Below, in pieces: positions 1 to 64,000 of a DNA stretch of 64,000 bases. The position numbers were made by a program, and so were the translations under genes. Positions within the stretch are counted from its first letter, which is position 1. The number at the start of each line of letters is the position of its first letter. Origin of the DNA: a bacterium (GTDB lineage: Bacteria > UBP4 > UBA4092 > JAOAEQ01); the NCBI GenBank assembly GCA_026416715.1, contig JAOAEQ010000017.1, positions 4,870 through 68,869 on the forward strand, read 5' to 3'. The notes under the pieces are model-generated. The model was not told where the DNA came from. It saw only the letters and a list, made by a program, of their open reading frames with translations, and searched no databases.

Positions 1-739
1 GAAATGGCAACGGGAAGCGTAGATATTGCATTATTGTAGTCTGGAGATTCCGGCGTATAAAGCGGCCAAAGATTTGCACGTGAACTACCATACGCTGCAT
101 CGATAGTATCGCCTATCTCGACAAAAAATCACACATTTTCTGGAACAAGAAGCGCACCAATTGTCTGGTTAAATCGTATGCGATTAAAGCTACTTTGGCG
201 GCAAACAGAAAGGTTACCTCGGCCGTGGTGCGCCTGGCGAAGTCATTGGTTTTGGCATACTGGAACACCAAGGGTGAATTCTGACCACCATCGTCGCTAA
301 TGTTAGTGTGCGAACGTTGTTGAACCACATGAAAACCCATGCAGCGAAACCATTTCTGCTTGATTTTGCTAACCAGGTTCTTAAAACACAAAAGGAACTG
401 GATCCCTATACAGTCAAGGAAACATTGGTCTCACTGGAATCAGCGTATAAACGAACCAAAAGAGAGCCGGCGATATCCAAATCCGTTTTACGTAATGTAG
501 CTTCTAATAAACATAAGAAAGAATACGAAAACACAAATACCAATCCTCATGATTCAAAATCTTTACCCCGCAGGAGGTTAGAGCCTCTAGTAATCAAATC
601 CCGGGTTCCAGGTCCCGATTCTAGACACTATCCAATCGTAATAATTGATCAAACAACCGGGGAGGACTTGGTACCCAAACTAATGAACCGAGCTATTTTT
701 AGCAATACCATTAAATTACCAACTATGTTGTGGAAGTAG
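1..739 (+). pseudogene. Decayed coding remnants of an integrated element
   Basis: No intact gene is recognisable. Short open stretches in shifting frames suggest decay: around 2-106 a frame with an internal stop reads EIPAYKAAKDLHVNYHTLHR, which resembles the helix-turn-helix part of a transposase (weak); 174-284 reads as another fragment; 278-739 is open and contains a GTG-started ORF of 143 codons from 308. The last product is basic in its middle and has no family I recognise. The region lies inside the element bounded on the right by the broken integrase and tRNA-Leu, so mobile-element cargo or insertion-sequence debris is the likeliest explanation. The family assignment is a guess. Confidence 0.35.
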
Positions 740-854
740 GAACCAGATCATTAAATTAAATTTGATATGGTCAGCGGATATATCTACGATGATGAACCGT
801 ATTAATACTGGTTATCAAAGCGTGAAGATAACTATTAATCAATAAATGTTTATG

Positions 855-1118
855 GATGCCACTGAAGACCGCTATTTATCACTAAAAGAATTAAGTCGGT
901 ATTCCGGATTATCTGTGTCGTCCCTGAAAAGGCGGTTGCGTGAACCGGATGGAATTCCGCATTTCAAAACCGGTCATCGGGTCTTGGTTAAGAAATCGGA
1001 ATTTGACCTCTGGATAGAACGAAACTGCCGTCCAAAAGTGGATCCAGGGCCAGAACGAGTTGCACAGTTAACCGCTGATATTATGAGATCAATCGCACAT
1101 TATCAAAATGCAGCTTGA
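855..1118 (+). CDS. Excisionase/MerR-like helix-turn-helix DNA-binding protein
   Basis: A small (about 87 aa) DNA-binding protein. The N-terminal half has the typical excisionase-family layout: YLSLKELSRYSGLS forms the helix-turn-helix, followed by the wing-like IPHFKTGHRVLVKKSEFDLWI, which is the usual end of the HTH_17 fold. An ATG at 846 is also in frame, but 855 fits the family better; neither has a clear ribosome-binding site. It lies just upstream of the broken tyrosine recombinase, the classical xis-int arrangement, so it probably directed excision of the element or regulated it. With the integrase dead, its excision role is probably lost. Confidence 0.7.
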   Translation, partial: DATEDRYLSLKELSRYSGLSVSSLKRRLREPDGIPHFKTGHRVLVKKSEFDLWIERNCRPKVDPGPERVAQLTADIMRSIAHYQNAA

Positions 1119-1213
1119 CAGGTAGCGAAATTATCGGGTAGACTCCGGTCCTGCAATAGCGGTTATGCAATCATTACATATCACACTTTTTAATAGAAGT
1201 AGGTGAACCAAAA

Positions 1214-2454
1214 ATGGCCGCAGTATGGGTAAAACAGCAGGATAAAAAATATAATAAAAAAGATAAATGGTCGGTGTTTATCAAGGTTCCTGGTAAAAAG
1301 AATCCGATTTTCCGAGCTATTGGTTATGATAAGAAGGAAGCGGAAAAAGTTGCGGCGGATAACCGGAAAAAATTAGCGCTTGAATTTCACCTACCGGATA
1401 CCGGAAATAACCATATAAAGAAATCGACCATAACCTTCAAAGAATATGCGGATAAATGGTATCAAACGCATTCGCCATTCGATAGGCATAATCAATTGAT
1501 AAATCCAGCATGTCTACAGGATCAGCTCCATTGGAAACCAACCACAGCGATCCGGAATGAAGAACTTATTCGGCTCTATCTGATACCAGTATTCGGTGAA
1601 CTTCCGATGGAGAATATTAGTAAGACCAAAATTAAAGATTATTTTATCAACTTATCTAAACAGGGTAAGATCAAACCTAGAACCGTTAGTTCGATTTTTT
1701 CGGCACTCCGGACTATACTCAATGAAGCGATAGTAGATGAAATTATTAGCGCCAATCCGGTAAACGGTATCGCCAAATACCTGAAACAATATAGTAAGGG
1801 GAAAATACAAACAGTAGAAATCTTTTCGGAAGATGAAGTGCGGGCTATCTTACGCACCGCTAAAGAATCGTTCCCACATTATTATCCGTTTATTTTATGT
1901 GATGTGCTGCTCGGACTGGAATGAGAATAGGAGAATTAGTGGCGTTACGCTGGAAGGACATCGATTTTGCCCACAAACTCATTGAGGTTAATAAATCATT
2001 CTCACACGGATATGAAACGCCACCCAAAAATGGTAAGCTACGAAAAGTTGATATCTCGCAGCAACTGGAAAAAACCCTCCTTCTCTGGAAAGCGAACCAG
2101 CAAGAATTATATGAATCATTAGGTAAGTCGAATCCGGAGCTCGTATTTTGCACGATTAAAGGAAACCGCATTAATCCAAATCATTTCCGGGACTGGACCT
2201 GGCATGAATGTCTGAAAAAAGCCGGGGCCCGTTATCTTAAGTTCCATACTTGGCGTCATCAATATGCCGCGTTTTTATTAATGAATGGCGTCTCGCCAGT
2301 CTAGGTAAAAGAACAGCTCGGACACTACTCTATCGATTTTACGATTCGGGTTTATGGACATTTCATTCCAGGGAAAAATCGGGAGTTTGTTAATGGGTTA
2401 GATGATAAAGATGATACCGAGTTGGTGTACAAATGGTGTACAAAAAAAAATTAG
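1214..2454 (+). pseudogene. Tyrosine recombinase (phage-type integrase), frameshifted and nonsense-interrupted
   Basis: A site-specific recombinase of the lambda-integrase family, broken twice. The first segment (1214-1924) holds the N-terminal arm-binding and SAM-like core-binding domains and reaches the first catalytic box. The box itself, TGMRIGELVALRW with the catalytic Arg, is only read after a frame change near 1915-1921. The second segment carries HTWRHQYA (His-x-x-Arg), then hits TAG at 2302 in SPV-stop-VKEQLGHYS, where Gln is expected. The same frame continues through VYGHFIPG with the nucleophilic Tyr to a stop at 2454. The start has an acceptable ribosome-binding site (aagtaggtg). 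The 3' end lies 30 bp from tRNA-Leu, as in tRNA-integrating islands. It should be inactive unless the reads are wrong. Confidence 0.9.
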
Positions 2455-2484
2455 ACGTTTGATTCTATTGTAGCTAAAAAGGAG

Positions 2485-2573
2485 TGGTGCCGGAGACCGG
2501 AATTGAACCGGTACGGTCGTTGCCAACCGAGGGATTTTAAGTCCCTTGCGTCTGCCAGTTCCGCCACTCCGGC
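2485..2573 (-). tRNA. tRNA-Leu (anticodon UAA)
   Basis: The minus strand folds as a class II tRNA: acceptor stem GCCGGAG/CTCCGGC, discriminator A, encoded CCA, D-arm GTGGCGGAACTGGCAGAC, anticodon stem GGGAC/ATCCC-type with loop CTTAAAA giving UAA, a long variable arm, and a T-arm with GGTTCAATTCC. The 3' end faces the dead integrase, so this gene is the probable attachment site of the element to its left. Confidence 0.95.
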
Positions 2574-2756
2574 ATAAGAACTAAATGTTGATTGTTTGAA
2601 ACCGATACTTATAATTTGTGAAAATAATATACCGTAATTTACCTGGTTTTGTAAAGAATAATTTCATCGAGTAAGTTTGCAAAATTCCACATCGTTAGCG
2701 GATGCGTAATACGAGGGGACTAAGAAAACGATATCAAAGTTTGTGTATTATTTTCA

Positions 2757-2791
2757 GGCAGCGTTTAATCGACAATTAACCAAACGCTGCC
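2757..2791. terminator. Strong hairpin downstream of the Spy-like gene
   Basis: A perfect 10-bp stem, GGCAGCGTTT with AAACGCTGCC, lies 8 bp beyond the stop codon of the minus-strand gene. The following bases on the minus strand are A/T-rich but not a clean T run, so it is a probable, not certain, intrinsic terminator. Confidence 0.55.
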
Positions 2792-2798
2792 GGATTAT

Positions 2799-3494
2799 TT
2801 AATCGTTTCCCGATTCTTCTTCTTGTAGCTGTTCTTTGTCTGGTTCACTCTCGTCAAAGGATTTAAATCCGCTCGGATACTGGGGAGTATATTCACGTGG
2901 CATCGAGCCCGGTGGTATGATTGGTGGATGTTGTCCTTGTCCCAGCATAGGCATGACACTGCGTCTTTGGATTAATCGCTGAATGAACTGTAAAGCTTTC
3001 TTCTGTTGTTCCGGAGTCAATACTTTTTTCGCTTGTAAAATACTGTCTATACCAGATTCAATCATTTCTGCTGTTAACCTTCCAATTTTTCTACTGATTT
3101 CTTTAATTTGCGCTTCGTCGATAGTAGTATCTCGTAACGCATTTAATAGGTCTATTTTCTGAACCTCTAGCTCGGCTTTCAATCGGATATTCTTCTTTTT
3201 CTGTTCAATAAAAATCGTTTCGATTTGTTTCTTCTGTTCAGGAGACAAATCTAACAATTTCGCCGCTTGTTCCCATAACATCAATTGGTCTATCGCATCA
3301 AATCGGAGCATCCCTGGTCCACCCGGATTTACTCCTATATTCATGCTTGGATTCATCCCCGTATTCGGTATCGGATACAACGGATTTTCTCCCCATATAC
3401 ATTTATCTGCTTCCGGTTTATTTGGTTGCTCAGCAATACCAACCCCGGTAATCAGCAGAATTAAAACTAAAATAAGCCATCGATTTTTAATCAT
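2799..3494 (-). CDS. Secreted Spy/CpxP-like protein (LTxxQ type)
   Basis: About 231 aa. An ATG at 3494 is preceded at proper distance by an AGGGGGG ribosome-binding site, so the in-frame start 18 bases upstream is not used. MIKNRWLILVLILLITGVGIA is a typical Sec signal peptide. The mature part is a helical bundle with LSPEQKKQIETIF and LTPEQQKKALQFI, the two LTxxQ-like motifs of the Spy/CpxP/ZraP group of periplasmic chaperones or metal-stress sensors, followed by an acidic, Glu/Asp-rich tail. It stands alone, so the stress or ligand it handles is not shown by neighbours. Confidence 0.7.
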   Translation of the reverse strand: MIKNRWLILVLILLITGVGIAEQPNKPEADKCIWGENPLYPIPNTGMNPSMNIGVNPGGPGMLRFDAIDQLMLWEQAAKLLDLSPEQKKQIETIFIEQKKKNIRLKAELEVQKIDLLNALRDTTIDEAQIKEISRKIGRLTAEMIESGIDSILQAKKVLTPEQQKKALQFIQRLIQRRSVMPMLGQGQHPPIIPPGSMPREYTPQYPSGFKSFDESEPDKEQLQEEESGND

Positions 3495-3710
3495 GAATTT
3501 CCCCCCTTTCATCTTTTGAAAAAATAATTTTTATTTTTTCAAGAGTTTTATTTCTACTTCGCAGAATCTATGCCAGATTCACCTAGATTCCTAACTATCA
3601 GCAAATCAATCTTTTCTAAGCAAATTTTCCGCTAATTTCGTGAGCGCAACATCCCCATTCGTTCGCTATTGTTCCAGAAAGAACATCGTAACTAGTAATT
3701 ATTTATGGAT

Positions 3711-4811
3711 TCACCCCGTTAAGAGATGGATATTTCCAATATTAACTCGATTAACCCCGGCATGTAATGCTGCCTGTTTACAATCTTCGGCGAGTTTTTT
3801 TGATGTTGGTGGTAGATCAGTCATATAAAATTCCGGATGGAACGCAAGCAATGAATATGGTATATCCGGATTTAAACGAGCGATAAACTGAGCTAGTTTA
3901 CTTACCTCATCAATTTCAACATACCCTGGAATTAATAATGTACTTGCTATTACAAGTGGTGGAATTGGTCGTTCTGGAACGCGCTCTGCAGCAAGAGCGA
4001 AATTCGATAATGTGCGCTTATTGCTCGTACCACATAATCCAATATGAACCGATTCCGTCCACGCTTTCAAATCAAATTTAATACATCCGCCAGATTCTAA
4101 ACTTAACTCGAGCATCTCTCCTAATAATTCAGGATTCATTGACCCGTTTGTTTCCCAGCAGATACGGAGAATCCGATTTCGTTTTTTATGTTGTGCTAGT
4201 CGAGCAACTAAAATCGCATGGGGTAACTGTGCGGTTGGATCGCCGCCAAAATAACATATACATGCGGTTCTCCCGTCGACTACATCTGCAAGTTGTTCAG
4301 CGGTAACATAATTTTGGTTAAATGTTTGTTCTCGATAATGCCAGTTCTGGCAAAAAAGACAATCGAATGTACACGCATGGTAGAACACCGCCAAATTTTT
4401 ATATCCATACTCTGCCCCATTGACATAAGCATAGTCGGGATACCCACAACCCGTTCCGCCGGGACATACCCAATCGGCAACACAGTTAGTAGGTAATCGG
4501 TCGAAATACCACGATACATTCGCTTGCGTTGCTGAAACTCCGCTGAGTTGATTCTCACAGTTCAATCGCAATCCGCAATAACTGCGCATACCTATTCCCA
4601 TCCTGCATTCGTGAACGCATATCCCGCACCGGATACCATCGGGTTGTTTGGGTGCATATTCCGGCAGACCAAATTCTGCACGTATTTTACAATGGACGTG
4701 TTCAACCTGCGCTCTCACGTTATCAAATTGATCCCGCAAACAGGCTGAACAAATATTGAGTGGATAAGACACAAATTTTGAGATTACTCCACAGTTGATG
4801 CATCGACCCAT
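3711..4811 (-). CDS. Radical SAM protein, PFL-activating-enzyme-like
   Basis: A 366-aa radical SAM enzyme. The [4Fe-4S] motif CTFDCLFC (C-x3-C-x2-C) sits near residue 150. The N-terminal third is Cys-rich: CINCG with CSAC forms a probable zinc ribbon, followed by CGICVHECRMG and a CPGGTGCGYP segment, as in uncharacterised PflA-related proteins (COG1180/COG1313-like). The barrel then has CWETNG, FDLKAW and LLIPGYVE, typical of the glycyl-radical-activase-like branch. No glycyl-radical enzyme is nearby, so the substrate is unknown. Its ATG follows the stop of the endonuclease V gene after one base, so the two are translated from one mRNA. Confidence 0.8.
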   Translation of the reverse strand: MGRCINCGVISKFVSYPLNICSACLRDQFDNVRAQVEHVHCKIRAEFGLPEYAPKQPDGIRCGICVHECRMGIGMRSYCGLRLNCENQLSGVSATQANVSWYFDRLPTNCVADWVCPGGTGCGYPDYAYVNGAEYGYKNLAVFYHACTFDCLFCQNWHYREQTFNQNYVTAEQLADVVDGRTACICYFGGDPTAQLPHAILVARLAQHKKRNRILRICWETNGSMNPELLGEMLELSLESGGCIKFDLKAWTESVHIGLCGTSNKRTLSNFALAAERVPERPIPPLVIASTLLIPGYVEIDEVSKLAQFIARLNPDIPYSLLAFHPEFYMTDLPPTSKKLAEDCKQAALHAGVNRVNIGNIHLLTG

Positions 4812-4812
4812 A

Positions 4813-5505
4813 TCATCGGTTCTTCTCTTTCTGTTTTATCAAAATATGCGCTAGCCGAATCGGTTCTGGAATCCGATATTTTTGAGTACACGTGAGAACA
4901 ATTTCAATTGCTTGTTTTAAATCAATTTTATGCCCGACAGATACATAAACCGGTCGTACCTGTGTTCTTGTCCTAACGATAGCTCCGATAATTTCATTGG
5001 ACTCTTTTTCATCAAATAAATATGATATTTCTCCTCTTTTACTCCCTGGAGTTACCCCATGACCATAGAGTAAACTTTTCGCACAACCGATCGTCGGTTT
5101 ATTTAACCAGAGTCCAAGATGCGTTGCAATTCCCATTCTCCGTGGATGAGCGATCCCTTGACCATCAAATAAGAAAACATCCGGCACGGTTTTAAGTTGT
5201 CTAACTGCTGACAGAATAACCGGTCCTTCACGAAAGGTTAATAAACCGGGAACATAGGGAAATTGAATCCTTTTAGTTGCGGTAACGGATTCAACAATTT
5301 TTAACGTAGGATACTGTAAAACCACTACTCCAGCGGTTGCTTGATTTCGCGAAATAGAGTACCCCACATCAATACCAGCAATTACATCGCATTTGCTCCA
5401 TGCTATATTTATCGAAATGTATCGAATCTGGTCTCGCAGTGCGTTCTGAATGGTTATAGCTTCTTGCGGAGTAACTGTCCAAGAATGGAGCGATGGATAT
5501 TTCAT
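4813..5505 (-). CDS. nfi: Endonuclease V
   Basis: A 230-aa endonuclease V, which nicks DNA (or RNA) one base 3' of deaminated bases such as inosine. The active-site segments are visible: AGIDVGYS with the first metal Asp near residue 46, LLTFREGPVIL with Glu near 93, FDGQGIAHPRRMG with Asp near 114 and the wedge region, and the IGCAKSLLYG strand. Length is normal for the family. It lies third in a minus-strand run, 55 bp after the Mth938-like gene and one base before the radical SAM gene. The nearby kinase and the SRAP gene suggest a damage-repair context. Confidence 0.93.
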   Translation of the reverse strand: MKYPSLHSWTVTPQEAITIQNALRDQIRYISINIAWSKCDVIAGIDVGYSISRNQATAGVVVLQYPTLKIVESVTATKRIQFPYVPGLLTFREGPVILSAVRQLKTVPDVFLFDGQGIAHPRRMGIATHLGLWLNKPTIGCAKSLLYGHGVTPGSKRGEISYLFDEKESNEIIGAIVRTRTQVRPVYVSVGHKIDLKQAIEIVLTCTQKYRIPEPIRLAHILIKQKEKNR

Positions 5506-5560
5506 TTAATCAACGGGTTTGGGATTTCGGTTATTTTGTTTGATGATAGTCTTATCCTAT

Positions 5561-5905
5561 TCAACACGTTAGATGCATCATAGCAATAACCTGCGTTTTA
5601 CATTCTGCAAGCTGGTTATATTCTTTACATACGACTCCTGTTTTTCCAGCGAGTAATCGAATATGCCGTTCCTGCAGATATTTTTCAGTTTCCGGTAGGA
5701 TGCGCATAAACCCGAAATATCCTGTTCCGATAATAAGAATTTCAGGATTACGAGTTAAGACTTCTCCTACATCAACTATCCCGAGTTCATGGCCTATCTT
5801 TCTCCACCAATTACTGTCTACATAATCCGGATAGATGATTACATCAGATCGAAACTCTTGCCCATTAATGACGATTTTACCAAAATCATACGAGTCGATA
5901 TGCAT
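5561..5905 (-). CDS. Mth938-like / NDUFAF3-fold domain protein
   Basis: A 114-aa single-domain protein of the Mth938-like family (COG3737, related to eukaryotic NDUFAF3). Key features are the beta-rich start with FGKIVINGQEF, the SNWWRKIGHEL helix, and the conserved ILIIGTGYFGFMRILPE strand-turn-helix, followed by a Rossmann-like second half ending near VIAMMHLTC. Biochemical function is unknown; bacterial members are often near assembly or tRNA/DNA-processing genes. It lies 63 bp downstream of the Clp1-like kinase and 55 bp upstream of endonuclease V, in the same direction. Confidence 0.85.
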   Translation of the reverse strand: MHIDSYDFGKIVINGQEFRSDVIIYPDYVDSNWWRKIGHELGIVDVGEVLTRNPEILIIGTGYFGFMRILPETEKYLQERHIRLLAGKTGVVCKEYNQLAECKTQVIAMMHLTC

Positions 5906-5968
5906 AGTTTTCCTTTGGTTTTTATTTGGATAGCTCCATTTGGTTTCCCGCCCTACGCTAGGGTTAGA

Positions 5969-7114
5969 TTATTCGGAATCAGCGGTTCTACTCCATAGTT
6001 TTACATTATGGCTATTGGCATTATTTCGTCCCAGTTCTTTCCCCGAGTGGTCAATACGGATGAAACCAAATTCGAGCAAGTGAACAGATGTAATATCGAC
6101 TAAAGGTGTAAATATTTTTATTTCTTTTGACGGAAAATTGATATCGTCAATCAACCCGATACCAAGAGTCTCATTCTGTTCAGAGTTGAGTCCGATCATT
6201 AAATTCTGAAGTTGTCCGAATTCAGTAATGTGAAATTTCTTTATCCCAAAATGTGAACTGAGTTTATAAAATTCATCTCGGGTATATCCTCCGTCAATAA
6301 CTAAACCAATACTATCACCGAATTTTTCACCATAAAGTACCGTGGTCTCCAGTGTAGTTTCTATAAAGGCAACTTCATTTTGATGCAGCTTTCTCCCAAG
6401 ATTAAACCACATGTTATGAAATCCAACTTGACTTAACGGTATTTCAAGTAATTGTGCTGAACTAAAATATGCAGCAAATTTCTTTTCGCGATACATGCGT
6501 CGCATCTCTTGGGTTCGTGGGACAACTTTTTCAGAAACGAATAACCGGTATATCTTATTCCAACCGAGTTTCTCCTGCGGGGACAGTAGATGCTCGATTT
6601 CTTTATTCCGCTGAAATGCAACTAGATATTTCGGACGCAATAGTTCAATTTTACGAAATTTTAACTCTTGCGCTATATCGCCATAAACTAAGCCGGTAGT
6701 GTCAATCACAACCAGATTCGCGTTGTATACCACTGCTTTTTCAACCAGTTTCTTTATTCCAACAAGCGTGGTCAACAGATGACCAACTGGCGTAGTATCT
6801 CCGATAAAGTGTAATACCACTTTTGATGTTTTGCTAAGTTCTTGCACGTCGAGAGTTAAATGATCTTTCGGAAAATCGGTTGGATGAGTAAAACATCTCA
6901 TTCCAATCGTACCTGGTAAGCCCAATGTTGACTGACCCATATCAGCATCAATTAACGCAACGGTTAATTTTTGTTCAAGTGCTTGCTGAATTAGATATTG
7001 CGCAAACGTACTTTTCCCCGTATCAATTGCACCTAACAGCATGATTAGACCCGGTTGTTTGAACATTTCCGTTATCACTGATTTCCATTCAGGAGATGGG
7101 ATTATCATAATCAA
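5969..7114 (-). CDS. Clp1/Grc3-like polynucleotide 5'-kinase
   Basis: A 381-aa P-loop protein. GAIDTGKST (residues 28-36) is the Walker A in the Clp1/Grc3/NOL9 form, followed by DADMGQSTLGLPGTIG, the hallmark D-x-D-x-GQ segment of this family (CLP1_P), and VVIDTTGLVYG, the Walker B. LKFRKIELLRPKYLVAFQRN fits the domain's second half. Archaeal and eukaryotic relatives phosphorylate 5'-OH ends of RNA or DNA. The C-terminal 150 residues form a further beta-rich domain I cannot name. It is the first gene of the run with Mth938-like, endonuclease V and radical SAM genes. Such kinases are uncommon in bacteria, so substrate is open. Confidence 0.8.
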   Translation of the reverse strand: MIMIIPSPEWKSVITEMFKQPGLIMLLGAIDTGKSTFAQYLIQQALEQKLTVALIDADMGQSTLGLPGTIGMRCFTHPTDFPKDHLTLDVQELSKTSKVVLHFIGDTTPVGHLLTTLVGIKKLVEKAVVYNANLVVIDTTGLVYGDIAQELKFRKIELLRPKYLVAFQRNKEIEHLLSPQEKLGWNKIYRLFVSEKVVPRTQEMRRMYREKKFAAYFSSAQLLEIPLSQVGFHNMWFNLGRKLHQNEVAFIETTLETTVLYGEKFGDSIGLVIDGGYTRDEFYKLSSHFGIKKFHITEFGQLQNLMIGLNSEQNETLGIGLIDDINFPSKEIKIFTPLVDITSVHLLEFGFIRIDHSGKELGRNNANSHNVKLWSRTADSE

Positions 7115-7181
7115 AACGTCTCGTCAAGATTACAGAGAATACGCTCTAGCTAGTCTATTAATTCTGCAAATTAACTCATGG

Positions 7182-7766
7182 TTAATGACATTGAATCTTC
7201 TGAATAAACTGAATTATTTCTTCACAATTAAACTTATCCACTTCGGCAGAGCTGGTAATATAATAGCTCTTTTTTGTTATCGGACAATATACACAAGCAA
7301 CTAGTCCGGTTTTAACCGGAGCAACATGGCGGTCTTCAACCAGAACATACGGAACGATATGGGTTGTAACGAGTGTATTTCCATGTTTAAGAATCAGCGG
7401 GTTTTTAAGTCGGGTAAATGTCGTACGGAATGCAACAATTTTCCCCGGATGATTGAATCGAGCGATAAACCCTTGCGGGAGTCGGTCTTTTCTAGGCCAG
7501 AGCCGACGCTGAATTGAAATCCGTTGACCGGTACTAGAGTTATCGAGAACGATACTTTGCGCTAATGGTAAATTGGTAACTAAGGAAATCCGATAATTCT
7601 TAGGTACTTCAAATCGAATAATTTTCCGGCTATCGGCTAACTTAACCTCATCTGAACTAAAATATCCGTACCGGATTGACCAAAGGAGATATATCAGAAG
7701 GAATATTACAATAACAATGAACAGTTTTCCAAAGAAAACCACATGTTTTCGTATTTGGTCAGTCAT
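7182..7766 (-). CDS. Membrane-anchored protein of unknown function
   Basis: A 194-aa protein that I do not recognise. Residues 9-31 (VVFFGKLFIVIVIFLLIYLLW) are a single hydrophobic segment with basic flank at the N side, so it is a likely signal anchor with the rest outside. The exported part is beta-rich and basic, with a VACVYCPITKKSYYITSS segment near the C terminus holding two closely spaced Cys. It lies 67 bp upstream of the kinase gene start on the same strand and is divergent from the SRAP gene, so it may be the first gene of that operon. Confidence 0.6.
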   Translation of the reverse strand: MTDQIRKHVVFFGKLFIVIVIFLLIYLLWSIRYGYFSSDEVKLADSRKIIRFEVPKNYRISLVTNLPLAQSIVLDNSSTGQRISIQRRLWPRKDRLPQGFIARFNHPGKIVAFRTTFTRLKNPLILKHGNTLVTTHIVPYVLVEDRHVAPVKTGLVACVYCPITKKSYYITSSAEVDKFNCEEIIQFIQKIQCH

Positions 7767-7928
7767 ATTTTAAGGTTCAATTTTATATTAGGAAAGAGTA
7801 TCGTGTCATCGAAAACGGATAATCCCTCTTCCTTCCGAACGGTTACTCTCATTTACCGGTTATACATCATACCAAAAAAGATTTTGAAACTACAACCAGA
7901 ATTCGCTCTCCTATGCTATAATAAATTT

Positions 7929-8612
7929 ATGTGTGGTAGGTTTATTCTCTTAGAGCCAGAACGTATCATCCAGCGATATGCAATTCAAGAAAAACCAGCA
8001 TTTTCGGTAACCGCACGATATAACATCGCTCCTGGGCAACTCGTTCCAATTGTGATTCGAGAAAATCCGATTCGGTTAGAATTAATGAAATGGGGATTAA
8101 TCCCATTCTGGGCGAAAGACCCTGCTATCGGTTACCAGATGATAAACGCTCGAGCTGAAACGATTGCGGAAAAACCGTCTTTTAAATCGGCGTTGCAATC
8201 GAAACGATGTCTAGTACCAGCATCTGGGTTTTATGAGTGGAAAGAAATCAACGGACAAAAAATGCCGTATTTAATTAAATTGAAAGAGGTTTCCTTATTT
8301 TCTTTTGCTGGGTTATACGACATTTGGTTGGATGAATCGAAACAGGAAATTAAAACATTCACCATTATTACTACCGCAGCAAACGCATTCATTGCATCTA
8401 TCCATAATCGAATGCCGGTGATTCTCCGACCATCTGATGAAGAAGTCTGGATAGATGTTGCGCATAAAGATACTTCTCGTTTACTGTCTCTGCTAAAACC
8501 TTATCCTGATGAAGCGATGGAAATGTATCCCGTTTCAACCGCAGTTAATAATCCAAAAAATGATTCACCGGAATTAATCCAACCAATCTCCTCGCACATA
8601 ATGGATAGCTAA
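7929..8612 (+). CDS. SRAP-domain protein (YedK/HMCES type)
   Basis: A 227-aa SOS response-associated peptidase. The ATG at 7929 is chosen because it gives MCGRF, the invariant start in which Cys2 becomes N-terminal and forms the thiazolidine crosslink to abasic sites in single-stranded DNA. Also seen are YNIAPGQ, the MINARAETIAEKPSF box, RCLVPASGFYEWK with the catalytic Glu region, and HNRMPVIL with the conserved His. The family protects abasic sites at stalled forks. The longer in-frame start at 7743 is not credible. Endonuclease V and a polynucleotide kinase are encoded nearby on the other strand. Confidence 0.95.
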   Translation: MCGRFILLEPERIIQRYAIQEKPAFSVTARYNIAPGQLVPIVIRENPIRLELMKWGLIPFWAKDPAIGYQMINARAETIAEKPSFKSALQSKRCLVPASGFYEWKEINGQKMPYLIKLKEVSLFSFAGLYDIWLDESKQEIKTFTIITTAANAFIASIHNRMPVILRPSDEEVWIDVAHKDTSRLLSLLKPYPDEAMEMYPVSTAVNNPKNDSPELIQPISSHIMDS

Positions 8613-8663
8613 ATAATTTCACTATAGTCTGAATTGTACCTCGTTGTTGCATCTACAATATCA

Positions 8664-8730
8664 CTTGACAGTTTATTGTGGTATTATTTATCTTTATATG
8701 ATGTTTTATCGATAGAAAGGACGAAACGAT
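8664..8730 (+). promoter_or_regulatory. Probable sigma-70-type promoter and leader of the DUF362 gene
   Basis: A TTGACA hexamer near 8665 is followed after about 17 bases by TTATCT, a fair -10 element. The leader then gives gaaaggacg as ribosome-binding site just before the ATG at 8731. The -10 match is only partial. Confidence 0.4.
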
Positions 8731-9903
8731 ATGGCTAACAAAGTATATTTTGGTTCCGCTAAACAGTATCAATTAAAAGCAGAAGAAACTTTACCAGCTA
8801 AATTAGATTTAATTCTCGATAAACTCGCGATTCGCGACCGAGTAAAGAACGAAATCGTTGCCATCAAAATGCATCTGGGTGGTAATGTCGGCTATTCGAC
8901 CATACATCCGGTTTTTGTCAGAAAGGTGGTTAAAGCGGTGAAAGATGGTGGCGGAAAACCATTTGTAACCGATACGACTCGGTCAGCAATTTCTGCAGCC
9001 GAACGCGGATATTCTACCGAAACTCTCGGATGTCCGGTGTATCCAATCTCTGGTTTACAGGAAAAATATTTCTATACTTTCCAAAAAGTATATCGAAACA
9101 TTCAAGAATGGAAAATGGGCGGATTTATTCACGATGCCACGTTTCTTATAGATTTCGCGCATGTTAAAGGGCATCCTTCATGCAGTTATGGCGGCGCCAT
9201 TAAAAACTTGGCTCTTGGAGGATTTATCGGTGAAACACGGGCGAACATACATGATGTCGTTCATTTCGAACCCTACTGGTTTCCAGAACAATGTTCGGAT
9301 AGAAAAACGATGCAGAAAATAATTGACTCGTGCCCGATGCAAGCACTGGTTTTTGATAAGAAAGACTCGCATAAATTGCATTTGCATTTTGAACCGTGCA
9401 ATCAATGTTTTGAATGTTTGAAAGTCGCACCGGATGGCGCATTGAAACTATCGCCGGAGTTATTTGCTTCGTTTCAGGTAGCGTGTGCTATTGCAGCGGG
9501 ATTAGTTTTATCAACGTTCAGACCGGAAAAACGGGTTTTCATTAATCTCATCAATAACGTTACGCCGGTTTGTGATTGTTTTGGATTCACTGGAATGCCA
9601 ATTTTACCGGATATTGGTATTCTCGGTTCAGATGATATCGTAGCAATTGAACAAGCATCGTTAGATTTATTAAAACCACATAAAATTTTAGCAGAAAATC
9701 TACCAGGTGAAATGCGATATCAACCGAGGGTTAAAGGTCACCCGTTACAGAAAATTCATGGGGTATATAAAGACCCGTATATTGTGGTGCAAGAATTAGA
9801 AAAACTGGGGTTTGGAAGTCGAAAATATGAATTGGTTGATGTGTATCCGGTGAAACGACCGAAAGAATTCAAATCTGCGTATATTCCCGCAGATGAGAGA
9901 TAG
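8731..9903 (+). CDS. DUF362 domain protein with ferredoxin-like insert
   Basis: A 390-aa cytoplasmic protein of the DUF362 family (COG2768). Characteristic segments are KMHLGGNVGYSTIHP, PFVTDTTRS, the HVKGHPSCSYGGAIKNLALG core, and INLINNVTPVCDCFGFTG near residue 285. A Cys-rich stretch CNQCFECLKVAPDGAL near residue 230 looks like half of a ferredoxin domain. The family is usually annotated as iron-sulfur-cluster-binding with unknown activity. The start is supported by a good ribosome-binding site. It is convergent with the next gene, separated by a shared hairpin. Confidence 0.85.
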   Translation: MANKVYFGSAKQYQLKAEETLPAKLDLILDKLAIRDRVKNEIVAIKMHLGGNVGYSTIHPVFVRKVVKAVKDGGGKPFVTDTTRSAISAAERGYSTETLGCPVYPISGLQEKYFYTFQKVYRNIQEWKMGGFIHDATFLIDFAHVKGHPSCSYGGAIKNLALGGFIGETRANIHDVVHFEPYWFPEQCSDRKTMQKIIDSCPMQALVFDKKDSHKLHLHFEPCNQCFECLKVAPDGALKLSPELFASFQVACAIAAGLVLSTFRPEKRVFINLINNVTPVCDCFGFTGMPILPDIGILGSDDIVAIEQASLDLLKPHKILAENLPGEMRYQPRVKGHPLQKIHGVYKDPYIVVQELEKLGFGSRKYELVDVYPVKRPKEFKSAYIPADER

Positions 9904-9921
9904 GAAAACCAACAAAAAAAA

Positions 9922-9975
9922 TCAAAAACGGAAGAACTCACGATACTACCTGGTTTTTTGTTCTTCCGTTCTCAC
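9922..9975. terminator. Bidirectional hairpin / heptamer-register palindrome
   Basis: AACGGAAGAAC (9927-9937) pairs perfectly with GTTCTTCCGTT (9960-9970) around a 22-base loop holding a T6 run. It separates two convergent genes and could terminate both. Its words (GAAGAAC, GTTCTTC) match other dispersed palindromes of this window. Confidence 0.6.
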
Positions 9976-9998
9976 GATTCTTGGTATTACCCGATAAT

Positions 9999-11081
9999 CT
10001 AGCCTAATTCTTGTTGCGCTTTCAATTCTGCAATTCGTTTCTTTTCCGCTCTCGCTAAGAAGCCGACAGCGATAAAAATGAAAATTAACGATATCCAGTC
10101 TTCTTTTTTAGGATATTTACCGCCGAAAATAACTGCAAATAACAACGTCGCGGTTGTCCCCGCAACCAATGAGGTTAGCCGATTTGATAGTCCAGCAAAA
10201 GTTGCGGTTCGTCCTTTAAACATAAACAAAAATACTGAAAAGAACGCTAGAATTCCATAGGGTAAACCGGAAGCGATTTCCCAAGGCCAATATTTTGTTG
10301 GATTGCTAAGTGCTTGCTGATAGAGAACAACTGCTTTCGCATCGGAACGTACCAGATAGAATAAAATTAATCCTACAATGAACATCGTAGATGAAGCAGC
10401 AATTTGTTCAATGGCAAAAAATCCTTTATTATCTTGCGGGACACCTTTCCCGCGAGTATTCCGAAAGTAATTCATAATATAGAGACGGATGAAATATGCC
10501 GTTAAATAGCTGCCTAAAATTGCCATCGCTGCCGGCGAATGTAAAAAATCAAATCCACCAGCTTTTTTACCAAAAATAATATGGACACTTACCGCAATTA
10601 TCGCAAAAATCACCGCTACTTCTTCCTCCCAATAAACCTTCTTATGGAGGATACCCTGTTTAATTTGAATCGCATCAATAATTCGACTGATCACAATTAT
10701 GCTTCCGCGCATAATTACCATCGCAACCATAACCGAAATCGGCAACAGATACATCAAGGTAGTCGTGGGAATAACCACTGCGGTGCAGATTCCGGAAGGT
10801 ATGATGTAATAAATCTCTACTGGAATTTTCCATTTCCCGAATGGAACTAACTGATTCGATTTGAGCCGATACCAGCGGTAGAGAAATACTATCGCTAAAC
10901 AAATTAAACTACCACCTATCGTGTTATATACCAAGTATTCCATTTCGCCGACCCCAAGCAATCCTTTATCTGCTGGTCCGGTGAAATATTTTACGGCGAC
11001 TCCCGTTATAACATACAAAAAGAAATACCACGCACAAAATGTTATTAGTTGCCGAGTACTACCTTCTTGCACTTTACCCAT
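9999..11081 (-). CDS. Polytopic membrane protein, DMT-like transporter
   Basis: A 360-aa integral membrane protein with about ten hydrophobic helices, a KKRIAELKAQQE cytoplasmic tail and no signal peptide. The arrangement and length fit the drug/metabolite-transporter superfamily, with repeated four- to five-helix halves (for example LPISVMVAMVIMRGSIIVISRI and FAGLSNRLTSLVAGTTATLLFA), but no specific family motif is seen, so the substrate is unknown. The second of two overlapping ATGs is the start; GAGG lies about 9 bases upstream. It follows the P-loop kinase gene after 25 bp, so the two are probably one operon. Confidence 0.55.
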   Translation of the reverse strand: MGKVQEGSTRQLITFCAWYFFLYVITGVAVKYFTGPADKGLLGVGEMEYLVYNTIGGSLICLAIVFLYRWYRLKSNQLVPFGKWKIPVEIYYIIPSGICTAVVIPTTTLMYLLPISVMVAMVIMRGSIIVISRIIDAIQIKQGILHKKVYWEEEVAVIFAIIAVSVHIIFGKKAGGFDFLHSPAAMAILGSYLTAYFIRLYIMNYFRNTRGKGVPQDNKGFFAIEQIAASSTMFIVGLILFYLVRSDAKAVVLYQQALSNPTKYWPWEIASGLPYGILAFFSVFLFMFKGRTATFAGLSNRLTSLVAGTTATLLFAVIFGGKYPKKEDWISLIFIFIAVGFLARAEKKRIAELKAQQELG

Positions 11082-11106
11082 ACATTTAATCCTCTTTTGA
11101 AAAAAG

Positions 11107-11820
11107 TTATTTTTTCATTAGGTTCCACAACCGACCGAAAACATCTTCTAACGCCGGTCCAAGTTTTGCAGGGTCATCGGTTTTTTCCGGTTCGTTATCG
11201 AAAACGACATACGGAACTTTATATCCTTTAATTTCGATGAAACCTTCATTACCAGGTGCAATCTTATCCCAATCGTTAATTTTATAGTAATATTCCATCT
11301 TATCATCTGGTAACGAATGGTATAAAACGCTATCCTCTAGTCCTTTCCGGGCACGGCGCCGATTCTTGCGGCAGGATTCTTCATAAGATACTTTAATATA
11401 ACAAATTCCCGCATGTTGTAAGATCGCTTCGGATAAATAGGAAAATGCTTCTGCAAATGCGTTTTCACCGCCGCGCGCGAATTCAATGATGGCGGTATTC
11501 TCTTCGAGGAAATTCGGATTATCGCGCAGTTTTTTAGCAAACGCATTGTTGATTTTTTCAATACAAACGTTCCATAAAAATTCATCTTTAAAATAATAAT
11601 CCGACCGCGTATGTAATCGTTCTTTACCATATTTTTCGAGAATATCATCTTCTTCAAACCAATCCCAGATATAAGGAAAATCATCGATTTCAACAAATGC
11701 CCCGATATGAAACCGTTGTTTGCGTTCTTCGATCGGTGTCTTTTTCAGATAATCAATCACTTCACTTTTGCCAGCCGCTGGACGACCGATTAAGATTATG
11801 ACTGGAAACGTATTTGCCAT
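11107..11820 (-). CDS. P-loop nucleoside/nucleotide-kinase-like ATPase
   Basis: A 237-aa soluble P-loop protein. IILIGRPAAGKSEVIDYL at the N terminus is the Walker A; the following EIDDFPYIWDWF and the KNRRRARKG lid-like segment suggest a nucleoside- or shikimate-kinase-like fold rather than a motor ATPase. The in-frame start at 11871 is rejected because ATG 11820 has an excellent GGAGGAGG ribosome-binding site. It precedes the membrane transporter gene by 25 bp and they likely act together, perhaps phosphorylating an imported compound (inference). The substrate is not identifiable. Confidence 0.65.
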   Translation of the reverse strand: MANTFPVIILIGRPAAGKSEVIDYLKKTPIEERKQRFHIGAFVEIDDFPYIWDWFEEDDILEKYGKERLHTRSDYYFKDEFLWNVCIEKINNAFAKKLRDNPNFLEENTAIIEFARGGENAFAEAFSYLSEAILQHAGICYIKVSYEESCRKNRRRARKGLEDSVLYHSLPDDKMEYYYKINDWDKIAPGNEGFIEIKGYKVPYVVFDNEPEKTDDPAKLGPALEDVFGRLWNLMKK

Positions 11821-11991
11821 ATTTCCTCCTCCGTTAACCGCAGAAGATCGTATATAATTTAATGGTAGCATTATAGCGAACTTTGAAAAGTAGTGTCAAT
11901 GATTTTCCGCTTGCTGAATCTATAAAATTCCAGTAGAATAATGTTGCAATTAGATACAATTAATGCTGTATAAAATGAAAGGTGGGATTTT

Positions 11992-12630
11992 ATGAAGGTT
12001 AGACTTATGCTGCTATGTTGGTTGAGTATACTTTTTAGCATAGGAATTTGTTTTGCTGAACCAACTAATTATACCGCAATGATGGTTATGGATACCATGC
12101 AATCGAATTATGCACGCGATGGCAAGAAAATCCGCACCGAAATGAATATAGGTGAAATGGGCAAAATGATTCATATCGTTCGCGCTGATGTAAAAAAGAA
12201 TATTATGCTTAACCCTGCGACAAAGATGTATTTTGAAAATGTCTGGGAAGAAAATAAGATGCAATCTGACCCGGCAATGTTCGAGAGTGATCCCAACTAT
12301 AAAATAGATAAGGTGAAGGTTGGTACAGAAACAATCGATAAACATCCGTGCGTCAAATATACCGTAACGATTACTAATAAAAAAACTGGCGAAAAACATA
12401 CCGGCACGATTTGGGAAGCAACCGATTTACAGAATCTGGTAATTAAATATGAAATGATACAGGATAATAAAAAGATGACGATAGAATGGAAAAATATTAA
12501 GTTGAATGCGGCAACCACGGATATGTTTGAAGTTCCTGCTGGATACAAAAAAGCGAACAGTATGATGGAATTGATGGGTATGGGAGCTATGGGTGGAATG
12601 CCAGGACGGTCACGGGGGAAAATGCCATAG
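11992..12630 (+). CDS. Secreted DUF4412-like / LolA-fold-like protein
   Basis: A 212-aa exported protein. MKVRLMLLCWLSILFSIGICFA is a Sec signal peptide with an AFA-like cleavage context (CFA-EP). The mature part reads as an antiparallel sheet: YTAMMVMDTM, KKIRTEMNIGEM, IMLNPATKMYFE, CVKYTVTITNKKTGEKHTG and FEVPAGYKK, which fits DUF4412 and other outer-membrane-lipoprotein-carrier-like periplasmic proteins. The tail is Met/Gly-rich. The ribosome-binding site aaaggtggg is strong. It stands alone and ends in a clear terminator, so function is not indicated by neighbours. Confidence 0.65.
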   Translation: MKVRLMLLCWLSILFSIGICFAEPTNYTAMMVMDTMQSNYARDGKKIRTEMNIGEMGKMIHIVRADVKKNIMLNPATKMYFENVWEENKMQSDPAMFESDPNYKIDKVKVGTETIDKHPCVKYTVTITNKKTGEKHTGTIWEATDLQNLVIKYEMIQDNKKMTIEWKNIKLNAATTDMFEVPAGYKKANSMMELMGMGAMGGMPGRSRGKMP

Positions 12631-12685
12631 TAAGGATACTTACTATCTTGCGGAGAATAGGGATATCGAGTAAAATAATATTGAG

Positions 12686-12721
12686 ATGCCGTTCCAATAT
12701 TGCTATTGGAACGGCATTTTA
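12686..12721 (+). terminator. Intrinsic terminator of the secreted protein gene
   Basis: A perfect 14-bp stem (12686-12699 with 12704-12717), TTGC loop, then TTTTATT. It lies 56 bp past the stop codon and 13 bp before the tRNA-Thr gene. Confidence 0.85.
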
Positions 12722-12733
12722 TTCGCAATATCA

Positions 12734-12809
12734 GCCGGCGTAACTCAGATGGTAGAGTAGCTGATTTGTAATCAGCCTGTCGGGGGTTCGAGTCCCTCCG
12801 CCGGCTCCA
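12734..12809 (+). tRNA. tRNA-Thr (anticodon UGU)
   Basis: 76 nt including encoded CCA. Acceptor GCCGGCG/CGCCGGC, D-arm with CAGATGGTAGAG, anticodon loop TTTGTAA giving UGU, T-arm GGGGTTCGAGTCCC. It is followed 50 bp later by tRNA-Tyr on the same strand. Confidence 0.95.
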
Positions 12810-12859
12810 TCATTTTAAATTTTTGTTGTTTCGTGGTACAATAATACGCTAAATATCGA

Positions 12860-12944
12860 GGACAGGTTCCCGAGCGGTCAAAGGGAGCAGACTGTAAATC
12901 TGCCGGCGATGCCTTCGGAGGTTCGAATCCTCCCCTGTCCACCA
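12860..12944 (+). tRNA. tRNA-Tyr (anticodon GUA)
   Basis: Class II tRNA with acceptor GGACAGG/CCTGTCC, discriminator A and encoded CCA, anticodon loop CTGTAAA giving GUA, long variable arm GCCGGCGATGCCTTCGG, T-arm GAGGTTCGAATCCTC. Confidence 0.95.
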
Positions 12945-13125
12945 TTCTTCATAGCTATCGTATAGGGAATATATAGTAACAGTGCTTAATTTTGATTTAA
13001 AGAAATATCATCGTATAATCAACCTCTACCATAGTTTTATCTTAAGTTAATTGGTTAATCATCTATCTATTTAAGCGAGTATTTATAGCATAAAAATATT
13101 TGCGAAGATTAGCATAATTCTATAG

Positions 13126-13171
13126 TATAATGCTGAATAGTCAATGAGAAGACATTGGCATTCAGCATTAT
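13126..13171 (+). promoter_or_regulatory. alaS -10 element overlapping a long palindrome in the leader
   Basis: TATAAT (13126-13131) leads into a nearly perfect inverted repeat: 13127-13145 pairs with 13153-13171 (ATAATGCTGAAT against ATTCAGCATTAT, with a few internal mismatches) around AGAAGA. It sits 26 bp before the alaS start. The position fits an operator or an RNA hairpin at the 5' end of the transcript. A matching -35 is not evident. Confidence 0.55.
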
Positions 13172-13196
13172 GTGTTTATAGCGCCAGGAGCGTTTT

Positions 13197-15833
13197 ATGC
13201 TTACGAAAGAAATCCGGTTACGTTTCTTAGAGTTTTTTCAACGGTATGGACATACGTTAGTACCCAGCGATGGGTTAATTCCAAAGCATGACCCAACGTT
13301 ATTATTTACCAGTGCTGGAATGGTGCAGTTTAAAGACCATTTTCTGCAGAAGATTAACCTCGAATATACCCGTGCTGTTTCGTGTCAAAAATGTTTACGA
13401 ACCTCTGATATAGAAAATGTTGGTCGTACCGCTCGCCATCACACCTTTTTTGAAATGCTCGGTAACTTTTCATTTGGCGATTATTTTAAACAGGAAGCAA
13501 TTCGCTGGGCATGGCAGTTTGTTACCGAAGAATTGCATCTGCCTAAAGAAAAATTATGGATTTCAATTTATACCGATGACGATGAATCGTTTAATTTCTG
13601 GCATACAGAAGCTGGTGTAGCGGCAAATCGGATTGTCCGATTAGGGAAGGAAAGCAACTTCTGGCAGATGGGTGAAACAGGTCCTTGTGGACCCTGTTCT
13701 GAGATTCTGATTGACCAAGGAGAAAATGTAGGGTGTCGGAAACCGAATTGTTCTCCAGCATGTGATTGCGATCGGTTCCTTGAGTTCTGGAATTTGGTTT
13801 TCACTCAATTTGACCGTCAAGCGGATGGAACTTTACTTCCCTTACCCAAGAAAAATATTGATACTGGCATGGGATTAGAACGAACCGCAGCAATTGTTCA
13901 AGGAGTACGGAGCAACTTCGAGATAGATTTATTTCGACCGCTAATTCATTACATTCATGAGTTTACGGATATCCGCTATGGAAGTGATGCGAAATCCGAT
14001 ATATCGTTTCGGGTTATCGCTGACCATAGTCGTGCGTTAACCTTTGCTATCAGTGAAGGTATTCTCCCTTCGAACGAAGGACGCGGGTATGTTATCCGTC
14101 GGATTCTTCGTCGCGCCTATCGCCATGGAAAATTATTGGGAATAGAAGAACCGTTCTTATATCGAGTAGCCGGCGAAGTGGTTGAGTTGATGCAGGATAC
14201 GTATCCGGACTTGCGAACGCGCTGGCAACATACTTCAAACATTATTCTTACGGAAGAGAAACGGTTCGAAACCACACTCAACCAAGGATTAGCGCTACTG
14301 GATGAATGGATCAATAAATTAAAACAAACTGGGGATACCGTTATTCCTGGAGAAATTGCGTTTAAACTCTACGATACGTATGGGTTCCCATTAGATTTAA
14401 CTATGGATATTGCTGCAGAAAATCAACTTACCGTTGACCAATCCGGATTTAACGCTGAATTATCTCTGCAGCAGGAACGAGCTCGAGCTGCATGGGTTGG
14501 TTCCGGTGAACAGAAAGTATCTGATGTCTATCATCAGATACAGAAACAATTCGGGGATACGGAATTTCTTGGGTATAAAAAAGAAAAGCTTCATGCAAAA
14601 CTACTCGCGATAATTAAAAACGGACAAATTGTTGAATCGGCTGAACCCCACGAGACGGTTGAACTTGTGTTTGACCGAACCCCGTTTTATGCAGAATCCG
14701 GCGGACAGGTTGGAGACACCGGATGTATCACTAAAGGAAAAGGGACTAAAGCTGAAGTTTCTACTACGGTCAAAAAAGTTGGGAATTCAATTATCCATCA
14801 GGTGAACATTCAAAAAGGAAAAGTTAACGTTGGAGAAAACTATCTTTTAACCGTTGATAGTGAAAAACGGTATAACACCGCACGAAACCATACGGCTACG
14901 CATCTCCTGCATACTGCATTACGTCGCGTGCTCGGTGACCATGTGCATCAATCTGGCTCGTTAGTCGCTGCAGACCGACTCCGATTCGATTTTACTCACT
15001 ATCAAGCGCTAACCGAAGAAGAACTTAATCGCGTTGAAGAAATTGTTAATCAACAAATTCAAAACAATCTCCCAGTTAAAGCACTGATTTCGTCGGTTGA
15101 GGAAGCGAACCGGCTTGGTGCAATCGCTTTATTTGGTGAGAAATATGGGAAATTGGTTCGCGTGATTAAAGTTGCGGATTTTTCGATTGAACTGTGCGGT
15201 GGAATCCATGTAGCGCGGACTGGTGATATTGGTTTATTTGTTATTGTAAGCAGTGGTGCTGTTGCCGCCGGAGTTCGCCGAATTGAGGCGGTTACCGGAA
15301 AAACCGCATTTCACTATCTGAAAAAAATGCAACGGATACTATTTGATACCGCAGAATTAGTTAAATCTGAGCCAGATAAACTATATTCACGAATTGAATC
15401 GCTAGTCGCTGAAACTAAACAACTACATAAAGAAATTGAAAAACTTAAAACGCAGAAGACCTCAATTAATTTAGAATCAATCCTGCAATCAGCTGTTGAA
15501 ACTAATGGTATCAAAGTTATTGCTCAGAAAATAAAAGATGGTGACCAGAAAACATTATTGAGTATAACTGACCAGTTAAAAGCCAGACTGCATAATTCGG
15601 TAGCTGTTCTCGGGTCGAGTTTAGCGGATAAAGTTTACTTAATTGCGCTGGTTACTAAAGATTTAACCAATCGGGTTCATGCGGGAAAATTAATCCAGCG
15701 AATTGCAGCGATAGTTGATGGTGGCGGCGGTGGTCGGCCTGACCTTGCTCAGGCAGGCGGGAAAAATCCAGCGAAATTAGATGAGGCGTTATCCCAGGTT
15801 CCTGAATTCGTTAAACAGATGATGCAGAGATAA
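13197..15833 (+). CDS. alaS: Alanyl-tRNA synthetase
   Basis: An 878-aa class II alanyl-tRNA synthetase of normal length. Order of domains: catalytic core with motif 1 to 3 landmarks such as TSAGMVQFKDHF, RHHTFFEMLGNFSFGDYF and the DTGMGLERTAAIVQG segment; tRNA-recognition domain; editing domain with HTATHLLH and CGGIHVARTG zinc ligands; coiled coil around residues 710-755; and C-Ala domain with DGGGGGRPDLAQAGG. It charges tRNA-Ala and hydrolyses Ser/Gly-tRNA-Ala. A palindrome lies in the leader and may serve autoregulation. The weak caggag ribosome-binding site is 11 bases from the ATG. Confidence 0.98.
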   Translation: MLTKEIRLRFLEFFQRYGHTLVPSDGLIPKHDPTLLFTSAGMVQFKDHFLQKINLEYTRAVSCQKCLRTSDIENVGRTARHHTFFEMLGNFSFGDYFKQEAIRWAWQFVTEELHLPKEKLWISIYTDDDESFNFWHTEAGVAANRIVRLGKESNFWQMGETGPCGPCSEILIDQGENVGCRKPNCSPACDCDRFLEFWNLVFTQFDRQADGTLLPLPKKNIDTGMGLERTAAIVQGVRSNFEIDLFRPLIHYIHEFTDIRYGSDAKSDISFRVIADHSRALTFAISEGILPSNEGRGYVIRRILRRAYRHGKLLGIEEPFLYRVAGEVVELMQDTYPDLRTRWQHTSNIILTEEKRFETTLNQGLALLDEWINKLKQTGDTVIPGEIAFKLYDTYGFPLDLTMDIAAENQLTVDQSGFNAELSLQQERARAAWVGSGEQKVSDVYHQIQKQFGDTEFLGYKKEKLHAKLLAIIKNGQIVESAEPHETVELVFDRTPFYAESGGQVGDTGCITKGKGTKAEVSTTVKKVGNSIIHQVNIQKGKVNVGENYLLTVDSEKRYNTARNHTATHLLHTALRRVLGDHVHQSGSLVAADRLRFDFTHYQALTEEELNRVEEIVNQQIQNNLPVKALISSVEEANRLGAIALFGEKYGKLVRVIKVADFSIELCGGIHVARTGDIGLFVIVSSGAVAAGVRRIEAVTGKTAFHYLKKMQRILFDTAELVKSEPDKLYSRIESLVAETKQLHKEIEKLKTQKTSINLESILQSAVETNGIKVIAQKIKDGDQKTLLSITDQLKARLHNSVAVLGSSLADKVYLIALVTKDLTNRVHAGKLIQRIAAIVDGGGGGRPDLAQAGGKNPAKLDEALSQVPEFVKQMMQR

Positions 15834-15945
15834 TGTCAATGCGAAATGTTAAATTAAAACCCAATTTGACACATTGCAACATGAGATACTTTGGGATTAA
15901 ACCATTTGACACTGATTAATCTTATACTACTTTCTACGTTTCATT

Positions 15946-16365
15946 ATGTCTATTCTCGGTCTTGATGTTGGGGAAAAACGTATCGGCGTGGCTATTTCAG
16001 CTGGCGATGGAAATATTGCGGTTCCGTTAAAAGTTCTCCATCGGATGTCAAAAGAAAAAGATATTCGAGAAATTAAAAATATTATTGCAGAAAATAAGGT
16101 TACTGAAATTGTGGTTGGGTTACCTCGACGGCTTGATGGAACACTCCAGATTCAAGCGGATAAAGTTCAACGGTTCATCCAGCTGTTGCAAGAACATATT
16201 GATATCCCAATTCATACCTGGAACGAATGGCTGACCTCCAAAGAAGCGGAACGAACCCTTATTACAGCTGATGTATCCCGGCAAAAAAGGAAACAGGTGA
16301 TCGATAAACTCGCAGCGGTATTAATCCTACAGGGGTATCTTGATGCGCATGAAACGAAAAAATAA
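15946..16365 (+). CDS. ruvX: Putative pre-16S rRNA nuclease RuvX (YqgF)
   Basis: A 139-aa RNase H-fold protein. GLDVGEKRIGVA is the diagnostic N-terminal motif with the first catalytic Asp; EIVVGLPRRLDGT supplies the second strand; WNEWLTSKEAERTL corresponds to the usual DERLTS(x)EA box, with the Asp-Glu replaced by Trp-Asn-Glu; DKLAAVLILQGYLD matches the final conserved D-x-xAA-ILQ-YLD. The family trims pre-16S rRNA 5' ends. It overlaps mltG by 23 bp, an arrangement common in bacteria, so they share an mRNA. Start ATG follows an AT-rich leader with no clear ribosome-binding site. Confidence 0.93.
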   Translation: MSILGLDVGEKRIGVAISAGDGNIAVPLKVLHRMSKEKDIREIKNIIAENKVTEIVVGLPRRLDGTLQIQADKVQRFIQLLQEHIDIPIHTWNEWLTSKEAERTLITADVSRQKRKQVIDKLAAVLILQGYLDAHETKK

Positions 16366-17404
16366 AATCATTTTAGCTATCATTATATTTCTGCTCCTTG
16401 ATATTCTGATTATTCTCTACATCAATATTTATACCCCTTACGATAGTAAATACTATTCGCGCACGGTTATTATCCCCCCGAAAACCAGCACCTACGGAAT
16501 AGCGTTATTATTGGAGCGAGCAGAATTAATCAATTCACCGCTGTTATTCGTTTTGTATGTTAAACTCGGCGGCGCCTCGAAAAGTCTGAAAGCCGGAAAC
16601 TATCAGCTCGATTCGCAGATGAGTTTAGCTGAGATCGTCAATCGGTTACAGGTTGGAGCAGAAGCTACCGGTTCAATGGTAACTATTCCGGAAGGATATA
16701 ATCTCGAACAAATTGCTAATCTTTTGCAATCTCGGGCGATTGTAACCGCAACAGATTTCATTGCCGCAGCGCAGTCCCCGGAATATTTAGCTCGATATCG
16801 AATCTCGCGCAATAATCTGGAAGGATACTTATTTCCGGATACCTACCGTTTCTATCCGAATATTCCGGCAAAAAAAGCTATCGATTTGATGCTCGTTGAA
16901 TTCGATAAACAGGTTATCCCGCTTTATGAAAATGCTAAGAAACATACGAAATTTTCTCTCGACCAGATAATCACGTTAGCGTCATTAATCGAAAAAGAGA
17001 CTGGCGGTGAAAGCGAGAAAAAACTTATTTCCGCAGTATTCCATAATCGGCTTAAACGCGGCATGCCACTCCAATGCGACCCGACCATACGATATATTGT
17101 TAAAAAACCGACAGAGCTGTTAACGAAAGAAGATATGCAGGTCGAATCACCGTATAATACGTATTTACATCGAGGATTACCTCCGGGACCAATCTGTAAT
17201 CCGGGATTATCATCGATCGAAGCGGCGTTACATCCAGACCCGAGCGGATATCTCTATTTCGTTTCCCGCAACGATGGCACGCACGAATTTAGTTACACGC
17301 TGCAACAGCATAATATAGCTGTGCTCAAATATCAGAGAAACAATAAGGATAAAAACGGAGAAAGCGTAGGAGCGCTTGATACGGCAACCACGACAGCCCA
17401 ATAG
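16343..17404 (+). CDS. mltG: Endolytic murein transglycosylase MltG
   Basis: A 353-aa single-pass membrane enzyme that cuts nascent glycan strands and terminates peptidoglycan elongation. ATG 16343 is preferred over the in-frame TTG just before because AGGGG lies 7 bases upstream. An N-terminal transmembrane segment (IILAIIIFLLLDILIILY) is followed by a LysM-like region and the YceG catalytic domain: NLEGYLFPDTYRF, LASLIEKETGGESEK with the catalytic Glu, AVFHNRLKRGMPLQCDPT, SPYNTYLHRGLPPGPICNPG and AALHPDPSGYLYFV. The reading frame starts inside the end of ruvX. The Gln/Asn-rich tail is variable. Confidence 0.96.
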   Translation: MRMKRKNKIILAIIIFLLLDILIILYINIYTPYDSKYYSRTVIIPPKTSTYGIALLLERAELINSPLLFVLYVKLGGASKSLKAGNYQLDSQMSLAEIVNRLQVGAEATGSMVTIPEGYNLEQIANLLQSRAIVTATDFIAAAQSPEYLARYRISRNNLEGYLFPDTYRFYPNIPAKKAIDLMLVEFDKQVIPLYENAKKHTKFSLDQIITLASLIEKETGGESEKKLISAVFHNRLKRGMPLQCDPTIRYIVKKPTELLTKEDMQVESPYNTYLHRGLPPGPICNPGLSSIEAALHPDPSGYLYFVSRNDGTHEFSYTLQQHNIAVLKYQRNNKDKNGESVGALDTATTTAQ

Positions 17405-17409
17405 CGGGA

Positions 17410-17465
17410 TTCAATATTCATTGGCAAAGTTCAAATACCAAATTCGTAAAGTGTAAAGGAACAGG
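17410..17465. repeat. Heptamer-register repeat stretch
   Basis: Eight consecutive 7-base words in one register, most with CAAA or TAAA at the same place (GCAAAGT, TCAAATA, CCAAATT, CGTAAAG, TGTAAAG). It lies between the convergent mltG and sugar isomerase genes, with no classical terminator. Confidence 0.5.
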
Positions 17466-17484
17466 TTAAGGTGTTGTGGTTGCG

Positions 17485-18249
17485 CTATACGATTCCTTTG
17501 CTTTTCAAGAACTCTAAACTCATCTTGATACTTTCAAATACTGACCGTTGACACACATCCTGTTCAACGATATACCATTGCATTTTCGCTTCTTGGCACG
17601 CAGCGAAAATATCATCCCAATCGAGAATGCCATATCCAACTTCAGCGAACGATTGCTTTTCATCATTCGCCATATCTTTCAGATGCACTAACGGGCTACG
17701 ATCCGCATATTTCCGAATATATTCTGCTGGGTTTTCTCCGCCATGGTGTACCCAATAAACATCTATTTCGGTTTTAACCAAATCCGGAGCACAGGTTTCG
17801 AATAAAATATCATACGCATATTTCCCACTAAATTTAACGAATTCAAAACTATGGTTATGATATGCGAATTCAAATCCGTGCGCTTTACATCGAGAACCGA
17901 TTTGATTAAAAATCTCTCCTATTTTCTTCCAATCATCAACCGTTTGCCGTCTTTCAACCGGAATCCATGGACAAACAAGATAATTGTTGCCAATAAGGTT
18001 ATGAAATTCTAAAACACTTTCCAGTTCATTTTCTAATTTATCGAGTGGGACATGTGCTCCCGCAGGGGTTAAGCCGAAATCAGCTAAAACAGATTTCAAT
18101 TCTTGCGCGGATAAATTCCCGCTCCATGAACCGGAAATCTGGACTGCCGGATACCCGATTTCCGCAACTTTTTTTAATGTTCCGATATAATCTTTTGCCA
18201 GTTCATCGCGAACGGTATAAAGCGCTAAAGCTACTCGTTCTTTAGGCAT
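17485..18249 (-). CDS. Sugar phosphate isomerase/epimerase (AP endonuclease 2 fold)
   Basis: A 254-aa TIM-barrel protein of the xylose-isomerase-like family. Characteristic elements are LALYTVRDELAKDYIGTLKKVAEIGYPAVQ at the N terminus, GAHVPLDKLE, FAYHNHSFEF (metal His), LVKTEIDVYWVHHGGENPAEYI and HLKDMAN, ending with WYIVEQD containing the metal Glu. These are typical of IolE/IolI-like and 3-keto-sugar-acting enzymes, which isomerise or epimerise sugars or inositols. The ATG is preceded by aaggag. It is not in an obvious operon, so the substrate remains open. Confidence 0.85.
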   Translation of the reverse strand: MPKERVALALYTVRDELAKDYIGTLKKVAEIGYPAVQISGSWSGNLSAQELKSVLADFGLTPAGAHVPLDKLENELESVLEFHNLIGNNYLVCPWIPVERRQTVDDWKKIGEIFNQIGSRCKAHGFEFAYHNHSFEFVKFSGKYAYDILFETCAPDLVKTEIDVYWVHHGGENPAEYIRKYADRSPLVHLKDMANDEKQSFAEVGYGILDWDDIFAACQEAKMQWYIVEQDVCQRSVFESIKMSLEFLKSKGIV

Positions 18250-18300
18250 AACTCTACTCCTTCTTGATATAATATTTATTACATAATTATACCGTATGAC

Positions 18301-18357
18301 TTAAGGACGTAAAAACTTAGGAACGAAAGAACTGTTGGTTATTCCGTTTTTTCGTTA
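18301..18357. repeat. Heptamer-register palindromic element
   Basis: Left arm words TTAAGGA, CGTAAAA, ACTTAGG, AACGAAA run in a 7-base register from 18301; right arm words TTCCGTT, TTTTCGT start at 18342. The arms are roughly complementary. It lies in the divergent region before the glycosyltransferase gene. Confidence 0.5.
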
Positions 18358-18366
18358 TTAATAAAA

Positions 18367-19050
18367 ATGAAACTATCAGTCATAGTTCCGGTATATAACG
18401 AAAAAAATACGATTCGTGAAATTTTGCAAAAGGTTCGCAATGTTCCAATTGAGAAAGAAATCATCGTGGTTGATGGCAATTCAACTGATGGAACCAAAGA
18501 GATTCTCGCAGAAGAAGCGAACCAACCGGATACGAAAGTTATCTACGAACCGGCACCGCGCGGGCGGGGAGCAGCATTAAAACTCGGGATGCAACATGCT
18601 ACCGGCGATATCTATATTTTTCAGGATGGCGATTTGGAGCTTGACCCTGCAGATTATCCGGCGTTAATCCAACCGATTGAATCGAATGCGGCGAAAGTAG
18701 TTTTCGGTTCTCGGTTCCTTGGCAAATCGACCGGATACATGAATCCGTTACAACTATTCGGGAATAAGTTTTTAACCTGGTTAGTGAATCTACTGTACGG
18801 TAGTAAATTAACTGATGTCGAAACCTGCTACCAGGTATTTCGCGCAGAAGCTGTGAAAGATATTGAAATTAAAAGTAACGATTTTAATTTCACGGTTGAA
18901 CTTGCGGTGAAATTGATTAAAAAAGGATTTCAGATAACCGAGATTCCGATAAAATATACGCCACGAAGTCGCGATGAAGGGAAAAAAGTCCGGTGGAAAG
19001 ACGGGTTTACTTCACTCTATACACTGATTAAATACCGATTTGTTAAATAA
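18367..19050 (+). CDS. Family 2 glycosyltransferase, polyprenyl-phosphate type
   Basis: A 227-aa GT-A fold glycosyltransferase of the dolichol-phosphate-mannose-synthase group. Visible are LSVIVPVYNEKNTI, VVDGNSTDGT, APRGRGAALKLGMQHATGD, the metal-binding FQDGDLELDP (D-x-D), GSRFL and the acceptor-side DVETCYQVFRAE. No transmembrane segment follows, so this is a soluble or peripheral DPM1-like enzyme that puts a sugar on polyprenyl phosphate. No clear ribosome-binding site precedes the ATG. It is followed by an exported GHL10 protein after 103 bp. Confidence 0.88.
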   Translation: MKLSVIVPVYNEKNTIREILQKVRNVPIEKEIIVVDGNSTDGTKEILAEEANQPDTKVIYEPAPRGRGAALKLGMQHATGDIYIFQDGDLELDPADYPALIQPIESNAAKVVFGSRFLGKSTGYMNPLQLFGNKFLTWLVNLLYGSKLTDVETCYQVFRAEAVKDIEIKSNDFNFTVELAVKLIKKGFQITEIPIKYTPRSRDEGKKVRWKDGFTSLYTLIKYRFVK

Positions 19051-19083
19051 CCTCTTAACCAAGACACAAAGAGACCAAAAGTT
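19049..19083. repeat. Heptamer-register repeat stretch
   Basis: Words AACCTCT, TAACCAA, GACACAA, AGAGACC, AAAAGTT in a 7-base register directly after the stop codon. It resembles the arms of the element at 20714-20767. Confidence 0.4.
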
Positions 19084-19153
19084 GAGTTGATAAAATTTGG
19101 TTTCGTTTTCATTTGACATCAGATGCTTTTTTTAGCGATAATGGTTACTCGTT

Positions 19154-20680
19154 ATGCGAACAATTATTTTCGGATTATTGCTGGTTATTCTTCTTTTTCC
19201 TGATATGGCAAGAAAAAGCAAAGCACAAGAGCAAGTTACGTTCCCGCAACGCGAATTTCGCGGTGTATGGATAGCTACGGTTAATAATATCGATTGGCCA
19301 TCGCGAAAAGGGTTACCAGTTCAGGAACAACAGCAGGAGTTAATCAAACTATTCGATTTATGTACTGCACTAAATTTAAATGCGGTAATCTTCCAAGTTC
19401 GTCCGGCAGGAGATGCGTTTTATGCATCGAAACTCGAACCATGGTCGGTCTGGTTAACCGGAGAACAGGGAAAAGCGCCCGATCCCTATTACGACCCGCT
19501 AGAATTCGCAGTTGCTGAATGTCATAAACGTGGATTAGAACTCCATGCATGGTTTAATCCATATCGTGCCGGGTTTACTTCGCAAGCTTCTTTCGCATCA
19601 AATCATATTTCGAAGACTCACCCTGAATATGTTCATCGGTATGGGCAGAATTATTGGATGGATCCCGGCGAACCGGAAATCAAACAGCATACCGTGAATG
19701 TTATTCTTGATGTGGTTCGTCGTTATGATATTGACGGCGTACATTTTGACGATTATTTTTATCCGTATGCGGTTCCGGGAGAAGCATTTCCGGATAGCAA
19801 TTCGTATAGCAAATATACGAGCGCAGGTGGAAAACTCAAATTAGATGATTGGCGCCGAGAGAATGTCAATTCGATGGTTCAGCAGGTATATCTCGGGATT
19901 CTAAAAGAGAAACCGTGGGTAAAATTCGGGATTAGCCCGTTCGGAATCTGGCAACCGGGATATCCGCCGGGAATAACCGGATTGAATGCTTATGCGACGT
20001 TATATGCTGATTCGCGAAAATGGCTGCAAGAAGGCTGGGTAGATTATTTCACCCCGCAACTCTATTGGCGGATTGATTCGCCTGGGCAGAGTTATCCGAA
20101 ACTACTCGAATGGTGGTTACAGCAGAACATTCGTGCGCGGCATATCTATGCGGGGAACATTCTCGGGGGTGGCGGGTCACGGGCGGCAAGTTCAACCGCA
20201 ACGACTGCAGCGAATCGCGAAATCGTCAATCAGGTTAAAATTACTCGAGAACAAAAAGCGCTTGGAAATATCTTCTTTAGCATAAAAGGATTAGTTCGGA
20301 ATCGCGGAAAAATCCAAGAAGTATTCCAACAAGAAATATATCCGCAAAAAGCGCTGGTTCCAGCAATGGAATGGAAACGGAATTATTATCCCGAGCAACC
20401 CGCACAGGTTACCGCAGTTTCAAAAGGAAATACTATCATGCAGCTCGAATGGAAACCAGTAAGATCCGCTCGAGACGATCGCGCATTATGGCGGTGGGCG
20501 ATATATCGCCAAATCGGAACGGCAAATTGGGAACTTATCGCGATTCTGCCTGCTTCGTTAACGAGTTTTGCTGATACCCTACCATCGGATATCAAAATAG
20601 CTGATATTCGGTATGCAATAACAGCAGTAGACCGTGTATCGAATGAAAGCAAACCGACTATAACCTCGGTTTCTAAATAA
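19154..20680 (+). CDS. Exported GHL10 (DUF187) glycoside-hydrolase-like protein
   Basis: A 508-aa secreted protein. MRTIIFGLLLVILLFPDMARKSKA is the signal peptide. The TIM-barrel GHL10 domain (about residues 30-390) is clear from FRGVWIATVNNIDWPSRKG, NAVIFQVRPAGDAFY, ELHAWFNPYRA, DVVRRYDIDGVHFDDYFYPY, WRRENVNSMV, FGISPFGIW and WVDYFTPQLYWRI. The C-terminal about 100 residues (ALVPAMEWKR to SNESKP) form a fibronectin type III-like domain. The family is thought to act on polysaccharides or peptidoglycan-associated glycans, with few characterised members. A second, shorter paralogue lies at 24016. Confidence 0.88.
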   Translation: MRTIIFGLLLVILLFPDMARKSKAQEQVTFPQREFRGVWIATVNNIDWPSRKGLPVQEQQQELIKLFDLCTALNLNAVIFQVRPAGDAFYASKLEPWSVWLTGEQGKAPDPYYDPLEFAVAECHKRGLELHAWFNPYRAGFTSQASFASNHISKTHPEYVHRYGQNYWMDPGEPEIKQHTVNVILDVVRRYDIDGVHFDDYFYPYAVPGEAFPDSNSYSKYTSAGGKLKLDDWRRENVNSMVQQVYLGILKEKPWVKFGISPFGIWQPGYPPGITGLNAYATLYADSRKWLQEGWVDYFTPQLYWRIDSPGQSYPKLLEWWLQQNIRARHIYAGNILGGGGSRAASSTATTAANREIVNQVKITREQKALGNIFFSIKGLVRNRGKIQEVFQQEIYPQKALVPAMEWKRNYYPEQPAQVTAVSKGNTIMQLEWKPVRSARDDRALWRWAIYRQIGTANWELIAILPASLTSFADTLPSDIKIADIRYAITAVDRVSNESKPTITSVSK

Positions 20681-20713
20681 CCCCATTTTCTAGCAAAATA
20701 CAATACAAATTCA

Positions 20714-20767
20714 ACCTACCGCAGCACAAAGACACCAAAATATATTACCGTTTTGATGTCTTAATGT
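20714..20767. repeat. Heptamer-register palindromic element
   Basis: GACACCAAAA (20731-20740) is an imperfect inverted copy of TTTTGATGTC (20751-20760). Words GCAGCAC, AAAGACA, CCAAAAT keep a 7-base register. It lies between the GHL10 gene and the intrinsic terminator. Confidence 0.5.
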
Positions 20768-20811
20768 ACCTATTTATCTATCTCTTTTCGGTTGGGTTAT
20801 CCCGTAGAGGA

Positions 20812-20843
20812 ACAAGAGCGGCTTTAACCCGCTCTTGTTTTTA
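20812..20843 (+). terminator. Intrinsic terminator after the GHL10 gene
   Basis: ACAAGAGCGG pairs with CCGCTCTTGT across a short loop, followed by a T run. It sits between two convergent genes, so it probably ends the plus-strand transcript. Confidence 0.85.
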
Positions 20844-20893
20844 TCCGTATCTCCAAGGGTTTTAAGATACTGGGGTAATGTATTAAACCTCAA

Positions 20894-21223
20894 TTATATT
20901 TCAATTTGAATAGAATCGTTATCTATCTTAACTGGGTAAGTAGTTAGATTATGAGTTTCTAGGTTGGGGGTATTGCGGAGCATCGGGAAGCATAATGCTT
21001 CTCCAGTTCGGATATCGAACTGGGCGAAATGCAATGGACAGGTGAGTATATATCCATCAAGGGTTCCGCCGGTATGGAACGGTGCACCGATATGTCCGCA
21101 GCGATTTTCAACTGCATAAATCCTGCCCTGTAGATTCCCGAGCAGGATTCGTTTCCCCTGGACTTCAACGGCAATCAATCCACCGGGCGCAATATCCGAT
21201 AATTTCGCTACTTCAATGAACAT
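20894..21223 (-). CDS. Rieske [2Fe-2S] ferredoxin-like protein
   Basis: A 109-aa soluble Rieske protein. CGHIGAPFHTGG (C-x-H) and CPLHFAQFD (C-x2-H) are the cluster-binding boxes, spaced as in NirD/biphenyl-dioxygenase-type ferredoxins, followed by the usual IRTGEAL strand. It carries electrons at a high-potential [2Fe-2S] centre. Its start codon overlaps the end of the FTR gene by 11 bp, so they are translationally linked. A second Rieske gene (21917) lies in the same run; the two differ enough to serve different partners. Confidence 0.93.
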   Translation of the reverse strand: MFIEVAKLSDIAPGGLIAVEVQGKRILLGNLQGRIYAVENRCGHIGAPFHTGGTLDGYILTCPLHFAQFDIRTGEALCFPMLRNTPNLETHNLTTYPVKIDNDSIQIEI

Positions 21224-21563
21224 CAGCTATTCTCCTTTTCGCTTCTTCAGCCGAAATCTGCTCTAATTGCTCCGGATTGGTCACATCTTGATGAACGAAC
21301 AACCCGCACCAACATCGTTTCATCACATCAAAATGTTCCCGATGATATGGAATACATGGGCAAATAATCCGTAGATTCCGTTCTCGGTCTTTGGTTAACC
21401 CTTGGCAGGGACAATAGGGACTACCATGTTTCTGTTCTAATTTTACTTCCTGTTCGAGCAGAAATTCAACTAATTCCGTATCCGGACTGAATTTATATCC
21501 TAACGGTTCAACCACTCTCTGATAGAAATAACGCAACGCTTTTTTCCGAGATTCAGAATTCAT
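21213..21563 (-). CDS. Ferredoxin:thioredoxin reductase catalytic-subunit-like protein
   Basis: A 116-aa protein with the FTR beta signature: CPC near residue 51, CPC near 69 and CWC near 84, giving the C-x-C, C-x-C, C-x-C pattern that holds the [4Fe-4S] cluster and the redox disulfide. Flanking PYCPCQG and IICPCIPYHREHFD are conserved in the family. It converts electrons from ferredoxin into dithiol reduction. No FTR variable subunit or thioredoxin is encoded beside it; instead a glutaredoxin-like protein and two Rieske proteins are, which suggests a non-standard partner (inference). Confidence 0.92.
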   Translation of the reverse strand: MNSESRKKALRYFYQRVVEPLGYKFSPDTELVEFLLEQEVKLEQKHGSPYCPCQGLTKDRERNLRIICPCIPYHREHFDVMKRCWCGLFVHQDVTNPEQLEQISAEEAKRRIADVH

Positions 21564-21656
21564 TCGGTTATGTTATAGTCGGCAGTTACCGGTGGTTAGT
21601 CTCAAAACAAAAAACCGACAACTGTTTTACCATTTGAATTTACATCGTTGAATGTA

Positions 21657-21911
21657 TTATGACGTTAATCCTAACGCTTCTAGGAATTGGTCTGGATGAT
21701 AACCAATGATAACCTTATCCCCGATGAGTACAACCGGAGTTGCGGTTGACCCAGAAATATCCAACATTTTCTGAAACGTTTGCTCCTGTTCATCTTCATC
21801 CAACAAGTCGCAATCTACATAGTCAAATGGAATGTTCCGTTCTTCAAAAAACTGTTTGGTCTTCTCACACCATGGACAAGTACTTAACGCATAAATAAAT
21901 ACTTTTTTCAT
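21657..21911 (-). CDS. Glutaredoxin-family protein (CPWC)
   Basis: An 84-aa thioredoxin-fold protein. CPWC (residues 12-15) is the redox-active motif, STATPVVLIGDKVIIGY holds the cis-Pro and the GDK-x-x-xGY glutathione/partner-binding turn typical of the short bacterial glutaredoxin/NrdH-like group. It starts 5 bp after the Rieske gene at 21917 and precedes the FTR gene by 93 bp, so it is the likely dithiol substrate of that reductase. Replacing thioredoxin in an FTR system would be unusual but is plausible from the arrangement. Confidence 0.9.
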   Translation of the reverse strand: MKKVFIYALSTCPWCEKTKQFFEERNIPFDYVDCDLLDEDEQEQTFQKMLDISGSTATPVVLIGDKVIIGYHPDQFLEALGLTS

Positions 21912-21916
21912 AGTAT

Positions 21917-22228
21917 TTAATCCTTCAAATTAATATATATTTTCCCAGCTTCTCGTTTCAATGCATAGATTGGGATTTTGATTTCTTTCGCTTCGACCAT
22001 TTGTCCTGTGCGGATATCGAATTTCCATGCATGGCAAGGACAGGCGAGAATAAATCCATCGAGTTTCCCGGTGTGAAGCGGACACCCCATATGGGCGCAG
22101 ATATTCGATATCGCATACATCCGCTCGCGCTGTTTAATCAATAAAATCGGGATACCTTTCGGAGAAACCAAATGTATCCGATTTTCGGCTATCTTATTTT
22201 CATCTATAACATAATGCCAAGACGACAT
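21917..22228 (-). CDS. Rieske [2Fe-2S] ferredoxin-like protein
   Basis: A 103-aa Rieske protein. CAHMGCPLHTGK (C-x-H) and CPCHAWKFD (C-x2-H) bind the cluster, and IRTGQMVEAKE completes the domain. The extra Cys in GCP and CPC distinguishes it from the downstream Rieske protein at 20894. No membrane helix is present, so it is soluble. It lies 30 bp after the transporter gene and 5 bp before the glutaredoxin gene, the second gene of the run. Electron donor and acceptor are unknown. Confidence 0.93.
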   Translation of the reverse strand: MSSWHYVIDENKIAENRIHLVSPKGIPILLIKQRERMYAISNICAHMGCPLHTGKLDGFILACPCHAWKFDIRTGQMVEAKEIKIPIYALKREAGKIYINLKD

Positions 22229-22234
22229 AGTATT

Positions 22235-22248
22235 GAAATCCGAAATCC
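22235..22248. repeat. Tandem heptamer
   Basis: GAAATCC occurs twice in direct succession just upstream of the Rieske gene start. It may be a fragment of the dispersed heptamer-register elements. Confidence 0.4.
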
Positions 22249-22258
22249 AACGGTTCCA

Positions 22259-23884
22259 TTATAAATAACTCATTGCAGAAATGACTAACCCAATCGCTGC
22301 AAGAACCCAGATATATGGAATGAGCTTTTTCGTTATCGCGATAACATCTACTCCGAGATAACTGGCAATCCAGACATTATGGGTATTGGTTGGGTCGCAA
22401 ACTCCTTGAATTGCACCGACGGATATAAATAATCCCATAATCGCTGGCGGAGGTAACGTTCCCGTCGCTAGCATTATCCCCGCAAGTCCAGAACCCATCC
22501 CCCAGACATTTAACGGACCGCGATATAACGCTAACGGTGCGAGTAGAGTGAATACTACAAGATATCCGAGTCTACTACTGGGAATAATGCTCGATAACAG
22601 CGGTTGTAAATATCCTTTAACGGTCTCCAAGGTAACCGATTTTAATAGCATCCCGATGCCAATCATTAACAATACTGCGGGAAGAACACTTTCTGCGCCT
22701 TCAAACAGCGCTTGCGTAAACGATTTGATAGCTCCTTTCTCCCAAGTAGTGATTAACCCCCAGATTAATCCGGCAATAAACGCAGCAAAAAATGGTACCT
22801 TGAATAATAAAACTAAAATGATCGGTACGAGCGGAGTCAGGAGCGCTAGAATACTGATTTTCTTTTTCGTCGGTTCCTCCGTTTGAATTTCTTCTGCCCA
22901 ATAATGCACCATATTTTTTTTGCGTAATCCGATAAGAATAAAAATTAATCCGATAAGAATGTATAATCCGGCAATTTTGATTGCAAAAGCACGGGTGATA
23001 TCGGTTGGAACCCCGAGCGTATTTTCATAGAACACCCAGCTACCAGGGAATAATGAGCCGCCAGCACAAACTCCAATTAACATTACCCCTGCAGCGATTA
23101 ACGGCGGCGTCCCGAGCGAAAGCATAATCGGGAAGATAATACTGCCGACCATAATAATCGCACCTAATCCCCCGAGCGTGATAAACAATCCGGCAGTAAC
23201 CAGCATCATAACAATAGCGACAACGACCGGTTTATCTCCCGCAAGCTCTGCTGCGATTCGGATGATCGCTTCTGCGATTCCTTTTTTCCGAACGAAAAGC
23301 GCGAGCATCCCGCCGAATAATGCTAACGTATACGCTTCATGCAAACGCAATGACCCTTCGCCGATAACTACTTTCAATACATCATTATTCGCTGCTAAAT
23401 CGCGTAGGTAACTGAACGATTTACTCAATCCACTCGTCGTCAATTTCGTCCAGATTTGCGAGCCGTATGAAGTCAAAATGATTACTTCCCGTTCGGTAAG
23501 TTCAGCCGATTTACCATATTGGATCCCAAGATAATAGGTTTGGCCATCAAATAGCCGCCGAGGAATAGTCCTACTATTCCCTAGGATAACTGAATACGAC
23601 CTATTCGTTACTTTAACCGACTGCGTTTCCGACCATAACGGTGTTCCGCCGGTTGATTCACTATAGAGACTAAACGTTATGTTTTGCGATTCTGCTGGTG
23701 CTAGCTGAACTGTCTCCGGAACTATACCTTGATAGCTACTGCCAAGAAAAAGTAACGGAATACTGCCGATAATCGCAAATAGAATCGCCATAAGCGGTAA
23801 CGCTAACAACGCAGAAATTTTATTCAGATACATTAATACCATCATGATTAAAAAGATTACTATTAATACTATTCCGATAACCAT
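22259..23884 (-). CDS. Ion-transporter-superfamily permease with inserted beta-rich domain
   Basis: A 541-aa membrane protein with roughly a dozen hydrophobic helices and repeated features of the CitM/GntP/DctM-like ion-transporter superfamily, for example GVCAGGSLFPGSWVF and the symmetric FISVGAIQGVCDPTNTHN. Between the second and third helices (about residues 55-170) lies a soluble, beta-rich insert whose GGTPLWSETQSVKVTNRS and LFDGQTYYLGIQYG patterns match a domain often repeated in secreted and tail-fibre-like proteins. The insert is expected outside the membrane. Substrate is probably an organic acid anion (inference). It heads the redox operon by 30 bp. Confidence 0.75.
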   Translation of the reverse strand: MVIGIVLIVIFLIMMVLMYLNKISALLALPLMAILFAIIGSIPLLFLGSSYQGIVPETVQLAPAESQNITFSLYSESTGGTPLWSETQSVKVTNRSYSVILGNSRTIPRRLFDGQTYYLGIQYGKSAELTEREVIILTSYGSQIWTKLTTSGLSKSFSYLRDLAANNDVLKVVIGEGSLRLHEAYTLALFGGMLALFVRKKGIAEAIIRIAAELAGDKPVVVAIVMMLVTAGLFITLGGLGAIIMVGSIIFPIMLSLGTPPLIAAGVMLIGVCAGGSLFPGSWVFYENTLGVPTDITRAFAIKIAGLYILIGLIFILIGLRKKNMVHYWAEEIQTEEPTKKKISILALLTPLVPIILVLLFKVPFFAAFIAGLIWGLITTWEKGAIKSFTQALFEGAESVLPAVLLMIGIGMLLKSVTLETVKGYLQPLLSSIIPSSRLGYLVVFTLLAPLALYRGPLNVWGMGSGLAGIMLATGTLPPPAIMGLFISVGAIQGVCDPTNTHNVWIASYLGVDVIAITKKLIPYIWVLAAIGLVISAMSYL

Positions 23885-23975
23885 GGGTATCCTCCTGTTA
23901 AATAGTTAAATAGTTAAGTTTAATAGATTCAATTCACCATAGACATAAAAATCACTACTATTTACCTCCATTATA

Positions 23976-24010
23976 TTCTGTGTATCTTTATGCCTTAGCG
24001 GTTAGGTGCA
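23976..24010. repeat. Heptamer-register repeat stretch
   Basis: Words TTCTGTG, TATCTTT, ATGCCTT, AGCGGTT, AGGTGCA keep one 7-base register between the transporter start and the GHL10 gene end. The words match the right arm of the element at 28945-29024. Confidence 0.45.
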
Positions 24011-24015
24011 GAAGT

Positions 24016-25215
24016 TTATTTCATATTTCCAAGATCGATAAAAATATTGGGGAACGTAGTCATCCAACTATAACAGAAAACGACTACGCCGTTACAGCCC
24101 ATATCTCGCGCAAGTTGAATCTGCTGGGTTAACTCCGGATGTTTCGTTCCTGCACGAACTGCTAATCCCGGATACACCGGAACAACTCCAGAGTTTGATT
24201 GCGATATTTTTATCTCTTCTTGAATCCCATCAAGGGAATAACGATAACACATCGGAGTTAAAAAATCTAAATATCCTTCCTGACACCAGGTCGCCCAATC
24301 CTGCAATCGGCTATCATGAAATCGGTTTTTATAATAATCTGGGAAAACGGCGGCTGATAATTTCACCGATTTATTCTTCTGCTTAATCTCTTGGTTAATC
24401 ATCGCTACGACATCCGTCACCTGTTGTTCTCGGAATCGCGACCATTCTAGCCATTTAACGGTATCTTTAGTTCGGTCAATCGTTCTCGGGTCATAAGCAT
24501 ATAATCGTTTAAATTTATCGAGTGCATAAGCATTATAACCGAATTGGCTGGTTCCCGCAGCGTAGCGGATATAATCGAGATTAATCCCAGCGATCGCATA
24601 GGTTGAGCAGAGTTCAGCAACTAATTCTTTTAATTTCTGCTGAACCGCAGGCACTGATGGATTAACAAAATAATGGTTCGATTCGAATTTTTCAGTCGTT
24701 ATACCATTTATATCCAAATCTAACCAATCCGGATGTTCATCGAGAAGCGGCGTTTGCGGATTATCCGTTTCCGGGCTTGGTCGCCAATAAAATATTTCCA
24801 GCCAACAATGGATTTCAAGATCCCGTTTCTTAGCTTCGTTAATAAATGTCTGAAGAACATTTTTTCCGATATACTCCGGCCGTTGTGGAAAAACTCTGCT
24901 CGGATAGATAGTAAATCCATGGTAGAACGTTTCAACAAACGCCATGGTAAACCGTGCGGTGGTTAAATCATCCAGAATTTTCGGTATTTCATTTATATCT
25001 TTCGGAGGACGAATCCATACCCCACGGTGTTCAATCAGTTTCGGCTGAGTATACTGAGTTCCTTTGTTTTTTGAAAAAACGGTGATACAACTATTTACCG
25101 TAAACAATAAAACGAGAGTGAAAATTATGGAAAGAAAACCAACGTGAATCTGAACGGGTTGATGCCTTTTCGGTCTTCTATTCTTCGGTTTTTTCGTCAA
25201 TCCAGATAATCCCAT
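24016..25215 (-). CDS. GHL10 (DUF187) protein, probable lipoprotein or signal-anchored
   Basis: About 399 aa. A basic N-terminal tail is followed by a hydrophobic segment (LSIIFTLVLLFTVNSCITVF) with a lipobox-like VNSC, so it is exported and perhaps lipidated. The GHL10 barrel is shown by HRGVWIRPPKDINE, FVETFYHGFTIYPS, EIHCWLEIFYWRPS, IAGINLDYIRYA, WSRFREQQVTDVV and YLDFLTPMCYRYSLDG. It is shorter than the paralogue at 19154 and lacks the fibronectin-like tail. The upstream LacI stop lies 15 bases before ATG 25215 and no ribosome-binding site is clear, so the start is uncertain. LacI probably controls it. Confidence 0.82.
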   Translation of the reverse strand: MGLSGLTKKPKNRRPKRHQPVQIHVGFLSIIFTLVLLFTVNSCITVFSKNKGTQYTQPKLIEHRGVWIRPPKDINEIPKILDDLTTARFTMAFVETFYHGFTIYPSRVFPQRPEYIGKNVLQTFINEAKKRDLEIHCWLEIFYWRPSPETDNPQTPLLDEHPDWLDLDINGITTEKFESNHYFVNPSVPAVQQKLKELVAELCSTYAIAGINLDYIRYAAGTSQFGYNAYALDKFKRLYAYDPRTIDRTKDTVKWLEWSRFREQQVTDVVAMINQEIKQKNKSVKLSAAVFPDYYKNRFHDSRLQDWATWCQEGYLDFLTPMCYRYSLDGIQEEIKISQSNSGVVPVYPGLAVRAGTKHPELTQQIQLARDMGCNGVVVFCYSWMTTFPNIFIDLGNMK

Positions 25216-25230
25216 ATGCAATGCATACAA

Positions 25231-26238
25231 CTACTTTTTCTTCGCACCACAGGATTCGCGAATAACTAATTCCGTTTCCAACAGTGAATCTTTAACTGGT
25301 TTCCCGCTAATTTTCTGAATGAGTTTCTCAGCGGCTATCGCGCCCATCTGATATTTCGGTTGTGATACCGTGGTTAACGGTATTTCAACCAATTCACAGA
25401 TACTCAAATCATCTGTGCCAACTAGCGCGATATCTTTAGGAATAGTTAATTTCGCGTTTCGAATAACCTGCATCGCACCAACCGCTACCGTATCACAAAC
25501 TGCATACACTGCCGTCGGACGTGGTGACATTTGCAGGACTTTTTCCATCGCTTGTGCGCCGGCTGAAATCGTAAATCCGCTTTGGATAATTCTTTTTCCA
25601 TTTGGGTCAAGTTTATATTCACATAACGCTTTCTGAAATCCAGCCAGCCGATGCCGGCTCAACATCGCATGCGGGTTTCCTGCTAAATGAACAATATCCC
25701 GATGCCCAAGTTGTAATAAATGCTTCGTTGCAGTATATCCGATTTTTTCATCATCGACACTAACAAACAATCCTTTTACTCCTTGAACCCGTGAACCGAT
25801 ATAGACTACGGGTTTCTTCTCTCGATAAATAATTTCATCTAAGTCAATCACATCACTCCCGAAAACCGGTGAAATAATCAACCCGTCAACGCCCTTACTT
25901 AACAACAATTCAACATACTTTATTTCTCGTTCTGTATCGCCTTCTGAAGTATTTAAAATAATACTATACCCTTCTTTTGCAGCAACTTCTTCTATCCCTT
26001 GAATAATTTCCGGGAAAAATGATGACATGATATCCGGAACCACTAACCCGATAAGAAACGTCTGTTTTTTAACCAAACCTCGCGCCATGATATTCGGGCG
26101 GTAGTTTAACTGTTTTGCGATGCGAAGCACCCGTTTTTTCGTCGACTCACTTATTCTCGGGTCTTGATGGAATACGCGAGAAACAGTCGTATGCGATACA
26201 TTTGCACGTTTCGCAATATGTTTGATAGTTACGCGCAT
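25231..26238 (-). CDS. LacI-family transcriptional regulator
   Basis: A 335-aa regulator. Residues 4-48 form the LacI helix-turn-helix and hinge: IKHIAKRANVSHTTVSRVF followed by LNYRPNIMARGL. The rest is a periplasmic-binding-protein-like effector domain with GLVVPDIMSSFFPEIIQGIE, ADGLIISP-like VDGLIISP, HRDIVHLAG, AVCDTVAVGAMQ and the C-terminal ELVIRESCG. It binds a sugar-like ligand and DNA palindromes. It is immediately upstream of, and nearly touching, the GHL10 gene, so it likely regulates polysaccharide use. An inverted repeat at 26318-26342 may be its operator. Confidence 0.94.
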   Translation of the reverse strand: MRVTIKHIAKRANVSHTTVSRVFHQDPRISESTKKRVLRIAKQLNYRPNIMARGLVKKQTFLIGLVVPDIMSSFFPEIIQGIEEVAAKEGYSIILNTSEGDTEREIKYVELLLSKGVDGLIISPVFGSDVIDLDEIIYREKKPVVYIGSRVQGVKGLFVSVDDEKIGYTATKHLLQLGHRDIVHLAGNPHAMLSRHRLAGFQKALCEYKLDPNGKRIIQSGFTISAGAQAMEKVLQMSPRPTAVYAVCDTVAVGAMQVIRNAKLTIPKDIALVGTDDLSICELVEIPLTTVSQPKYQMGAIAAEKLIQKISGKPVKDSLLETELVIRESCGAKKK

Positions 26239-26317
26239 AACCTCATCATTAATAAAACAATTTTAGATTGATCGGAACCGATTCAAACGGATGAAATCTC
26301 TCCAATGAAATCCACAC

Positions 26318-26342
26318 ATTACGTTGAAAATTATAACGTAAT
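26318..26342. promoter_or_regulatory. Inverted repeat upstream of the LacI gene, candidate operator
   Basis: ATTACGTT and AACGTAAT are perfect inverted 8-mers separated by 9 bases, about 80 bp upstream of the LacI start. A second, shorter dyad (ATCGG-AA-CCGAT) lies around 26270. Either could bind the regulator. Confidence 0.4.
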
Positions 26343-26381
26343 CTGTCTCTATTAACAATAAATTGATTGTGATAGTTGCGT

Positions 26382-27002
26382 TCATTGTCTTCTCTGTCGA
26401 ATAAGATAGATTAACGGTATGCTAATAAAAGTGACCGCCATTTTAACCATATATTGTCCAGTAATCAATGGAACAACCGGAAGGACACCGATAAAAGCGA
26501 TGCTAATAAATAATACACTATCGATCAAGGTTGATACAGCATTACTTATCAGCACTCGCGCCCATTTATGTTTTCCGACGTTTTGCCGCCACCAAGCGAA
26601 TACTTCCGTATCAATCAGCGAACTGATAAGATAAGCAACTAAACTTGCGAAAACGATTCGCGGCGTTGACCCCAACACACTGGAAAACGCAACGTTATGA
26701 GGATAAAATTTCGCTGGCGGTAGAAGGATAACCAGCTGAATATATGCTGCTAAGATGATATTCGCAACGAAAGCGGCATATACTACCTGCTGCGCACCTT
26801 TTTTCCCAAGTTTCTCATTTATCAAATCTATCAGAGTGAAGGTTAACGCATAAATGAATACCGCTGCTGGCACAACGATATTCCCCATAGCAATCGGTTT
26901 AGATGCAGTGACATTGGCTATCAACTCACAGGCGATATAGAGTCCAATTAATAGAATCGGCATAACTAAAAATACCTCGGAAGAACTTAAAAACGAAAGC
27001 AC
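26382..27002 (-). CDS. yhhQ: Queuosine precursor transporter (VUT family)
   Basis: A 206-aa integral membrane protein with six or so helices. The VUT/QPTR signature is seen in LTFTLIDLINEKLGKKGAQQVVYAAF, LGSTPRIVFASLVAYLISSLIDTEVFAWWRQ and the Asn-containing SNAVSTLIDSVLFISIAFIG. The family imports preQ0/preQ1 or queuine for tRNA wobble modification. The start is GTG 27002, but no ribosome-binding site is seen and the first ten codons lie in the arm of a palindromic repeat, so translation may begin downstream, for example at the Met before PILLIGLY. Confidence 0.9.
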   Translation of the reverse strand: MLSFLSSSEVFLVMPILLIGLYIACELIANVTASKPIAMGNIVVPAAVFIYALTFTLIDLINEKLGKKGAQQVVYAAFVANIILAAYIQLVILLPPAKFYPHNVAFSSVLGSTPRIVFASLVAYLISSLIDTEVFAWWRQNVGKHKWARVLISNAVSTLIDSVLFISIAFIGVLPVVPLITGQYMVKMAVTFISIPLIYLIRQRRQ

Positions 27003-27054
27003 GGAAAAATTTTTCTGATGTTGTTTAGTTCTTCCGTTCCTTTCTTCTTCCGAG
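26976..27054. repeat. Palindromic element spanning the start of the VUT gene
   Basis: CTCGGAAGAA (26976-26985) and TTCTTCCGAG (27045-27054) are perfect inverted copies. Left words CTCGGAA, GAACTTA, AAAACGA and right words CTTCCGT, TCCTTTC, TTCTTCC hold a 7-base register. The left arm encodes the first residues (LSSSEV) of the VUT protein. Confidence 0.6.
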
Positions 27055-27058
27055 AATA

Positions 27059-28927
27059 TTACTTTTTTGCTTGGAGATGGATTAAAAGTACGGTGATATC
27101 GCTCGGTGAAACTCCAGCAATTCGCGATGCTTGTCCCACAGAAATTGGTTTGATTTTGTTTAATTTTTCTTTCGCTTCATTACTCAACCCTGATACCGAT
27201 GAATAATCTAAATCCGACGGTAGTATTCTCTGTTCCAACTCTTGAAATCGAGCGACTTGCGCTAACTGGCGGTCGATATATCCCTGATATTTCGTCATAA
27301 TCGTTACCTGTTCTGCAACCGGCGCAGGAACCTGCGCTGATTCCGGATTCAGCTGGATTAATTCCGCATATCGAATTTCCGGCCGTTTCAATAATTGCTC
27401 TAAACTCGCTACTTCAAACTCCGGAGTCTGGAGTTTGGTATTTTGAATTTTAACATACGTTTTTTTCAGTCGTTCTCGTTCTTTCTCAATTGCAGACCGA
27501 TATTCATTAAACGCTTGATATTGTTCTTCTGGTATCAATCCGAATTTATATCCATAGTCCATCAACCGTAAATCCGCATTATCCTGCCGTAATAATAACC
27601 GATATTCTGCCTGGGAAGTAAACATCCGATACGGTTCCTGAGTCCCTTTCGTTACCAAATCATCAATTAAAACCCCGATATACGCTTGTGACCGGTCAAG
27701 AATAAACGGCGGTTCACCGCGCAATTTCAATACCGCATTAATCCCCGCCATCAACCCTTGCGCCGCTGCTTCTTCATATCCGGAGGTACCGTTAATCTGT
27801 CCAGCGAAATATAAGTTCTGAATAAGTTTCGTCTCCAATGTTGGCAGAAGTTGGGTCGGTGGAACGAAGTCGTATTCGATTGCATAGCCCGGTCGCATAA
27901 CTTCGACTTTTTCTAAACCGGGGATTGTTCGCAAGTATGCTATCTGCACGTCTTCTGGTAAGCTGGTAGATAATCCGTTCGGATAAATCGAAACGGTATT
28001 TCTCCCTTCCGGTTCTAAGAAAACTTGGTGCCGATCGCGGTCTGGAAACCGCATAACTTTATCCTCAATTGACGGGCAATATCGCGGTCCCCGCCCTTTA
28101 ATTACTCCGCAATATAACGGTGAACGGTCAAGATTATTCCGAATCAATTCATGGGTTTGCGGCGTGGTAAAAGTTATATAACATGGAACCTGAACAACGT
28201 TAATTTCTTTTGTAGAAAACGAAAATTTCGGCGGAGGAACATCGCCATCCTGCCGAGCTAATCTCGAAACATCTATCGTTCGTCCATCTAACCTTGGGCA
28301 AGTGCCAGTTTTCAATCTCGCTAATTCGAATCCCAGCGACCGTAAACTATCAGATAACCCGATAGCAGGAAACTCGCCTGCTCTCCCTGCGGGATACTGT
28401 GATAACCCGATATGGATAAGCCCATTTAGAAAGGTGCCAGTTGAAACGATTACAGCTTCAGCATAATATTCCCGACCGGTTTGCGTGCTAATACCACGTA
28501 CCCGATTATCTTCAACGAGTAAAGAATCTACCATCGCTTGTTTGATTGTCAATCGCGGCTGGGATTGGAGAACTCGCGTCATTTCCAGCCGATATGCTTC
28601 TTTATCCGCTTGCGCCCGTGGTGCCCGAACTGCTGGTCCTTTCGCTGTATTCAGCATCCGAAACTGGATTCCGGTTTTATCGATAGCTTTCCCCATTTCG
28701 CCACCTAGCGCATCTATTTCCCGCACCAAATGCCCTTTCGCTAGACCACCAATTGCAGGATTGCATGGCATTAACGCGATGGTATCCAGATTGATGGTTA
28801 GAAGCAAGGTTTCGCAACCCATCCGCGCAGCAGCTAACGCCGCTTCTATGCCAGCATGTCCCGCACCAACGACTATGATATCAAATTTTTTGGATTCTAT
28901 ATTCTTTTTCTGTTCAATAGCTTCCAT
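27059..28927 (-). CDS. mnmG: tRNA uridine-5-carboxymethylaminomethyl enzyme MnmG
   Basis: A 622-aa FAD protein that, with MnmE, modifies U34 of tRNAs. The dinucleotide fold VVGAGHAGIEAALAAARMG is near the N terminus, followed by LMPCNPAIGGLAKGHLVREIDALGG, RARMQ-like KGPAVRAPRAQADKEAY, GTFLNG, RLKTGTCPRLDGR, CYITFT, GPRYCPSIEDK, FAGQINGTSGYEEAAAQGL and MFTSQAEYRLLLRQDNADLRL. The C-terminal helical MnmE-interacting domain ends with GLSNEAKEKL and SRIAGVSPSDITVLLIHL. Length and motifs are normal. mnmE is not in this window. Ribosome-binding site aggat precedes the ATG. Confidence 0.97.
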   Translation of the reverse strand: MEAIEQKKNIESKKFDIIVVGAGHAGIEAALAAARMGCETLLLTINLDTIALMPCNPAIGGLAKGHLVREIDALGGEMGKAIDKTGIQFRMLNTAKGPAVRAPRAQADKEAYRLEMTRVLQSQPRLTIKQAMVDSLLVEDNRVRGISTQTGREYYAEAVIVSTGTFLNGLIHIGLSQYPAGRAGEFPAIGLSDSLRSLGFELARLKTGTCPRLDGRTIDVSRLARQDGDVPPPKFSFSTKEINVVQVPCYITFTTPQTHELIRNNLDRSPLYCGVIKGRGPRYCPSIEDKVMRFPDRDRHQVFLEPEGRNTVSIYPNGLSTSLPEDVQIAYLRTIPGLEKVEVMRPGYAIEYDFVPPTQLLPTLETKLIQNLYFAGQINGTSGYEEAAAQGLMAGINAVLKLRGEPPFILDRSQAYIGVLIDDLVTKGTQEPYRMFTSQAEYRLLLRQDNADLRLMDYGYKFGLIPEEQYQAFNEYRSAIEKERERLKKTYVKIQNTKLQTPEFEVASLEQLLKRPEIRYAELIQLNPESAQVPAPVAEQVTIMTKYQGYIDRQLAQVARFQELEQRILPSDLDYSSVSGLSNEAKEKLNKIKPISVGQASRIAGVSPSDITVLLIHLQAKK

Positions 28928-28944
28928 ATCCTAGCTACAGGGAT

Positions 28945-29024
28945 AAAAAAATAACCGCTAAGTACGCTACGATAATTCCAAAAATTCACTCAAGAGAACT
29001 TTTTTGCGTTTTTGCGGTTAGCCT
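28945..29024. repeat. Heptamer-register palindromic element between mnmG and ROK genes
   Basis: Left words TAACCGC, TAAGTAC, GCTACGA (28952-28972) are roughly complementary to right words TTGCGTT, TTTGCGG, TTAGCCT (29004-29024). Both arms hold a 7-base register. It overlaps the last two codons and stop of the ROK gene. Confidence 0.55.
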
Positions 29025-30007
29025 ATAAGTTCTTTCAATGCAATTCCAGCGGCGCCAATTGCTCCGGCATATTCGCCGAGTTTCGCCGGAAGAATTTTAA
29101 CCCGTTTCGCTGGTTGTGGGAACGCGCGTTTTTTCACTTCTTCCCGAATCGGATTAAATAGATATTCTCCAGCATTAATCATTCCACCGGAGAACACTAT
29201 CATCTCCGGATTGAAGATATTTACCAGACTCGCTGCCGCAATCCCAATATACCGCCCGGTCTCTCGCATAATATCTTTCGCTAACGTATCACCTTTCAAC
29301 ACCGCATCATATATCATCTTTGCAGTAACCTTATTCAAATCATTCTCTGCCAGTTCCCGGAGTATACTTTTCCTACCGAGCCGTAACGCATCTACCGCAC
29401 GATTAACCATTCCGGTTGCCGAGGCGATGGCTTCTAGACAACCATGATTCCCGCAATTACAAACCGGTCCGTTCGGGAAAACCGATATATGTCCAAGTTC
29501 ACCGGCGGTATCATCCGGTCCGCGATAGAGTTTTTTATCAATAATAATTCCGCCGCCGATACCAGTTCCGAGTGTTAACATAATCAAATTCGAAACCTTT
29601 TTCCCTGCACCAACCCAGAATTCGCCATACGCTGCCGCATTCGCATCGTTATCTAAGAAAACTGGGATTGTATTTCTAAACGCTTTTTTCACCATATCAC
29701 GTAAAGGAACATTCACCCAGCCATCCAAATTCGGTGCATCGATAATAACGCCGGTTTTAGTACTCAACGGACCCGGCGCACCAACTCCAATAGCGATAAT
29801 CTGATTAATTTGAATTTTCGCTTTCGCTACGGTCGCATAAATGGTATCAACAATACGGTTGACTACCGCATCTACACCTTGTTTCACTTCACTTAAACAT
29901 TTAACTGATGCGATAACTTTCCCGTTGATATCAGTAACCACGGTTATAATCGTCGTCCCACCTAAATCTACACCAATAAGATATTTCGCTTTTTTTGATT
30001 TATCCAT
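29018..30007 (-). CDS. ROK-family sugar kinase (glucokinase-like)
   Basis: A 329-aa ROK kinase. IGVDLGGTTIITVVTD is the phosphate-binding loop 1, GVGAPGPLSTKTGVI and FLDNDANAAAYGEFWVGAGK are the substrate region with the catalytic Asp, LTLGTGIGGGIII is the second phosphate loop, and GHISVFPNGPVCNCGNHGCLEAIAS is the ROK zinc motif (C-x-C-x4-C). ATP-dependent glucokinase is the likeliest activity; N-acetylhexosamine kinase is possible. No helix-turn-helix is present, so it is an enzyme, not a ROK repressor. It stands alone between mnmG and an intergenic repeat. Confidence 0.92.
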   Translation of the reverse strand: MDKSKKAKYLIGVDLGGTTIITVVTDINGKVIASVKCLSEVKQGVDAVVNRIVDTIYATVAKAKIQINQIIAIGVGAPGPLSTKTGVIIDAPNLDGWVNVPLRDMVKKAFRNTIPVFLDNDANAAAYGEFWVGAGKKVSNLIMLTLGTGIGGGIIIDKKLYRGPDDTAGELGHISVFPNGPVCNCGNHGCLEAIASATGMVNRAVDALRLGRKSILRELAENDLNKVTAKMIYDAVLKGDTLAKDIMRETGRYIGIAAASLVNIFNPEMIVFSGGMINAGEYLFNPIREEVKKRAFPQPAKRVKILPAKLGEYAGAIGAAGIALKELIG

Positions 30008-30037
30008 ATTGATCTAACAGCTTGTAAAATAAGTCAT

Positions 30038-30139
30038 GGAGTTAGGTAAAGAGTAAGTAGTGAGTTATGGTGTTGGTCTTAAGTGTTACTCTTATACCTA
30101 CTTTACTTCACTTAGATACCTAACTCCTTGACCATAACC
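30038..30139. repeat. Heptamer-register palindromic element
   Basis: GGAGTTAGGTA (30038-30048) and TACCTAACTCC (30117-30127) are perfect inverted copies. Left words GGAGTTA, GGTAAAG, AGTAAGT and right words CTACTTT, ACTTCAC, CCTAACT hold 7-base registers. The two arms nearly meet at TTAAG. Confidence 0.6.
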
Positions 30140-30543
30140 ATACTACTAAAACGAAGTTTGATTTACCCATTTTGGGGCATTATTTAATTTTATCCTAAAC
30201 TCGTTTGGTTTAGCTAGAGTATCGCAGGCTGTCAGCCAGCTTGATTATACAATATAAGTTTTGTGTAAAATTCAAAATGAACGGATAACTCTCGTTCTTT
30301 CAATTGGAAATGAAAATTATGACCATCGGTTAGAATTAGCTGAACTTGCATTGAGCTCCGGCAGAGTTCAATGCAACCCTACTGTAATTGCAGGCGTTCA
30401 TCTTTTTATTTGTTCAAGAACAACGGTAATCTGGTAATACCTAATTTTGATTCGTCACGAAAGTTGAAGTATACCGGTTTAATAAAGGTTGTAGAAGATA
30501 CTACTCTCTTCTGATTTTAAGGGGATTTAGAATCGGATTGCTG
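30140..30543. other. Intergenic region without recognised gene
   Basis: No ORF with coding character. It holds one perfect hairpin: TTGCATTGA (30346-30354) against TTCAATGCAA (30367-30376), flanked by a CTCCGGCAGAG loop, of the same style as the hairpins at 33272 and 51379. Nothing else is evident. Confidence 0.5.
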
Positions 30544-30901
30544 CTAATCCACCTGTTTATCATATATCTGCGGAAGTTGAGCGAAAATCAAATGCATACT
30601 GTCTTTATCTAGATAATCTTTTTTAATTAAAATTATCGCTGCATTGGTTTTCGCCCGAGAATTCCCTTCGTTAAGCAGTGCAACTAATTCCGATTTACCA
30701 AGAGGTTTTCTTTGATTACTTTATTTATTAATCCTTGAGTAGGTTCTCCACCACCAATATGAGATAGTTTATATGCTACTCCGCCCTGAATAAACCGGGG
30801 CTGAAAGTATATCGCAGTTATAATCAACGCGATTGCGGCAATATGATTGATGTATAAATTACTTTATCATATTCTTTAAACGTATTAAATCCAAATTGCA
30901 T
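30544..30901 (-). pseudogene. Small membrane protein gene with two frameshifts
   Basis: An ATG at 30901 opens with MQFGFNTFKEYDKVIY, then the frame is lost. A second frame reads INHIAAIALIITAIYFQPRF, a transmembrane segment, followed by SHIGGGEPTQGLINKVIKE, and is then lost. A third frame reads PLGKSELVALLNEGNSRAK and continues to QIYDKQVD and a stop at 30544. Stitched together, the three give a plausible protein of about 117 residues with one membrane helix and a short helical tail reminiscent of a HEAT-type repeat. The two frame changes make it a likely pseudogene, or a sequencing/assembly artefact. No family recognised. Confidence 0.6.
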
Positions 30902-30929
30902 AGTTATTTTTCTTACCAATCTAAATAAA

Positions 30930-33017
30930 TCACATCATCTGAATCGGGTCAACGTCGATAGTGATTGAAGTATTGCCTATTTTCGTTCGTTGCGGAAGTT
31001 GGAGAATACTGGTTTGGTAGAGTTCACGGAGTGCGCTCGTTTCTTTCGCTTTCAAGAGGATTTGGAACCGGTATTTCTTCTGCAATTTCGGGATCGGCGC
31101 AACCGCAGGACCGTATATTTCAACTATCGGTGATTTCGTGGTTTCATCAATCTGAACATTCTCACGTAACAAATCCGCTAGGTTCACTACGACCGAGCGC
31201 GCAGTTTCGAGTTTCCGATGTGAAACCACAATTAATCCGAGATGCCGGAACGGTGGATAAACCAGTTTCTTCCGATTATTCAATTCGAATTGATAGAATT
31301 CATGCCGAGTATTCTGTTTAGCAGCAATAATCGCCGGATGATTCGGATAAAAGGTCTGAACGATAACTTCGCCCGGAATATTCCCGCGACCAGCACGACC
31401 AGCAACCTGGGTTAATAAGGCATAGGTTCGTTCCGCCCCGCGAAAATCCGGCGCGGTTAACGAGGTATCCGCATTAATCACGCCGACTAAGGTTACATTC
31501 GGAACATCAATTCCTTTCGCTATCATCTGGGTTCCGACTAATATATCGGTTTTCCCAAGGATAAAATTTTCGAGTACGGTTTCATATAATCCTGGTGATT
31601 TCCGGATATCCATATCTAACCGCGCGATGTTCGCTTCTGGAAATAACTGGCGCATTTCAGTTTCAACCTGTTCGGTTCCAACCCCAAGATACCGTATCAA
31701 TTTTCCACCGCATTCCGGACAGAGTTTCGGTATCGGATATGTTTTCCCGCAATAATGGCACTGCAGCTGGTTAGTGGTTAAATGATAGGTGACGGTTGTC
31801 GAACAATCTTCGCAGAGTTCTCGATGCCCGCAAACGCGACAGAGAACGATTCGCGCATATCCCCGCTGATTCAAGAATAAAATCGTCTGCTCTTTTTTTG
31901 CTAATCGGTCAGAAATCGCTTCTCGTAATCGCCGACATACGATTTTCGCTTCCGGGTCAGCTAGAACTTCATCTTTTATATCAATTATGGTAAATTTCGG
32001 CATTAACCGATTATCAATTCGATTCGGTAATTCAGCTAATTGATATTTATTTATTTTCGCATTGTAATAACTTTCAAGCGAAGGCGTTGCGCTCCCGAGA
32101 ACGACGGTCGCATTCAGCATTTTCCCACGGAGCACCGCTACATCGCGGGCGTTATATCGTGGGGTATTCCCTTGTTTATAGCTGGTTTCATGTTCTTCAT
32201 CAACAATAATGAGTCCAAGGTTGTATAATGGAGCGAATACGGCTGAGCGCACGCCAACGACGATCCGAATATCGCCGCGTTTAACTGATTTCCATTGCTC
32301 ATATCGTTCGGATGGTGTTAATCCACTATGGAGCACTGCAACCTTATTTCCGAACCGGTCTTTAAACCGTTTAACGATTTGATAGGTTATCGCTATTTCC
32401 GGAACCAGCACCAATGCGGATTTCCCTTGTTTCAAGCATTCTGCAATTGATTGCAGGTATATTTCAGTTTTCCCGCTGCCAGTAACACCATACACCAGAA
32501 TGGTTTTAAATTGATTTACGTGCAAGCTTTGAACAATTAAATCGAGTGCTCTCTGCTGCTCTCTCGTCGGTAGTTGCGGTTCGCGCGGGATAACCTCAAT
32601 GCGGGAAAATAAATCTGAATGCGAACTTAGAAAACTATACGGCAGTAGCGACGAGTCAGTTAACGTTTTTTTCGATCTCGCTTTTCTAGCCGGGGGAGTA
32701 ACTAATTTCAACACTTCACCCCAAGCGCAAGCATAATAATCCGCAACCCATTTGGTTAACGAGAGTAAATGTTCATCGATAACCGGTGCTGCATCAATCA
32801 ACCGTTCGAGCGATTTAAGTTCTCGCACTTTCGGAACATCCGGAAATGCAACGATATATCCGATTTTTTTTCGCTTTCCGAACGGAACCCGAACCCGCAT
32901 CCCAATTCGAACCTGTGATTTCATATTTTCCGGAATCAAATAATGGAATAATTCCGGTATCGGAAGGTTTAACGCAACGGCTGCATAGTTCGGTAACCTC
33001 TGATTATTTTTTTGCAT
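30930..33017 (-). CDS. priA: Primosomal replication-restart helicase PriA
   Basis: About 695 aa (an in-frame TTG at 33056 would add 13 residues; ATG 33017 chosen, though neither has a clear ribosome-binding site). The N-terminal 3'-DNA-binding domain is followed by GVTGSGKTEIYLQ (Walker A), VDEEHETSYKQGNTPRYNARDVA (DEEH box), GSATPSLES, the zinc-binding CRVCGHRELCEDC and CHYCGKTYP...CPECGG clusters, and VLVGTQMIAKGIDVPNVTLVG with QVAGRAGRG. It reloads the replisome at stalled forks. Order and length are normal. It diverges from the FHA gene. Confidence 0.97.
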   Translation of the reverse strand: MQKNNQRLPNYAAVALNLPIPELFHYLIPENMKSQVRIGMRVRVPFGKRKKIGYIVAFPDVPKVRELKSLERLIDAAPVIDEHLLSLTKWVADYYACAWGEVLKLVTPPARKARSKKTLTDSSLLPYSFLSSHSDLFSRIEVIPREPQLPTREQQRALDLIVQSLHVNQFKTILVYGVTGSGKTEIYLQSIAECLKQGKSALVLVPEIAITYQIVKRFKDRFGNKVAVLHSGLTPSERYEQWKSVKRGDIRIVVGVRSAVFAPLYNLGLIIVDEEHETSYKQGNTPRYNARDVAVLRGKMLNATVVLGSATPSLESYYNAKINKYQLAELPNRIDNRLMPKFTIIDIKDEVLADPEAKIVCRRLREAISDRLAKKEQTILFLNQRGYARIVLCRVCGHRELCEDCSTTVTYHLTTNQLQCHYCGKTYPIPKLCPECGGKLIRYLGVGTEQVETEMRQLFPEANIARLDMDIRKSPGLYETVLENFILGKTDILVGTQMIAKGIDVPNVTLVGVINADTSLTAPDFRGAERTYALLTQVAGRAGRGNIPGEVIVQTFYPNHPAIIAAKQNTRHEFYQFELNNRKKLVYPPFRHLGLIVVSHRKLETARSVVVNLADLLRENVQIDETTKSPIVEIYGPAVAPIPKLQKKYRFQILLKAKETSALRELYQTSILQLPQRTKIGNTSITIDVDPIQMM

Positions 33018-33056
33018 AGACAATTTATGGTTATCCAGAATCAATAACTTCAGCAA

Positions 33057-33499
33057 GAGAAAATAATATTTCTAAACAAATGTAGCATACCATACATTCC
33101 AGTAAACTCCAATTACATTTTGGTAATCGATGGTAACTTTTTTACCCATTGTTAACGGTTGCGACCGGCTCGGTACAGCTTAACCGCAATACATCACTTA
33201 AAATCTACCTTCTGATAACTTACCATCCTGATTTGATTAACCTTAACGGAATTTAACGGTTTCGAAGTGATACCCGAATTGATCGGTTCAATTCGGGTTC
33301 TACCCCGCTTTCGGTTCAGATTATATTTCGGGGTATTCGCTGATTTAATTTCGGTATAGTTTTCGCATAGTAAATTATGGTGTAGCCGCTGGTTTTCAAT
33401 GATAAACATTAACCATTATTGTATCTGACTAGTTGACGAAATACTTTAGTCAGAGATACAATGGTATAGATATTGGAAGAACTTATTGGAGGAGATATT
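33057..33499. other. Divergent intergenic region between priA and the FHA gene
   Basis: No convincing gene; a 71-codon minus-strand ORF lacks coding character. A perfect hairpin ACCCGAATTGA / TCAATTCGGGT lies at 33272-33298 and shares its 11-base stem with the hairpin at 51379. The last 40 bases hold GGAGGAG, the ribosome-binding site for the FHA gene. Confidence 0.6.
33272..33298. repeat. Hairpin, copy 1 of a shared 11-bp stem
   Basis: ACCCGAATTGA and TCAATTCGGGT flank a 5-base loop. The stem recurs exactly at 51379-51405 with a different loop. As it sits between divergent genes, termination is unlikely to be its role here. Confidence 0.7.
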
Positions 33500-34564
33500 A
33501 TGCCACAACTGATTATTAAACTCGGCGAACAAGTGGTGCAAAAATATTCGTTTGATAAAGAGTTAATCAGTATCGGTCGGGCAATAGATAATGAGGTGGT
33601 AATTGACAATTTAGCGGTATCACGTCGCCATTGTCAAATAACGAAAGAAGAAGGGAAATTTATCATCACCGATTTAAAAAGCGCTAACGGAACTTTTGTC
33701 AATGGTGAACGGGTTAACCGCCGGATTTTGAAACATAACGATGTGATTTCTATTGGTAAACATAAAATCTTTTATCTGGAAGATGTACGGTTTACTGGCG
33801 CTGACCCGCATCGTGAGTTCGATTTCGACCGGACAATAATCGTTGCTGAGCCGGAGCCGAGTTTTCTGGTTCTGCTGCAAGGGAAAGCAGAGAAATCAAA
33901 TTTCAAACTTGATAAAGCGGAACTCTATATCGGTCGCGATGCTGGTTGTGATGTGGTTCTTGCGGACTGGATGATTGCAAAACAGCATGCAAAATTAACA
34001 CGACAGGGTAAAAATTATTATATTACCGACCTTGGAACCTGGAAAGGAACAAAGGTGAACGGTGAGCCGATTAAAGGTGATCGGTTGTTATTCCATAAAG
34101 ATATCATCGAAATCGGAACTGCACGATTGCAATTTCTCGTCTCTGATATAGAAGAAATGGACCATCTCGGAATTCCATTAGCTGGTCCGATAGAATTAGA
34201 ACCTGAAATCGGTCCTGCAGTGCCGGCAACAGAAGCAGCAGATAAAGTTTCGAAATTCTCAACCACATTTTCAGCTCCGAAAGGGGAATATGTTGCTAGC
34301 GTTAGTTCCCCGATATTTCACTTTCTCGATTGCAACTGGGCTAAGGGTATTGCAGAAAAAAATCGGATTTATTTTGCTACCGTCGGCGATGCGATACTGT
34401 CCCGCCGTCGGTCGTGTCGAACCTGTAATCCCGGAATGCAAAATAAAGATATTGAATTCTGGTTGAAAATGCTCTCTGATCGCGATGCTTCGGTGCGTCG
34501 TCATGCAGTAGCAAACCTGAAAAAACTAACCGGTAAGGATTATTCAAAAGAAACGGAATTATAA
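33500..34564 (+). CDS. Double FHA-domain protein with Ada-like metal-binding and HEAT-like tail
   Basis: About 354 aa. ATG 33500 is chosen over the upstream start because GGAGGAG lies 7 bases before it. Two FHA domains follow: the first with SIGRAIDNEVVIDNLAVSRRH and ANGTFVNGERV, the second with YIGRDAGCDVVL and GTKVNGEPI, its S-x-x-H box degraded to AKQH. Then comes a Cys-containing segment, FHFLDCNWAKGI...RRRSCRTCNPG, like the Ada/metal-binding fold, and a short HEAT-type repeat (DRDASVRRHAVANLKKL). FHA domains bind phosphothreonine, so it probably scaffolds a signalling or secretion complex. No kinase is adjacent. Confidence 0.85.
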   Translation: MPQLIIKLGEQVVQKYSFDKELISIGRAIDNEVVIDNLAVSRRHCQITKEEGKFIITDLKSANGTFVNGERVNRRILKHNDVISIGKHKIFYLEDVRFTGADPHREFDFDRTIIVAEPEPSFLVLLQGKAEKSNFKLDKAELYIGRDAGCDVVLADWMIAKQHAKLTRQGKNYYITDLGTWKGTKVNGEPIKGDRLLFHKDIIEIGTARLQFLVSDIEEMDHLGIPLAGPIELEPEIGPAVPATEAADKVSKFSTTFSAPKGEYVASVSSPIFHFLDCNWAKGIAEKNRIYFATVGDAILSRRRSCRTCNPGMQNKDIEFWLKMLSDRDASVRRHAVANLKKLTGKDYSKETEL

Positions 34565-34638
34565 CTAGAAATATAGCGATTTGAATCCGCTTGCTCATTC
34601 ATTGAAATTTTGCGTGTTGGATTGTGAGTGTGTTCATC

Positions 34639-35361
34639 ATGTTGAGTGGTTTTCGCGACCTGCTATTCCCTAATGTTTGTCGGATTTGTCAGACGAAATT
34701 AGCGGCAACTGAACTCGCTCCCGGAAAAATCTGTTCAATCTGCTGGAATAAACTCGAATATATTTTCCCGCCATATTGTCTACGGTGTGGACATCCGTCC
34801 GGTGATGGACATACTGCGTCGTGCAACCATTGTATAGCACTCAATCCATGGTTTGCGTTTGCACGCAGTATCGGAAAATACACTGGGGTGTTGCGGGAAG
34901 CAATCCAACTATTTAAATTGCACTATAAAGAAGATTTAGCGGAACCGCTCGCGAATCTGCTGATCCAATATCTGAAGAAAAGTCGGGATTTGGCTGATTA
35001 TCAAACTTATGATTATCTTATACCCGTTCCATTGCATCCAGCGAAACAGCGTGACCGAGAATTCAATCAGGTTGAAGTCCTTGCGCGTATTATATCCGAA
35101 CAACTCAATATTCCACTCTCTACCGATAATCTTTATCGGAAACGATATACAACCCCGCAAATGGCAATATCTCGCGAAAAACGGTTGACCAACGTTTCGC
35201 AAGCGTTTGCAGTTCGCAATCCGCATCTATTAACCCGGAAAAAAATCATCCTGCTTGATGATATTATGACCACTGGCGCTACGGTTAACGAATGTAGCCA
35301 TATGTTAAAACAAGCAGGATGTGATAAAGTAGCGGTATTGGTTTTAGCGCGTGGCGGATGA
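34639..35361 (+). CDS. ComF-family phosphoribosyltransferase-like protein
   Basis: About 240 aa. ATG 34639 gives the family start LLFPNVCRICQ; in-frame GTG codons upstream are less likely. Four Cys pairs (CRIC, CSIC, CLRCG, CNHC) form the N-terminal double zinc finger; the C-terminal half is a PRTase fold with YLIPVPLHPAKQRDREFNQ and IILLDDIMTTGATVNEC, the PRPP loop. Proteins of this type (ComFC) aid DNA uptake for natural transformation and may bind nucleic acid. Together with pilus genes elsewhere in the window it hints at competence. It converges with the next small gene. Confidence 0.9.
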   Translation: MLSGFRDLLFPNVCRICQTKLAATELAPGKICSICWNKLEYIFPPYCLRCGHPSGDGHTASCNHCIALNPWFAFARSIGKYTGVLREAIQLFKLHYKEDLAEPLANLLIQYLKKSRDLADYQTYDYLIPVPLHPAKQRDREFNQVEVLARIISEQLNIPLSTDNLYRKRYTTPQMAISREKRLTNVSQAFAVRNPHLLTRKKIILLDDIMTTGATVNECSHMLKQAGCDKVAVLVLARGG

Positions 35362-35434
35362 TAGATTGCAGAAACGAAGAACTATCTCCGAATAAATATT
35401 GTATTCTTTCCCCCTACAATTCAACCGCAGGAGG

Positions 35435-35698
35435 TTATATGGTATCCGGATTTGATTCTAATGGTATCATCGTGATAATTGACCCACGGTTGATTTCCAT
35501 AAACTCACAGGTATAAAGTTTGCGGCTTCCATCAGAGCTATAAACCTGCGCTTCGGTAACCGGAATAAACTGACGCGCAGTATTAACAAATTCGGATAAC
35601 CGCATTTTCGGTAACATATGAATTTTCCCTTCAACCCGAAATCCAGGAACGATAATCGCTACTCGACGTTGTTCTCGTTCAATTTTTTGCGTCGGCAT
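35435..35698 (-). CDS. Small conserved protein, possibly DUF6812-like
   Basis: An 87-aa protein with no signal peptide. The pattern RRVAIIVPGFRVEGKIHMLPKMRLSEF, then FIPVTEAQVYS, suggests a small beta-barrel like the DUF6812 group; this assignment is from memory and uncertain. The ATG is preceded by GGAGGAA, a strong ribosome-binding site, which supports a real gene. It lies alone between comF (convergent) and the HD-GYP regulator gene (same strand), separated from it by 116 bp. Function unknown. Confidence 0.6.
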   Translation of the reverse strand: MPTQKIEREQRRVAIIVPGFRVEGKIHMLPKMRLSEFVNTARQFIPVTEAQVYSSDGSRKLYTCEFMEINRGSIITMIPLESNPDTI

Positions 35699-35814
35699 AT
35701 TTTATTCCTCCTCGATGAATTAATTATAGCGCAAAAACCAGAATGATACCCGTTGCTATAATACGGTGATCCAGTTAATACTAAGTTGTTCACCCGATAT
35801 CTGATATGGAAATG

Positions 35815-36855
35815 TTAAATAAATACTTTTGCTTCTTCCGGTATACCATATTTATATCGGGAAAGAAACGCTTCAACTACTTTCGGTGCAAACTGACTTC
35901 CGGAACAATTGGTTATTTCCTGGATTGCTTCGTGATGTGTATAACTTCTCCGATACGGGCGGTCGGAAGTCATTGCGTCATAGGCATCAGCGACAGCAAT
36001 AATCTGTGCACCGAGTGGAATATCGTCTCCCTGTAATCCGTCTGGATATCCTTTCCCATTATACCATTCATGATGATGCTTGAGATATAAGCTAACCTCT
36101 TGTAAATAAGGAACATCTCGTAGCATATCATATCCGAGCAACGGATGCTGTTTCATCACCGAATATTCTTCCGGAGTATATTTCCCTTCTTTTTTGAGAA
36201 TATGATCCGGAATCCCAATTTTCCCAATATCATGAATCATCGCCGCATATTGGAAATGACGAATTAACCGTTCGGTCATAGCTACATTTTGCTCTAACGC
36301 TTCTGCAATTTGTGTCGAATATTTCATTACTCGGTCGGAATGACCCCGCGTATATCGGTCTTTTGCATCAATTGCTGCGGCTAACGCGCGAACAGTTAAA
36401 AAATAGGCACGTTCAAGTTCATCGCGAAGTTGCTCGTTTTCAATTCCCTGTCTCCTAATTTCCAAACACCGTTTAACTGTATGCTTTAAATCGTCAACAT
36501 TGCACGGTTTAACCAAATAATCATACGCACCGCGGCGTAACGCCGCAATTGCGGATTCTACACTGGCATAGGCGGTAAGGAGAATCACCAATGTCTTCGG
36601 ATAATATTGTTTAACATGTTCAATAATATCCAATCCGGATTCGCCATTAAGCCGTAAATCGGTCAGCACCAGCGAATATTGCATTTGATGCAAACATTGC
36701 ACCGCTTCTTTTACCGTAGCAACCGCCGTTACTTGATATCCAACATTTTCTAAGATGGTTGAAAGACTGCGGCGGATAATTTCCTGGTCATCAACAATGA
36801 GAATCGCATCCGGTTGCTGAGTTCGAAATAGTTGATGCTGCTTGTGGTGATTCAC
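35815..36855 (-). CDS. Response regulator with HD-GYP phosphodiesterase domain
   Basis: A 346-aa two-domain regulator. The receiver domain (residues 15-135) shows ILIVDDQEIIRR, the phospho-acceptor Asp in LVLTDLRLNGESG and the KPCN lysine. The HD-GYP domain (from about 150) has HSDRVMKYS, MIHDIGKIGIPD and HHEWYNGKGYPDGLQGDDIPLGAQIIAVADAYDAMTS, all residues needed for cyclic-di-GMP hydrolysis. Its start overlaps the end of the histidine-kinase gene by 4 bp, so the two are coupled. It probably links a sensed signal to cyclic-di-GMP and surface motility. Confidence 0.95.
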   Translation of the reverse strand: MNHHKQHQLFRTQQPDAILIVDDQEIIRRSLSTILENVGYQVTAVATVKEAVQCLHQMQYSLVLTDLRLNGESGLDIIEHVKQYYPKTLVILLTAYASVESAIAALRRGAYDYLVKPCNVDDLKHTVKRCLEIRRQGIENEQLRDELERAYFLTVRALAAAIDAKDRYTRGHSDRVMKYSTQIAEALEQNVAMTERLIRHFQYAAMIHDIGKIGIPDHILKKEGKYTPEEYSVMKQHPLLGYDMLRDVPYLQEVSLYLKHHHEWYNGKGYPDGLQGDDIPLGAQIIAVADAYDAMTSDRPYRRSYTHHEAIQEITNCSGSQFAPKVVEAFLSRYKYGIPEEAKVFI

Positions 36856-38285
36856 AATCTTGAATTCTCCTTTGCATTCGATGGCAAAATGGGTAGATTA
36901 TCTGCCCCCGATGCGGAATCAGTAAATATTGGGATGTCTAATTTATCCGCTGGTTGCCAGATGGGAATATAAACATGAAATGTAGTACCGGTATGTAATT
37001 TCGATTCAACGATGATTTCCCCTTGATGCTCTTGAATAATCTGTTTGCAGACCGTTAACCCGAGTCCGGTTCCGCCTGGTTTCGTGGTATAAAATGGTTC
37101 GAATATATGCGGTAATTTATCTTCCGGAATTCCACTGCCAGTGTCTATAACAGAAAGTTGGATTCGGCTCGGTATATTCGGGTCAATTCGTGTCGAGAGT
37201 TTCAACTCTCCACCATTCGGCATTGCTTGCAGTGCGTTAAAGCAAAGATTCAATAGCACCTGTTTCAATTGGTCTGGACTTCCCTTAACCGCTGGTAATG
37301 ATGGCGATAAATCGAGTGTAACCGTATATTTCTTTTCTCGGAGAGGTTTCCCCAGTAATAGGAGAGTCTGCTCAATGAGTTCGTTAATATTTACTTCCTG
37401 ATAAGGCGCTTTTGTAGGTTTATAGAGGTCGAGGAGTTGCCGAATAATTTTGCCGGTTCGTTCTAGTTCAGCGTTTACGAGTTTCAGATATTCTTTATGC
37501 GGATGATCAGCTGCGGTCTCCGATGAAATCAAATAGAGATAATTCTTTATTCCGTCAATACTATTATTGACTTCGTGTGAAACCGATGCCGCAAGCATTC
37601 CGATATTAGCTAACGATTCAAATTGTTTTAAATGCTGGACGATTTCATCTGCAGGTAATGTATTGATGTTAAGGATATCTTTTTTTCTAGCGGTAGCGCT
37701 CGGTTTATTTGCTGCCGCTGATACCGCAGCATAATTTCGCGCATTTTCAATAGCGATTCCCGCTTCCCGAGCAAACGTTGCAATAGCGGATAATTCTGGT
37801 TTCGTCAACGTTTTCACCGTTGAATAATAAAGTACGAGACATACCAGCAGTTCACTTTTACCGAGAATCGGCACAACGACAAATGACCGAAATCCATAAT
37901 CGAGATAGATTTGCCTATCAAATCCGGTCGCCGCAGTTGCCGTATCTAAAACATCGGAAACGACATGAACTCGAAATCCTTGTACTAACTTTGCAACCGC
38001 ACTCTGATTGATTGCGCTACCGGTAGCAGAAGGAGTGGCGGTAACCGTTTCGATGAACCCTTCCGGAGTATCGGTTGCGGATAAGAGAGACCCTATCGGT
38101 TTCGTTGGTTCGGATGGATTTAGCGCGAACAATAGCGCTGCATCAGCGGCTAGTAACTGCGCTCCTAATACAACCGTTGAATGATATACCCGGGTTGGTT
38201 CTAAACTACTAAACAATCCGGAAATATAACTTAACAACGTTGGACTGGAATATGAATTTAATCCATCCGACATACAACGGTACAC
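36852..38285 (-). CDS. GAF-domain sensor histidine kinase
   Basis: A 477-aa kinase without membrane segments. An N-terminal GAF domain (about 20-190, with RSFVVVPILGK and GIAIENARNY) senses an unknown ligand. The kinase core has the H box LAASVSHEVNNSIDGIKNYL, the N box VLLNLCFNALQAMPNGGEL, and the G boxes VIDTGSGIPEDKLPHIFEPFYTTKPGGTGLGLTV. The last 40 residues look unstructured. The stop codon overlaps the start of the HD-GYP regulator gene by 4 bp (ATGA), so this regulator is the natural partner. It is the first gene of the pair and is followed upstream by a long AT-rich gap. Confidence 0.95.
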   Translation of the reverse strand: MYRCMSDGLNSYSSPTLLSYISGLFSSLEPTRVYHSTVVLGAQLLAADAALLFALNPSEPTKPIGSLLSATDTPEGFIETVTATPSATGSAINQSAVAKLVQGFRVHVVSDVLDTATAATGFDRQIYLDYGFRSFVVVPILGKSELLVCLVLYYSTVKTLTKPELSAIATFAREAGIAIENARNYAAVSAAANKPSATARKKDILNINTLPADEIVQHLKQFESLANIGMLAASVSHEVNNSIDGIKNYLYLISSETAADHPHKEYLKLVNAELERTGKIIRQLLDLYKPTKAPYQEVNINELIEQTLLLLGKPLREKKYTVTLDLSPSLPAVKGSPDQLKQVLLNLCFNALQAMPNGGELKLSTRIDPNIPSRIQLSVIDTGSGIPEDKLPHIFEPFYTTKPGGTGLGLTVCKQIIQEHQGEIIVESKLHTGTTFHVYIPIWQPADKLDIPIFTDSASGADNLPILPSNAKENSRL

Positions 38286-38599
38286 TAAAAATACTAAAAC
38301 GAGATTTAAACAACCAAATTTAGATTAATTATTTATATCATAGTTCAACTCTATTTGCAACAAATTAATGCACGTTTTTTTGAACAAATAACCTATTTCG
38401 CCTAAAAATGCTATATTATGCTAACTCAAATTAAACCGAAGACATCTATAAATAGTCTATGCAACTATATTTTTGTTTTATTTAAGTGTTCTTTACTGGA
38501 GCTCAATTTGCATAATTTATTCTTGACAGCAACTTGCAGTTTACACTACTATAATTTACAATTTTCCTAGCACAATAATGAGGTATTGACATTGAATTT
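38286..38599. other. AT-rich gap with probable tRNA-Cys promoter
   Basis: No gene. TTGACA (38523-38528) and TATAAT (38550-38555) stand 21 bp apart, longer than the usual 17, about 45 bp before tRNA-Cys. A TACTAT 18 bases after TTGACA is an alternative -10. Confidence 0.5.
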
Positions 38600-38675
38600 G
38601 GCGGGATAGCCAAGCGGCTAAGGCGGAGGTCTGCAAAACCTCTATTCATCGGTTCGAATCCGATTCCCGCCTCCA
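38600..38675 (+). tRNA. tRNA-Cys (anticodon GCA)
   Basis: 76 nt with encoded CCA. Acceptor GGCGGGA/TCCCGCC, D-arm with CCAAGCGGCTAAGG, anticodon loop TCTGCAAAA giving GCA, T-arm CGGTTCGAATCCG. Confidence 0.95.
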
Positions 38676-38727
38676 TTTATTTTTTTATTTGTTTATCGTC
38701 GGAAATAAATCCGATTGTTAAAGCATT

Positions 38728-39639
38728 ATGGATAAAAAAAAGAAAACGACTACATTATCCCAGCATTTATATCGGCCAGAACCAAACTTTTTAGGGTTAC
38801 CAAAAGAATATACCCGGTTCGAATCAGCATCGGTTGTTATTCTCCCTATACCGTATGAAGCAACAACTTCGTATCGTAGCGGGACTAAATTTGGACCGCA
38901 AGCAATACTCGATGCTTCACGATATGTTGAAACTTATGACGACGAACTGGATTGCGAAGTATATCACGTCGGAATTCATACCTTACCAGAACTAGACTCG
39001 AATCTAGATACAGTTGAAAAAAATATTAACCGAATTGAACAAGCAGCTCGTGAACTTATCCAGCAGAACAAATTTTTGGTTAGTCTCGGCGGTGAACATT
39101 CGATTACGTTAGGATTAGTTCGCGCATTCAAGCGGAAATATCCGAAGTTAACTGTTGTGCAACTTGATGCGCATGCGGATCTCCGCCCTCAGTTTGAAGG
39201 AACGAAATTTAGCCACGCTTGTGTAATGCGACAGATCCGGAATTTAGGAATACCAACCGTCGGGCTTGGAATTCGAAGTTATAGTCAAGAAGAAGCAGTA
39301 TATATCAAAAAGCAACGGAATCGATGTATTTATTCTGCTCGTGACCTGAAACAGAACCCAGAATTATTTTCAGAGATTATCGCAGCTTTATCCAGTCCGA
39401 TTTATGTTACGATAGATGTAGATGTATTTGACCCGGCGTATGTCCCTGGCACGGGTACCCCTGAACCTGATGGGTTAGATTGGGAAACCATAACCGGATT
39501 TTTACGGCAATTAACGAATTCAGTTGACATCATCGGGTTTGATGTAGTAGAATTATCTCCTATAGGAGGGCAGGTAACTTCAGAATTTTTAGTCGCAAAA
39601 CTTATCTATAAGTTTATCAGTTATATTTTTGCAAAATAA
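38728..39639 (+). CDS. speB: Agmatinase / ureohydrolase
   Basis: A 303-aa ureohydrolase that hydrolyses agmatine to putrescine and urea, or a related guanidino compound. The binuclear Mn site is complete: SLGGEHSITLG, VVQLDAHADLRPQFEGTKFSHACVMRQI, and YVTIDVDVFDPAYVPGTGTPEPDGL. The N-terminal FGPQAILDASRYVETYDDELDCE segment is typical of agmatinases. The ATG lies 53 bp after tRNA-Cys with a weak ribosome-binding region. A hairpin 10 bp after the stop separates it from the DksA-like gene. No speA (arginine decarboxylase) gene is present here. Confidence 0.93.
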   Translation: MDKKKKTTTLSQHLYRPEPNFLGLPKEYTRFESASVVILPIPYEATTSYRSGTKFGPQAILDASRYVETYDDELDCEVYHVGIHTLPELDSNLDTVEKNINRIEQAARELIQQNKFLVSLGGEHSITLGLVRAFKRKYPKLTVVQLDAHADLRPQFEGTKFSHACVMRQIRNLGIPTVGLGIRSYSQEEAVYIKKQRNRCIYSARDLKQNPELFSEIIAALSSPIYVTIDVDVFDPAYVPGTGTPEPDGLDWETITGFLRQLTNSVDIIGFDVVELSPIGGQVTSEFLVAKLIYKFISYIFAK

Positions 39640-39648
39640 AACTACCCC

Positions 39649-39676
39649 AGTAGTTTCTTAAAAAAGAGAAACTACT
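39649..39676 (+). terminator. Hairpin after the agmatinase gene
   Basis: AGTAGTTTCT pairs with AGAAACTACT over an A-rich loop, followed by gaatttatttt. A weak intrinsic terminator or attenuator before the DksA-like gene. Confidence 0.55.
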
Positions 39677-39711
39677 GAATTTATTTTATAAGTAAGGAGT
39701 GGTAATAGGAA

Positions 39712-40107
39712 ATGGCAACTAAAGCTGAAAAAGGGTTGAAATATTCAAAACGAGACCGAAAAAAAATCCCACGGAAAGAACTCCAGATGTTTTATGACCG
39801 ATTAATTGCTGAACGCGAGCGAATTCTACAAGGACTCAATGCGGGATATGGTGAAATTGCTTCGTCAGAACTTCCTGATTGGGTAGATTTAGCTTCTGCG
39901 TCTCACGAACGAGAACTATCTATTATTCTTAATGGAAATAATGAAGAAGCCCTCGACCGAATTGATGAAGCATTACGTTTGATTGAAGAAGGGACTTTTG
40001 GAATTTGTCAAGAATGTAAAAAACCAATTAGTAAAGAACGGTTGGCTGTAGTCCCGTTTGCACGATATTGTGTTTCCTGCCAAGAGAAAAAAGAACGCTC
40101 CGGATAA
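39712..40107 (+). CDS. DksA/TraR-family zinc-finger protein
   Basis: A 131-aa protein. A coiled-coil-forming N-terminal half (PRKELQMFYDRLIAERERIL) leads to NNEEALDRIDEALRLIEEGTFGICQECKKPI and VPFARYCVSCQEK, the C-x2-C-x17-C-x2-C DksA-type zinc finger, followed by a basic tail. DksA-family proteins bind the RNA polymerase secondary channel and modulate transcription; the acidic coiled-coil tip residues cannot be verified here. The strong gtaaggagtgg ribosome-binding site supports the start. A terminator follows directly. Confidence 0.92.
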   Translation: MATKAEKGLKYSKRDRKKIPRKELQMFYDRLIAERERILQGLNAGYGEIASSELPDWVDLASASHERELSIILNGNNEEALDRIDEALRLIEEGTFGICQECKKPISKERLAVVPFARYCVSCQEKKERSG

Positions 40108-40130
40108 ATTCTAACCTGAATAAAATTTAG

Positions 40131-40170
40131 AAGGCAGTAAACCAGAGTCTATATGGTTTACTGCCTTTGT
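40131..40170. terminator. Intrinsic terminator between convergent genes
   Basis: Stem AAGGCAGTAAACCA (40131-40144) against TGGTTTACTGCCTT (40154-40167), then TGTATTTT. A strong terminator for the DksA-like gene and perhaps the opposing one. Confidence 0.85.
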
Positions 40171-40184
40171 ATTTTGGTTATTTG

Positions 40185-40502
40185 TTATTCTTCAACTTGG
40201 GAAAATGTTTGTTCCAGTTGGGTTAAAAGATTCTGGCCTCCAACCTTGATAATCGCTTGCTTAATTTCCGGATGATAAAATAGATCCAGCGCACTCCATT
40301 TTCGCATATCCACATAGGTATCCTTGAATCCAAAATGTACTTTTCGGACGACATACATTTTTGCGTTCGTCTGAAGGAAATGATAACTGCCTAGGATGTA
40401 CACAATAACCGTTGCTGATAGCAAAACAATCAGAGGGGCAATCAACCGCCTCGTTTTATTTCTTCGTGTCCCGGCAGATCTTGCTGGTTTCTTTTTCGCC
40501 AT
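40185..40502 (-). CDS. Small single-pass membrane protein, unknown
   Basis: A 105-aa protein that I do not recognise. A very basic N terminus (KKKPARSAGTRRNKTRR) precedes one transmembrane segment (IAPLIVLLSATVIVYILG), so the N terminus stays inside and about 60 residues lie outside. The outer part has a MYVVRKVHFGFKDTY segment and a Gln-rich C terminus. The layout recalls septum-formation-initiator proteins but lacks their coiled coil. It lies 109 bp downstream of another small membrane protein gene on the same strand. Confidence 0.6.
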   Translation of the reverse strand: MAKKKPARSAGTRRNKTRRLIAPLIVLLSATVIVYILGSYHFLQTNAKMYVVRKVHFGFKDTYVDMRKWSALDLFYHPEIKQAIIKVGGQNLLTQLEQTFSQVEE

Positions 40503-40611
40503 AATCGGTTAATTCGGGATAAAAATTATGATAAAATTTATCCTGATTCTGGTTCAGTGTTATTTCTTTCGGTTATAGGATGTTGCGCGCCGCGCAACGA
40601 ATTTATTTTCA

Positions 40612-40905
40612 TCATCCGGTACCCGGAGAAGGCAGTGAAACTGTACCCCCAGGTGTAACAGGGATAGTATGTTGAGGTAAGCTAGCATCTACCGTAAGTA
40701 ATCTGCCAGAGTTATCAAGATAGATGGTTCCATCACGCATTGCGGGTATTAAGTTTGGTTCTCGAGCTTCGCCACGGAATGTTTCTATAACTTTCCCATC
40801 AACAACTCGGTCATAATATACCGTATGCGGATATAAAAATCCTAGTAAAATCAAGATTAATCCCAATAACGCTACTCTGATTGCTTTTTGATCATACGTC
40901 CACAT
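40612..40905 (-). CDS. Small membrane protein, unknown
   Basis: A 97-aa protein with a short N terminus, a hydrophobic helix (IRVALLGLILILLGFLY) and a roughly 70-residue outer part that ends in a Pro/Gly/Ser-rich tail (VTPGGTVSLPSPGTG). No family recognised. It precedes the small membrane protein gene at 40185 on the same strand; their linkage suggests but does not prove a shared role. Upstream lies a 375-bp AT-rich gap. The GTTGCGCGC/GCGCGCAAC-like dyad at 40582-40598 lies between the two genes. Confidence 0.55.
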   Translation of the reverse strand: MWTYDQKAIRVALLGLILILLGFLYPHTVYYDRVVDGKVIETFRGEAREPNLIPAMRDGTIYLDNSGRLLTVDASLPQHTIPVTPGGTVSLPSPGTG

Positions 40906-41280
40906 ATTTCAATGTTATATATTAGACGAATAATCGCTGATTTTGGTTTATTGCTGATCGCTAATAATAATATAACGCATGTTCTGGTTGTTGTCAAATA
41001 CTTTTAAGATTTTGTTGTTACCGTATATCAATTGGTGATAAACTATATTGTTTAAGCATAAAAACTTTGAGTAATAACATTTACGCTCTGTATAATTAAA
41101 TTTACAAAATTATATTTCTTAACATTTAATTGATCAATAGTAAACCAGACCTATGTAATTTTAGTATAAGTATGCATCATAGCTATTGGCTAATTCTTGA
41201 TATTAAATGGCATAGATATTGCTCATTCTTGTTCCATTTGAATAATACCAATTTTCATTCTCTAACTGTTCATAAAAAAC
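40906..41280. other. AT-rich divergent intergenic region
   Basis: No ORF with coding character and no RNA structure that I can recognise. The region is strongly AT-rich and sits between divergent genes, so it should carry promoters, but no clean -35/-10 pair stands out. Confidence 0.5.
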
Positions 41281-42837
41281 ATGATTAAACTAGACGAACA
41301 ATTAGCTTACCATGCGCAAAATTCTCCCGAACGAACCGCGATTATTTATCATCAGGAGCGAATCACGTTTCGGCAGCTCCAGCGAGAGGTAAATAAATTC
41401 GCTAACTGGTTGGTTGCAATGGGAGTTAACAAGGGCGACCCTGTTGCGGTTCTTTGTGGCAAAATTCCGCAGTTGGTAACCGTTTTCCTCGGCACTGTTA
41501 AAGTCGGTGGTATTTTTACTCCATTAAATTATAAATTTACCATTCCGGAAATGAAACAAATGCTGCAGATTGCTCCTCCGAAAGTTATTATTGGCAATTA
41601 TCACTATGTCTATGAATATTTTGCACTGTTAGAACAGTTGGTGCCGAAAAAGCGGATTGTGATTATTGAACCGCCAGAATCAACTCCAGTACAACTTGGT
41701 GAATCATGGAACAGGATCATTGCTTCTTTTCCCGATACAAATTTTAAAACTGATGTTTCTACCAAAGATACAATCTATTTAAATTTTACCTCTGGAACTA
41801 CCGGTTTTCCAAAAGCTGCGGCGACAAACCAGAATAATCTGTATTGGAATACGCTCGCGTCAATTGAAACATTACAATTAACTCCGAACGATATCCATCT
41901 GTGTATGTTTCCATCCTATGGTCATCCACACGAGTTATTCTGTCGGGCACTATTTTTAGGTGGAACATTCGTTTTACAGGATTATATCTCCCCGAAATCA
42001 ATTGCAGAATCAATGAGTCGGCATAAAGTTACGGCTTTAATGGCACCGCCAACGTTTATGGAAATGCTGGTTCCTACTCTAGAAAATAACGAATATGATT
42101 TGCGTATGCTTCGGATTATGGAAGCTGGCGGGATGCATACCGTTGATGGATTAGCATATCGTATCGAACATGCTATCCAAAATTCTGATAGTGTTCGCAA
42201 GAAAACCTGCTATTTCCTTCCTGTGTGGGGAAGCACTGAAACCTCCGGTATCGCGTTAGCTGTTCGTACTTCCATTGACCGCCCGTCAGGTTCTATGGGT
42301 CAACCGTGTAACTACTATGAAGTTAAGGTGGTTGATGAACAGGGGAAAGAATGTCCGCCAGGAGAAATCGGAGAAATGTATATCCGGGGTCCTGCGGTAG
42401 TTTCAGGTTATTATAGAAATCCAGAAGAAACAACTCGTGCATTTAGCGACGGTTGGTATCGTACTGGAGATTTAGTTCGGAAAGATTCGGATGGATATTA
42501 TTATTTTGTTTCCCGTCGTGCAGGGTTAATGAAAGTTGCAGGAATGAAAGTATATCCGCTCGAAATAGACAATGTGTTATCCCAGCATCCGAAAATTAAA
42601 GAAGCGGTTTGTGTCTCCGGTCATGATAAAATCCGCGGTGAGGTTCCGTTAGCAATCATAGTCCCGCGTGATGGCGAAACCATCACTCCGGACGAAATTA
42701 AACACTTCTGCCGGAACTATTTAGCTGATTATAAAATTCCGCGCCAGTTTGAGTTCTGGCACGAACTACCGAAAACCGCTAGTGGGAAACTCAATTTACA
42801 AGCGATAAAAGAGAAAGTCAAATCTACCAGAAAATAA
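41281..42837 (+). CDS. AMP-forming acyl-CoA synthetase/ligase
   Basis: A 518-aa ANL-superfamily enzyme that activates a carboxylic acid to an acyl-adenylate and then a thioester. Motifs in order: DTIYLNFTSGTTGFPKAA (P-loop-like A3), YGHPHELFCRALFLGG, LPVWGSTETSG (A5), GWYRTGDLVRKDSDGYYYFVSRR (A7-A8), and ELPKTASGKLN with the catalytic Lys (A10). Substrate is not set by sequence; fatty or aromatic acid is likely. No ribosome-binding site is clear. It stands alone, followed by tRNA-Gly on the opposite strand. Confidence 0.9.
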   Translation: MIKLDEQLAYHAQNSPERTAIIYHQERITFRQLQREVNKFANWLVAMGVNKGDPVAVLCGKIPQLVTVFLGTVKVGGIFTPLNYKFTIPEMKQMLQIAPPKVIIGNYHYVYEYFALLEQLVPKKRIVIIEPPESTPVQLGESWNRIIASFPDTNFKTDVSTKDTIYLNFTSGTTGFPKAAATNQNNLYWNTLASIETLQLTPNDIHLCMFPSYGHPHELFCRALFLGGTFVLQDYISPKSIAESMSRHKVTALMAPPTFMEMLVPTLENNEYDLRMLRIMEAGGMHTVDGLAYRIEHAIQNSDSVRKKTCYFLPVWGSTETSGIALAVRTSIDRPSGSMGQPCNYYEVKVVDEQGKECPPGEIGEMYIRGPAVVSGYYRNPEETTRAFSDGWYRTGDLVRKDSDGYYYFVSRRAGLMKVAGMKVYPLEIDNVLSQHPKIKEAVCVSGHDKIRGEVPLAIIVPRDGETITPDEIKHFCRNYLADYKIPRQFEFWHELPKTASGKLNLQAIKEKVKSTRK

Positions 42838-42923
42838 GTGCGAATAATTTCGATTAATCCCCAAAATTGAAACGGTTGAACTGCGAGATCTATCATTATT
42901 CAGCATATCGGGTATGTGAGCAA

Positions 42924-42999
42924 TGGAGCGGGAGACGGGATTCGAACCCGCGACACCTAGCTTGGGAAGCTAGTATTCTACCAACTGAACTACTCCCGC
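42924..42999 (-). tRNA. tRNA-Gly (anticodon CCC)
   Basis: 76 nt with encoded CCA. Acceptor GCGGGAG/CTCCCGC, D-arm with TTCAGTTGGTAGAA, anticodon stem CTAGC/GCTAG with loop TTCCCAA giving CCC, T-arm GCGGGTTCGAATCCCG. Confidence 0.95.
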
Positions 43000-43197
43000 G
43001 TAACCTCTATCATTGTCTACTCTAGCATTTCAATGCTGGCTATACTTCTACGTAAAGAAAACCTACCTCTTGTTAGCTAACCATAATAATCTTAAGCGAC
43101 GATAGACCTTTCTGTCAAGATTTTTGATATAATATAGCATCTGATTCCAACGATGGATACGATGTATATTGAATATAATTATATATTCACCTAAAAC

Positions 43198-43932
43198 ATG
43201 AACGATTCAGTTTTTTTATCTATTATCATTCCGGCATACAATGAATCCGCCAGAATTAGGCAGACCATAGAAAAAATTATTGCTTATCTAGCGACGAAAT
43301 CCTATTCTTCAGAAGTAATTGTGGTTGATGATGGCAGTTCAGACGGTACCCAATCCGTTATCCATCCTTTTATTCAGGAATACAAAACACTCAAATTCAT
43401 TCGATATACACCGAATCGCGGGAAAGGTTATGCAGTCAAAACCGGCATGCTCGAAGCGAAAGGAAAATATTGTCTTTTTTCCGATGCGGATTTATCTACA
43501 CCGATTGAAGAGCTGGATAGATTTCTCCAGATTATGGAATCGGAAAACTGTCATATTGTCATTGGTTCCCGTGGTCTACCTACATCTCAGGTATTGAAAC
43601 ATCAGCCATGGTTTCGTGAACGAATGGGGAAAATTTTCAATTGGTTCGTACAAAAGTTAGTATTCCCAGGAATCAAAGATACACAGTGCGGGTTTAAGTT
43701 ATTTCGTGCTGAAGTTATTCAACCACTTTTCTCTAGACAAACTATTAACCGATTCAGCTTCGATGTCGAACTATTGTATCTCGCACGAAGGTTAGGATAT
43801 AAAATCGTTGAAGAACCAGTCCGGTGGGTCAATTCTCCAGCAACTAAAGTTAATCCGATTACCGATGCAACTCGAATGCTGTTCGATTTATTTCGTATCC
43901 GATGGAAACATCGGACATTAAAAGCTAATTGA
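43198..43932 (+). CDS. Family 2 glycosyltransferase (dolichyl-phosphate type)
   Basis: A 244-aa GT-A enzyme. LSIIIPAYNESARI, VVDDGSSDGTQ, TPNRGKGYAVKTGMLEAKG, the metal-binding FSDADLSTPIEEL and DTQCGFKLFRAEV place it with dolichyl-phosphate glucosyl/mannosyl transferases (Alg5-like). It makes polyprenyl-phosphate-linked sugar. It has no membrane helix. Its stop codon overlaps the ATG of the following YfhO-type gene (TGATG), so the two are coupled: the transferase supplies a lipid-linked donor and the membrane protein is the likely user. Confidence 0.92.
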   Translation: MNDSVFLSIIIPAYNESARIRQTIEKIIAYLATKSYSSEVIVVDDGSSDGTQSVIHPFIQEYKTLKFIRYTPNRGKGYAVKTGMLEAKGKYCLFSDADLSTPIEELDRFLQIMESENCHIVIGSRGLPTSQVLKHQPWFRERMGKIFNWFVQKLVFPGIKDTQCGFKLFRAEVIQPLFSRQTINRFSFDVELLYLARRLGYKIVEEPVRWVNSPATKVNPITDATRMLFDLFRIRWKHRTLKAN

Positions 43933-46900
43933 TGAATGGGAATAAAGCTATTCCTGTTCGTGGAACCATGATATGTTCTAAACTTATGCCTTTGAAGTTT
44001 TATCTGCGTGAACTGGGAGTAATACTATTATTTATTGTTGCCGTATGTTTTTTCTTCCCGCAATTAATTTTGCTCCACCAAATTCCCAATTGCGGTGATG
44101 TAAACTTGCAGTTCTATCCGCAATTCAATTTTTTATCCTATTGGTTAAAACAAGGTATATTCCCGCTATGGAATCCTTATTCTTTCTCAGGAACACCGAT
44201 TTTTGCTGATCCGCAATCCGGCTTCTGTTACCCGATTCATATTATCTTGTTCGGATTGTTCAATCCCGGAGTTGCGTTTGGTCTCGATTTAGCATTCCAC
44301 TTTCTGCTTGCAGGATGGTTTACCTATTTATATCTGCGGCAACTTGGACTCCTTCGTTCAGCGGCGATTCTCGGCGGATGTTGTTTTATGTTCAGTGGAT
44401 TTCTCGTTCCCAAAATTCTTATTCCAGCGTTAGTGTTTTCTGCGGTCTATCTTCCATTACTATTATTTGCTATCGAACGATTATTATATAACCTATCCTA
44501 TGCCAATATTTCGCTCACTATAATTAGCATAAGCTTATTACTACTTAGCGGATACCCACAATATATTGCAATCATATTAACTTTTGCTGCGTTATATATT
44601 GCGTGTAGATGTATCCAATTAAGTTGTAAAATTGAAAAAAGGATTGATTCAACGCTATTCGTTCGAACTATTGCGGTTATTCTATTAATCTTTTTCGTTA
44701 TTATTTCGATGAGTTTAATTATTCTCATTGCTATCGCTCAGATTGAACATTTATCACAACTCACGAATATTATCGTGATAGGGATATTTTTGCTGATCGC
44801 TAGCAGTATGCTCATCTGGATACTTTCTCTATCGAAATTTCAACTCGATAAAAAGCTGATTATATCTCGGGTCGGTGGATTATGCTTGGCTCTGGTTATT
44901 GCGACTTTACTCTGTGCACTCTATCTTCTCCCGGCGTATGAGTTTTACCAGCATTCAACTCGTGCCGGAATGCCCTTATCCAACCAGGTTCGTGGAATAT
45001 TCTTCTGGCAGAATCTCCCGATAATTGTTCGTGACCTTTTCGCTGGCGGCGGTATAAATGACTTCGAAATCAGTGGGTTTATTGGCAGCACCGCAGTATT
45101 GCTCATCTTATTTTCGTTAGGGTTTAACATTATACACCAACAATATAAAAAATATACCTTGATATTCTGGTTATTCATTCTATTATCCGGTGCCATTGTC
45201 TTTCTTGAACCGCATATGGTTACTCTCATGATGCGGGTTCCCGCACTGAACCATTTTTTTGTTTTCCATCGATATCTATTGATTTTCGTTTTCGCATTAT
45301 CTGCGCTTGCAGGACTAGCACTGCATAATATTACGGAATATTTTGAACGACAAACCCCGGCACAAATTGCGCGCATAAACTATTCATTTTTCATTCCTTT
45401 AGTTAGTATTGTGGTTATTCTCGGATTGCTTTTCGGATTGTTAAACCAACTACCGCTCCTTATCCGATTACTGCCTGGATTCGGTATCTTATGCATCTAT
45501 TGGATTATGAACGGATTCGGTATATTTCGCCAGTTATTCCCGATACTTGCGATCGTAGTAACCCTAATCGAGCTCCATCCGCAAATCGTTCAATATCCAT
45601 TGGAGTATATCTATCCGAATCAGCTCTATCCAGAAAAAACGATTTATACAACCCTGCATCAAAAAGACCCGGGATTCTATCGCATACTTACAATTGAAGA
45701 CGAACAGAACCCGGTGCAACCTTCTACACCCGCAATATCATATTACTTAATTCCAAATGTCAGTATGGTGTATCATGCGTTCGATGTCCAGGGATACAAC
45801 CCAATCATGCTTCGGTCGTATCGGGATTATATTGATTATGTAAATGGTGGAAATCCGCAACGGAAACCATACGAAGATACCACCCATTTCGCCGTGGTTA
45901 ACACCGGCGAATCGAAATTACTTAATGGATTACGGGTTAAATATCTCTTTTCGCCTCTCCTATTACAATCAGAAAAATGGTTGTTGTCTTTTCAGGTGAA
46001 CCTCAATATTAACCATCGGTTGTCGGTGCTGAATATTTATCAGAATACCGAGTATTTCCCTCAGCCGTATATTGTTCACCGTGCGCGAGTCTGTAAAAAT
46101 CTCCGAACTACGTTACGCTATCTATCCGACGCTACCGTTGACCCAAGAACTACGATTATCCTTAACGAAAGTTTTGGAACAATGGTTGAAAAGCAAGAGA
46201 ATTTAATCGGCCAGACGAACCTGCGTGCTCCACGACCGTTTATGGTAATTAGCTCTCCGGAGAAAGCGAGTATCCAGATCGATAATCAGGAAATAAATGA
46301 TAACCTACCGGGATATAATGTTGTGGTATTCAATCCGGATACTCGGGAATTAGACGATGTATCCACATTTGGAATAGAAGCTTGTATCGACACAACGACC
46401 ACGTGTCGGTTTGTCCAATATTTAACAACTATCCCGGATAACCGAATTGTTCTCATCGCCTGGAAAGGAAACGAAACTCCTTATCTAACTTCGGACATCA
46501 GTTCTAGCTTACGATTGCTTGGTGGTAAACCGGAAGATATCACAGGAAATACGTTTGCACTTATTGGCGTTAAAGGAAGCAAACCTGGCACAGCGATGCA
46601 AAATACTAATGTTCCTATAGCAGAACTAACCATCCCCTATCCGCTGGATATACTCTATCGCTATGATGAAGAAAAACCGGTTTTACCAGAACCGGAAACT
46701 GCGGATGATACGACTCAACCGAACCCAACTACTTCTCCTGAAATTCAAATTATTAAATCGCACGTGAATGTGTCCAGCTATACTCCAAATAAAATAGTTT
46801 ATCAAGCGGTATTATTTCGCCCGGGGTTTCTGGTTACTGGTGAACTCTATTATCCTGGTTGGCGAGCGTATGTTGACGGGAAACCGACTCGTATCTTGAA

Positions 46901-47069
46901 AGCGAACGGTATTTTCCGAACTGTTTTTCTCCCACCGGGAAACTACCAGGTTGAATTCCGATATTTTCCCATGAGTTTATTCTATGGAATAATTATTTCA
47001 AGTTTGACTGCGGTAGGATTAGTTATTTTCGCTGGAGTAAGTTTCAAACGGAAGAAATTCAAACAATGA
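43932..47069 (+). CDS. YfhO-type polytopic membrane protein (GT-C-like)
   Basis: A 1045-aa membrane protein with about a dozen helices in the first 560 residues and a large outer region, ending in one more helix and KRKKFKQ. GIFPLWNPYSFSGTPIFADPQSG near residue 80 is the typical YfhO-family segment, and the C terminus has YYPGWRAYVDGKPTR, the beta-domain turn common to YfhO and related proteins. It probably transfers sugars from polyprenyl phosphate to outer-surface acceptors. The start is ATG 43932, overlapping the glycosyltransferase stop. The C-terminal domain matches that of the membrane protein at 60131. Confidence 0.85.
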   Translation: MNGNKAIPVRGTMICSKLMPLKFYLRELGVILLFIVAVCFFFPQLILLHQIPNCGDVNLQFYPQFNFLSYWLKQGIFPLWNPYSFSGTPIFADPQSGFCYPIHIILFGLFNPGVAFGLDLAFHFLLAGWFTYLYLRQLGLLRSAAILGGCCFMFSGFLVPKILIPALVFSAVYLPLLLFAIERLLYNLSYANISLTIISISLLLLSGYPQYIAIILTFAALYIACRCIQLSCKIEKRIDSTLFVRTIAVILLIFFVIISMSLIILIAIAQIEHLSQLTNIIVIGIFLLIASSMLIWILSLSKFQLDKKLIISRVGGLCLALVIATLLCALYLLPAYEFYQHSTRAGMPLSNQVRGIFFWQNLPIIVRDLFAGGGINDFEISGFIGSTAVLLILFSLGFNIIHQQYKKYTLIFWLFILLSGAIVFLEPHMVTLMMRVPALNHFFVFHRYLLIFVFALSALAGLALHNITEYFERQTPAQIARINYSFFIPLVSIVVILGLLFGLLNQLPLLIRLLPGFGILCIYWIMNGFGIFRQLFPILAIVVTLIELHPQIVQYPLEYIYPNQLYPEKTIYTTLHQKDPGFYRILTIEDEQNPVQPSTPAISYYLIPNVSMVYHAFDVQGYNPIMLRSYRDYIDYVNGGNPQRKPYEDTTHFAVVNTGESKLLNGLRVKYLFSPLLLQSEKWLLSFQVNLNINHRLSVLNIYQNTEYFPQPYIVHRARVCKNLRTTLRYLSDATVDPRTTIILNESFGTMVEKQENLIGQTNLRAPRPFMVISSPEKASIQIDNQEINDNLPGYNVVVFNPDTRELDDVSTFGIEACIDTTTTCRFVQYLTTIPDNRIVLIAWKGNETPYLTSDISSSLRLLGGKPEDITGNTFALIGVKGSKPGTAMQNTNVPIAELTIPYPLDILYRYDEEKPVLPEPETADDTTQPNPTTSPEIQIIKSHVNVSSYTPNKIVYQAVLFRPGFLVTGELYYPGWRAYVDGKPTRILKANGIFRTVFLPPGNYQVEFRYFPMSLFYGIIISSLTAVGLVIFAGVSFKRKKFKQ

Positions 47070-47080
47070 TGTTACAGCGA

Positions 47081-47195
47081 GCAAATTTCTCTTTTTCTGT
47101 ATGGAATTTGAAATTTGCATTTCACTTCGAATAGCGAAATGTGCATTTGCGTTGTTTTTAATAATTCGGATTTTGGATTGTAAAATTTCCCCCTC
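47081..47195. repeat. Degenerate heptamer-register stretch beside rnpB
   Basis: Words GAATTTG, AAATTTG, CATTTCA and later CGGATTT, TGGATTG hold a 7-base register. The inverted-repeat content is weaker than in the other elements. It lies between the YfhO gene and the RNase P terminator. Confidence 0.4.
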
Positions 47196-47216
47196 GGTTC
47201 GATTCGAACAGAGGGG
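47190..47216 (-). terminator. Terminator of the RNase P RNA gene
   Basis: CCCCTC (47190-47195) pairs with GAGGGG (47211-47216), with an inner TTCGA/TCGAA dyad. On the minus strand it is followed by GAAATTTTA. Confidence 0.6.
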
Positions 47217-47576
47217 AGCTGGTCTATAAGCCGGATTCTGTTGTCTGATTGAATATCAGACAGATGACCATTTCTCTAGGTTCGATATTACTACCGAACT
47301 CAAGCGACCTTACCCGAGAAAGCGAACTTAACCTGCGTTACGTTCATCGAGCGGGCAACTCGAACTTTCTCCTATTTGGTCTTGCTTCAGGTGGGGTTTA
47401 CCTTGCCAGTCTTGTCACCAAGACTGCGGTGAGCTCTTACCTCGCCATTTCACCCTTACCGACTGACTGACGTCAACCGGCGGTATATTTTCTGTGGCAC
47501 TTTCCCTTGGGTTTCCCCAGGTCGCGGTTAGCGACCACCTTGCCCTATGAAGTCCGGACTTTCCTCCTCTCAGAAA
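47217..47576 (-). ncRNA. rnpB: RNase P RNA
   Basis: About 360 nt on the minus strand. The 5' part has the near-universal GAGGAAAGTCCGGAC block followed by CATAGGGCAAGGTGGTCGC, and the 3' part holds ACAGAATCCGGCTTATAGACC, the conserved end. The internal GTGCCACAGAAAATATACCG segment is the usual P4/P15-proximal region. Exact ends are estimates. The ribozyme makes mature tRNA 5' ends. A palindromic element abuts its 5' end at 47574-47652. Confidence 0.95.
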
Positions 47577-47652
47577 CAAAGTACAAAGTACCAAGAGTTT
47601 GTATTCACATATAGATATTTAGCACTTAGCACTTGGTACTTTATACTTTTAT
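47574..47652. repeat. Heptamer-register palindrome at the 5' side of rnpB
   Basis: AAAGTACCAAG (47585-47595) and CTTGGTACTTT (47632-47642) are perfect inverted copies. Left words AAACAAA, GTACAAA, GTACCAA and right words TTTAGCA, CTTAGCA, CTTGGTA, CTTTATA, CTTTTAT hold clean 7-base registers. It occupies the place where the rnpB promoter should be. Confidence 0.65.
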
Positions 47653-47754
47653 GAGCGGCGGTCATCCGACCAGCACAATTTATCTTTCTAAATATTATTA
47701 TCGCTCTTTTATATGATTTTGTCAACTCTTGTATGGTATTATATAAATACTTTT

Positions 47755-48240
47755 ATGAAGATATATACCGTTAATGCTATTAAATTGTTTACCTGTATTG
47801 TCCTTTGCCTATTAGCTGGAGTTATCGGTTCGTTTTTTACCCAACCAGCTATTCCAGGCTGGTATGCAACCTTAAACAAACCTACGTTTACTCCACCGAA
47901 TTGGGTTTTCCAGCCGGTATGGACGTTCCTCTATATTACGATGGGTATCGCAGCGTTTCTAATCTGGAAAAAAGGATTAAACCATAAACCGGTAAAAATT
48001 GCTCTAAGTATTTTTCTCATTCAGCTTTTTTTAAACAGCATCTGGTCAATTGCATTTTTTGGATTTCAATCGCCACTAGCTGGTTTGATGATCATTGTTT
48101 TCCTTTGGATAGCGATACTTGCCACAATGATTAGTTTCTATAAAATATCAAAATTAGCCGTGGTTCTTTTAATACCCTATATATTTTGGGTAAGTTTCGC
48201 TGCGGTATTAAACTATTATCTGTATATACTCAATAGATGA
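47755..48240 (+). CDS. TspO/MBR-family membrane protein
   Basis: About 161 aa (ATG 47755; the upstream in-frame ATG would add an atypical leader). The five-helix TspO family pattern is clear: LLAGVIGSFFTQPAIPGWYATLNKPTFTPPNWVFQPVWTFLYITMGIAAFLIW, of which the WYATLNKPTFTPP and PVWT boxes are diagnostic, then NSIWSIAFFGFQSPLAGL and PYIFWVSFAAVLNYYLYILN. TspO binds porphyrins and cholesterol-like ligands and is linked to oxidative stress. It is followed 18 bp later by the DUF523 gene, so they may be co-transcribed. Confidence 0.94.
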   Translation: MKIYTVNAIKLFTCIVLCLLAGVIGSFFTQPAIPGWYATLNKPTFTPPNWVFQPVWTFLYITMGIAAFLIWKKGLNHKPVKIALSIFLIQLFLNSIWSIAFFGFQSPLAGLMIIVFLWIAILATMISFYKISKLAVVLLIPYIFWVSFAAVLNYYLYILNR

Positions 48241-48258
48241 TAACGGCAAATTTCTCTA

Positions 48259-49212
48259 ATGCTAAAACCGAGGATAGTCATAAGTAAATGTTTGACTGGC
48301 GCATATTGCCGATACAACGGTGAGATAATTTTCGATAGATTCATCAATCGGTTACAAGAATATGCGGAATTCAATCCGGTCTGTCCTGAGCTAGAAATCG
48401 GGTTAGGTGTTCCTCGCGACCCGATTCGACTTATTCTGCAGCGAGGTAAACTATCTTTGATTCAGCCTGCTACCGGCCGAGATGTCACCCAAGAGATGAT
48501 TCGATTTGCGGAATCGTATCTCAACTCAATTCATGATATTGACGGATTCATTCTCAAATCGCGCTCGCCTTCTTGTGGGATTAAAGATGTTAAAGTTTAT
48601 CCGGGAATAGATAAACATAATATTATCGAAAAAAGTATCGGATATTTTGGGCAAGCGGTTATCACTCAGTTCCCTTATTTACCGGTGGAAGATGAAGGGC
48701 GATTGACGAATTTTAAAATTCGTGAACATTTTCTAACTCGGGTATATACTCTCGCCTCATTTCGAAACCTAGCTAAATCGATGAAAGAGTTGGTTCGATT
48801 TCATACCGCAAATAAATATCTTTTAATGCTCTATAACCAGAAATCGTTACGGACGTTAGGGAAACTCGTTGCAAATCAGAAAAAGTTACCCCTTGATAAG
48901 ATTTGGACTGAATATCAACAAGAATTATATACCGCATTGCGCAGAATCCCACGATATACTTCCGTTATCAACGTTCTTATGCATGGACTCGGGTATTTCT
49001 CAAAACAATTGACCGCAAGAGAGAAATCATTTTTTCTGGATGCCATACAAAAATATCGACTGGAAAAAGTTCCGTTAAGTGTCCCATTGAACATATTAAA
49101 TTCCTGGATAGTGCGGTTCGATGAACCTTATTTAAAAGGGCAAACGTTTCTCAGTCCATATCCGGAAGAACTGATGCAGATTACTGATTCTGGAAAAGGG
49201 CGAGATGGATAA
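48259..49212 (+). CDS. DUF523-DUF1722 (YbgA-type) protein
   Basis: A 317-aa two-domain protein. The N-terminal DUF523 part has VISKCLTGAYCRYNGE, FNPVCPELEIGLGVPRDPIRLIL, and FILKSRSPSCGIKDVKVY with conserved Cys that may bind a metal or cluster. The C-terminal DUF1722 part starts at about residue 185 and has ELVRFHTANKYLLMLYNQKSLRTLGKLVA. The same fusion occurs in YbgA-like proteins, often next to photolyase genes; none is seen here. Function unknown. It follows the TspO gene closely and precedes a secreted Asp-box protein. Confidence 0.93.
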   Translation: MLKPRIVISKCLTGAYCRYNGEIIFDRFINRLQEYAEFNPVCPELEIGLGVPRDPIRLILQRGKLSLIQPATGRDVTQEMIRFAESYLNSIHDIDGFILKSRSPSCGIKDVKVYPGIDKHNIIEKSIGYFGQAVITQFPYLPVEDEGRLTNFKIREHFLTRVYTLASFRNLAKSMKELVRFHTANKYLLMLYNQKSLRTLGKLVANQKKLPLDKIWTEYQQELYTALRRIPRYTSVINVLMHGLGYFSKQLTAREKSFFLDAIQKYRLEKVPLSVPLNILNSWIVRFDEPYLKGQTFLSPYPEELMQITDSGKGRDG

Positions 49213-49257
49213 TGTTCTGTTCCGTTATAGGCGGAGAAATGAATAGGAGAGAATGCC

Positions 49258-51219
49258 ATGAACGTTAGATATGGTTTATTCGTATTATTGCTCTTGAGTT
49301 TTGTAATTTCACAGGGGTATGCTGGAGACCGATTCTGGTCGCAGCTCGGTCCAGAAGGGGGAAGTATTCGGTCGTTGGCAATAGACCAAACGAATCCGAA
49401 TAATATCTATCTCGGTGCCGATGCTGGTGGTGGCGTATATAAATCTACTGACGGCGGGACGTCCTGGCGATTGATAATAATCGGGTTAGGGGCAAAAGAA
49501 GTTTATGCGCTAGCAATTGACCCTATCCATTCGAATATTATCTATGCAGGAACTGGTTCTTCCGGAGTATATAAAAGTTATGATTTCGGAGAGACTTGGT
49601 CGCGAATCTCGACCGGAATGCAAGCGCTAACAATAAACGCACTCGTTATCCATCCGACGAATCCGAATATTATTTATGCCGGCACCTATTACTACGGAGT
49701 ATATCGCAGCGATAATGCTGGAGTTACTTGGACGCAGGTTATTAATGGTATGGGAAATCAGGAAGTTTATGCACTTGCGATTGACCCGAAAAATCCGACG
49801 ACGATATACGCTGGAACGGATTATTACGGTGTATTTAAATCAACGAATAGCGGAAATAATTGGACGCAAATAACGAACGGAATGGGCAATAAAACTGTTT
49901 TATCGTTAGCGATTGACCCTGTTGATTCAAATATTGTTTATGCAGGAACCTATAGTAACGGAGTATATATTTCAACTGATGGCGGCGGGTATTGGACGCA
50001 ATCGAATACTGGAATGGGCTCGAAAGATGTCGCCGCATTAAAAATTGACCCGAATAATAATAAAACTATTTATGCCGGAACTTGGCAAAGTGGAATGTAT
50101 AAAAGCACGAATAGTGGAGCTAGTTGGAGTTGGATTTATTCTGGAATGGGAACGACCCGATGGACGGATTGCGTGGCAATCCATCCAACGAATCCGAATA
50201 TTGTCTTTGCTGGAACCTGGCTTGCTGGACTCTATAAATCAACGAATGCTGGCAGCAGTTGGTCGCTTTCAAACACTGGCATTTCTGCGCGTGAAATAAC
50301 TTCTCTAGCCATAGATGCAACGAATCCAAATATTCTCTATTGCGGATTATGGGGTGCTTCCGGCGTATTCAAAACGTTGAATGCAGGAACAACGTGGTCA
50401 CAGGTTACGGTCGGGATGGGATATAAATATATCGAATGTTTAACCGCTGACCCGATACAATCGAATATCGTCTATGCAGGAACCAGCGGATATGGAATAT
50501 ATAAGACTATTAATGGTGGCGCATCTTGGTCGAATAAAACCACCGGAATCGGACAACCCAGCGTGTATGCACTTGCGGTTGCTCAGAATAATTCAAATAT
50601 TATCTATGCAGGAACAGGTGGATATGGCGTTTATAAAAGCGTTAATGCCGGAGATACTTGGTCATCTGTAACAACGGGTCTCGATGAATCATATATCTAT
50701 TCACTTGCAATCCATCCTTCAAATAACAATATTGTTTATGCTGGAACCGCAGGTTCAGGAGTATATAAAACAAGTAACGGTGGGATAACTTGGTCAGCTA
50801 GTAATACCGGTATCGAATCGGAATATATCTATTGTTTAACATTCCATCCAACGAATACAACTATTATTTACGCCGGAACCGCCGGGAGTGGAGTATATAA
50901 ATCTGAAAATGCAGGGATATTCTGGACTCCGCTTAACTCCGGTTTGGAAGAGAAATATGTTGTTTCTATCGCTATCGATTCATCGAATCCGAACCTACTC
51001 TATGCAGCAACTGATGATTCCGGCGTTTATTTCAGTAATAATGCCGGCACTTCGTGGCAACCGTTCAATACCCGATTGGCGAATCTCCGTATTAACCAAA
51101 TTCTGCTAAACCAACGCATACCGCAAACCATCTACGCTGCTACCGACGGCACCGGCGTCTGGGCGCATACCGTTATTCCCACTCAAGTTGAACCTGTTTA
51201 TTGGGAAATTCTTAATTAA
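49258..51219 (+). CDS. Secreted Asp-box (sortilin/VPS10-like) repeat protein
   Basis: A 653-aa exported protein. MNVRYGLFVLLLLSFVISQGYAG is a signal peptide. About thirteen repeats of some 45 residues follow, each with the pattern IYAGT-x-x-x-GVYKS-x-x-G-x-x-W and an Asp/Pro-rich turn, as in the ten-bladed VPS10/sortilin and photosystem-assembly beta-propellers. The repeats are nearly identical in places, implying recent internal duplication. No lipobox, membrane anchor or clear type IX sorting tail is present; it ends ...VEPVYWEILN. It probably acts outside the cell, perhaps in binding, but its ligand is unknown. Confidence 0.88.
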   Translation: MNVRYGLFVLLLLSFVISQGYAGDRFWSQLGPEGGSIRSLAIDQTNPNNIYLGADAGGGVYKSTDGGTSWRLIIIGLGAKEVYALAIDPIHSNIIYAGTGSSGVYKSYDFGETWSRISTGMQALTINALVIHPTNPNIIYAGTYYYGVYRSDNAGVTWTQVINGMGNQEVYALAIDPKNPTTIYAGTDYYGVFKSTNSGNNWTQITNGMGNKTVLSLAIDPVDSNIVYAGTYSNGVYISTDGGGYWTQSNTGMGSKDVAALKIDPNNNKTIYAGTWQSGMYKSTNSGASWSWIYSGMGTTRWTDCVAIHPTNPNIVFAGTWLAGLYKSTNAGSSWSLSNTGISAREITSLAIDATNPNILYCGLWGASGVFKTLNAGTTWSQVTVGMGYKYIECLTADPIQSNIVYAGTSGYGIYKTINGGASWSNKTTGIGQPSVYALAVAQNNSNIIYAGTGGYGVYKSVNAGDTWSSVTTGLDESYIYSLAIHPSNNNIVYAGTAGSGVYKTSNGGITWSASNTGIESEYIYCLTFHPTNTTIIYAGTAGSGVYKSENAGIFWTPLNSGLEEKYVVSIAIDSSNPNLLYAATDDSGVYFSNNAGTSWQPFNTRLANLRINQILLNQRIPQTIYAATDGTGVWAHTVIPTQVEPVYWEILN

Positions 51220-51378
51220 CATCAATTCAAAAAGATAAAGCTTGAACGTTAAAAGTTAAAAAATTATGTTGCCACAACAATTAGATTTTCCATTAGATAT
51301 TTTGACTTTTACACTGATTTTCTTAGAGTTACTATACTTGCTGAGTTTTGTTTGTTCCTGGAGTCTATCTGGAGCGGA

Positions 51379-51405
51379 ACCCGAATTGATTCGATCAATT
51401 CGGGT
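51379..51405. repeat. Hairpin, copy 2 of the shared 11-bp stem
   Basis: ACCCGAATTGA (51379-51389) and TCAATTCGGGT (51395-51405) flank TTCGA. The stem is identical to that at 33272, while the loop differs. It lies between convergent genes and is followed by TTCTCG, so termination is possible. Confidence 0.7.
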
Positions 51406-51432
51406 TTCTCGCCCTATATGGTATGATGTTTA

Positions 51433-52800
51433 CTACCAGAGGAAAGAAATTTCTGTTCCGAGATAATAATGGAAGAGGATCGTTTTATAATCGAATCCTT
51501 TCGTTGCCATAACTGCGGCGCCGATTTGGCATAATCCGACTCCGTGACCCCAGCCTGCGCCAAGGAGAGTAAATTGTATCGGAATACCATTGTTCCCTTT
51601 TTCAACATCAACGACAAACGCTGAACTATAGAGATGGCTCGGAGATAACGCGCTGCGGATCTTGAGCTCTTTTCCAATACGAAGCGTTTTTTTGCTGCCT
51701 ACTATATCTAGATAAATCAGCCGACCGGATATACCTCGTTTTATCGGAACTAAATCGAGTAATGTACCAATATCTTCTTGGGTTTTCTGCTGAATCAACT
51801 GCTCTAATTCTTCCCGTGGATAGACTACTTTCCAGCGGAATAAATCCGGTATCTCGCGGTCGTATTCATTTAATAACGATTCTAACACTTCCGGAGAAGC
51901 ATTGCAATATGCCGGAGGACGGTGTGTAATCCATTCACGAACGGTTATTTCATCAGTTAAATCTGGAATTTGTTTTCTGTTCGAGCCGAATTGGATTTTT
52001 TTCCCATCAATTGTTTTTAACCAGTCCTGAAATTCATTTTCTGGCGCATCAATTATATACGATAAATATGGAAAAGGTGTATCTTGCCAGACATTTTCGA
52101 AGTTTTCGGATATCCCGCCGCAACTTTTTGAATATCGGGTATCGCAGATTGTATTCTGATAGGTTAAGACTTGCCCACGAGTATCGTTTACCGCTTGCAC
52201 GGCGGTTGCGGTCATCCGTTTGAGCCCTTGATATCGCTGGCAATGGTCATCAGCGCAAACATCGAAATCAATATGCGGAGGATTATCCATCTGCGCTAAT
52301 AACCAACTTCGCGCAATTACCGTATGCGCTTGTAGTAACGCTATCGGACTAGTTCCGCTCATTTCAGAAGAGATAACACTCTGGAGATACGATTCTATTG
52401 GTAATTCGTTGATAACCGAAATGGTATCATCCTTATTTCGTCGGAACTCAATAACGCCTGGAAATGTTTGGTCTTCTTTTCGCTGCCAGTGGAATTGGAT
52501 TCCAATGGTTACATCATGCACGATAATTTTTGCGCTCTGCGGTTCAATCGGTTCAACTCGGATATATTTTGCAGGATATCGATGGAGTTCGCCGGTATGG
52601 ATATTTTGCACCTGCAGTTCCGACCCAAACAACGCGATATGCCATTTATCTCGACCACTTGGCGTTAACCGAACTGTAACCCCTTTTTCGGGAACCAGTT
52701 CAACGGGCGATGAAATGGTAAAATATGCTTCTGGTGCACGTTCGATTATTCCAACCCGAACGATAGGTTCACGGGTATATTTCTTGATTCCTTTTACCAT
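51433..52800 (-). CDS. SpoIID/LytB-domain protein
   Basis: A 455-aa protein. The SpoIID domain is shown by YLQSVISSEMSGTSPIALLQAHTVIARSWLLAQM, DTRYSKSCGGISENFENVWQDTPFPYL and the C-terminal GAGWGHGVGLCQIGAAVMATKGFDYKTILFHYYLGTEI. The family comprises lytic transglycosylases acting on denuded peptidoglycan and outside spore formers is often found in envelope biogenesis. No signal peptide is evident, so export is uncertain. It follows the BadF-type kinase gene on the same strand after 73 bp. A role in wall remodelling fits. Confidence 0.92.
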   Translation of the reverse strand: MVKGIKKYTREPIVRVGIIERAPEAYFTISSPVELVPEKGVTVRLTPSGRDKWHIALFGSELQVQNIHTGELHRYPAKYIRVEPIEPQSAKIIVHDVTIGIQFHWQRKEDQTFPGVIEFRRNKDDTISVINELPIESYLQSVISSEMSGTSPIALLQAHTVIARSWLLAQMDNPPHIDFDVCADDHCQRYQGLKRMTATAVQAVNDTRGQVLTYQNTICDTRYSKSCGGISENFENVWQDTPFPYLSYIIDAPENEFQDWLKTIDGKKIQFGSNRKQIPDLTDEITVREWITHRPPAYCNASPEVLESLLNEYDREIPDLFRWKVVYPREELEQLIQQKTQEDIGTLLDLVPIKRGISGRLIYLDIVGSKKTLRIGKELKIRSALSPSHLYSSAFVVDVEKGNNGIPIQFTLLGAGWGHGVGLCQIGAAVMATKGFDYKTILFHYYLGTEISFLW

Positions 52801-52873
52801 ACAATGCTCAAATGTTCATTTCTGATTCAACCTAACCTACAGTTGAAGGTTGATCATCCTTTTTAGGGTTAAA

Positions 52874-53860
52874 TTAACTGATAACTTTTGTCCAGCTCTG
52901 TTCGATATTCGATAAAATTTCTGGCGTAACGTTGATACCGCAATCTTTCATCGCTAGCAGAATTGCGCCGATAACCGGTTCATATTTCGGAAGAACCACT
53001 TCTGCATGGGGAGCGACTTTTGCTAGTCTTGGTTTGAGTTTTTCAACATACACCGGCTGATGGCTAAAGGTGCCGCCGCTCAGCACAATTTTAAATGTAT
53101 CGTTTTTCATTTTCAATCCTTTAACCGTCGCTTTCACCATTTGCGCTACCCCTCGACAAGCTAAATCAATTATTTTCTCAGCAACTTTATCTCCTTCATT
53201 ATACGCTTCAAAAACGAGCGGCGCTAGCTCCGCTACCACCGGTTTCGATAACCCGCCATTCTCAGATAACGACCATTTCACGAGATTATCCTGATGTTTC
53301 AAATTTAATGCGGTTAGTATTTTTTTGGTTAATTTCGTTTTCGGTCCGCGTTTATCATACGCGCGCATAACCGCTTTCAACGCTTCCTGACCGAACTGAT
53401 ATGCCGCACCTTCATCAGCAAGAATATGTCCCCAACCGCCAGTCCGTTTTGTCTCTCCAGCTTTATTGATTCCAAAAACGACCGACCCGGTACCGGAAAT
53501 AACAATTATCCCCGGTTCAGATAGGGTTCCGGCAGCTAATCCAATTAAGAAATCCGGCACGATTTGCAATCGGGTCATTAACCCGCCGAAACGTAACGCT
53601 TGGGTTATCGTTTCCCTATCTTCTTGTCGTCCGGCTCCGGCAAGGCCTAAACAAACTGATTCAACCCTGTTTTTATCAATATTCTGCGACGCGGCGAGTT
53701 CGTCTAAAATTGAAAGTAAGTTTTCACGGGCTTTATCAATCCCGACCTGCAGATAATTACTGGAATCTCGTTTCGTCGCTTTTAATAGATTCCCTTGGAT
53801 ATCAGCGATAATCCCTAAAGTTTTGGTACCGCCTCCATCTACTCCAATAACATATGGCAT
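52874..53860 (-). CDS. BadF/BadG-type ATPase, N-acetylglucosamine-kinase-like
   Basis: A 328-aa ASKHA-fold protein. GVDGGGTKTLGIIAD is phosphate loop 1, CLGLAGAGRQEDRE with IVISGTGSVVFGINKAGETKRTGGWGHILADEGAAYQFG is the family's central block with the catalytic region, and KIVLSGGTFSHQPVY completes the second lobe. This pattern is typical of eukaryote-like GlcNAc kinases in bacteria rather than benzoyl-CoA reductase activators, which carry a CxxC cluster absent here. It likely phosphorylates amino sugars recovered from peptidoglycan, consistent with the SpoIID gene next to it. Confidence 0.9.
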   Translation of the reverse strand: MPYVIGVDGGGTKTLGIIADIQGNLLKATKRDSSNYLQVGIDKARENLLSILDELAASQNIDKNRVESVCLGLAGAGRQEDRETITQALRFGGLMTRLQIVPDFLIGLAAGTLSEPGIIVISGTGSVVFGINKAGETKRTGGWGHILADEGAAYQFGQEALKAVMRAYDKRGPKTKLTKKILTALNLKHQDNLVKWSLSENGGLSKPVVAELAPLVFEAYNEGDKVAEKIIDLACRGVAQMVKATVKGLKMKNDTFKIVLSGGTFSHQPVYVEKLKPRLAKVAPHAEVVLPKYEPVIGAILLAMKDCGINVTPEILSNIEQSWTKVIS

Positions 53861-53884
53861 AATACAATCCTTTCTTATGGCATT

Positions 53885-53912
53885 AGAATTTTGGATTTTA
53901 AAGTTATAGTTT
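53885..53912. repeat. Heptamer-register stretch upstream of the BadF gene
   Basis: Words AGAATTT, TGGATTT, TAAAGTT, ATAGTTT keep a 7-base register in the 87-bp gap before the pilT-type gene end. Only one arm is visible. Confidence 0.35.
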
Positions 53913-53947
53913 TTTTCTCGCTATTTCGTCCGCCCTTTCAGACGTAG

Positions 53948-55021
53948 TTAGCCTGATGTCATCCCGCGAATCCGAAGTTTTAAGTCGTTCGGACTATCCG
54001 CAGCAAGTAATGCATCATCGAGCGTGATAATTTTATTTTTATATAATTCAAATATTGCCTGATCGAAAGTTTGCATTCCGTCTTTTGTTCCCGCAGCAAT
54101 GGTCGCTTTAAGCTGCAAAATTTCTCCTTTACGTAAGATATCTGCAATTCGCGGTGTATTCAGCATAATCTCAATTGCCACTACTCGCCCTGACCCATCA
54201 CCTTTAGGTATAAGCCGTTGGGAAAGTATCGCTTTTAAATTATAGGATAACTGGGTGTATACGCGACCATGCTCGTGCGGTGGGAAAAATTGTAAAATCC
54301 GTTCCATCGTCTGATTTGCATTGGTTGAATGGAGTGTGCTCAGAACTAAATGACCGGTTTCAGCATAATTAATCGCAGCAGTTACCGTTTCAACGTTCCG
54401 CATTTCACCAATGAGAATAACATCCGGACTCTGCCGCAGAACAGATAATAATGCTTTTTCAAACGACACGGTATCCGTTCCGACCTCTCGTTGGGAAACT
54501 AGACTCTTTTTATTAGTATGTAAGAATTCGATGGGATCTTCCAGCGTAATAATATGCCCGGTTTTCTCCTGGTTCCGATACTCAATCATTGCCGCAAGCG
54601 TCGTTGATTTGCCGGAACCTGCCGCACCGGTTACTAAAATCAATCCACGCGGTTCTAATGCTAATTGCTTTAATATTGGCGGTAACCCCAGTTCATCTAT
54701 CGTGGGAATAACGGTTCGGACTTGACGAAATACCAACGCTACAGTACCCCGCTGCTTATAGATATTTCCGCGAAACCGAGCGATTCCAGGCAGAGAATAC
54801 GCTAGATTGATTTCCGGATCGATGGAAAACGTTCGTTTCTGCTCAGCGGTCATAATCGAGTCCGCTATTCCCTGCGTATCTTGAGGCATCAACTCCGGCA
54901 TATCTAACGGCTGATTTATCCCCTGGATCCGAATTACCGGCGGACTCCCGACAATCAGATATAAATCTGATGCTTGTCGTTCCGCAGTGATTTTTAATAA
55001 TTCTTCAATATTAAACGCCAT
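53948..55021 (-). CDS. PilT-type retraction ATPase (second copy)
   Basis: A 357-aa type IV pilus twitching ATPase. GAAGSGKSTTLAAMIEY (Walker A), IITLEDPIEFLHTNKKSLVSQREVGTDTVSFEKALLSVLRQSPDVILIGEMRNVETV (Asp and Walker B boxes; only short parts are diagnostic) and HLVLSTLHSTNANQTMERIL (His box) are all present. It starts 30 bp after the first pilT gene on the same strand and shares its overall layout, so the pair arose by duplication. The second copy may act as PilU. The Walker A glycine-rich loop has Ala-Ala where the first copy has Pro-Thr. Confidence 0.92.
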   Translation of the reverse strand: MAFNIEELLKITAERQASDLYLIVGSPPVIRIQGINQPLDMPELMPQDTQGIADSIMTAEQKRTFSIDPEINLAYSLPGIARFRGNIYKQRGTVALVFRQVRTVIPTIDELGLPPILKQLALEPRGLILVTGAAGSGKSTTLAAMIEYRNQEKTGHIITLEDPIEFLHTNKKSLVSQREVGTDTVSFEKALLSVLRQSPDVILIGEMRNVETVTAAINYAETGHLVLSTLHSTNANQTMERILQFFPPHEHGRVYTQLSYNLKAILSQRLIPKGDGSGRVVAIEIMLNTPRIADILRKGEILQLKATIAAGTKDGMQTFDQAIFELYKNKIITLDDALLAADSPNDLKLRIRGMTSG

Positions 55022-55051
55022 ATCGTATGTTTCAGATTTCGCTGTCCGCCT

Positions 55052-56122
55052 CTATTTCATTGGAGCATATTGCGCAAACGCTTCTTTATTAATCGCGCGT
55101 TCATACGCATCTACCCCTTTAATTTTCCCTTGCATTACCAACGTTTTCAGATGCTGGTCAAGACTTTGCATCCCGAATTTAGCGCTGGTCTGAATGATTG
55201 ACGGTAATTGATGCGTTTTTCCTTCGCGAATTAATGCTCGTACCGCTGGCGTACCCACCATAATCTCTAGCGCACAAACCCGACCCATACCATCCACGGT
55301 CGGGATTAAGGTCTGACAAACCACCCCAGCTAACGATTCACTCAATTGCGCGCGAATTTGCGCTTGTTGATGCGTCGGAAAAATATCAATGATCCGGTCA
55401 ATCGTTTGCGGAGCAGAGTTGGTATGTAACGTAGCAAAAACTAAATGACCGGTTTCCGCTGCAGAAATCGCCATTGCGGTTGTTTCTAAATCCCGCATTT
55501 CACCAACTAAAATAACATCCGGGTCCTCTCGTAACGCAGCGCGTAACGCATTCGCAAACGATTTGGTATGGGAACCTACTTCGCGCTGGTTAACCATACA
55601 TCGTTTATTATGATGGACAAACTCTATCGGGTCTTCGATAGTAATAATATGGTCTTCTCGTTCTTCATTCACCGCATCAATTAACGCAGCTAACGTCGTT
55701 GATTTCCCGGAACCAGTCGGCCCGGTAACTAAAACGAGACCGCGATGGAGATGCGTGAACTGTAATAATGTTTCCGGTAATCCGAGTTCAGCAATTGTTT
55801 TAATTTTGGTTGGAATGATACGAAATACAACCCCTTCTCCACGCCGCTGATAAAACGTATTTACTCGGAATCGAGCAATATTCTCCAGTTCTATCGAGAA
55901 ATCCATTTCTAGATTCGCTTCGAATTTCGCTTTCTGGTCATCGGTTAAAATATCATATAACAGGATATGCAGGTCTTCTTTCGATAATGGTTTTTCATCA
56001 ATCAGCTGGAGTTTTCCATGAACGCGCATCATCGGCGGGACGCCAGCAGAAAGATGAAGGTCAGACCCCGATTCTTCTTTCAACTTAGTTAACATTGTAG
56101 CAATATCCATAGCTATACTCAA
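55052..56122 (-). CDS. pilT: PilT-type retraction ATPase
   Basis: A 356-aa hexameric ATPase that drives type IV pilus retraction. Landmarks: DLHLSAGVPPMMRVHG in the N-terminal PAS-like domain, VTGPTGSGKSTTLAALIDA (Walker A), IITIEDPIEFVHHNKRCMVNQREVG, LREDPDVILVGEMRDLETTAMAISAAETGHLVFATLHTNSAPQTIDRIID (short parts diagnostic) and a typical C-terminal region. It lies 21 bp after the MshEN gene and 30 bp before the second pilT gene in a minus-strand operon. No pilB, pilC or pilin gene is in the window. Confidence 0.95.
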   Translation of the reverse strand: MSIAMDIATMLTKLKEESGSDLHLSAGVPPMMRVHGKLQLIDEKPLSKEDLHILLYDILTDDQKAKFEANLEMDFSIELENIARFRVNTFYQRRGEGVVFRIIPTKIKTIAELGLPETLLQFTHLHRGLVLVTGPTGSGKSTTLAALIDAVNEEREDHIITIEDPIEFVHHNKRCMVNQREVGSHTKSFANALRAALREDPDVILVGEMRDLETTAMAISAAETGHLVFATLHTNSAPQTIDRIIDIFPTHQQAQIRAQLSESLAGVVCQTLIPTVDGMGRVCALEIMVGTPAVRALIREGKTHQLPSIIQTSAKFGMQSLDQHLKTLVMQGKIKGVDAYERAINKEAFAQYAPMK

Positions 56123-56143
56123 TCCTAATTTCGCTGGGTAACA

Positions 56144-56953
56144 CTACACCATGGCAATTCCAGAAATTGTTGAACTTTCTAATTGATTATATATGGTTAA
56201 ACATCGATTCCGTAATTCAGTAAAGATTGATTCGTCAATGAGTTGATGTTTTTTCGCAAGCAACAATAGCGGGATATATTTTCGAATCTGATTTTGTGCG
56301 GCTTGGTCATCGTTTTGCGCCGTATACGTTAGTAGGGTTACTACGGCGGCGCGCATTTCATCGCCTAACGTCCGCTGAAGTTCTGCTGGAAAACCATTCG
56401 TTATCTTCAGAATCTGGTCAGCTAAATCTAACGCCGCTTGAAATACTTCGCGCTGTTCGAAATCAAACTGGTGGATAGGTTGTTTTTTCGCCCGATGCCG
56501 ACCTCCGTTTTTCTTAAATACTACTTCAATAACATTACGAATTGCACTGCTTAATCCAATTGCTGGTTTAATTTTACAACCGGTTTGCACGACAAAGACC
56601 GTTATGGCTTCCTGGTCAGTCGGGTCAACCATAACCATCGTTAATTCATCATTCACTTTCAATAAGGGAACCGCTTGATATTTCTCTAAAACCTCTACGG
56701 GGATTAACGAGATTACCGCCGGATCTACCATATCCGGCGAAAGCTGAACATACGGTAGCTGCAGTTGTTCGCTTAGCACATAGTTTACCGCATCTTCGCT
56801 TACGATCTGCCGGTCGATGAGAATTGCCCCAAGCCGTTTTTTCGTTGTTTTCTGTTCTTCTAATGCAGCCGCAAGTTGCTCTCTAGAAATCAGGTTATAT
56901 CGAAGTAGTAAATCACCTAATCGCGGTGGAGTTGATGTGTTAGTTCCTGCCAT
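56144..56953 (-). CDS. MshEN/T2SSE-N domain protein without ATPase domain
   Basis: A 269-aa protein. Residues 10-150 match the N-terminal domain of PilB/GspE-type ATPases: LGDLLLRYNLISREQLAAALEEQ, LGAILIDRQIVSEDAVNYVLSEQLQLPYVQL, IPVEVLEKYQAVPLL and VMVDPTDQEA, a form able to bind cyclic-di-GMP in MshE. The Walker motifs are absent; the rest (from about 165) is a predicted helical domain of unknown role. It precedes pilT by 21 bp, so it may regulate the retraction ATPases through cyclic-di-GMP (inference). Confidence 0.88.
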   Translation of the reverse strand: MAGTNTSTPPRLGDLLLRYNLISREQLAAALEEQKTTKKRLGAILIDRQIVSEDAVNYVLSEQLQLPYVQLSPDMVDPAVISLIPVEVLEKYQAVPLLKVNDELTMVMVDPTDQEAITVFVVQTGCKIKPAIGLSSAIRNVIEVVFKKNGGRHRAKKQPIHQFDFEQREVFQAALDLADQILKITNGFPAELQRTLGDEMRAAVVTLLTYTAQNDDQAAQNQIRKYIPLLLLAKKHQLIDESIFTELRNRCLTIYNQLESSTISGIAMV

Positions 56954-57016
56954 ACGATAAAATAGTTTGTTGTTTCATTGAGGGGTATATGCTCGGTTCT
57001 CGTTCAAGGTAATGAC

Positions 57017-57742
57017 CTATTTTTGTACCACATTATCCTCTTCATTCCAATAGAGAATCCGCGCACAGTTCTCGCATTTAATAATTCGCTCATTCTTTTT
57101 CACCTCATTCACCACTTGCGGCGGAAGACGAAGAAAACATCCTTGACAAACATCACCTTTAATTGAAACGAGCGCTAAGCCATTATATCGCTTACTAATT
57201 CGTTGATAGACGTTTAATAGACTCGGTTCGATATTGTTCGCTAACGTTGCCCGTTCTGTTTCATAGCGTGCTATTTGCTCTTTTAATTCTGCCTCCTCGC
57301 GGTGGATTTTCTTTTCTTCTTCAGCGAACCTCTGTTTTCCTTCTTCAACTTTTTTCTTTTCTTCATCCCAGACACGTTTGATATTATCAATTTTATCCAT
57401 CAATTCAAGAATTTTATCTTCTGTTTTTGAAATTTTTTCTTTCGCTAGAGCAATTTCATGTTTCAGCGCATTATATTGTTCATTCGTTTTAACTGCATAA
57501 AGCTGGACACTGAATTTTTTAACGTTCTCTTCGTCTTCTTTAAGGTTCATTTCGCAGGTATGCCGGTCTTTGGAAAGCTGCTCAAACGTTTGGCGAGCTG
57601 CGTCACATTTCGCAATTAACGTATTCAGCGCTTGTTTTTGTTCATTCAATTTTTTCGGTAATTCATCCAATTTCGTTCGAAGCGATATGATTTGGGTATC
57701 AATTTTTTGTAATTCGATAAGTTGGTTTAGACTTGTATTCAA
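57017..57742 (-). CDS. Coiled-coil C4 zinc-ribbon protein (CdsZ/DUF164 type)
   Basis: A 241-aa protein. About residues 5-175 form a long coiled coil (LNQLIELQKIDTQIISLRTKL and an extended Glu/Lys-rich stretch), followed by GDVCQGCFLRLPPQV and IIKCENCARILYW, two C-x2-C knuckles of the C4 zinc ribbon. The family is widespread; CdsZ in chlamydia-like systems links to type III secretion, but a general role is not known. It is the first gene in the minus-strand run MshEN-pilT-pilT, separated by 63 bp. Confidence 0.9.
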   Translation of the reverse strand: MNTSLNQLIELQKIDTQIISLRTKLDELPKKLNEQKQALNTLIAKCDAARQTFEQLSKDRHTCEMNLKEDEENVKKFSVQLYAVKTNEQYNALKHEIALAKEKISKTEDKILELMDKIDNIKRVWDEEKKKVEEGKQRFAEEEKKIHREEAELKEQIARYETERATLANNIEPSLLNVYQRISKRYNGLALVSIKGDVCQGCFLRLPPQVVNEVKKNERIIKCENCARILYWNEEDNVVQK

Positions 57743-57891
57743 AACGAATATTCCTCCAGTACGTTCAATACGGTTATCATAACTATATTTTATAGCATTG
57801 AATGCGAATTATGTCAAAATGAATTTGCGTATTTCCTTTACTATACTGATAAGACAATGCTACAATAATTTTATACGAGCATTGAAAAACT

Positions 57892-58797
57892 ATGCTGGAT
57901 TATTGTAGATATATATTATATATCAGTTTACTATCATTTAGCATATCGCTAGCTATCGCTGAAGAAATCGGATTCGGCGGGTTAGGAATTCAAATATCGC
58001 AAGACGGTAACCGATTTACTATCCTTGGGGTACTTCCCAATACTCCTGCGGAGAAAGCAGAGTTACCTACCGGGGCGAGTATCGTTGCGATTAATGGGGA
58101 ACCTACTGCCGGAAAAACACTCGAAGAAATTGTCGCTCAACTGCGGGGAGAAGTCGGTACCTCAGTTAGGTTAACCATCACTATTCCGCGAACCGACCCA
58201 GCTTCGGCGGAAACTCGCGAAATCGAACTCCGCCGTGAATTCATTAAGGTACCGCCAGGATTATTCGCTCCGGATACAACACCTCGTGCTCCATCTCCTT
58301 CAGCATCAGGTATCCCGATACGCGGGTCGGTAACCTTCTATATTATTACTATACCAAAATCTGGCGAAATTAAAATCGGAACGACAACGTTAATTCGATT
58401 AATGCTTGAAAATCCGAAAGGCGTTTATGCAGATAAAATCGCTATGTACCTTAAATATGACCCGCACATTTTTCATGGATATACTCCGCTATTCGATATT
58501 AACACAGTATTACTTGCTGGATGGACTCAAGAGACAGTCGCGCAAGATACGACTTCCGGTAGCATCTATTTTGCGTTTCGAACACCTACGGCACAACTTA
58601 TAAAATCCGGTTGTCTTGCGGAAATTCGGTTAATCCCGCACCAAGCGACGTTCGACACCCAAATCCAGTATCTGTTTAACGAATGGGAACGAGAACCTAA
58701 TACCGTATTCATCTATCGTGGAAAAGATTTGTTGGGTAGTGAACTCGACCATAACGATGGCACAATGGGAGTTAGATTAAGAATCAATAAAGATTAA
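57892..58797 (+). CDS. Secreted PDZ and cohesin-like domain protein
   Basis: A 301-aa exported protein. MLDYCRYILYISLLSFSISLAIA is a signal peptide. A PDZ domain follows (about residues 24-120) with FGGLGIQISQDGNRFTILGVLPNTPAEKAELPTGASIVAINGEP. A second, beta-rich domain (about 140-290) with VTFYIITIPKSGEIKIGTTTLIRL and KIAMYLKYDPHIF resembles a cohesin/carbohydrate-binding-like jelly roll, weakly. No protease domain is attached, so it may act as an adaptor. It ends 16 bp before the NMT1-like gene and may be co-transcribed with it. Confidence 0.75.
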   Translation: MLDYCRYILYISLLSFSISLAIAEEIGFGGLGIQISQDGNRFTILGVLPNTPAEKAELPTGASIVAINGEPTAGKTLEEIVAQLRGEVGTSVRLTITIPRTDPASAETREIELRREFIKVPPGLFAPDTTPRAPSPSASGIPIRGSVTFYIITIPKSGEIKIGTTTLIRLMLENPKGVYADKIAMYLKYDPHIFHGYTPLFDINTVLLAGWTQETVAQDTTSGSIYFAFRTPTAQLIKSGCLAEIRLIPHQATFDTQIQYLFNEWEREPNTVFIYRGKDLLGSELDHNDGTMGVRLRINKD

Positions 58798-58807
58798 ATA
58801 TAGAGAA

Positions 58808-58970
58808 ATCCAAATGTCCCATCGTAAATGTCAAATACAGCATACATCAAAAATGCAAATCATAATCCCGCTACGATTTTGGCGTTTGCCCGTTCCATCG
58901 TTCCGGTTAAAGCTTTTAGAACTTTCATTCGGAATTTGGATTTTGGTGTTTGGCCTTTGTTTTCTAACCG
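58808..58970. repeat. Heptamer-register palindrome overlapping the NMT1-like gene start
   Basis: The left arm (58808-58863) is a run of 7-base words such as ATCCAAA, TCGTAAA, TGTCAAA, TACATCA. The right arm (58929-58970) holds TCGGAAT, TTGGATT, TTGGTGT, TTGGCCT. The arms are roughly complementary. The ATG at 58814 lies inside the left arm. Confidence 0.65.
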
Positions 58971-59980
58971 GCTGTGGTTCTTCCAAAAAAGGAATAGGAA
59001 ATGAACTAGAGAGAGTCACGTTACGGTTGAATGGAGAACTCGGAGTCCAATATGCTGGATATTATACCGCACTAACGAAAGGATTTTATCTTCAGGAAGG
59101 GTTAGAGGTTAAAATCAATCCGAGCGATTGGGAAGATGCTCCGGAAGAGTATATCTTATCAGGAAATGAAACGTTTGGCGTAACCTGGCTTCCTAATCTC
59201 TTGGTATCTAGGGATAAAGGGAAACCATTGGTTCATATCGCCCAAATTTTTCAACGGAGCGGGTTGCGGATTATTGCTAAAAAATCCAGCGGGATTCAAG
59301 AACCAACTGATTTGATCCATAAACGGCTCGGACTCTGGTCGAAAAACCGCGAATATGGAATTATGACCTTTTTAACCCTAGCGGGACTCGATGCAAATAT
59401 TGTTAAACTTCTCCCGCAGAAGAAAACGATAAAACCGTTCCTTGAGAATCAGGTTGATGCTATTCCAGTTATGGTCTATGACGGTTACATAACCCTACTT
59501 GAAAAAGGCATTGATACAACTGCTCTGACTATTTTTGATGCTGCAACCCCACTTGAAGTTTCTGGACAAACGTTACCGTGGGGATTATTAGAAGACGGAA
59601 TTTTTGTTACGGAAAAGACGTTACACGAACAACCGGAACTCTGTGAACGCTTCTTGCGTGCAACTCTAAAAGGATGGCAATACGCGCTCGATAATCCAGG
59701 TGAAGCGGTAGAGATTGTCTTAAGTTATGATACTCAGAATATCTTGAAACGGGAACATGAACTTGCAGGATTGCGCGAAATCATCAAACTTATCCGGCCG
59801 GAATTGACTACGATGTCGTTAGGTGAACCGACTGCAGTTAAAAAATCGTATCCGCTCGGATATCTTAATCTCAACGAATTTAACCGCTGTGTTGAACTTC
59901 TCCGCAAACAAGGATATCTTACCCAAGATGCTAGTTCTACCGCTTATACACACGCTATTTGGGAAAAAAGCCGCAAATAG
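58814..59980 (+). CDS. NMT1/THI5-like substrate-binding lipoprotein
   Basis: A 388-aa lipoprotein. The first 53 residues hold a signal peptide whose hydrophobic core, FGIWILVFGLCFLTGC, ends in a good lipobox (LTGC); this core is encoded by a palindromic repeat arm. The mature part is an NMT1/SsuA-type periplasmic-binding protein: VQYAGYYTALTKGFYLQEGLEV, FGVTWLPNLLVSRDKGKPLVHIAQIFQRSGLRIIAKKSSGI. Such proteins bind thiamine-pyrimidine precursors or sulfonates. No ABC permease or ATPase gene follows. ATG 58853 is an alternative start, since no ribosome-binding site is clear at 58814. Confidence 0.85.
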   Translation: MSHRKCQIQHTSKMQIIIPLRFWRLPVPSFRLKLLELSFGIWILVFGLCFLTGCGSSKKGIGNELERVTLRLNGELGVQYAGYYTALTKGFYLQEGLEVKINPSDWEDAPEEYILSGNETFGVTWLPNLLVSRDKGKPLVHIAQIFQRSGLRIIAKKSSGIQEPTDLIHKRLGLWSKNREYGIMTFLTLAGLDANIVKLLPQKKTIKPFLENQVDAIPVMVYDGYITLLEKGIDTTALTIFDAATPLEVSGQTLPWGLLEDGIFVTEKTLHEQPELCERFLRATLKGWQYALDNPGEAVEIVLSYDTQNILKREHELAGLREIIKLIRPELTTMSLGEPTAVKKSYPLGYLNLNEFNRCVELLRKQGYLTQDASSTAYTHAIWEKSRK

Positions 59981-60066
59981 TAAAATATTACGTTCATTAA
60001 ATCAATAATTCCGTACTTCTTATATAATTTTATGTAAAAACCATTATATCTACAGGCGGGGTGTCC

Positions 60067-60091
60067 ACGAACGAGATATTATCTCGTTCGT
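60067..60091. terminator. Perfect hairpin between convergent genes
   Basis: ACGAACGAGAT (60067-60077) and ATCTCGTTCGT (60081-60091) form an 11-bp stem with a 3-base loop. It lies between two convergent genes and probably limits read-through. Its GCGGGGT flank resembles the flank of the hairpin at 33272 on the opposite strand. Confidence 0.6.
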
Positions 60092-60130
60092 AGCTGCTCC
60101 GGAATCAGTCAACCGTCCGACCGGTTTTAG

Positions 60131-62347
60131 CTATCCTAAATCAGGCGATTTCGGTCGAGTTATCTTGCGGCGGGTAAAATAAAACGTCAATCCTATTCCG
60201 ATGAAACTGGTTATGGTAAGAATCCAGCCAAGGGTTTCCGCCCAAGTGTTTCGGTAGGTCAATTCAACCTGATAATTTTCTCCTTTCGGCAGGGTTAATC
60301 GCATTAACCCTATTTCATCAGCAAGTATAGTAATTTGGAATTTGGAATTTGACGTTTGATATTTGGATAACGTTGCTTGCCAGCAGGGATAGTATGCAAC
60401 TTTAACTAAAACCGGAACGTCCGTTTCTGCAGATTGAACGGATAAGGTTATCCGGTCTCCTGAAAAAGATGTAACTTGAATATCTGCGCGCGTAGTATCG
60501 TATTCAATCCAGCTCGAAGTATAAGAAGGTATATCATAGATATTAAATTCATCGATTTCTCGAACCAATCGGAAGGTTGAACTACGGTTGAAAAACGCAA
60601 TAACCTTATCTTCATTGCGGTTAGTAACAATTGTCGTGATATTCATTTTTCGGCAGAACGCGAATAACCGCGATTCTTCCATCAGCTCCCAAGGAACGCC
60701 CAGCAGCGAGCGATTATCCAGCGAATCCGCTTCTTGCCGGATAACGATTGGCGCTTTCTTGCCGAAAAAGAGATAACTCGCTACAGTATAAAATGGCGTA
60801 TTCAATCCGCCGATAATCTGCCGGCCAGTATATATTGGAGTTAAACTCATACTATGCGTCTGGAATTGCGGGGGTAATGTTTTATATTTCAACGAACTTG
60901 CGGTGAAGAGAATTCTTCCTGCATCAATTGCAGAGGTATAATAATTCTGACTTCTGCCTTCTGGGTTCTTGCCTTTATCTTCTGTCAGGTGTTTCCAAAG
61001 TTCATCCAGTTGATATTCTTTAACCACCGTCGGTAGGAATCCAATTCGGTTATATCCTTGCGAGAAATCGTAAAATGTCCAGAGTATCGTTCCTGAAAAC
61101 CAAAAAATACCGAGGAGAATAATCAGGAGAAATAACGTGATTAGAAATGGATACACAATTCTCATTCCAAATTGAGCAGGCAGCAGTTTAACTGTAAAAT
61201 TTGCAATGCTAATTCTGCATTTTGCAATGAGTTCATAGATTCCAATCCCGCTAGTGAGGATAACCGCAAAATGGAATCCGTCTTTCAATCGAACAACATC
61301 GAGAAAATAGAAATGGAATATCGGGATTAGAATGAGCTGAACGAAAGTCAGAAATCCAAGCATTAAGAGCGGAGTAACGACCAACCCGGCTAGGATAGCT
61401 TTCTGACGAACCGGCTGATTCGGATTCAAGAGCGAAACCGCACTGACGAGATATAAGAGCAGGAAAAAGAGATTGGTTTTCCCATCCGCTAATGAGGAGA
61501 GTAACGCTAGTAATGCTGCGAATTGATTCCCGGTTTCCTGCCCTGACCAGATTTGAAGTGAAGAAACATAATTATGCCGGATAAATAGCGGCACCCACCA
61601 GAACGCACTTAACCCTAACCCTAGTAGAATCGCAAGTCCGAAAACGTTCAGTGATTTCCGCAATGAACATTGTTTCGTTCGTTTGAATCCATAGAGCATT
61701 GCGATTAATCCGAATATCGGCAAAAAGATATGGTATGGATGACACACCAACGCAAGAGCAAATAATCCTGCTAACCCAGCGATATTGCGTTTTCTCGGTT
61801 TCGCAACCAGATTCTTGATACCGAACCAGAGAATTAACGGATAGAATCCGAGCGCAATCCGTGAATTCGTTAATCCGACCAGAACACCATAAAATACGCC
61901 GCTGGCGTTCCCGAGCTCGAGCAGGATGAGGAGATACAATGCGGTGAAGAATCCGGCGATATACCCGAATCCAGATTTTCGAAGGAAATAATAACTCGTT
62001 ATTACTGGGAAAAATAAGGCGAATAACAGAATGAAATTGTATATCTGCCCGATGGGAACAAGGGTTAAACAGAGATAATAGAACAAGATACCCAAAAAAA
62101 TCGACCCCGGCGGATAAAATTGCAGTTCCGGAATCCCAGCGAACCAATATGGATTCCAATCAACCAGCCGATGATGAACCGGAACGGATTGAGTTACCGC
62201 ATAATACAGCGAAAAATAATGGAAACTATTATCATCATAAATAAACGGCTGGGAATTAAACAGAAATCCGAAGGTATATAGGCCTAAGATTACTAAAAGG
62301 AAAATAGGGAAAAAACAGAACCAAAAATGCTTACGCTTCTTTTGCAT
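60131..62347 (-). CDS. PTPS-related polytopic membrane protein
   Basis: A 738-aa membrane protein with about a dozen helices and an outer C-terminal domain. SQPFIYDDNSFHYFSLYYAVTQ and VDWNPYWFAGIPELQFYPPGS near the N terminus are typical of the PTPS_related (6-pyruvoyl-tetrahydropterin synthase-related) membrane family, a GT-C-like group. The C terminus has VKVAYYPCWQATL and PKGENYQVELTYRNT, matching YfhO's YYPGWRAYV and PPGNYQVEFRYF. Between them an extra segment (KYQTSNSKFQI) is encoded by a heptamer repeat at 60335-60369. Likely an envelope glycosylation enzyme; donor unknown. Confidence 0.78.
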   Translation of the reverse strand: MQKKRKHFWFCFFPIFLLVILGLYTFGFLFNSQPFIYDDNSFHYFSLYYAVTQSVPVHHRLVDWNPYWFAGIPELQFYPPGSIFLGILFYYLCLTLVPIGQIYNFILLFALFFPVITSYYFLRKSGFGYIAGFFTALYLLILLELGNASGVFYGVLVGLTNSRIALGFYPLILWFGIKNLVAKPRKRNIAGLAGLFALALVCHPYHIFLPIFGLIAMLYGFKRTKQCSLRKSLNVFGLAILLGLGLSAFWWVPLFIRHNYVSSLQIWSGQETGNQFAALLALLSSLADGKTNLFFLLLYLVSAVSLLNPNQPVRQKAILAGLVVTPLLMLGFLTFVQLILIPIFHFYFLDVVRLKDGFHFAVILTSGIGIYELIAKCRISIANFTVKLLPAQFGMRIVYPFLITLFLLIILLGIFWFSGTILWTFYDFSQGYNRIGFLPTVVKEYQLDELWKHLTEDKGKNPEGRSQNYYTSAIDAGRILFTASSLKYKTLPPQFQTHSMSLTPIYTGRQIIGGLNTPFYTVASYLFFGKKAPIVIRQEADSLDNRSLLGVPWELMEESRLFAFCRKMNITTIVTNRNEDKVIAFFNRSSTFRLVREIDEFNIYDIPSYTSSWIEYDTTRADIQVTSFSGDRITLSVQSAETDVPVLVKVAYYPCWQATLSKYQTSNSKFQITILADEIGLMRLTLPKGENYQVELTYRNTWAETLGWILTITSFIGIGLTFYFTRRKITRPKSPDLG
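60335..60369 (+). repeat. Intragenic heptamer repeat
   Basis: Five consecutive words TTGGAAT, TTGGAAT, TTGACGT, TTGATAT, TTGGATA in an exact 7-base register. Read on the minus strand they encode the loop segment of the PTPS-related protein. Confidence 0.75.
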
Positions 62348-62400
62348 GGTGACTCTATCTTGCGCCCTTGACTAAACTTTGCGAACCTTATGGTTAGTGG

Positions 62401-63360
62401 TTAAGTCGCTAAGATTTGTCCGAGATTATAGAGTTCTAGCTGGATTGGTTTCGTCTGCTGCCAAGAGTATGGTAGTGGATATACCGAGAACCGATTCGAT
62501 TCTATTCCAACCATTTTATCCGTTTCACCGGATTCGATGAGTTCAACGGCTCGCGCACCGAGCCGACTCGCAAGTATCCGGTCGAACGCGACCGGTATTC
62601 CGCCTCGTTGCAGATGACCGATAACACAATATCGAGTGTCATATCCGACTTTATCTTTAATCTGCTGGGCAAGTTCAGCGGCATCCCCTGCGCCTTCAGC
62701 AACGACGATAATACTACTGGATTTCCCGCGCCGTTTCCCCGCTTCGAGTTTCTCACATAACGAATCTACCGTATATGGAATTTCCGGAACTAAAATAAAT
62801 TCTGCACCGCCAGCTAACCCGGTCTGCAGCGCAATGTATCCATGTTCGCGACCCATAACTTCAACGACAAATAACCGGTCATACGAGGTGGCGGTATCCC
62901 GGATTTTATCAATAGCTTCAAGCGCAGTGGTTACCGCAGTCCAAAATCCAATGGTATAATCCGTTCCAGCAAGGTCGTTATCTATCGTTGACGGAACATT
63001 GATAACTTGGACACCCCATCCAGCTAATTCATGCGCGCCATGTGATGTCCCATCGCCGCCGATAGTTATAATCGCATCAAGGTTATGTCTTTTTATCTGA
63101 TTAACTGCCAGCTGTTGTCCATCTTTAGTTCGAAACGCTTGACTTCGTGCGCTTTTTAGAATCGTTCCGCCCCGGTTCAGAATCCCGCTTACTGATGATA
63201 AATTCATCGGCATAAACTCACCTTGAATCAACCCTTCAAACCCGCGCATAATCCCGATTATTTCGAATCCATGATATATCCCGGTTCGAACGATCGCGCG
63301 AATCGCCGCATTCATCCCCGGCGCATCACCACCACTGGTTAAAACACCTATCCGTTTCAT
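62401..63360 (-). CDS. pfkA: 6-phosphofructokinase
   Basis: A 319-aa phosphofructokinase, the committed step of glycolysis. GVLTSGGDAPGMNAAIRAIVR (ATP/substrate loop), IGGDGTSHGAHELA with Gly at the position equivalent to E. coli 104 (ATP type), PSTIDNDLAGTDYTIGFWTAV with the catalytic Asp and VVEVMGREHGYIA are present. Position 124 is Ser where ATP enzymes have Gly and pyrophosphate enzymes Lys, and GFWTA replaces the usual GFDTA. ATP dependence is likely but not certain. No clear ribosome-binding site is visible; a palindromic element fills the upstream region. Confidence 0.93.
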   Translation of the reverse strand: MKRIGVLTSGGDAPGMNAAIRAIVRTGIYHGFEIIGIMRGFEGLIQGEFMPMNLSSVSGILNRGGTILKSARSQAFRTKDGQQLAVNQIKRHNLDAIITIGGDGTSHGAHELAGWGVQVINVPSTIDNDLAGTDYTIGFWTAVTTALEAIDKIRDTATSYDRLFVVEVMGREHGYIALQTGLAGGAEFILVPEIPYTVDSLCEKLEAGKRRGKSSSIIVVAEGAGDAAELAQQIKDKVGYDTRYCVIGHLQRGGIPVAFDRILASRLGARAVELIESGETDKMVGIESNRFSVYPLPYSWQQTKPIQLELYNLGQILAT

Positions 63361-63370
63361 AATACATTTT

Positions 63371-63472
63371 AACTAAAAAACTTAAGAACTAAGAAGCAGA
63401 AGAATATAATCTCAGTACCCTAGTTTGTTCTTTTGTTTTTTCTTCCTTTCGTTCTTTCGTTTTTTCTTTTTA
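63371..63472. repeat. Heptamer-register palindrome upstream of pfkA
   Basis: Left words AACTAAA, AAACTTA, AGAACTA, AGAAGCA, GAAGAAT (63371-63405) and right words TTTGTTC, TTTTGTT, TTTTCTT, CCTTTCG, TTCTTTC, GTTTTTT (63424-63465) hold 7-base registers and are roughly complementary. Confidence 0.6.
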
Positions 63473-63746
63473 GTCAACTAATTTCTCTAATTTTAATCAT
63501 TTAACTAATTAGGTATTCAATATTGTACCTTAATTCGGCAGGTTAAACAAAAGAAGATACGTTATTTAGAATAGGAATTTGTGAATTTAGGAATTGAGAA
63601 ATTGAGAAAAGAATATAAGCAAACTCACCAATGGTGAGTTTGCTTGTGCCTTCTAATAGAAGTAACCTCTTAATGAGACTACACAAATGTATGAATGTTA
63701 ACCAAATTACGGAGTTCGTAATTTGCTTCGGTGTAGCTCCCTGTGG
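63473..63746. other. Intergenic region with a terminator hairpin
   Basis: No gene. AAGCAAACTCACC (63617-63629) and GGTGAGTTTGCTT (63633-63645) form a 13-bp stem. On the minus strand it is followed by ATATTCTTTTC, so it terminates the partial gene ending at 63747. Confidence 0.75.
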
Positions 63747-64000
63747 TTATTGTTTTAATTCAACGGCATCGAAATAAATCGCTTGGTAGGGATTCCCACT
63801 CGGATTGATGGCCACTAGCTGCACCGCATTGTATGGCGTCAACGGTCGGTATCCCACCTGCACCTGCCGCCATTGTCCCGGTACCCATTTCCCCGGCTGC
63901 AAAATCGCATTCCCACTCTCGATAATCTTCGTATATCCACTATCGTAACTATATAAGTACAAATATACCTTCTGCGTCTGACCCAGCACCGTCGCTGCAC
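63747..64000 (-). CDS. C-terminal end of a secreted beta-sandwich protein (partial)
   Basis: The reading frame is open from the right edge of the window to the stop at 63747, so the start is outside the window and the apparent GTG at 63989 is internal. The visible about 84 residues, with KVYLYLYSYDSGYTKII, PGKWVPGQWRQVQVGYRPLTPYNAVQLVAI and YFDAVELK at the end, look like a carbohydrate-binding or other jelly-roll domain closing a large exported protein. Nothing more can be said of the full product. Confidence 0.7.
   Translation of the reverse strand, partial: AATVLGQTQKVYLYLYSYDSGYTKIIESGNAILQPGKWVPGQWRQVQVGYRPLTPYNAVQLVAINPSGNPYQAIYFDAVELKQ

Follow-up and report, generated by a model that had tools for sequence, protein, structure and literature searches.

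The IVSs of 23S rRNA that carry an S23/IVP gene have complementary ends flanking a single small four-helix-bundle gene; they replace a small RNA loop with an extended stem and are patchily distributed (PMC4990558). Tandem heptanucleotide words are known from Xanthomonas (GGGAATC), Nostoc (GGGGA(T/C)T) and Beggiatoaceae (TAACTGA; MacGregor 2015), and Xanthomonas words are often paired in inverted orientation, with 70 such pairs reported for one genome (PMC4692102). REPINs, which are moved by RAYT transposases, are scattered hairpins whose partner gene is present in the same genome (PMC3116915). MITEs are short, gene-less and composed largely of inverted ends, and are related to gene-bearing elements. 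The palindromes described here share these respective features with each of the four systems. IVSs are also known to be excised from RNA by RNase III (PMC4990558).

The window, a 64,000-nucleotide stretch of bacterial DNA, had been described in an earlier note as holding about 16 mostly intergenic, mostly palindromic elements whose words repeat in an exact 7-base register while sharing no consensus. From sequence comparison, we put the probability at roughly 0.78 that the window palindromes are gene-less, MITE-like relatives of IVS-like small mobile elements. This is the most likely explanation because related loci carry word arms around small genes, sites occur in empty and filled forms and one window element is inserted in RNase P RNA.

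Register was assessed across 613 kb of host sequence (the window plus 28 further stretches) by counting 14-nt segments with at least 11 matches at a given lag, with dinucleotide shuffles and length-scaled coding DNA as controls. At lag 7, intergenic DNA yields 100 such segments, whereas shuffled sequence gives 10.6 ± 6.5 and length-scaled coding DNA 26, and the proposed 7-base register is therefore genuine and intergenic. However, lag 8 is stronger still (159 segments versus 10.5 shuffled and 7 coding), and thus an exact 7-base register is true of only part of the elements. As intergenic 7-nt tandem words the elements resemble the STRRs of cyanobacteria and heptanucleotide repeats of other bacteria, but lag 8 is the stronger one here. 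Strong intergenic hairpins in the same 613 kb exceed expectation about tenfold, with 53 scoring at least 16 (5.7 in shuffles) and 19 scoring at least 20 (0.3 in shuffles). The two outcomes that the earlier note named as refuting its reading, a missing period-7 excess over shuffled sequence and a lack of such elements elsewhere in the genome, were both checked and did not occur.

Hairpins that are mostly intergenic could instead be host regulatory structures selected in place, such as intrinsic terminators or mRNA stem-loops, and some of them (for example 40122-40175 and 39636-39689) do resemble ordinary terminators. Among the 52 strong hairpins of known context, however, 13 lie between divergent genes (25%, compared with 12% of all gaps) and just 7 between convergent genes; nor are the register, the recurring words or the RNase P insertion features of terminators. 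Terminators were rejected as a general account since these gene contexts do not fit, and selection in place is exceedingly improbable.

Individual sites were evaluated against local dinucleotide shuffles, with p-values uncorrected for several lags and sites. Some individual support is found at 13 of the 16, and neither hairpin nor register is significant at the sites 22235 (22235..22260), 53885 (53885..53920) and 58808 (58808..58860). A hairpin is individually significant at five sites (9922, 26976, 30038, 47574 and 63371), so that the description of most elements as palindromes has individual support at these and not at the other 11. Three are family A palindromes of register 8: AACGGAAGAAC..GTTCTTCCGTT at 9920..9995 (the 9922 site; hairpin p=0.030, lag-8 p=0.022), CTCGGAAGAACTTAAAAACGAAAG..CTTTCTTCTTCCGAG at 26976..27054 (the 26976 site, inverted repeat I1; hairpin p=0.005, lag-8 p=0.042) and AACTTAAGAACTAAGAAG..GTTCTTTCGTTTTTTC at 63375..63470 (the 63371 site; hairpin p=0.015, lag-8 p=0.010). 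The family A element ACTTAAGGACG..GGAACGAAAGAACTG of the 18301 site (18299..18366) also keeps register 8 (lag-8 p=0.012, hairpin p=0.17) and is detected by TRF as a period-16 array.

Register 8 recurs in the family B-like palindrome ACAAAGACACCAAAA..TTTTGATGTCTT at 20730..20800 (the 20714 site; lag-8 p=0.032, hairpin p=0.11), in the palindrome-like AACCGCTAAGTACGC..GCGTTTTTGCGGTTA at 28935..29018 (the 28945 site; lag-8 p=0.005, hairpin p=0.22) and, at borderline strength, in the family B-like AAGACACAAAGAGACCAAAA at 19060..19135 (the 19049 site; lag-8 p=0.057). The 23976 site is an octad array, GTTAAATA of family I, with no significant hairpin (23890..23925; lag-8 p=0.002; TRF 23897-23917, period 8), and an additional octad array absent from the earlier list, TAGGAATT/AATTGAGA, lies at 63572..63609 (TRF period 8). 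Register 7 is borderline in the palindrome GTCATGGAGTTAGGTAAAGAGTAAG..CTTCACTTAGATACCTAACTCCTTGAC at 30033..30132 (the 30038 site; lag-7 p=0.052, hairpin p=0.010 with score 16). It is significant in two heptad stretches, namely GGCAAAGTTCAAATACCAAATTCG at 17405..17450, which forms no significant palindrome (the 17410 site; lag-7 p=0.015, hairpin p=0.67), and a stretch of the TTTGGAAT kind at 47075..47200, downstream of a 1046-aa ORF (the 47081 site; lag-7 p=0.027, hairpin p=0.41). Most sites are intergenic as claimed, with two exceptions. The 60335 site, where AATTTGG occurs three times with drifted heptads (60332..60365; lag-7 p=0.002; TRF period 7), lies inside an ORF on the minus strand (60131-62347), representing either an in-frame insertion or chance, and the 47574 site lies within an RNase P RNA gene.

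That gene (RF00010; Rfam match, 308 bits) spans 47211..47677 on the minus strand. The inserted heptad palindrome, built of AAAGTAC words at 47578..47649 on the same strand (hairpin p=0.002, lag-7 p=0.002; fold z=-4.47), occupies the terminal loop of P3 according to the Rfam alignment, whereas the nearest relative, G001, has a P3 loop of 4 nt without insertion. This insertion has the anatomy of a 23S rRNA IVS without the gene, although no window element resides in a 16S or 23S rRNA helix loop.

The absence of a shared consensus holds between families but not within the host genome, where the elements sort into several recurring word families. In a sample of 981 kb of the 2.96 Mb genome, AAGAACGAAAGAACG of family A occurs 47 times (4.3 in shuffled sequence), CACCAAGACACCAAG of family B 24 times (1.1), TTTGGAATTTGGAATTT 22 times (2.3) and GATTACACAGATTACAC 11 times (0); a 238 kb sample of G001 contains none of the four. 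The word family CAC-N-AAG-R was found in 17 of 192 sampled genomes, with almost no matches to the reversed word. An exact 20-mer of family A matched 3 of the 192, a probe too strict for use across genomes. Two other hairpin families in the host genome, D and F, are conserved in sequence. Literature searches with word strings gave matches solely in an unrelated animal-biology context. A Xanthomonas heptad had no match among phage records, a search in which the repeat filter would conceal such matches.

In many lineages, inverted word arms surround one small gene belonging to PF05635 or PF13366. PF05635 is the four-helix-bundle/23S-IVP protein and PF13366 the GxxExxY protein with a nuclease fold (PDDEXK_3). 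Flank complementarity of at least 18 is present at 18 of 27 PF05635 loci (p=4e-16) and 15 of 27 PF13366 loci (p=2e-12), compared with 13 of 341 control genes. In a replication, 15 of 19 PF05635 and 14 of 19 PF13366 loci stood against 3.5% and 8% of mismatched flank pairs, respectively. The register follows the gene: the best lag is 7 at 34 of 46 PF05635 but 2 of 46 PF13366 loci, and 8-10 at 9 of 46 and 31 of 46, respectively (p=5e-11, replicated). Gene calls were heuristic, several loci of the two families come from the same genomes, and between roughly a quarter and 45% of them have no clear arms. Among genomes with the family-B word, 15 of 17 have PF05635 and 13 of 17 have PF13366, compared with 8 of 27 and 4 of 27 without it. 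Cargo genes beyond these two families may exist, because family-B words also flank some short control genes that have no Pfam match. In PDB sequence searches the four-helix-bundle protein matched 2gsc and 2rld and the GxxExxY protein had no match; one paper refers to GxxExxY, but solely as a neighbouring gene.

Each gene type is represented once in the host genome. Its only PF05635 gene lies between family-A arms whose words are those of the window elements 9922, 18301, 26976 and 63371, and its GxxExxY locus has word-like flanks with complementarity at background (score 12). As there are several word families but a single gene of each type, most gene-less families lack a cognate gene in this genome. 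The S23/IVP gene of IVSs has its counterpart in gene-bearing relatives, in the host and many other genomes, which lie mostly between protein genes. Unlike IVSs, these elements end in drifting arrays of 7-8-nt words, have abundant gene-less copies and include a second gene family, GxxExxY, that shares the architecture in another register. Four-helix-bundle genes of the Nostoc group have heptad flanks that recall STRRs, but STRRs have been published as one-word simple repeats. The window copies enclose no gene, and the relatives found here, including those on Nostoc-group plasmids, enclose a four-helix-bundle gene; the texts consulted do not present STRRs or heptanucleotide repeats as the termini of mobile elements that carry a gene.

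Related loci are also consistent with mobility. Elements in Nostoc C052 and Aulosira are 81% identical from arm to arm yet located at different sites. Nostoc plasmids provide empty and filled sites, gene-less palindromes that are present or absent, and one nested insertion, and a GxxExxY gene lies between fabD and fabG in one Sphingomonas and is absent from another. The three junctions compared suggest possible duplications of TTCTA, ATG and 0-1 nt, and hence no constant length of target-site duplication. As in MITEs, gene-less copies have words in common with gene-bearing ones; unlike MITEs, the elements have no DDE transposase or fixed terminal sequence. The gene-bearing relatives encode PF05635 or PF13366, neither of them a known transposase.

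Local simple-sequence expansion could produce such arms with no mobile element, if slippage built up 7-8-nt tandem repeats locally and template switching added the inverted arm. Two related elements differ in length by exactly two heptads in an arm, and heptanucleotide repeats are over-represented in many bacteria, for which slippage has been proposed (PMC4679880, citing Mrazek). Against expansion as the sole cause, individual words reappear across the host genome, one pattern is found in 17 of 192 genomes although its reversed word has almost no matches, the arms enclose two particular gene families, and the arm-gene-arm unit occupies different sites with empty counterparts. Expansion in place is thus largely refuted as the sole cause and improbable overall, and slippage is probably a secondary process affecting the arms.

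Two kinds of known machinery were considered as movers. Ordinary REPIN-like elements would be mobilized by a Y1 (RAYT/IS200-type) transposase, in keeping with the dispersed hairpins, with the conserved families D and F, and with the Y1_Tnp genes common among sampled genomes. The host genome (G000, rated 100% complete), however, has no PF01797 match, and the arms are drifting tandem words, rather than a conserved REP, that enclose other partner genes; a Y1 mover was rejected on the missing match, and this account is very unlikely. Reverse transcription could give mobility at the RNA level, because PF05635 proteins resemble Avd, the accessory protein of diversity-generating retroelements (PMC10053308), and insertions are found in structured RNA genes. 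Yet RVT_1 occurs in 6 of 17 word-positive and 7 of 27 word-negative genomes (p=0.52), and G130, G017 and G041 have many elements with no RVT_1 match. A reverse transcriptase was rejected as a required partner for lack of this association, which also separates the elements from such retroelements, and a mechanism of this kind is just as unlikely as a Y1 mover.

Returning to small mobile elements, a complete copy comprises an arm of degenerate 7-10-nt words, one small PF05635 or PF13366 ORF and an inverted arm. The words vary between elements and drift, with both arms of one element matching, and word length goes with the ORF family, mostly 7 for the four-helix bundle and 8-10 for GxxExxY. In the host genome, gene-bearing copies are outnumbered by gene-less ones that share their words, and the latter may be moved in trans, with the element's own protein recognizing the hairpin or its repeated words. 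GxxExxY might act as the nuclease and the four-helix-bundle protein as a nucleic-acid-binding ring, and the odds seem about even that movement is catalysed or guided by the element's own protein. Slippage and template switching inside the hairpin may homogenize the arms. These presumably fold back in RNA, so that insertions into transcripts would be tolerated, and gene-less copies can occupy places that accept a self-folding insert, the P3 loop of RNase P RNA being one example.

The core of the earlier note, a common architecture and register with no single consensus and no ordinary REP or MITE family, stands and is strengthened by the related loci; it had missed register 8, the word families, the RNase P insertion and the arm-enclosed genes. 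Together, gene-less and gene-bearing copies appear to form a type of bacterial mobile DNA that is small, widespread and, it seems, not yet named. More tentatively, and at slightly less than even odds, they may constitute a new class of mobile element in which terminal sequence drifts freely while the family of the one encoded protein fixes the repeat length, that protein reading register and hairpin rather than sequence; this would unify STRRs, the bacterial heptanucleotide excess, rRNA IVSs and GxxExxY genes.

Bacterial heptanucleotide repeats, cyanobacterial STRRs, IVSs and GxxExxY proteins have all been described before, to our knowledge with no consensus on what any of them does. The present data join them as components of a single kind of small mobile element, which opens the question to an ordinary mobility assay. 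If this is true, many four-helix-bundle and GxxExxY genes now annotated as 'hypothetical' would gain an identity, as would many intergenic palindromes in metagenome-derived genomes that have had no explanation, and terminal repeats recognized by register instead of sequence would represent an unusual recognition principle.

Intergenic DNA of the host genome carries a 7- and 8-nt pattern that exceeds chance. The window covers positions 4870–68869 of contig C17. The genome (2.96 Mb, 64 contigs) was sampled first at 613 kb and later at 981 kb, together with 238 kb of its nearest relative within the sample (G001, of the same class) and stretches of six other genomes. We counted 14-nt windows in which at least 11 positions match at a given lag. 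At lag 7, the 613-kb sample holds 100 such intergenic windows, compared with 10.6 ± 6.5 in dinucleotide-shuffled DNA and 26 in coding DNA scaled for length, a period-7 excess of the kind that the earlier note set as a check; at lag 8, the values are 159, 10.5 ± 4.4 and 7. Hairpins scored with gaps and loops of up to 60 nt reach 16 or more in 53 intergenic regions (5.7 expected) and 20 or more in 19 (0.3 expected). When the 16 sites of the earlier note were each tested within their own gap, 13 had some support and three (22235, 53885 and 58808) had none; the exact 7-base register claimed for them holds at some sites, but register 8 occurs at more. In the G001 sample the lag-7 excess is absent, the lag-8 excess is small and some excess appears at lags 9 and 18. 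Heptads at 60332–60365 of the window fall, apparently in frame, within a 738-amino-acid open reading frame (60131–62347, reverse strand) that has no Pfam match, a possible coding insertion or chance occurrence.

The words form families. Allowing up to three mismatches in the intergenic part of the 981 kb, AAGAACGAAAGAACG matches 47 times (4.3 in shuffled DNA, 9 for the word reversed), CACCAAGACACCAAG 24 times (1.1 and 5), TTTGGAATTTGGAATTT 22 (2.3 and 5), TGACATTTGACATTTG 13 (1.2 and 2), GATTACACAGATTACAC 11 (0 and 0) and ATATCGAATATCGAA 34 (10.6 and 9). In the G001 sample the first five have zero matches and the sixth has two. Because six words recur above shuffles in the host genome, families exist with one word per family, and the proposed lack of a shared consensus applies between families but not within them. 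The pattern CACHAAGRCACHAAGRCAC was found in 17 of 192 genomes, at up to 44 copies per genome, with one match overall for its reversed control; a near-perfect copy (L069) reads TTTTAACCACAAAGGCACAAAGACACAAAG, loop, CTCTGTGTCTTTGTGCCTTTGTGGTTAAAA.

Other repeats accompany these families in the host. A separate REP-like hairpin family without word register carries the conserved sequence GGAGT(T)GA(A/G)TGAGAATTGAA-CGG-TTCAATTC... (L029:11739–11785, L017:9334–9412, L009:4478–4522, L034:5010–5056 and others). Clustered REP/BIME-like repeats on CCCAGCCAT..ATGGCTGGGCTA, with GC-rich palindromes inside, lie at L019:3950–4135, 13342–13517 and 14894–15009, although the host genome has no Y1 transposase match. 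Near-identical GAACAAGAGCGGGTT..AACCCGCTCTTGTTC hairpins (window 20780–20860, L018:19042–19092 and L030:1349–1391) probably represent terminators or a further family of small repeats.

The RNase P RNA gene (47211–47677, reverse strand) contains the 47574 element: in the Rfam alignment, 73 nt occupy the terminal loop region of its P3 helix, compared with 4 in the model. This resembles the intervening sequences (IVSs) of 23S rRNA, in which an extended stem-loop replaces a small loop (PMC4990558). In the G001 RNase P RNA, P3 is 9 bp long and ends in a small loop; two further genomes are likewise short at P3. The strand of the insertion folds much better than its own shuffles (z = −4.5).

An architecture of inverted arms links the words to two gene families. 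An association of such words with GxxExxY and four-helix-bundle genes served purely as a lead. We searched for PF13366 (GxxExxY) and PF05635 (four-helix-bundle, S23) in genomes carrying the family-B word (CAC-N-AAG-R; 17 genomes) and lacking it (27), and these genes are frequently flanked on either side by inverted copies of the words. For example, arms at 286082 (+) and 286512 (−) of G130 contig C2 enclose a gene at 286118–286468, and family-A words at 90007 (+) and 90475 (−) of host contig C4 enclose the only host PF05635 gene (90131–90445). The sole host GxxExxY gene (contig C15) has CCGCAGAG-type words on either side by eye, with a numerical flank score, 12, at background. Flank complementarity of at least 18 was found at 15 of 27 PF13366 and 18 of 27 PF05635 loci, compared with 3.8% of 341 short control genes; in a replication on 40 later regions, of which 38 had the length needed for scoring, the counts were 14 of 19 and 15 of 19. 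Picking genomes by word does not explain the association, since arms also occur at four-helix-bundle loci whose genomes lack the family-B word (L133, L134, L137, L139, L141, L146 and L159).

Short open reading frames without Pfam matches also lie between inverted family-B words (L094:17403–17792 and L091:13025–13477) and are possible other cargo genes. One genome, G009, has an unusual recurring arrangement in which two partial PF05635 matches, one on each strand, lie within a few hundred bases of each other (C2:122174–122711, C3:162853–163181, C7:104028–104554 and C12:274816–275267). Four-helix-bundle genes also occur amid CRISPR-associated genes on Picosynechococcus (L212, cas10/cmr3) and Pseudanabaena (L214, cas6/cas4) plasmids.

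Register follows gene family. The best flank lag is 7 at 34 of 46 PF05635 loci versus 2 of 46 PF13366 loci, and 8, 9 or 10 at 31 of the latter (P = 5 × 10⁻¹¹ overall, 8 × 10⁻⁷ and 4 × 10⁻⁵ in two halves, taking loci as independent though several share a genome). The words themselves vary by locus within one gene family (GAACAAA, AGAAGAC, GTTCCTG, GGATGAA, AGGGATT and others) and the second (CACAGAGAA, CGCAAAGG, GATTTACAA, CGCGGATTT, CACAAAGG and others), and word similarity tends weakly to rise with protein similarity (Spearman 0.26 and 0.13). The upstream arm is rich in purines at 22 of 25 and 30 of 35 loci, perhaps as an aid to the start of translation.

Presence and absence of the elements at defined sites speak for mobility. 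Four-helix-bundle genes with heptad flanks (TCAGGAG, AGTAGGG, AAAAGCT and so on) occur on Nostoc, Aulosira, Trichormus, Scytonema and Pseudanabaena plasmids; aligned from one arm to the other, the Nostoc C052 and Aulosira laxa elements, which occupy different sites, are 81% identical over 416 nt. At one plasmid locus, L222–L226 have an empty site (L226, AGGTTCTAGGTTATGCAAATC) and L213, L221 and L227 a filled one (L221, AGGTTCTA-aatcaggag...ggattct-AGTTATGCAAATC). In L226 a different element, with AAAAGGG words, occupies the gap next to the empty locus. L221 and L222 have gene-less TCAGGAG palindromes upstream that L213, L225 and L226 lack, and in L227 a gene-less copy interrupts the four-helix-bundle gene. 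The left arms of L229 and L230 differ by exactly 14 nt. In Sphingomonas parapaucimobilis a GxxExxY element with CACGCGAAGGCGCGAGGACGCGAAGA arms lies between fabD and fabG, whereas in S. paeninsulae the next gene directly follows fabD. A constant target-site duplication was not found at the compared junctions.

Movement might occur in trans through an element's own protein, which would recognize the hairpin or the register. Pfam places GxxExxY in the PD-(D/E)XK superfamily, making it a predicted nuclease; 2gsc, a relative of the four-helix-bundle protein with a solved structure, is said in PMC4990558 to form a pentameric ring. Neither a reverse transcriptase nor a Y1 transposase is supported as the mover.

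The nearest described sequences are IVSs with an S23 gene, cyanobacterial short tandemly repeated repetitive sequences, Xanthomonas and Nostoc heptamers, TAACTGA heptamers and REPINs. Within a mostly non-subscription literature, to which our statement of novelty is confined, we found neither the register rule nor an enclosed four-helix-bundle or GxxExxY gene linked to heptad arms. We place the elements among small IVS/MITE-like elements, and those of the window are most likely gene-less relatives of elements that carry a gene between their arms.

Follow-up and report, generated by a model that had tools for sequence, protein, structure and literature searches.

The signal peptide of an NMT1/THI5-like substrate-binding lipoprotein encoded in the analyzed window (a bacterial DNA stretch of 64,000 nucleotides) is best explained by the co-option of a palindromic repeat found throughout the genome, a reading which we regard as quite likely on the basis of sequence comparison. 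Signal peptides diverge fast, so that their origin generally has to be inferred; here, the presumed source can be recognized in two to four proteins of the same genome, and the idea that repeats give rise to signal peptides becomes directly testable. The principle of a repeat-derived signal peptide is already known from Yersinia; the heptad layout, the involvement of conserved proteins, the recurrence within one genome and the frame arithmetic described below were not found in the literature searched, where the sequence of the repeat and the peptide it encodes gave no match either.

The Lipoprotein Gene and Its Hydrophobic Core

The lipoprotein gene (58814 to 59980, forward strand) consists of an intact open reading frame of 388 amino acids counted from ATG 58814, was also called as a gene from its codon usage, and matches PF09084 with an E-value of 2.6e-40 and 139.1 bits (gathering cut-off 20.5), which identifies its product as an NMT1/THI5-like binding protein. 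It follows a co-directional gene for a PDZ-domain protein (57892 to 58797, forward strand), whose stop codon lies about 10 bases 5' of the repeat copy. The N-terminus of the lipoprotein reads MSHRKCQIQHTSKMQIIIPLRFWRLPVPSFRLKLLELSFGIWILVFGLCFLTGCGSS. Lipoprotein signal peptides have a hydrophobic core followed by a lipobox of the form [LVI][ASTVI][GAS]C, and the core FGIWILVFGLCF is indeed followed by LTGC (residues 51 to 54; 58964 to 58975, forward strand), as expected for a type II signal peptide; the GCG at this site is invariant in the alignment of homologues. This LTGC lipobox is not itself derived from the repeat.

The right arm of the repeat, TTCGGAA-TTTGGAT-TTTGGTG-TTTGGCC-TTTG (58928 to 58959, forward strand), contains no mismatch to the heptad pattern, and its words run uninterrupted and in frame with the open reading frame, encoding residues 39 to 49 (FGIWILVFGLC), the hydrophobic core; among the 13-residue stretches of the N-terminus, the one starting at residue 39 is also the most hydrophobic. 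The original prediction that the arm words encode FGIWILVFGL is thus borne out, with the correction that they do not end directly before LTGC, as the residues CF intervene. The arm represents the best run of four heptads (TTYGGNN) in the 2.96-Mb genome and the only match without mismatches to the 26-base four-heptad pattern, which is found 15 times genome-wide with up to two mismatches, vs. no match for the reversed control. Among 129 hydrophobic N-termini taken from the window and 20 further stretches, the other 128 all showed at least six mismatches, and of 400,000 simulated cores that drew on the same pool of codons, one showed two mismatches and none fewer; these mismatch figures do not constitute a strict test, because the pattern was written after the site in the window had been seen and the codons of the site are part of the simulation pool. 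The repeat family itself is evidence independent of the mismatch statistics. A simple repeat finder gave no match at the locus, because the words are degenerate.

The Repeat Family and Its Copy in the Window

A view on the whole genome shows 103 matches to a three-heptad pattern with up to two mismatches, compared with 24 for the reversed control. The consensus of the aligned copies, (CCAAAAT)n CCAAATAAATCATT ... TGATTAANNGATTTATTTG ... ATTTGGATTTTG, describes a palindrome that is imperfect and about 100 bases long, and most copies match the family model on both strands. A covariance model built without the copy in the window yielded 54 matches at E-values of up to 0.1, including the window copy, and the copies in the sequence examined merge into about 33 places, which are mostly located at gene junctions and often only a few bases away from a stop or start codon. 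Inspection by eye also revealed copies within apparent operons, between groES/groEL-like genes (L051) and nuoJ/nuoK-like genes (L029), the latter copy providing the upstream gene with a polar C-terminal tail.

The window copy (about 58808 to 58954) is longer than the typical copies of about 100 bases and has fuzzy ends. A profile built without it matches positions 58949 to 58809 over both arms with 17.1 bits, vs. a best score of 14.1 bits in 3.2 Mb of simulated sequence, and the covariance model, likewise trained without it, recovers it as C17:63671-63827 with an E-value of 0.025. As judged from these models, the locus is a copy of the repeat family, and the earlier proposal that a repeat supplies the core of the signal peptide gains support from both models as well as from the perfect arm that is unique in the genome. 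Of the two inverted arms that characterize the family, the right one is strong and the left one degenerate in the window copy. The left arm (58808 to 58866, forward strand) is composed of degenerate CCAAANN/AAATGTC heptads with a polar and basic reading; compared with itself, it agrees best at an offset of 7 bases (25/56), taken alone it scores 5 bits without significance, and in the window-free profile its reverse strand aligns with the family motif TATTTGACATTT. The middle segment between the arms (58867 to 58927, forward strand) contains an in-frame TTG at 58886. The window copy does not form a stable hairpin, its z-score of -0.81 being no better than that of shuffled sequences, while nine other copies range from -1.1 to -4.6. 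This weakness is consistent with decay, and a stable hairpin is not a strict requirement of the family, as some of the other copies are weak too.

A second heptad arm in the window (60306 to 60368) is read antisense and in frame within an open reading frame at 60131 to 62347 on the reverse strand, where it contributes the polar stretch SKYQTSNSKFQI to a membrane-protein-like product of 738 amino acids.

Start Codons and Homologues

Three in-frame start candidates precede the core, ATG 58814, ATG 58853 and TTG 58886, which place the lipobox cysteine at residue 54, 41 or 30, respectively. Both ATG codons lie inside the left arm, in agreement with the original prediction that this arm carries the presumed ATG, and the TTG lies between the arms. 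According to the PROSITE rule, the cysteine of lipoproteins is found about 15 to 35 residues from the start and is preceded by a basic n-region. The distances from either ATG are long for a lipoprotein signal, as opposed to the 30 residues from TTG 58886, and basic residues are present upstream of the core in all three readings. None of the candidates is preceded by a good Shine-Dalgarno sequence, which is also absent at one third of the sampled ATG starts. A start downstream of the repeat finds no support, as none of the in-frame starts 3' of the right arm keeps any signal peptide, and the TTG at residue 44 inside the right arm leaves too short a core. Translation most likely begins at one of the two ATGs within the left arm, or else in the middle segment at TTG 58886.

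The expectation that the signal peptides of orthologues lack the element holds for the homologues scanned. The right arm was detected in 0/96 scanned N-termini of homologues, the best of which showed four mismatches and the next one seven, and the orthologue from the single same-class genome compared (G001) carries an ordinary short lipoprotein signal, MNIKYLTHFIFIFSAVFLICLGGC. The repeat family is also not found in G001, as the model gave no match there even at an E-value of 1. A protein scan of genome contigs with the lipoprotein as query retrieved no relative, and a scan with an alignment as query retrieved 80 remote homologues, none of them close. The phylum was represented by two genomes in the comparison.

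Candidate Cases in Other Exported Proteins

As judged from the encoded N-termini, the repeat appears to have become an export signal in at least one other exported protein of the genome, and probably in two others in all. The clearest case is a Wzi-like protein at C42 (PF14052, 4.2e-82), whose signal peptide MINRFSNLFGFWSLNFGFIILLLTLYFLPAGLYA lies inside a copy that ranks among the strongest (E-value 1.6e-10); this copy is part of the training set of the model, but had been chosen by its DNA before the gene was examined. In the two further, less certain cases a single arm is involved: the core of an M23 peptidase at C21, YLVFGIWILM, comes from a right arm with about three mismatches, and a GspK-like protein at C6 carries an n-region from the left arm, MNIEIQNPHCKIQR, ahead of its leader core.

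An HDAC-like gene at C15 was rejected as a signal-peptide case, since its family is cytoplasmic and the N-terminal extension is most likely spurious, and in several other genes beside copies (NuoK-like and others), the open reading frame reaches the copy only via a seemingly false upstream start. Sense arms match N-termini in 13/17 cases and antisense arms in 2/17; this difference was not given weight, since the TTG codons of the right arm give rise to spurious starts further upstream. The annotation of start sites beside such repeats must be regarded as unreliable.

Discussion

The arms of the repeat have a reading which hardly depends on the frame. Three heptads correspond to seven codons, and because 7 and 3 are coprime, all frames of the 7-base period share one cycle of codons. 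In the case of (TTTGGNN)n it is F-G-[FILV]-W-x-L-x, with computed values of zero stop codons in all frames for any N and a mean hydropathy of +1.2 to +1.5; the inverse arm (CCAAANN)n is equally stop-free and encodes a basic/polar sequence with a computed hydropathy of about -1.9 and a net charge of about +3 per 13 residues. In random DNA of the same composition, 56% of all 39-mers contain a stop codon. Since the arms are inverted as well as frame-independent, a palindromic copy reads basic and then hydrophobic on either strand, with stop codons being possible in the middle. Such a copy would be preadapted on both strands to serve as n-region plus h-region, and this frame independence may be what drives the recruitment of the repeat as a signal peptide.

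The co-option of a repeat has to be weighed against three alternatives. That an ordinary signal peptide came to resemble TTTGGNN heptads in its hydrophobic codons purely by chance is very improbable in our view. Hydrophobic cores do make use of TTT, ATT, TTG and GGN codons, the left arm is weak, and synonymous codons drawn for the given peptide produce a perfect arm in 2.3% of the draws, from which it follows that the signal resides mostly in the peptide; yet none of the simulated cores came within one mismatch, the other real hydrophobic N-termini stayed far from the pattern, and the window-free model covers both arms, including core motifs specific to the family. Moreover, a second exported protein, the Wzi-like one, sits in a strong copy. 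The reading through the repeat may also be artefactual, the element being intergenic and the true lipoprotein start located downstream, as in the HDAC-like and NuoK-like genes. We consider this improbable, because no signal peptide would then be left for a protein with a conserved lipobox GCG and homologues that are signal-bearing binding proteins, and because the TTG inside the arm truncates the core too far, even if several other open reading frames enter copies only by apparently spurious upstream starts and the Shine-Dalgarno sequences are weak at all candidate starts.

The third alternative, that slippage or expansion created the heptads inside a signal peptide already present, without insertion of a palindrome, seems scarcely credible. 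It would account for a right arm far stronger than the left one, and slippage is expected to leave a 7-base periodicity; against this, the alignment to the window-free profile extends over both arms and takes in the core-specific motifs, and the words of the arm differ at their N positions as they do in other copies, instead of being identical.

Under the preferred reading of co-option, a repeat copy in the short gap between the PDZ gene and the lipoprotein gene would by now form the 5' end of the latter. For translation, one of the two left-arm ATGs or TTG 58886 would be the most likely start, so that the left arm and the middle segment would provide the basic n-region and the right arm the hydrophobic h-region, with the LTGC lipobox next, and the product would be exported via Sec and lipidated. 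The past insertion, the start codon used, the export and the lipidation are all inferred. The mature part of the lipoprotein represents an ordinary member of the NMT1/THI5-like binding proteins (PF09084), from which the protein differs by its apparently repeat-derived signal peptide and by the unusually long distance from ATG to the lipobox cysteine.

MITE-derived signal peptides have already been proposed for Yersinia (Delihas, 2007; PMC2759123), where RU-2 makes up a portion of the signal peptide predicted for YPO1552, and further repeat fusions with predicted transmembrane segments have been described (Delihas, 2007; PMC2759123, PMC2229807). The YAPL/RU-2 case resembles ours in that the N-terminal signal peptide of a protein predicted to be exported comes in part from a small intergenic palindromic repeat. 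It involves a 168-bp element and a putative exported protein of 144 amino acids, whereas the copies described here are degenerate and heptad-armed, have frame-independent arms, are associated with several cases in one genome and affect a conserved NMT1-family lipoprotein as well as a Wzi-family protein. The Rickettsia palindromic elements (PMC2229807) are similar in being palindromes of about 100-150 bp which occur between genes and in frame within conserved proteins, but neither signal-peptide formation nor heptad arms are mentioned in their description there. The heptameric direct repeats of Beggiatoaceae (TAACTGA; PMC4679880) share the genome-wide, intergenic distribution and the 7-base unit, but are direct repeats of one fixed word without a palindromic two-arm layout and have been proposed to be regulatory.

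Similar heptad runs are found in other phyla, with 56 matches in G030, 36 in G041 (control 25) and fewer in G025, G056 and G059. As candidate signal peptides, a FlgH-like protein of G025 and some N-terminal heptads of G030 are suggestive, their start sites being ambiguous. Because a copy upstream of an open reading frame reads basic and then hydrophobic in all frames and on both strands with few stop codons, heptad-armed palindromes might act as portable proto-signal peptides, recruited repeatedly in several phyla and more often than mere tolerance would explain, a tentative generalization which we consider rather doubtful.

Most of the sampled heptad runs of G030 (L202-L221; another phylum, 62% GC in the stretches examined) lie in frame inside predicted genes and read SKIQNPKSKIQN or FGFWILD, the hosts being RlmB-like, aconitase-like and others as judged by eye. 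By analogy, these runs look like the behavior of the Rickettsia palindromic elements, i.e., a protein-inserting repeat of the RPE type. The order of the arms is reversed at L181 in G041 (TTTTGG... followed by ...CCAAAA), where they form a near-perfect hairpin. The window itself contains further repetitive sequences: an open reading frame at 49258 to 51219 (653 amino acids) consists largely of 132-base tandem coding repeats of about 60-76% identity, and two similar 32-base palindromes at 33269 to 33300 and 51377 to 51408 (ACCCGAATTGAT...TCAATTCGGGT), which are 91% complementary, possibly represent terminators or another repeat family.
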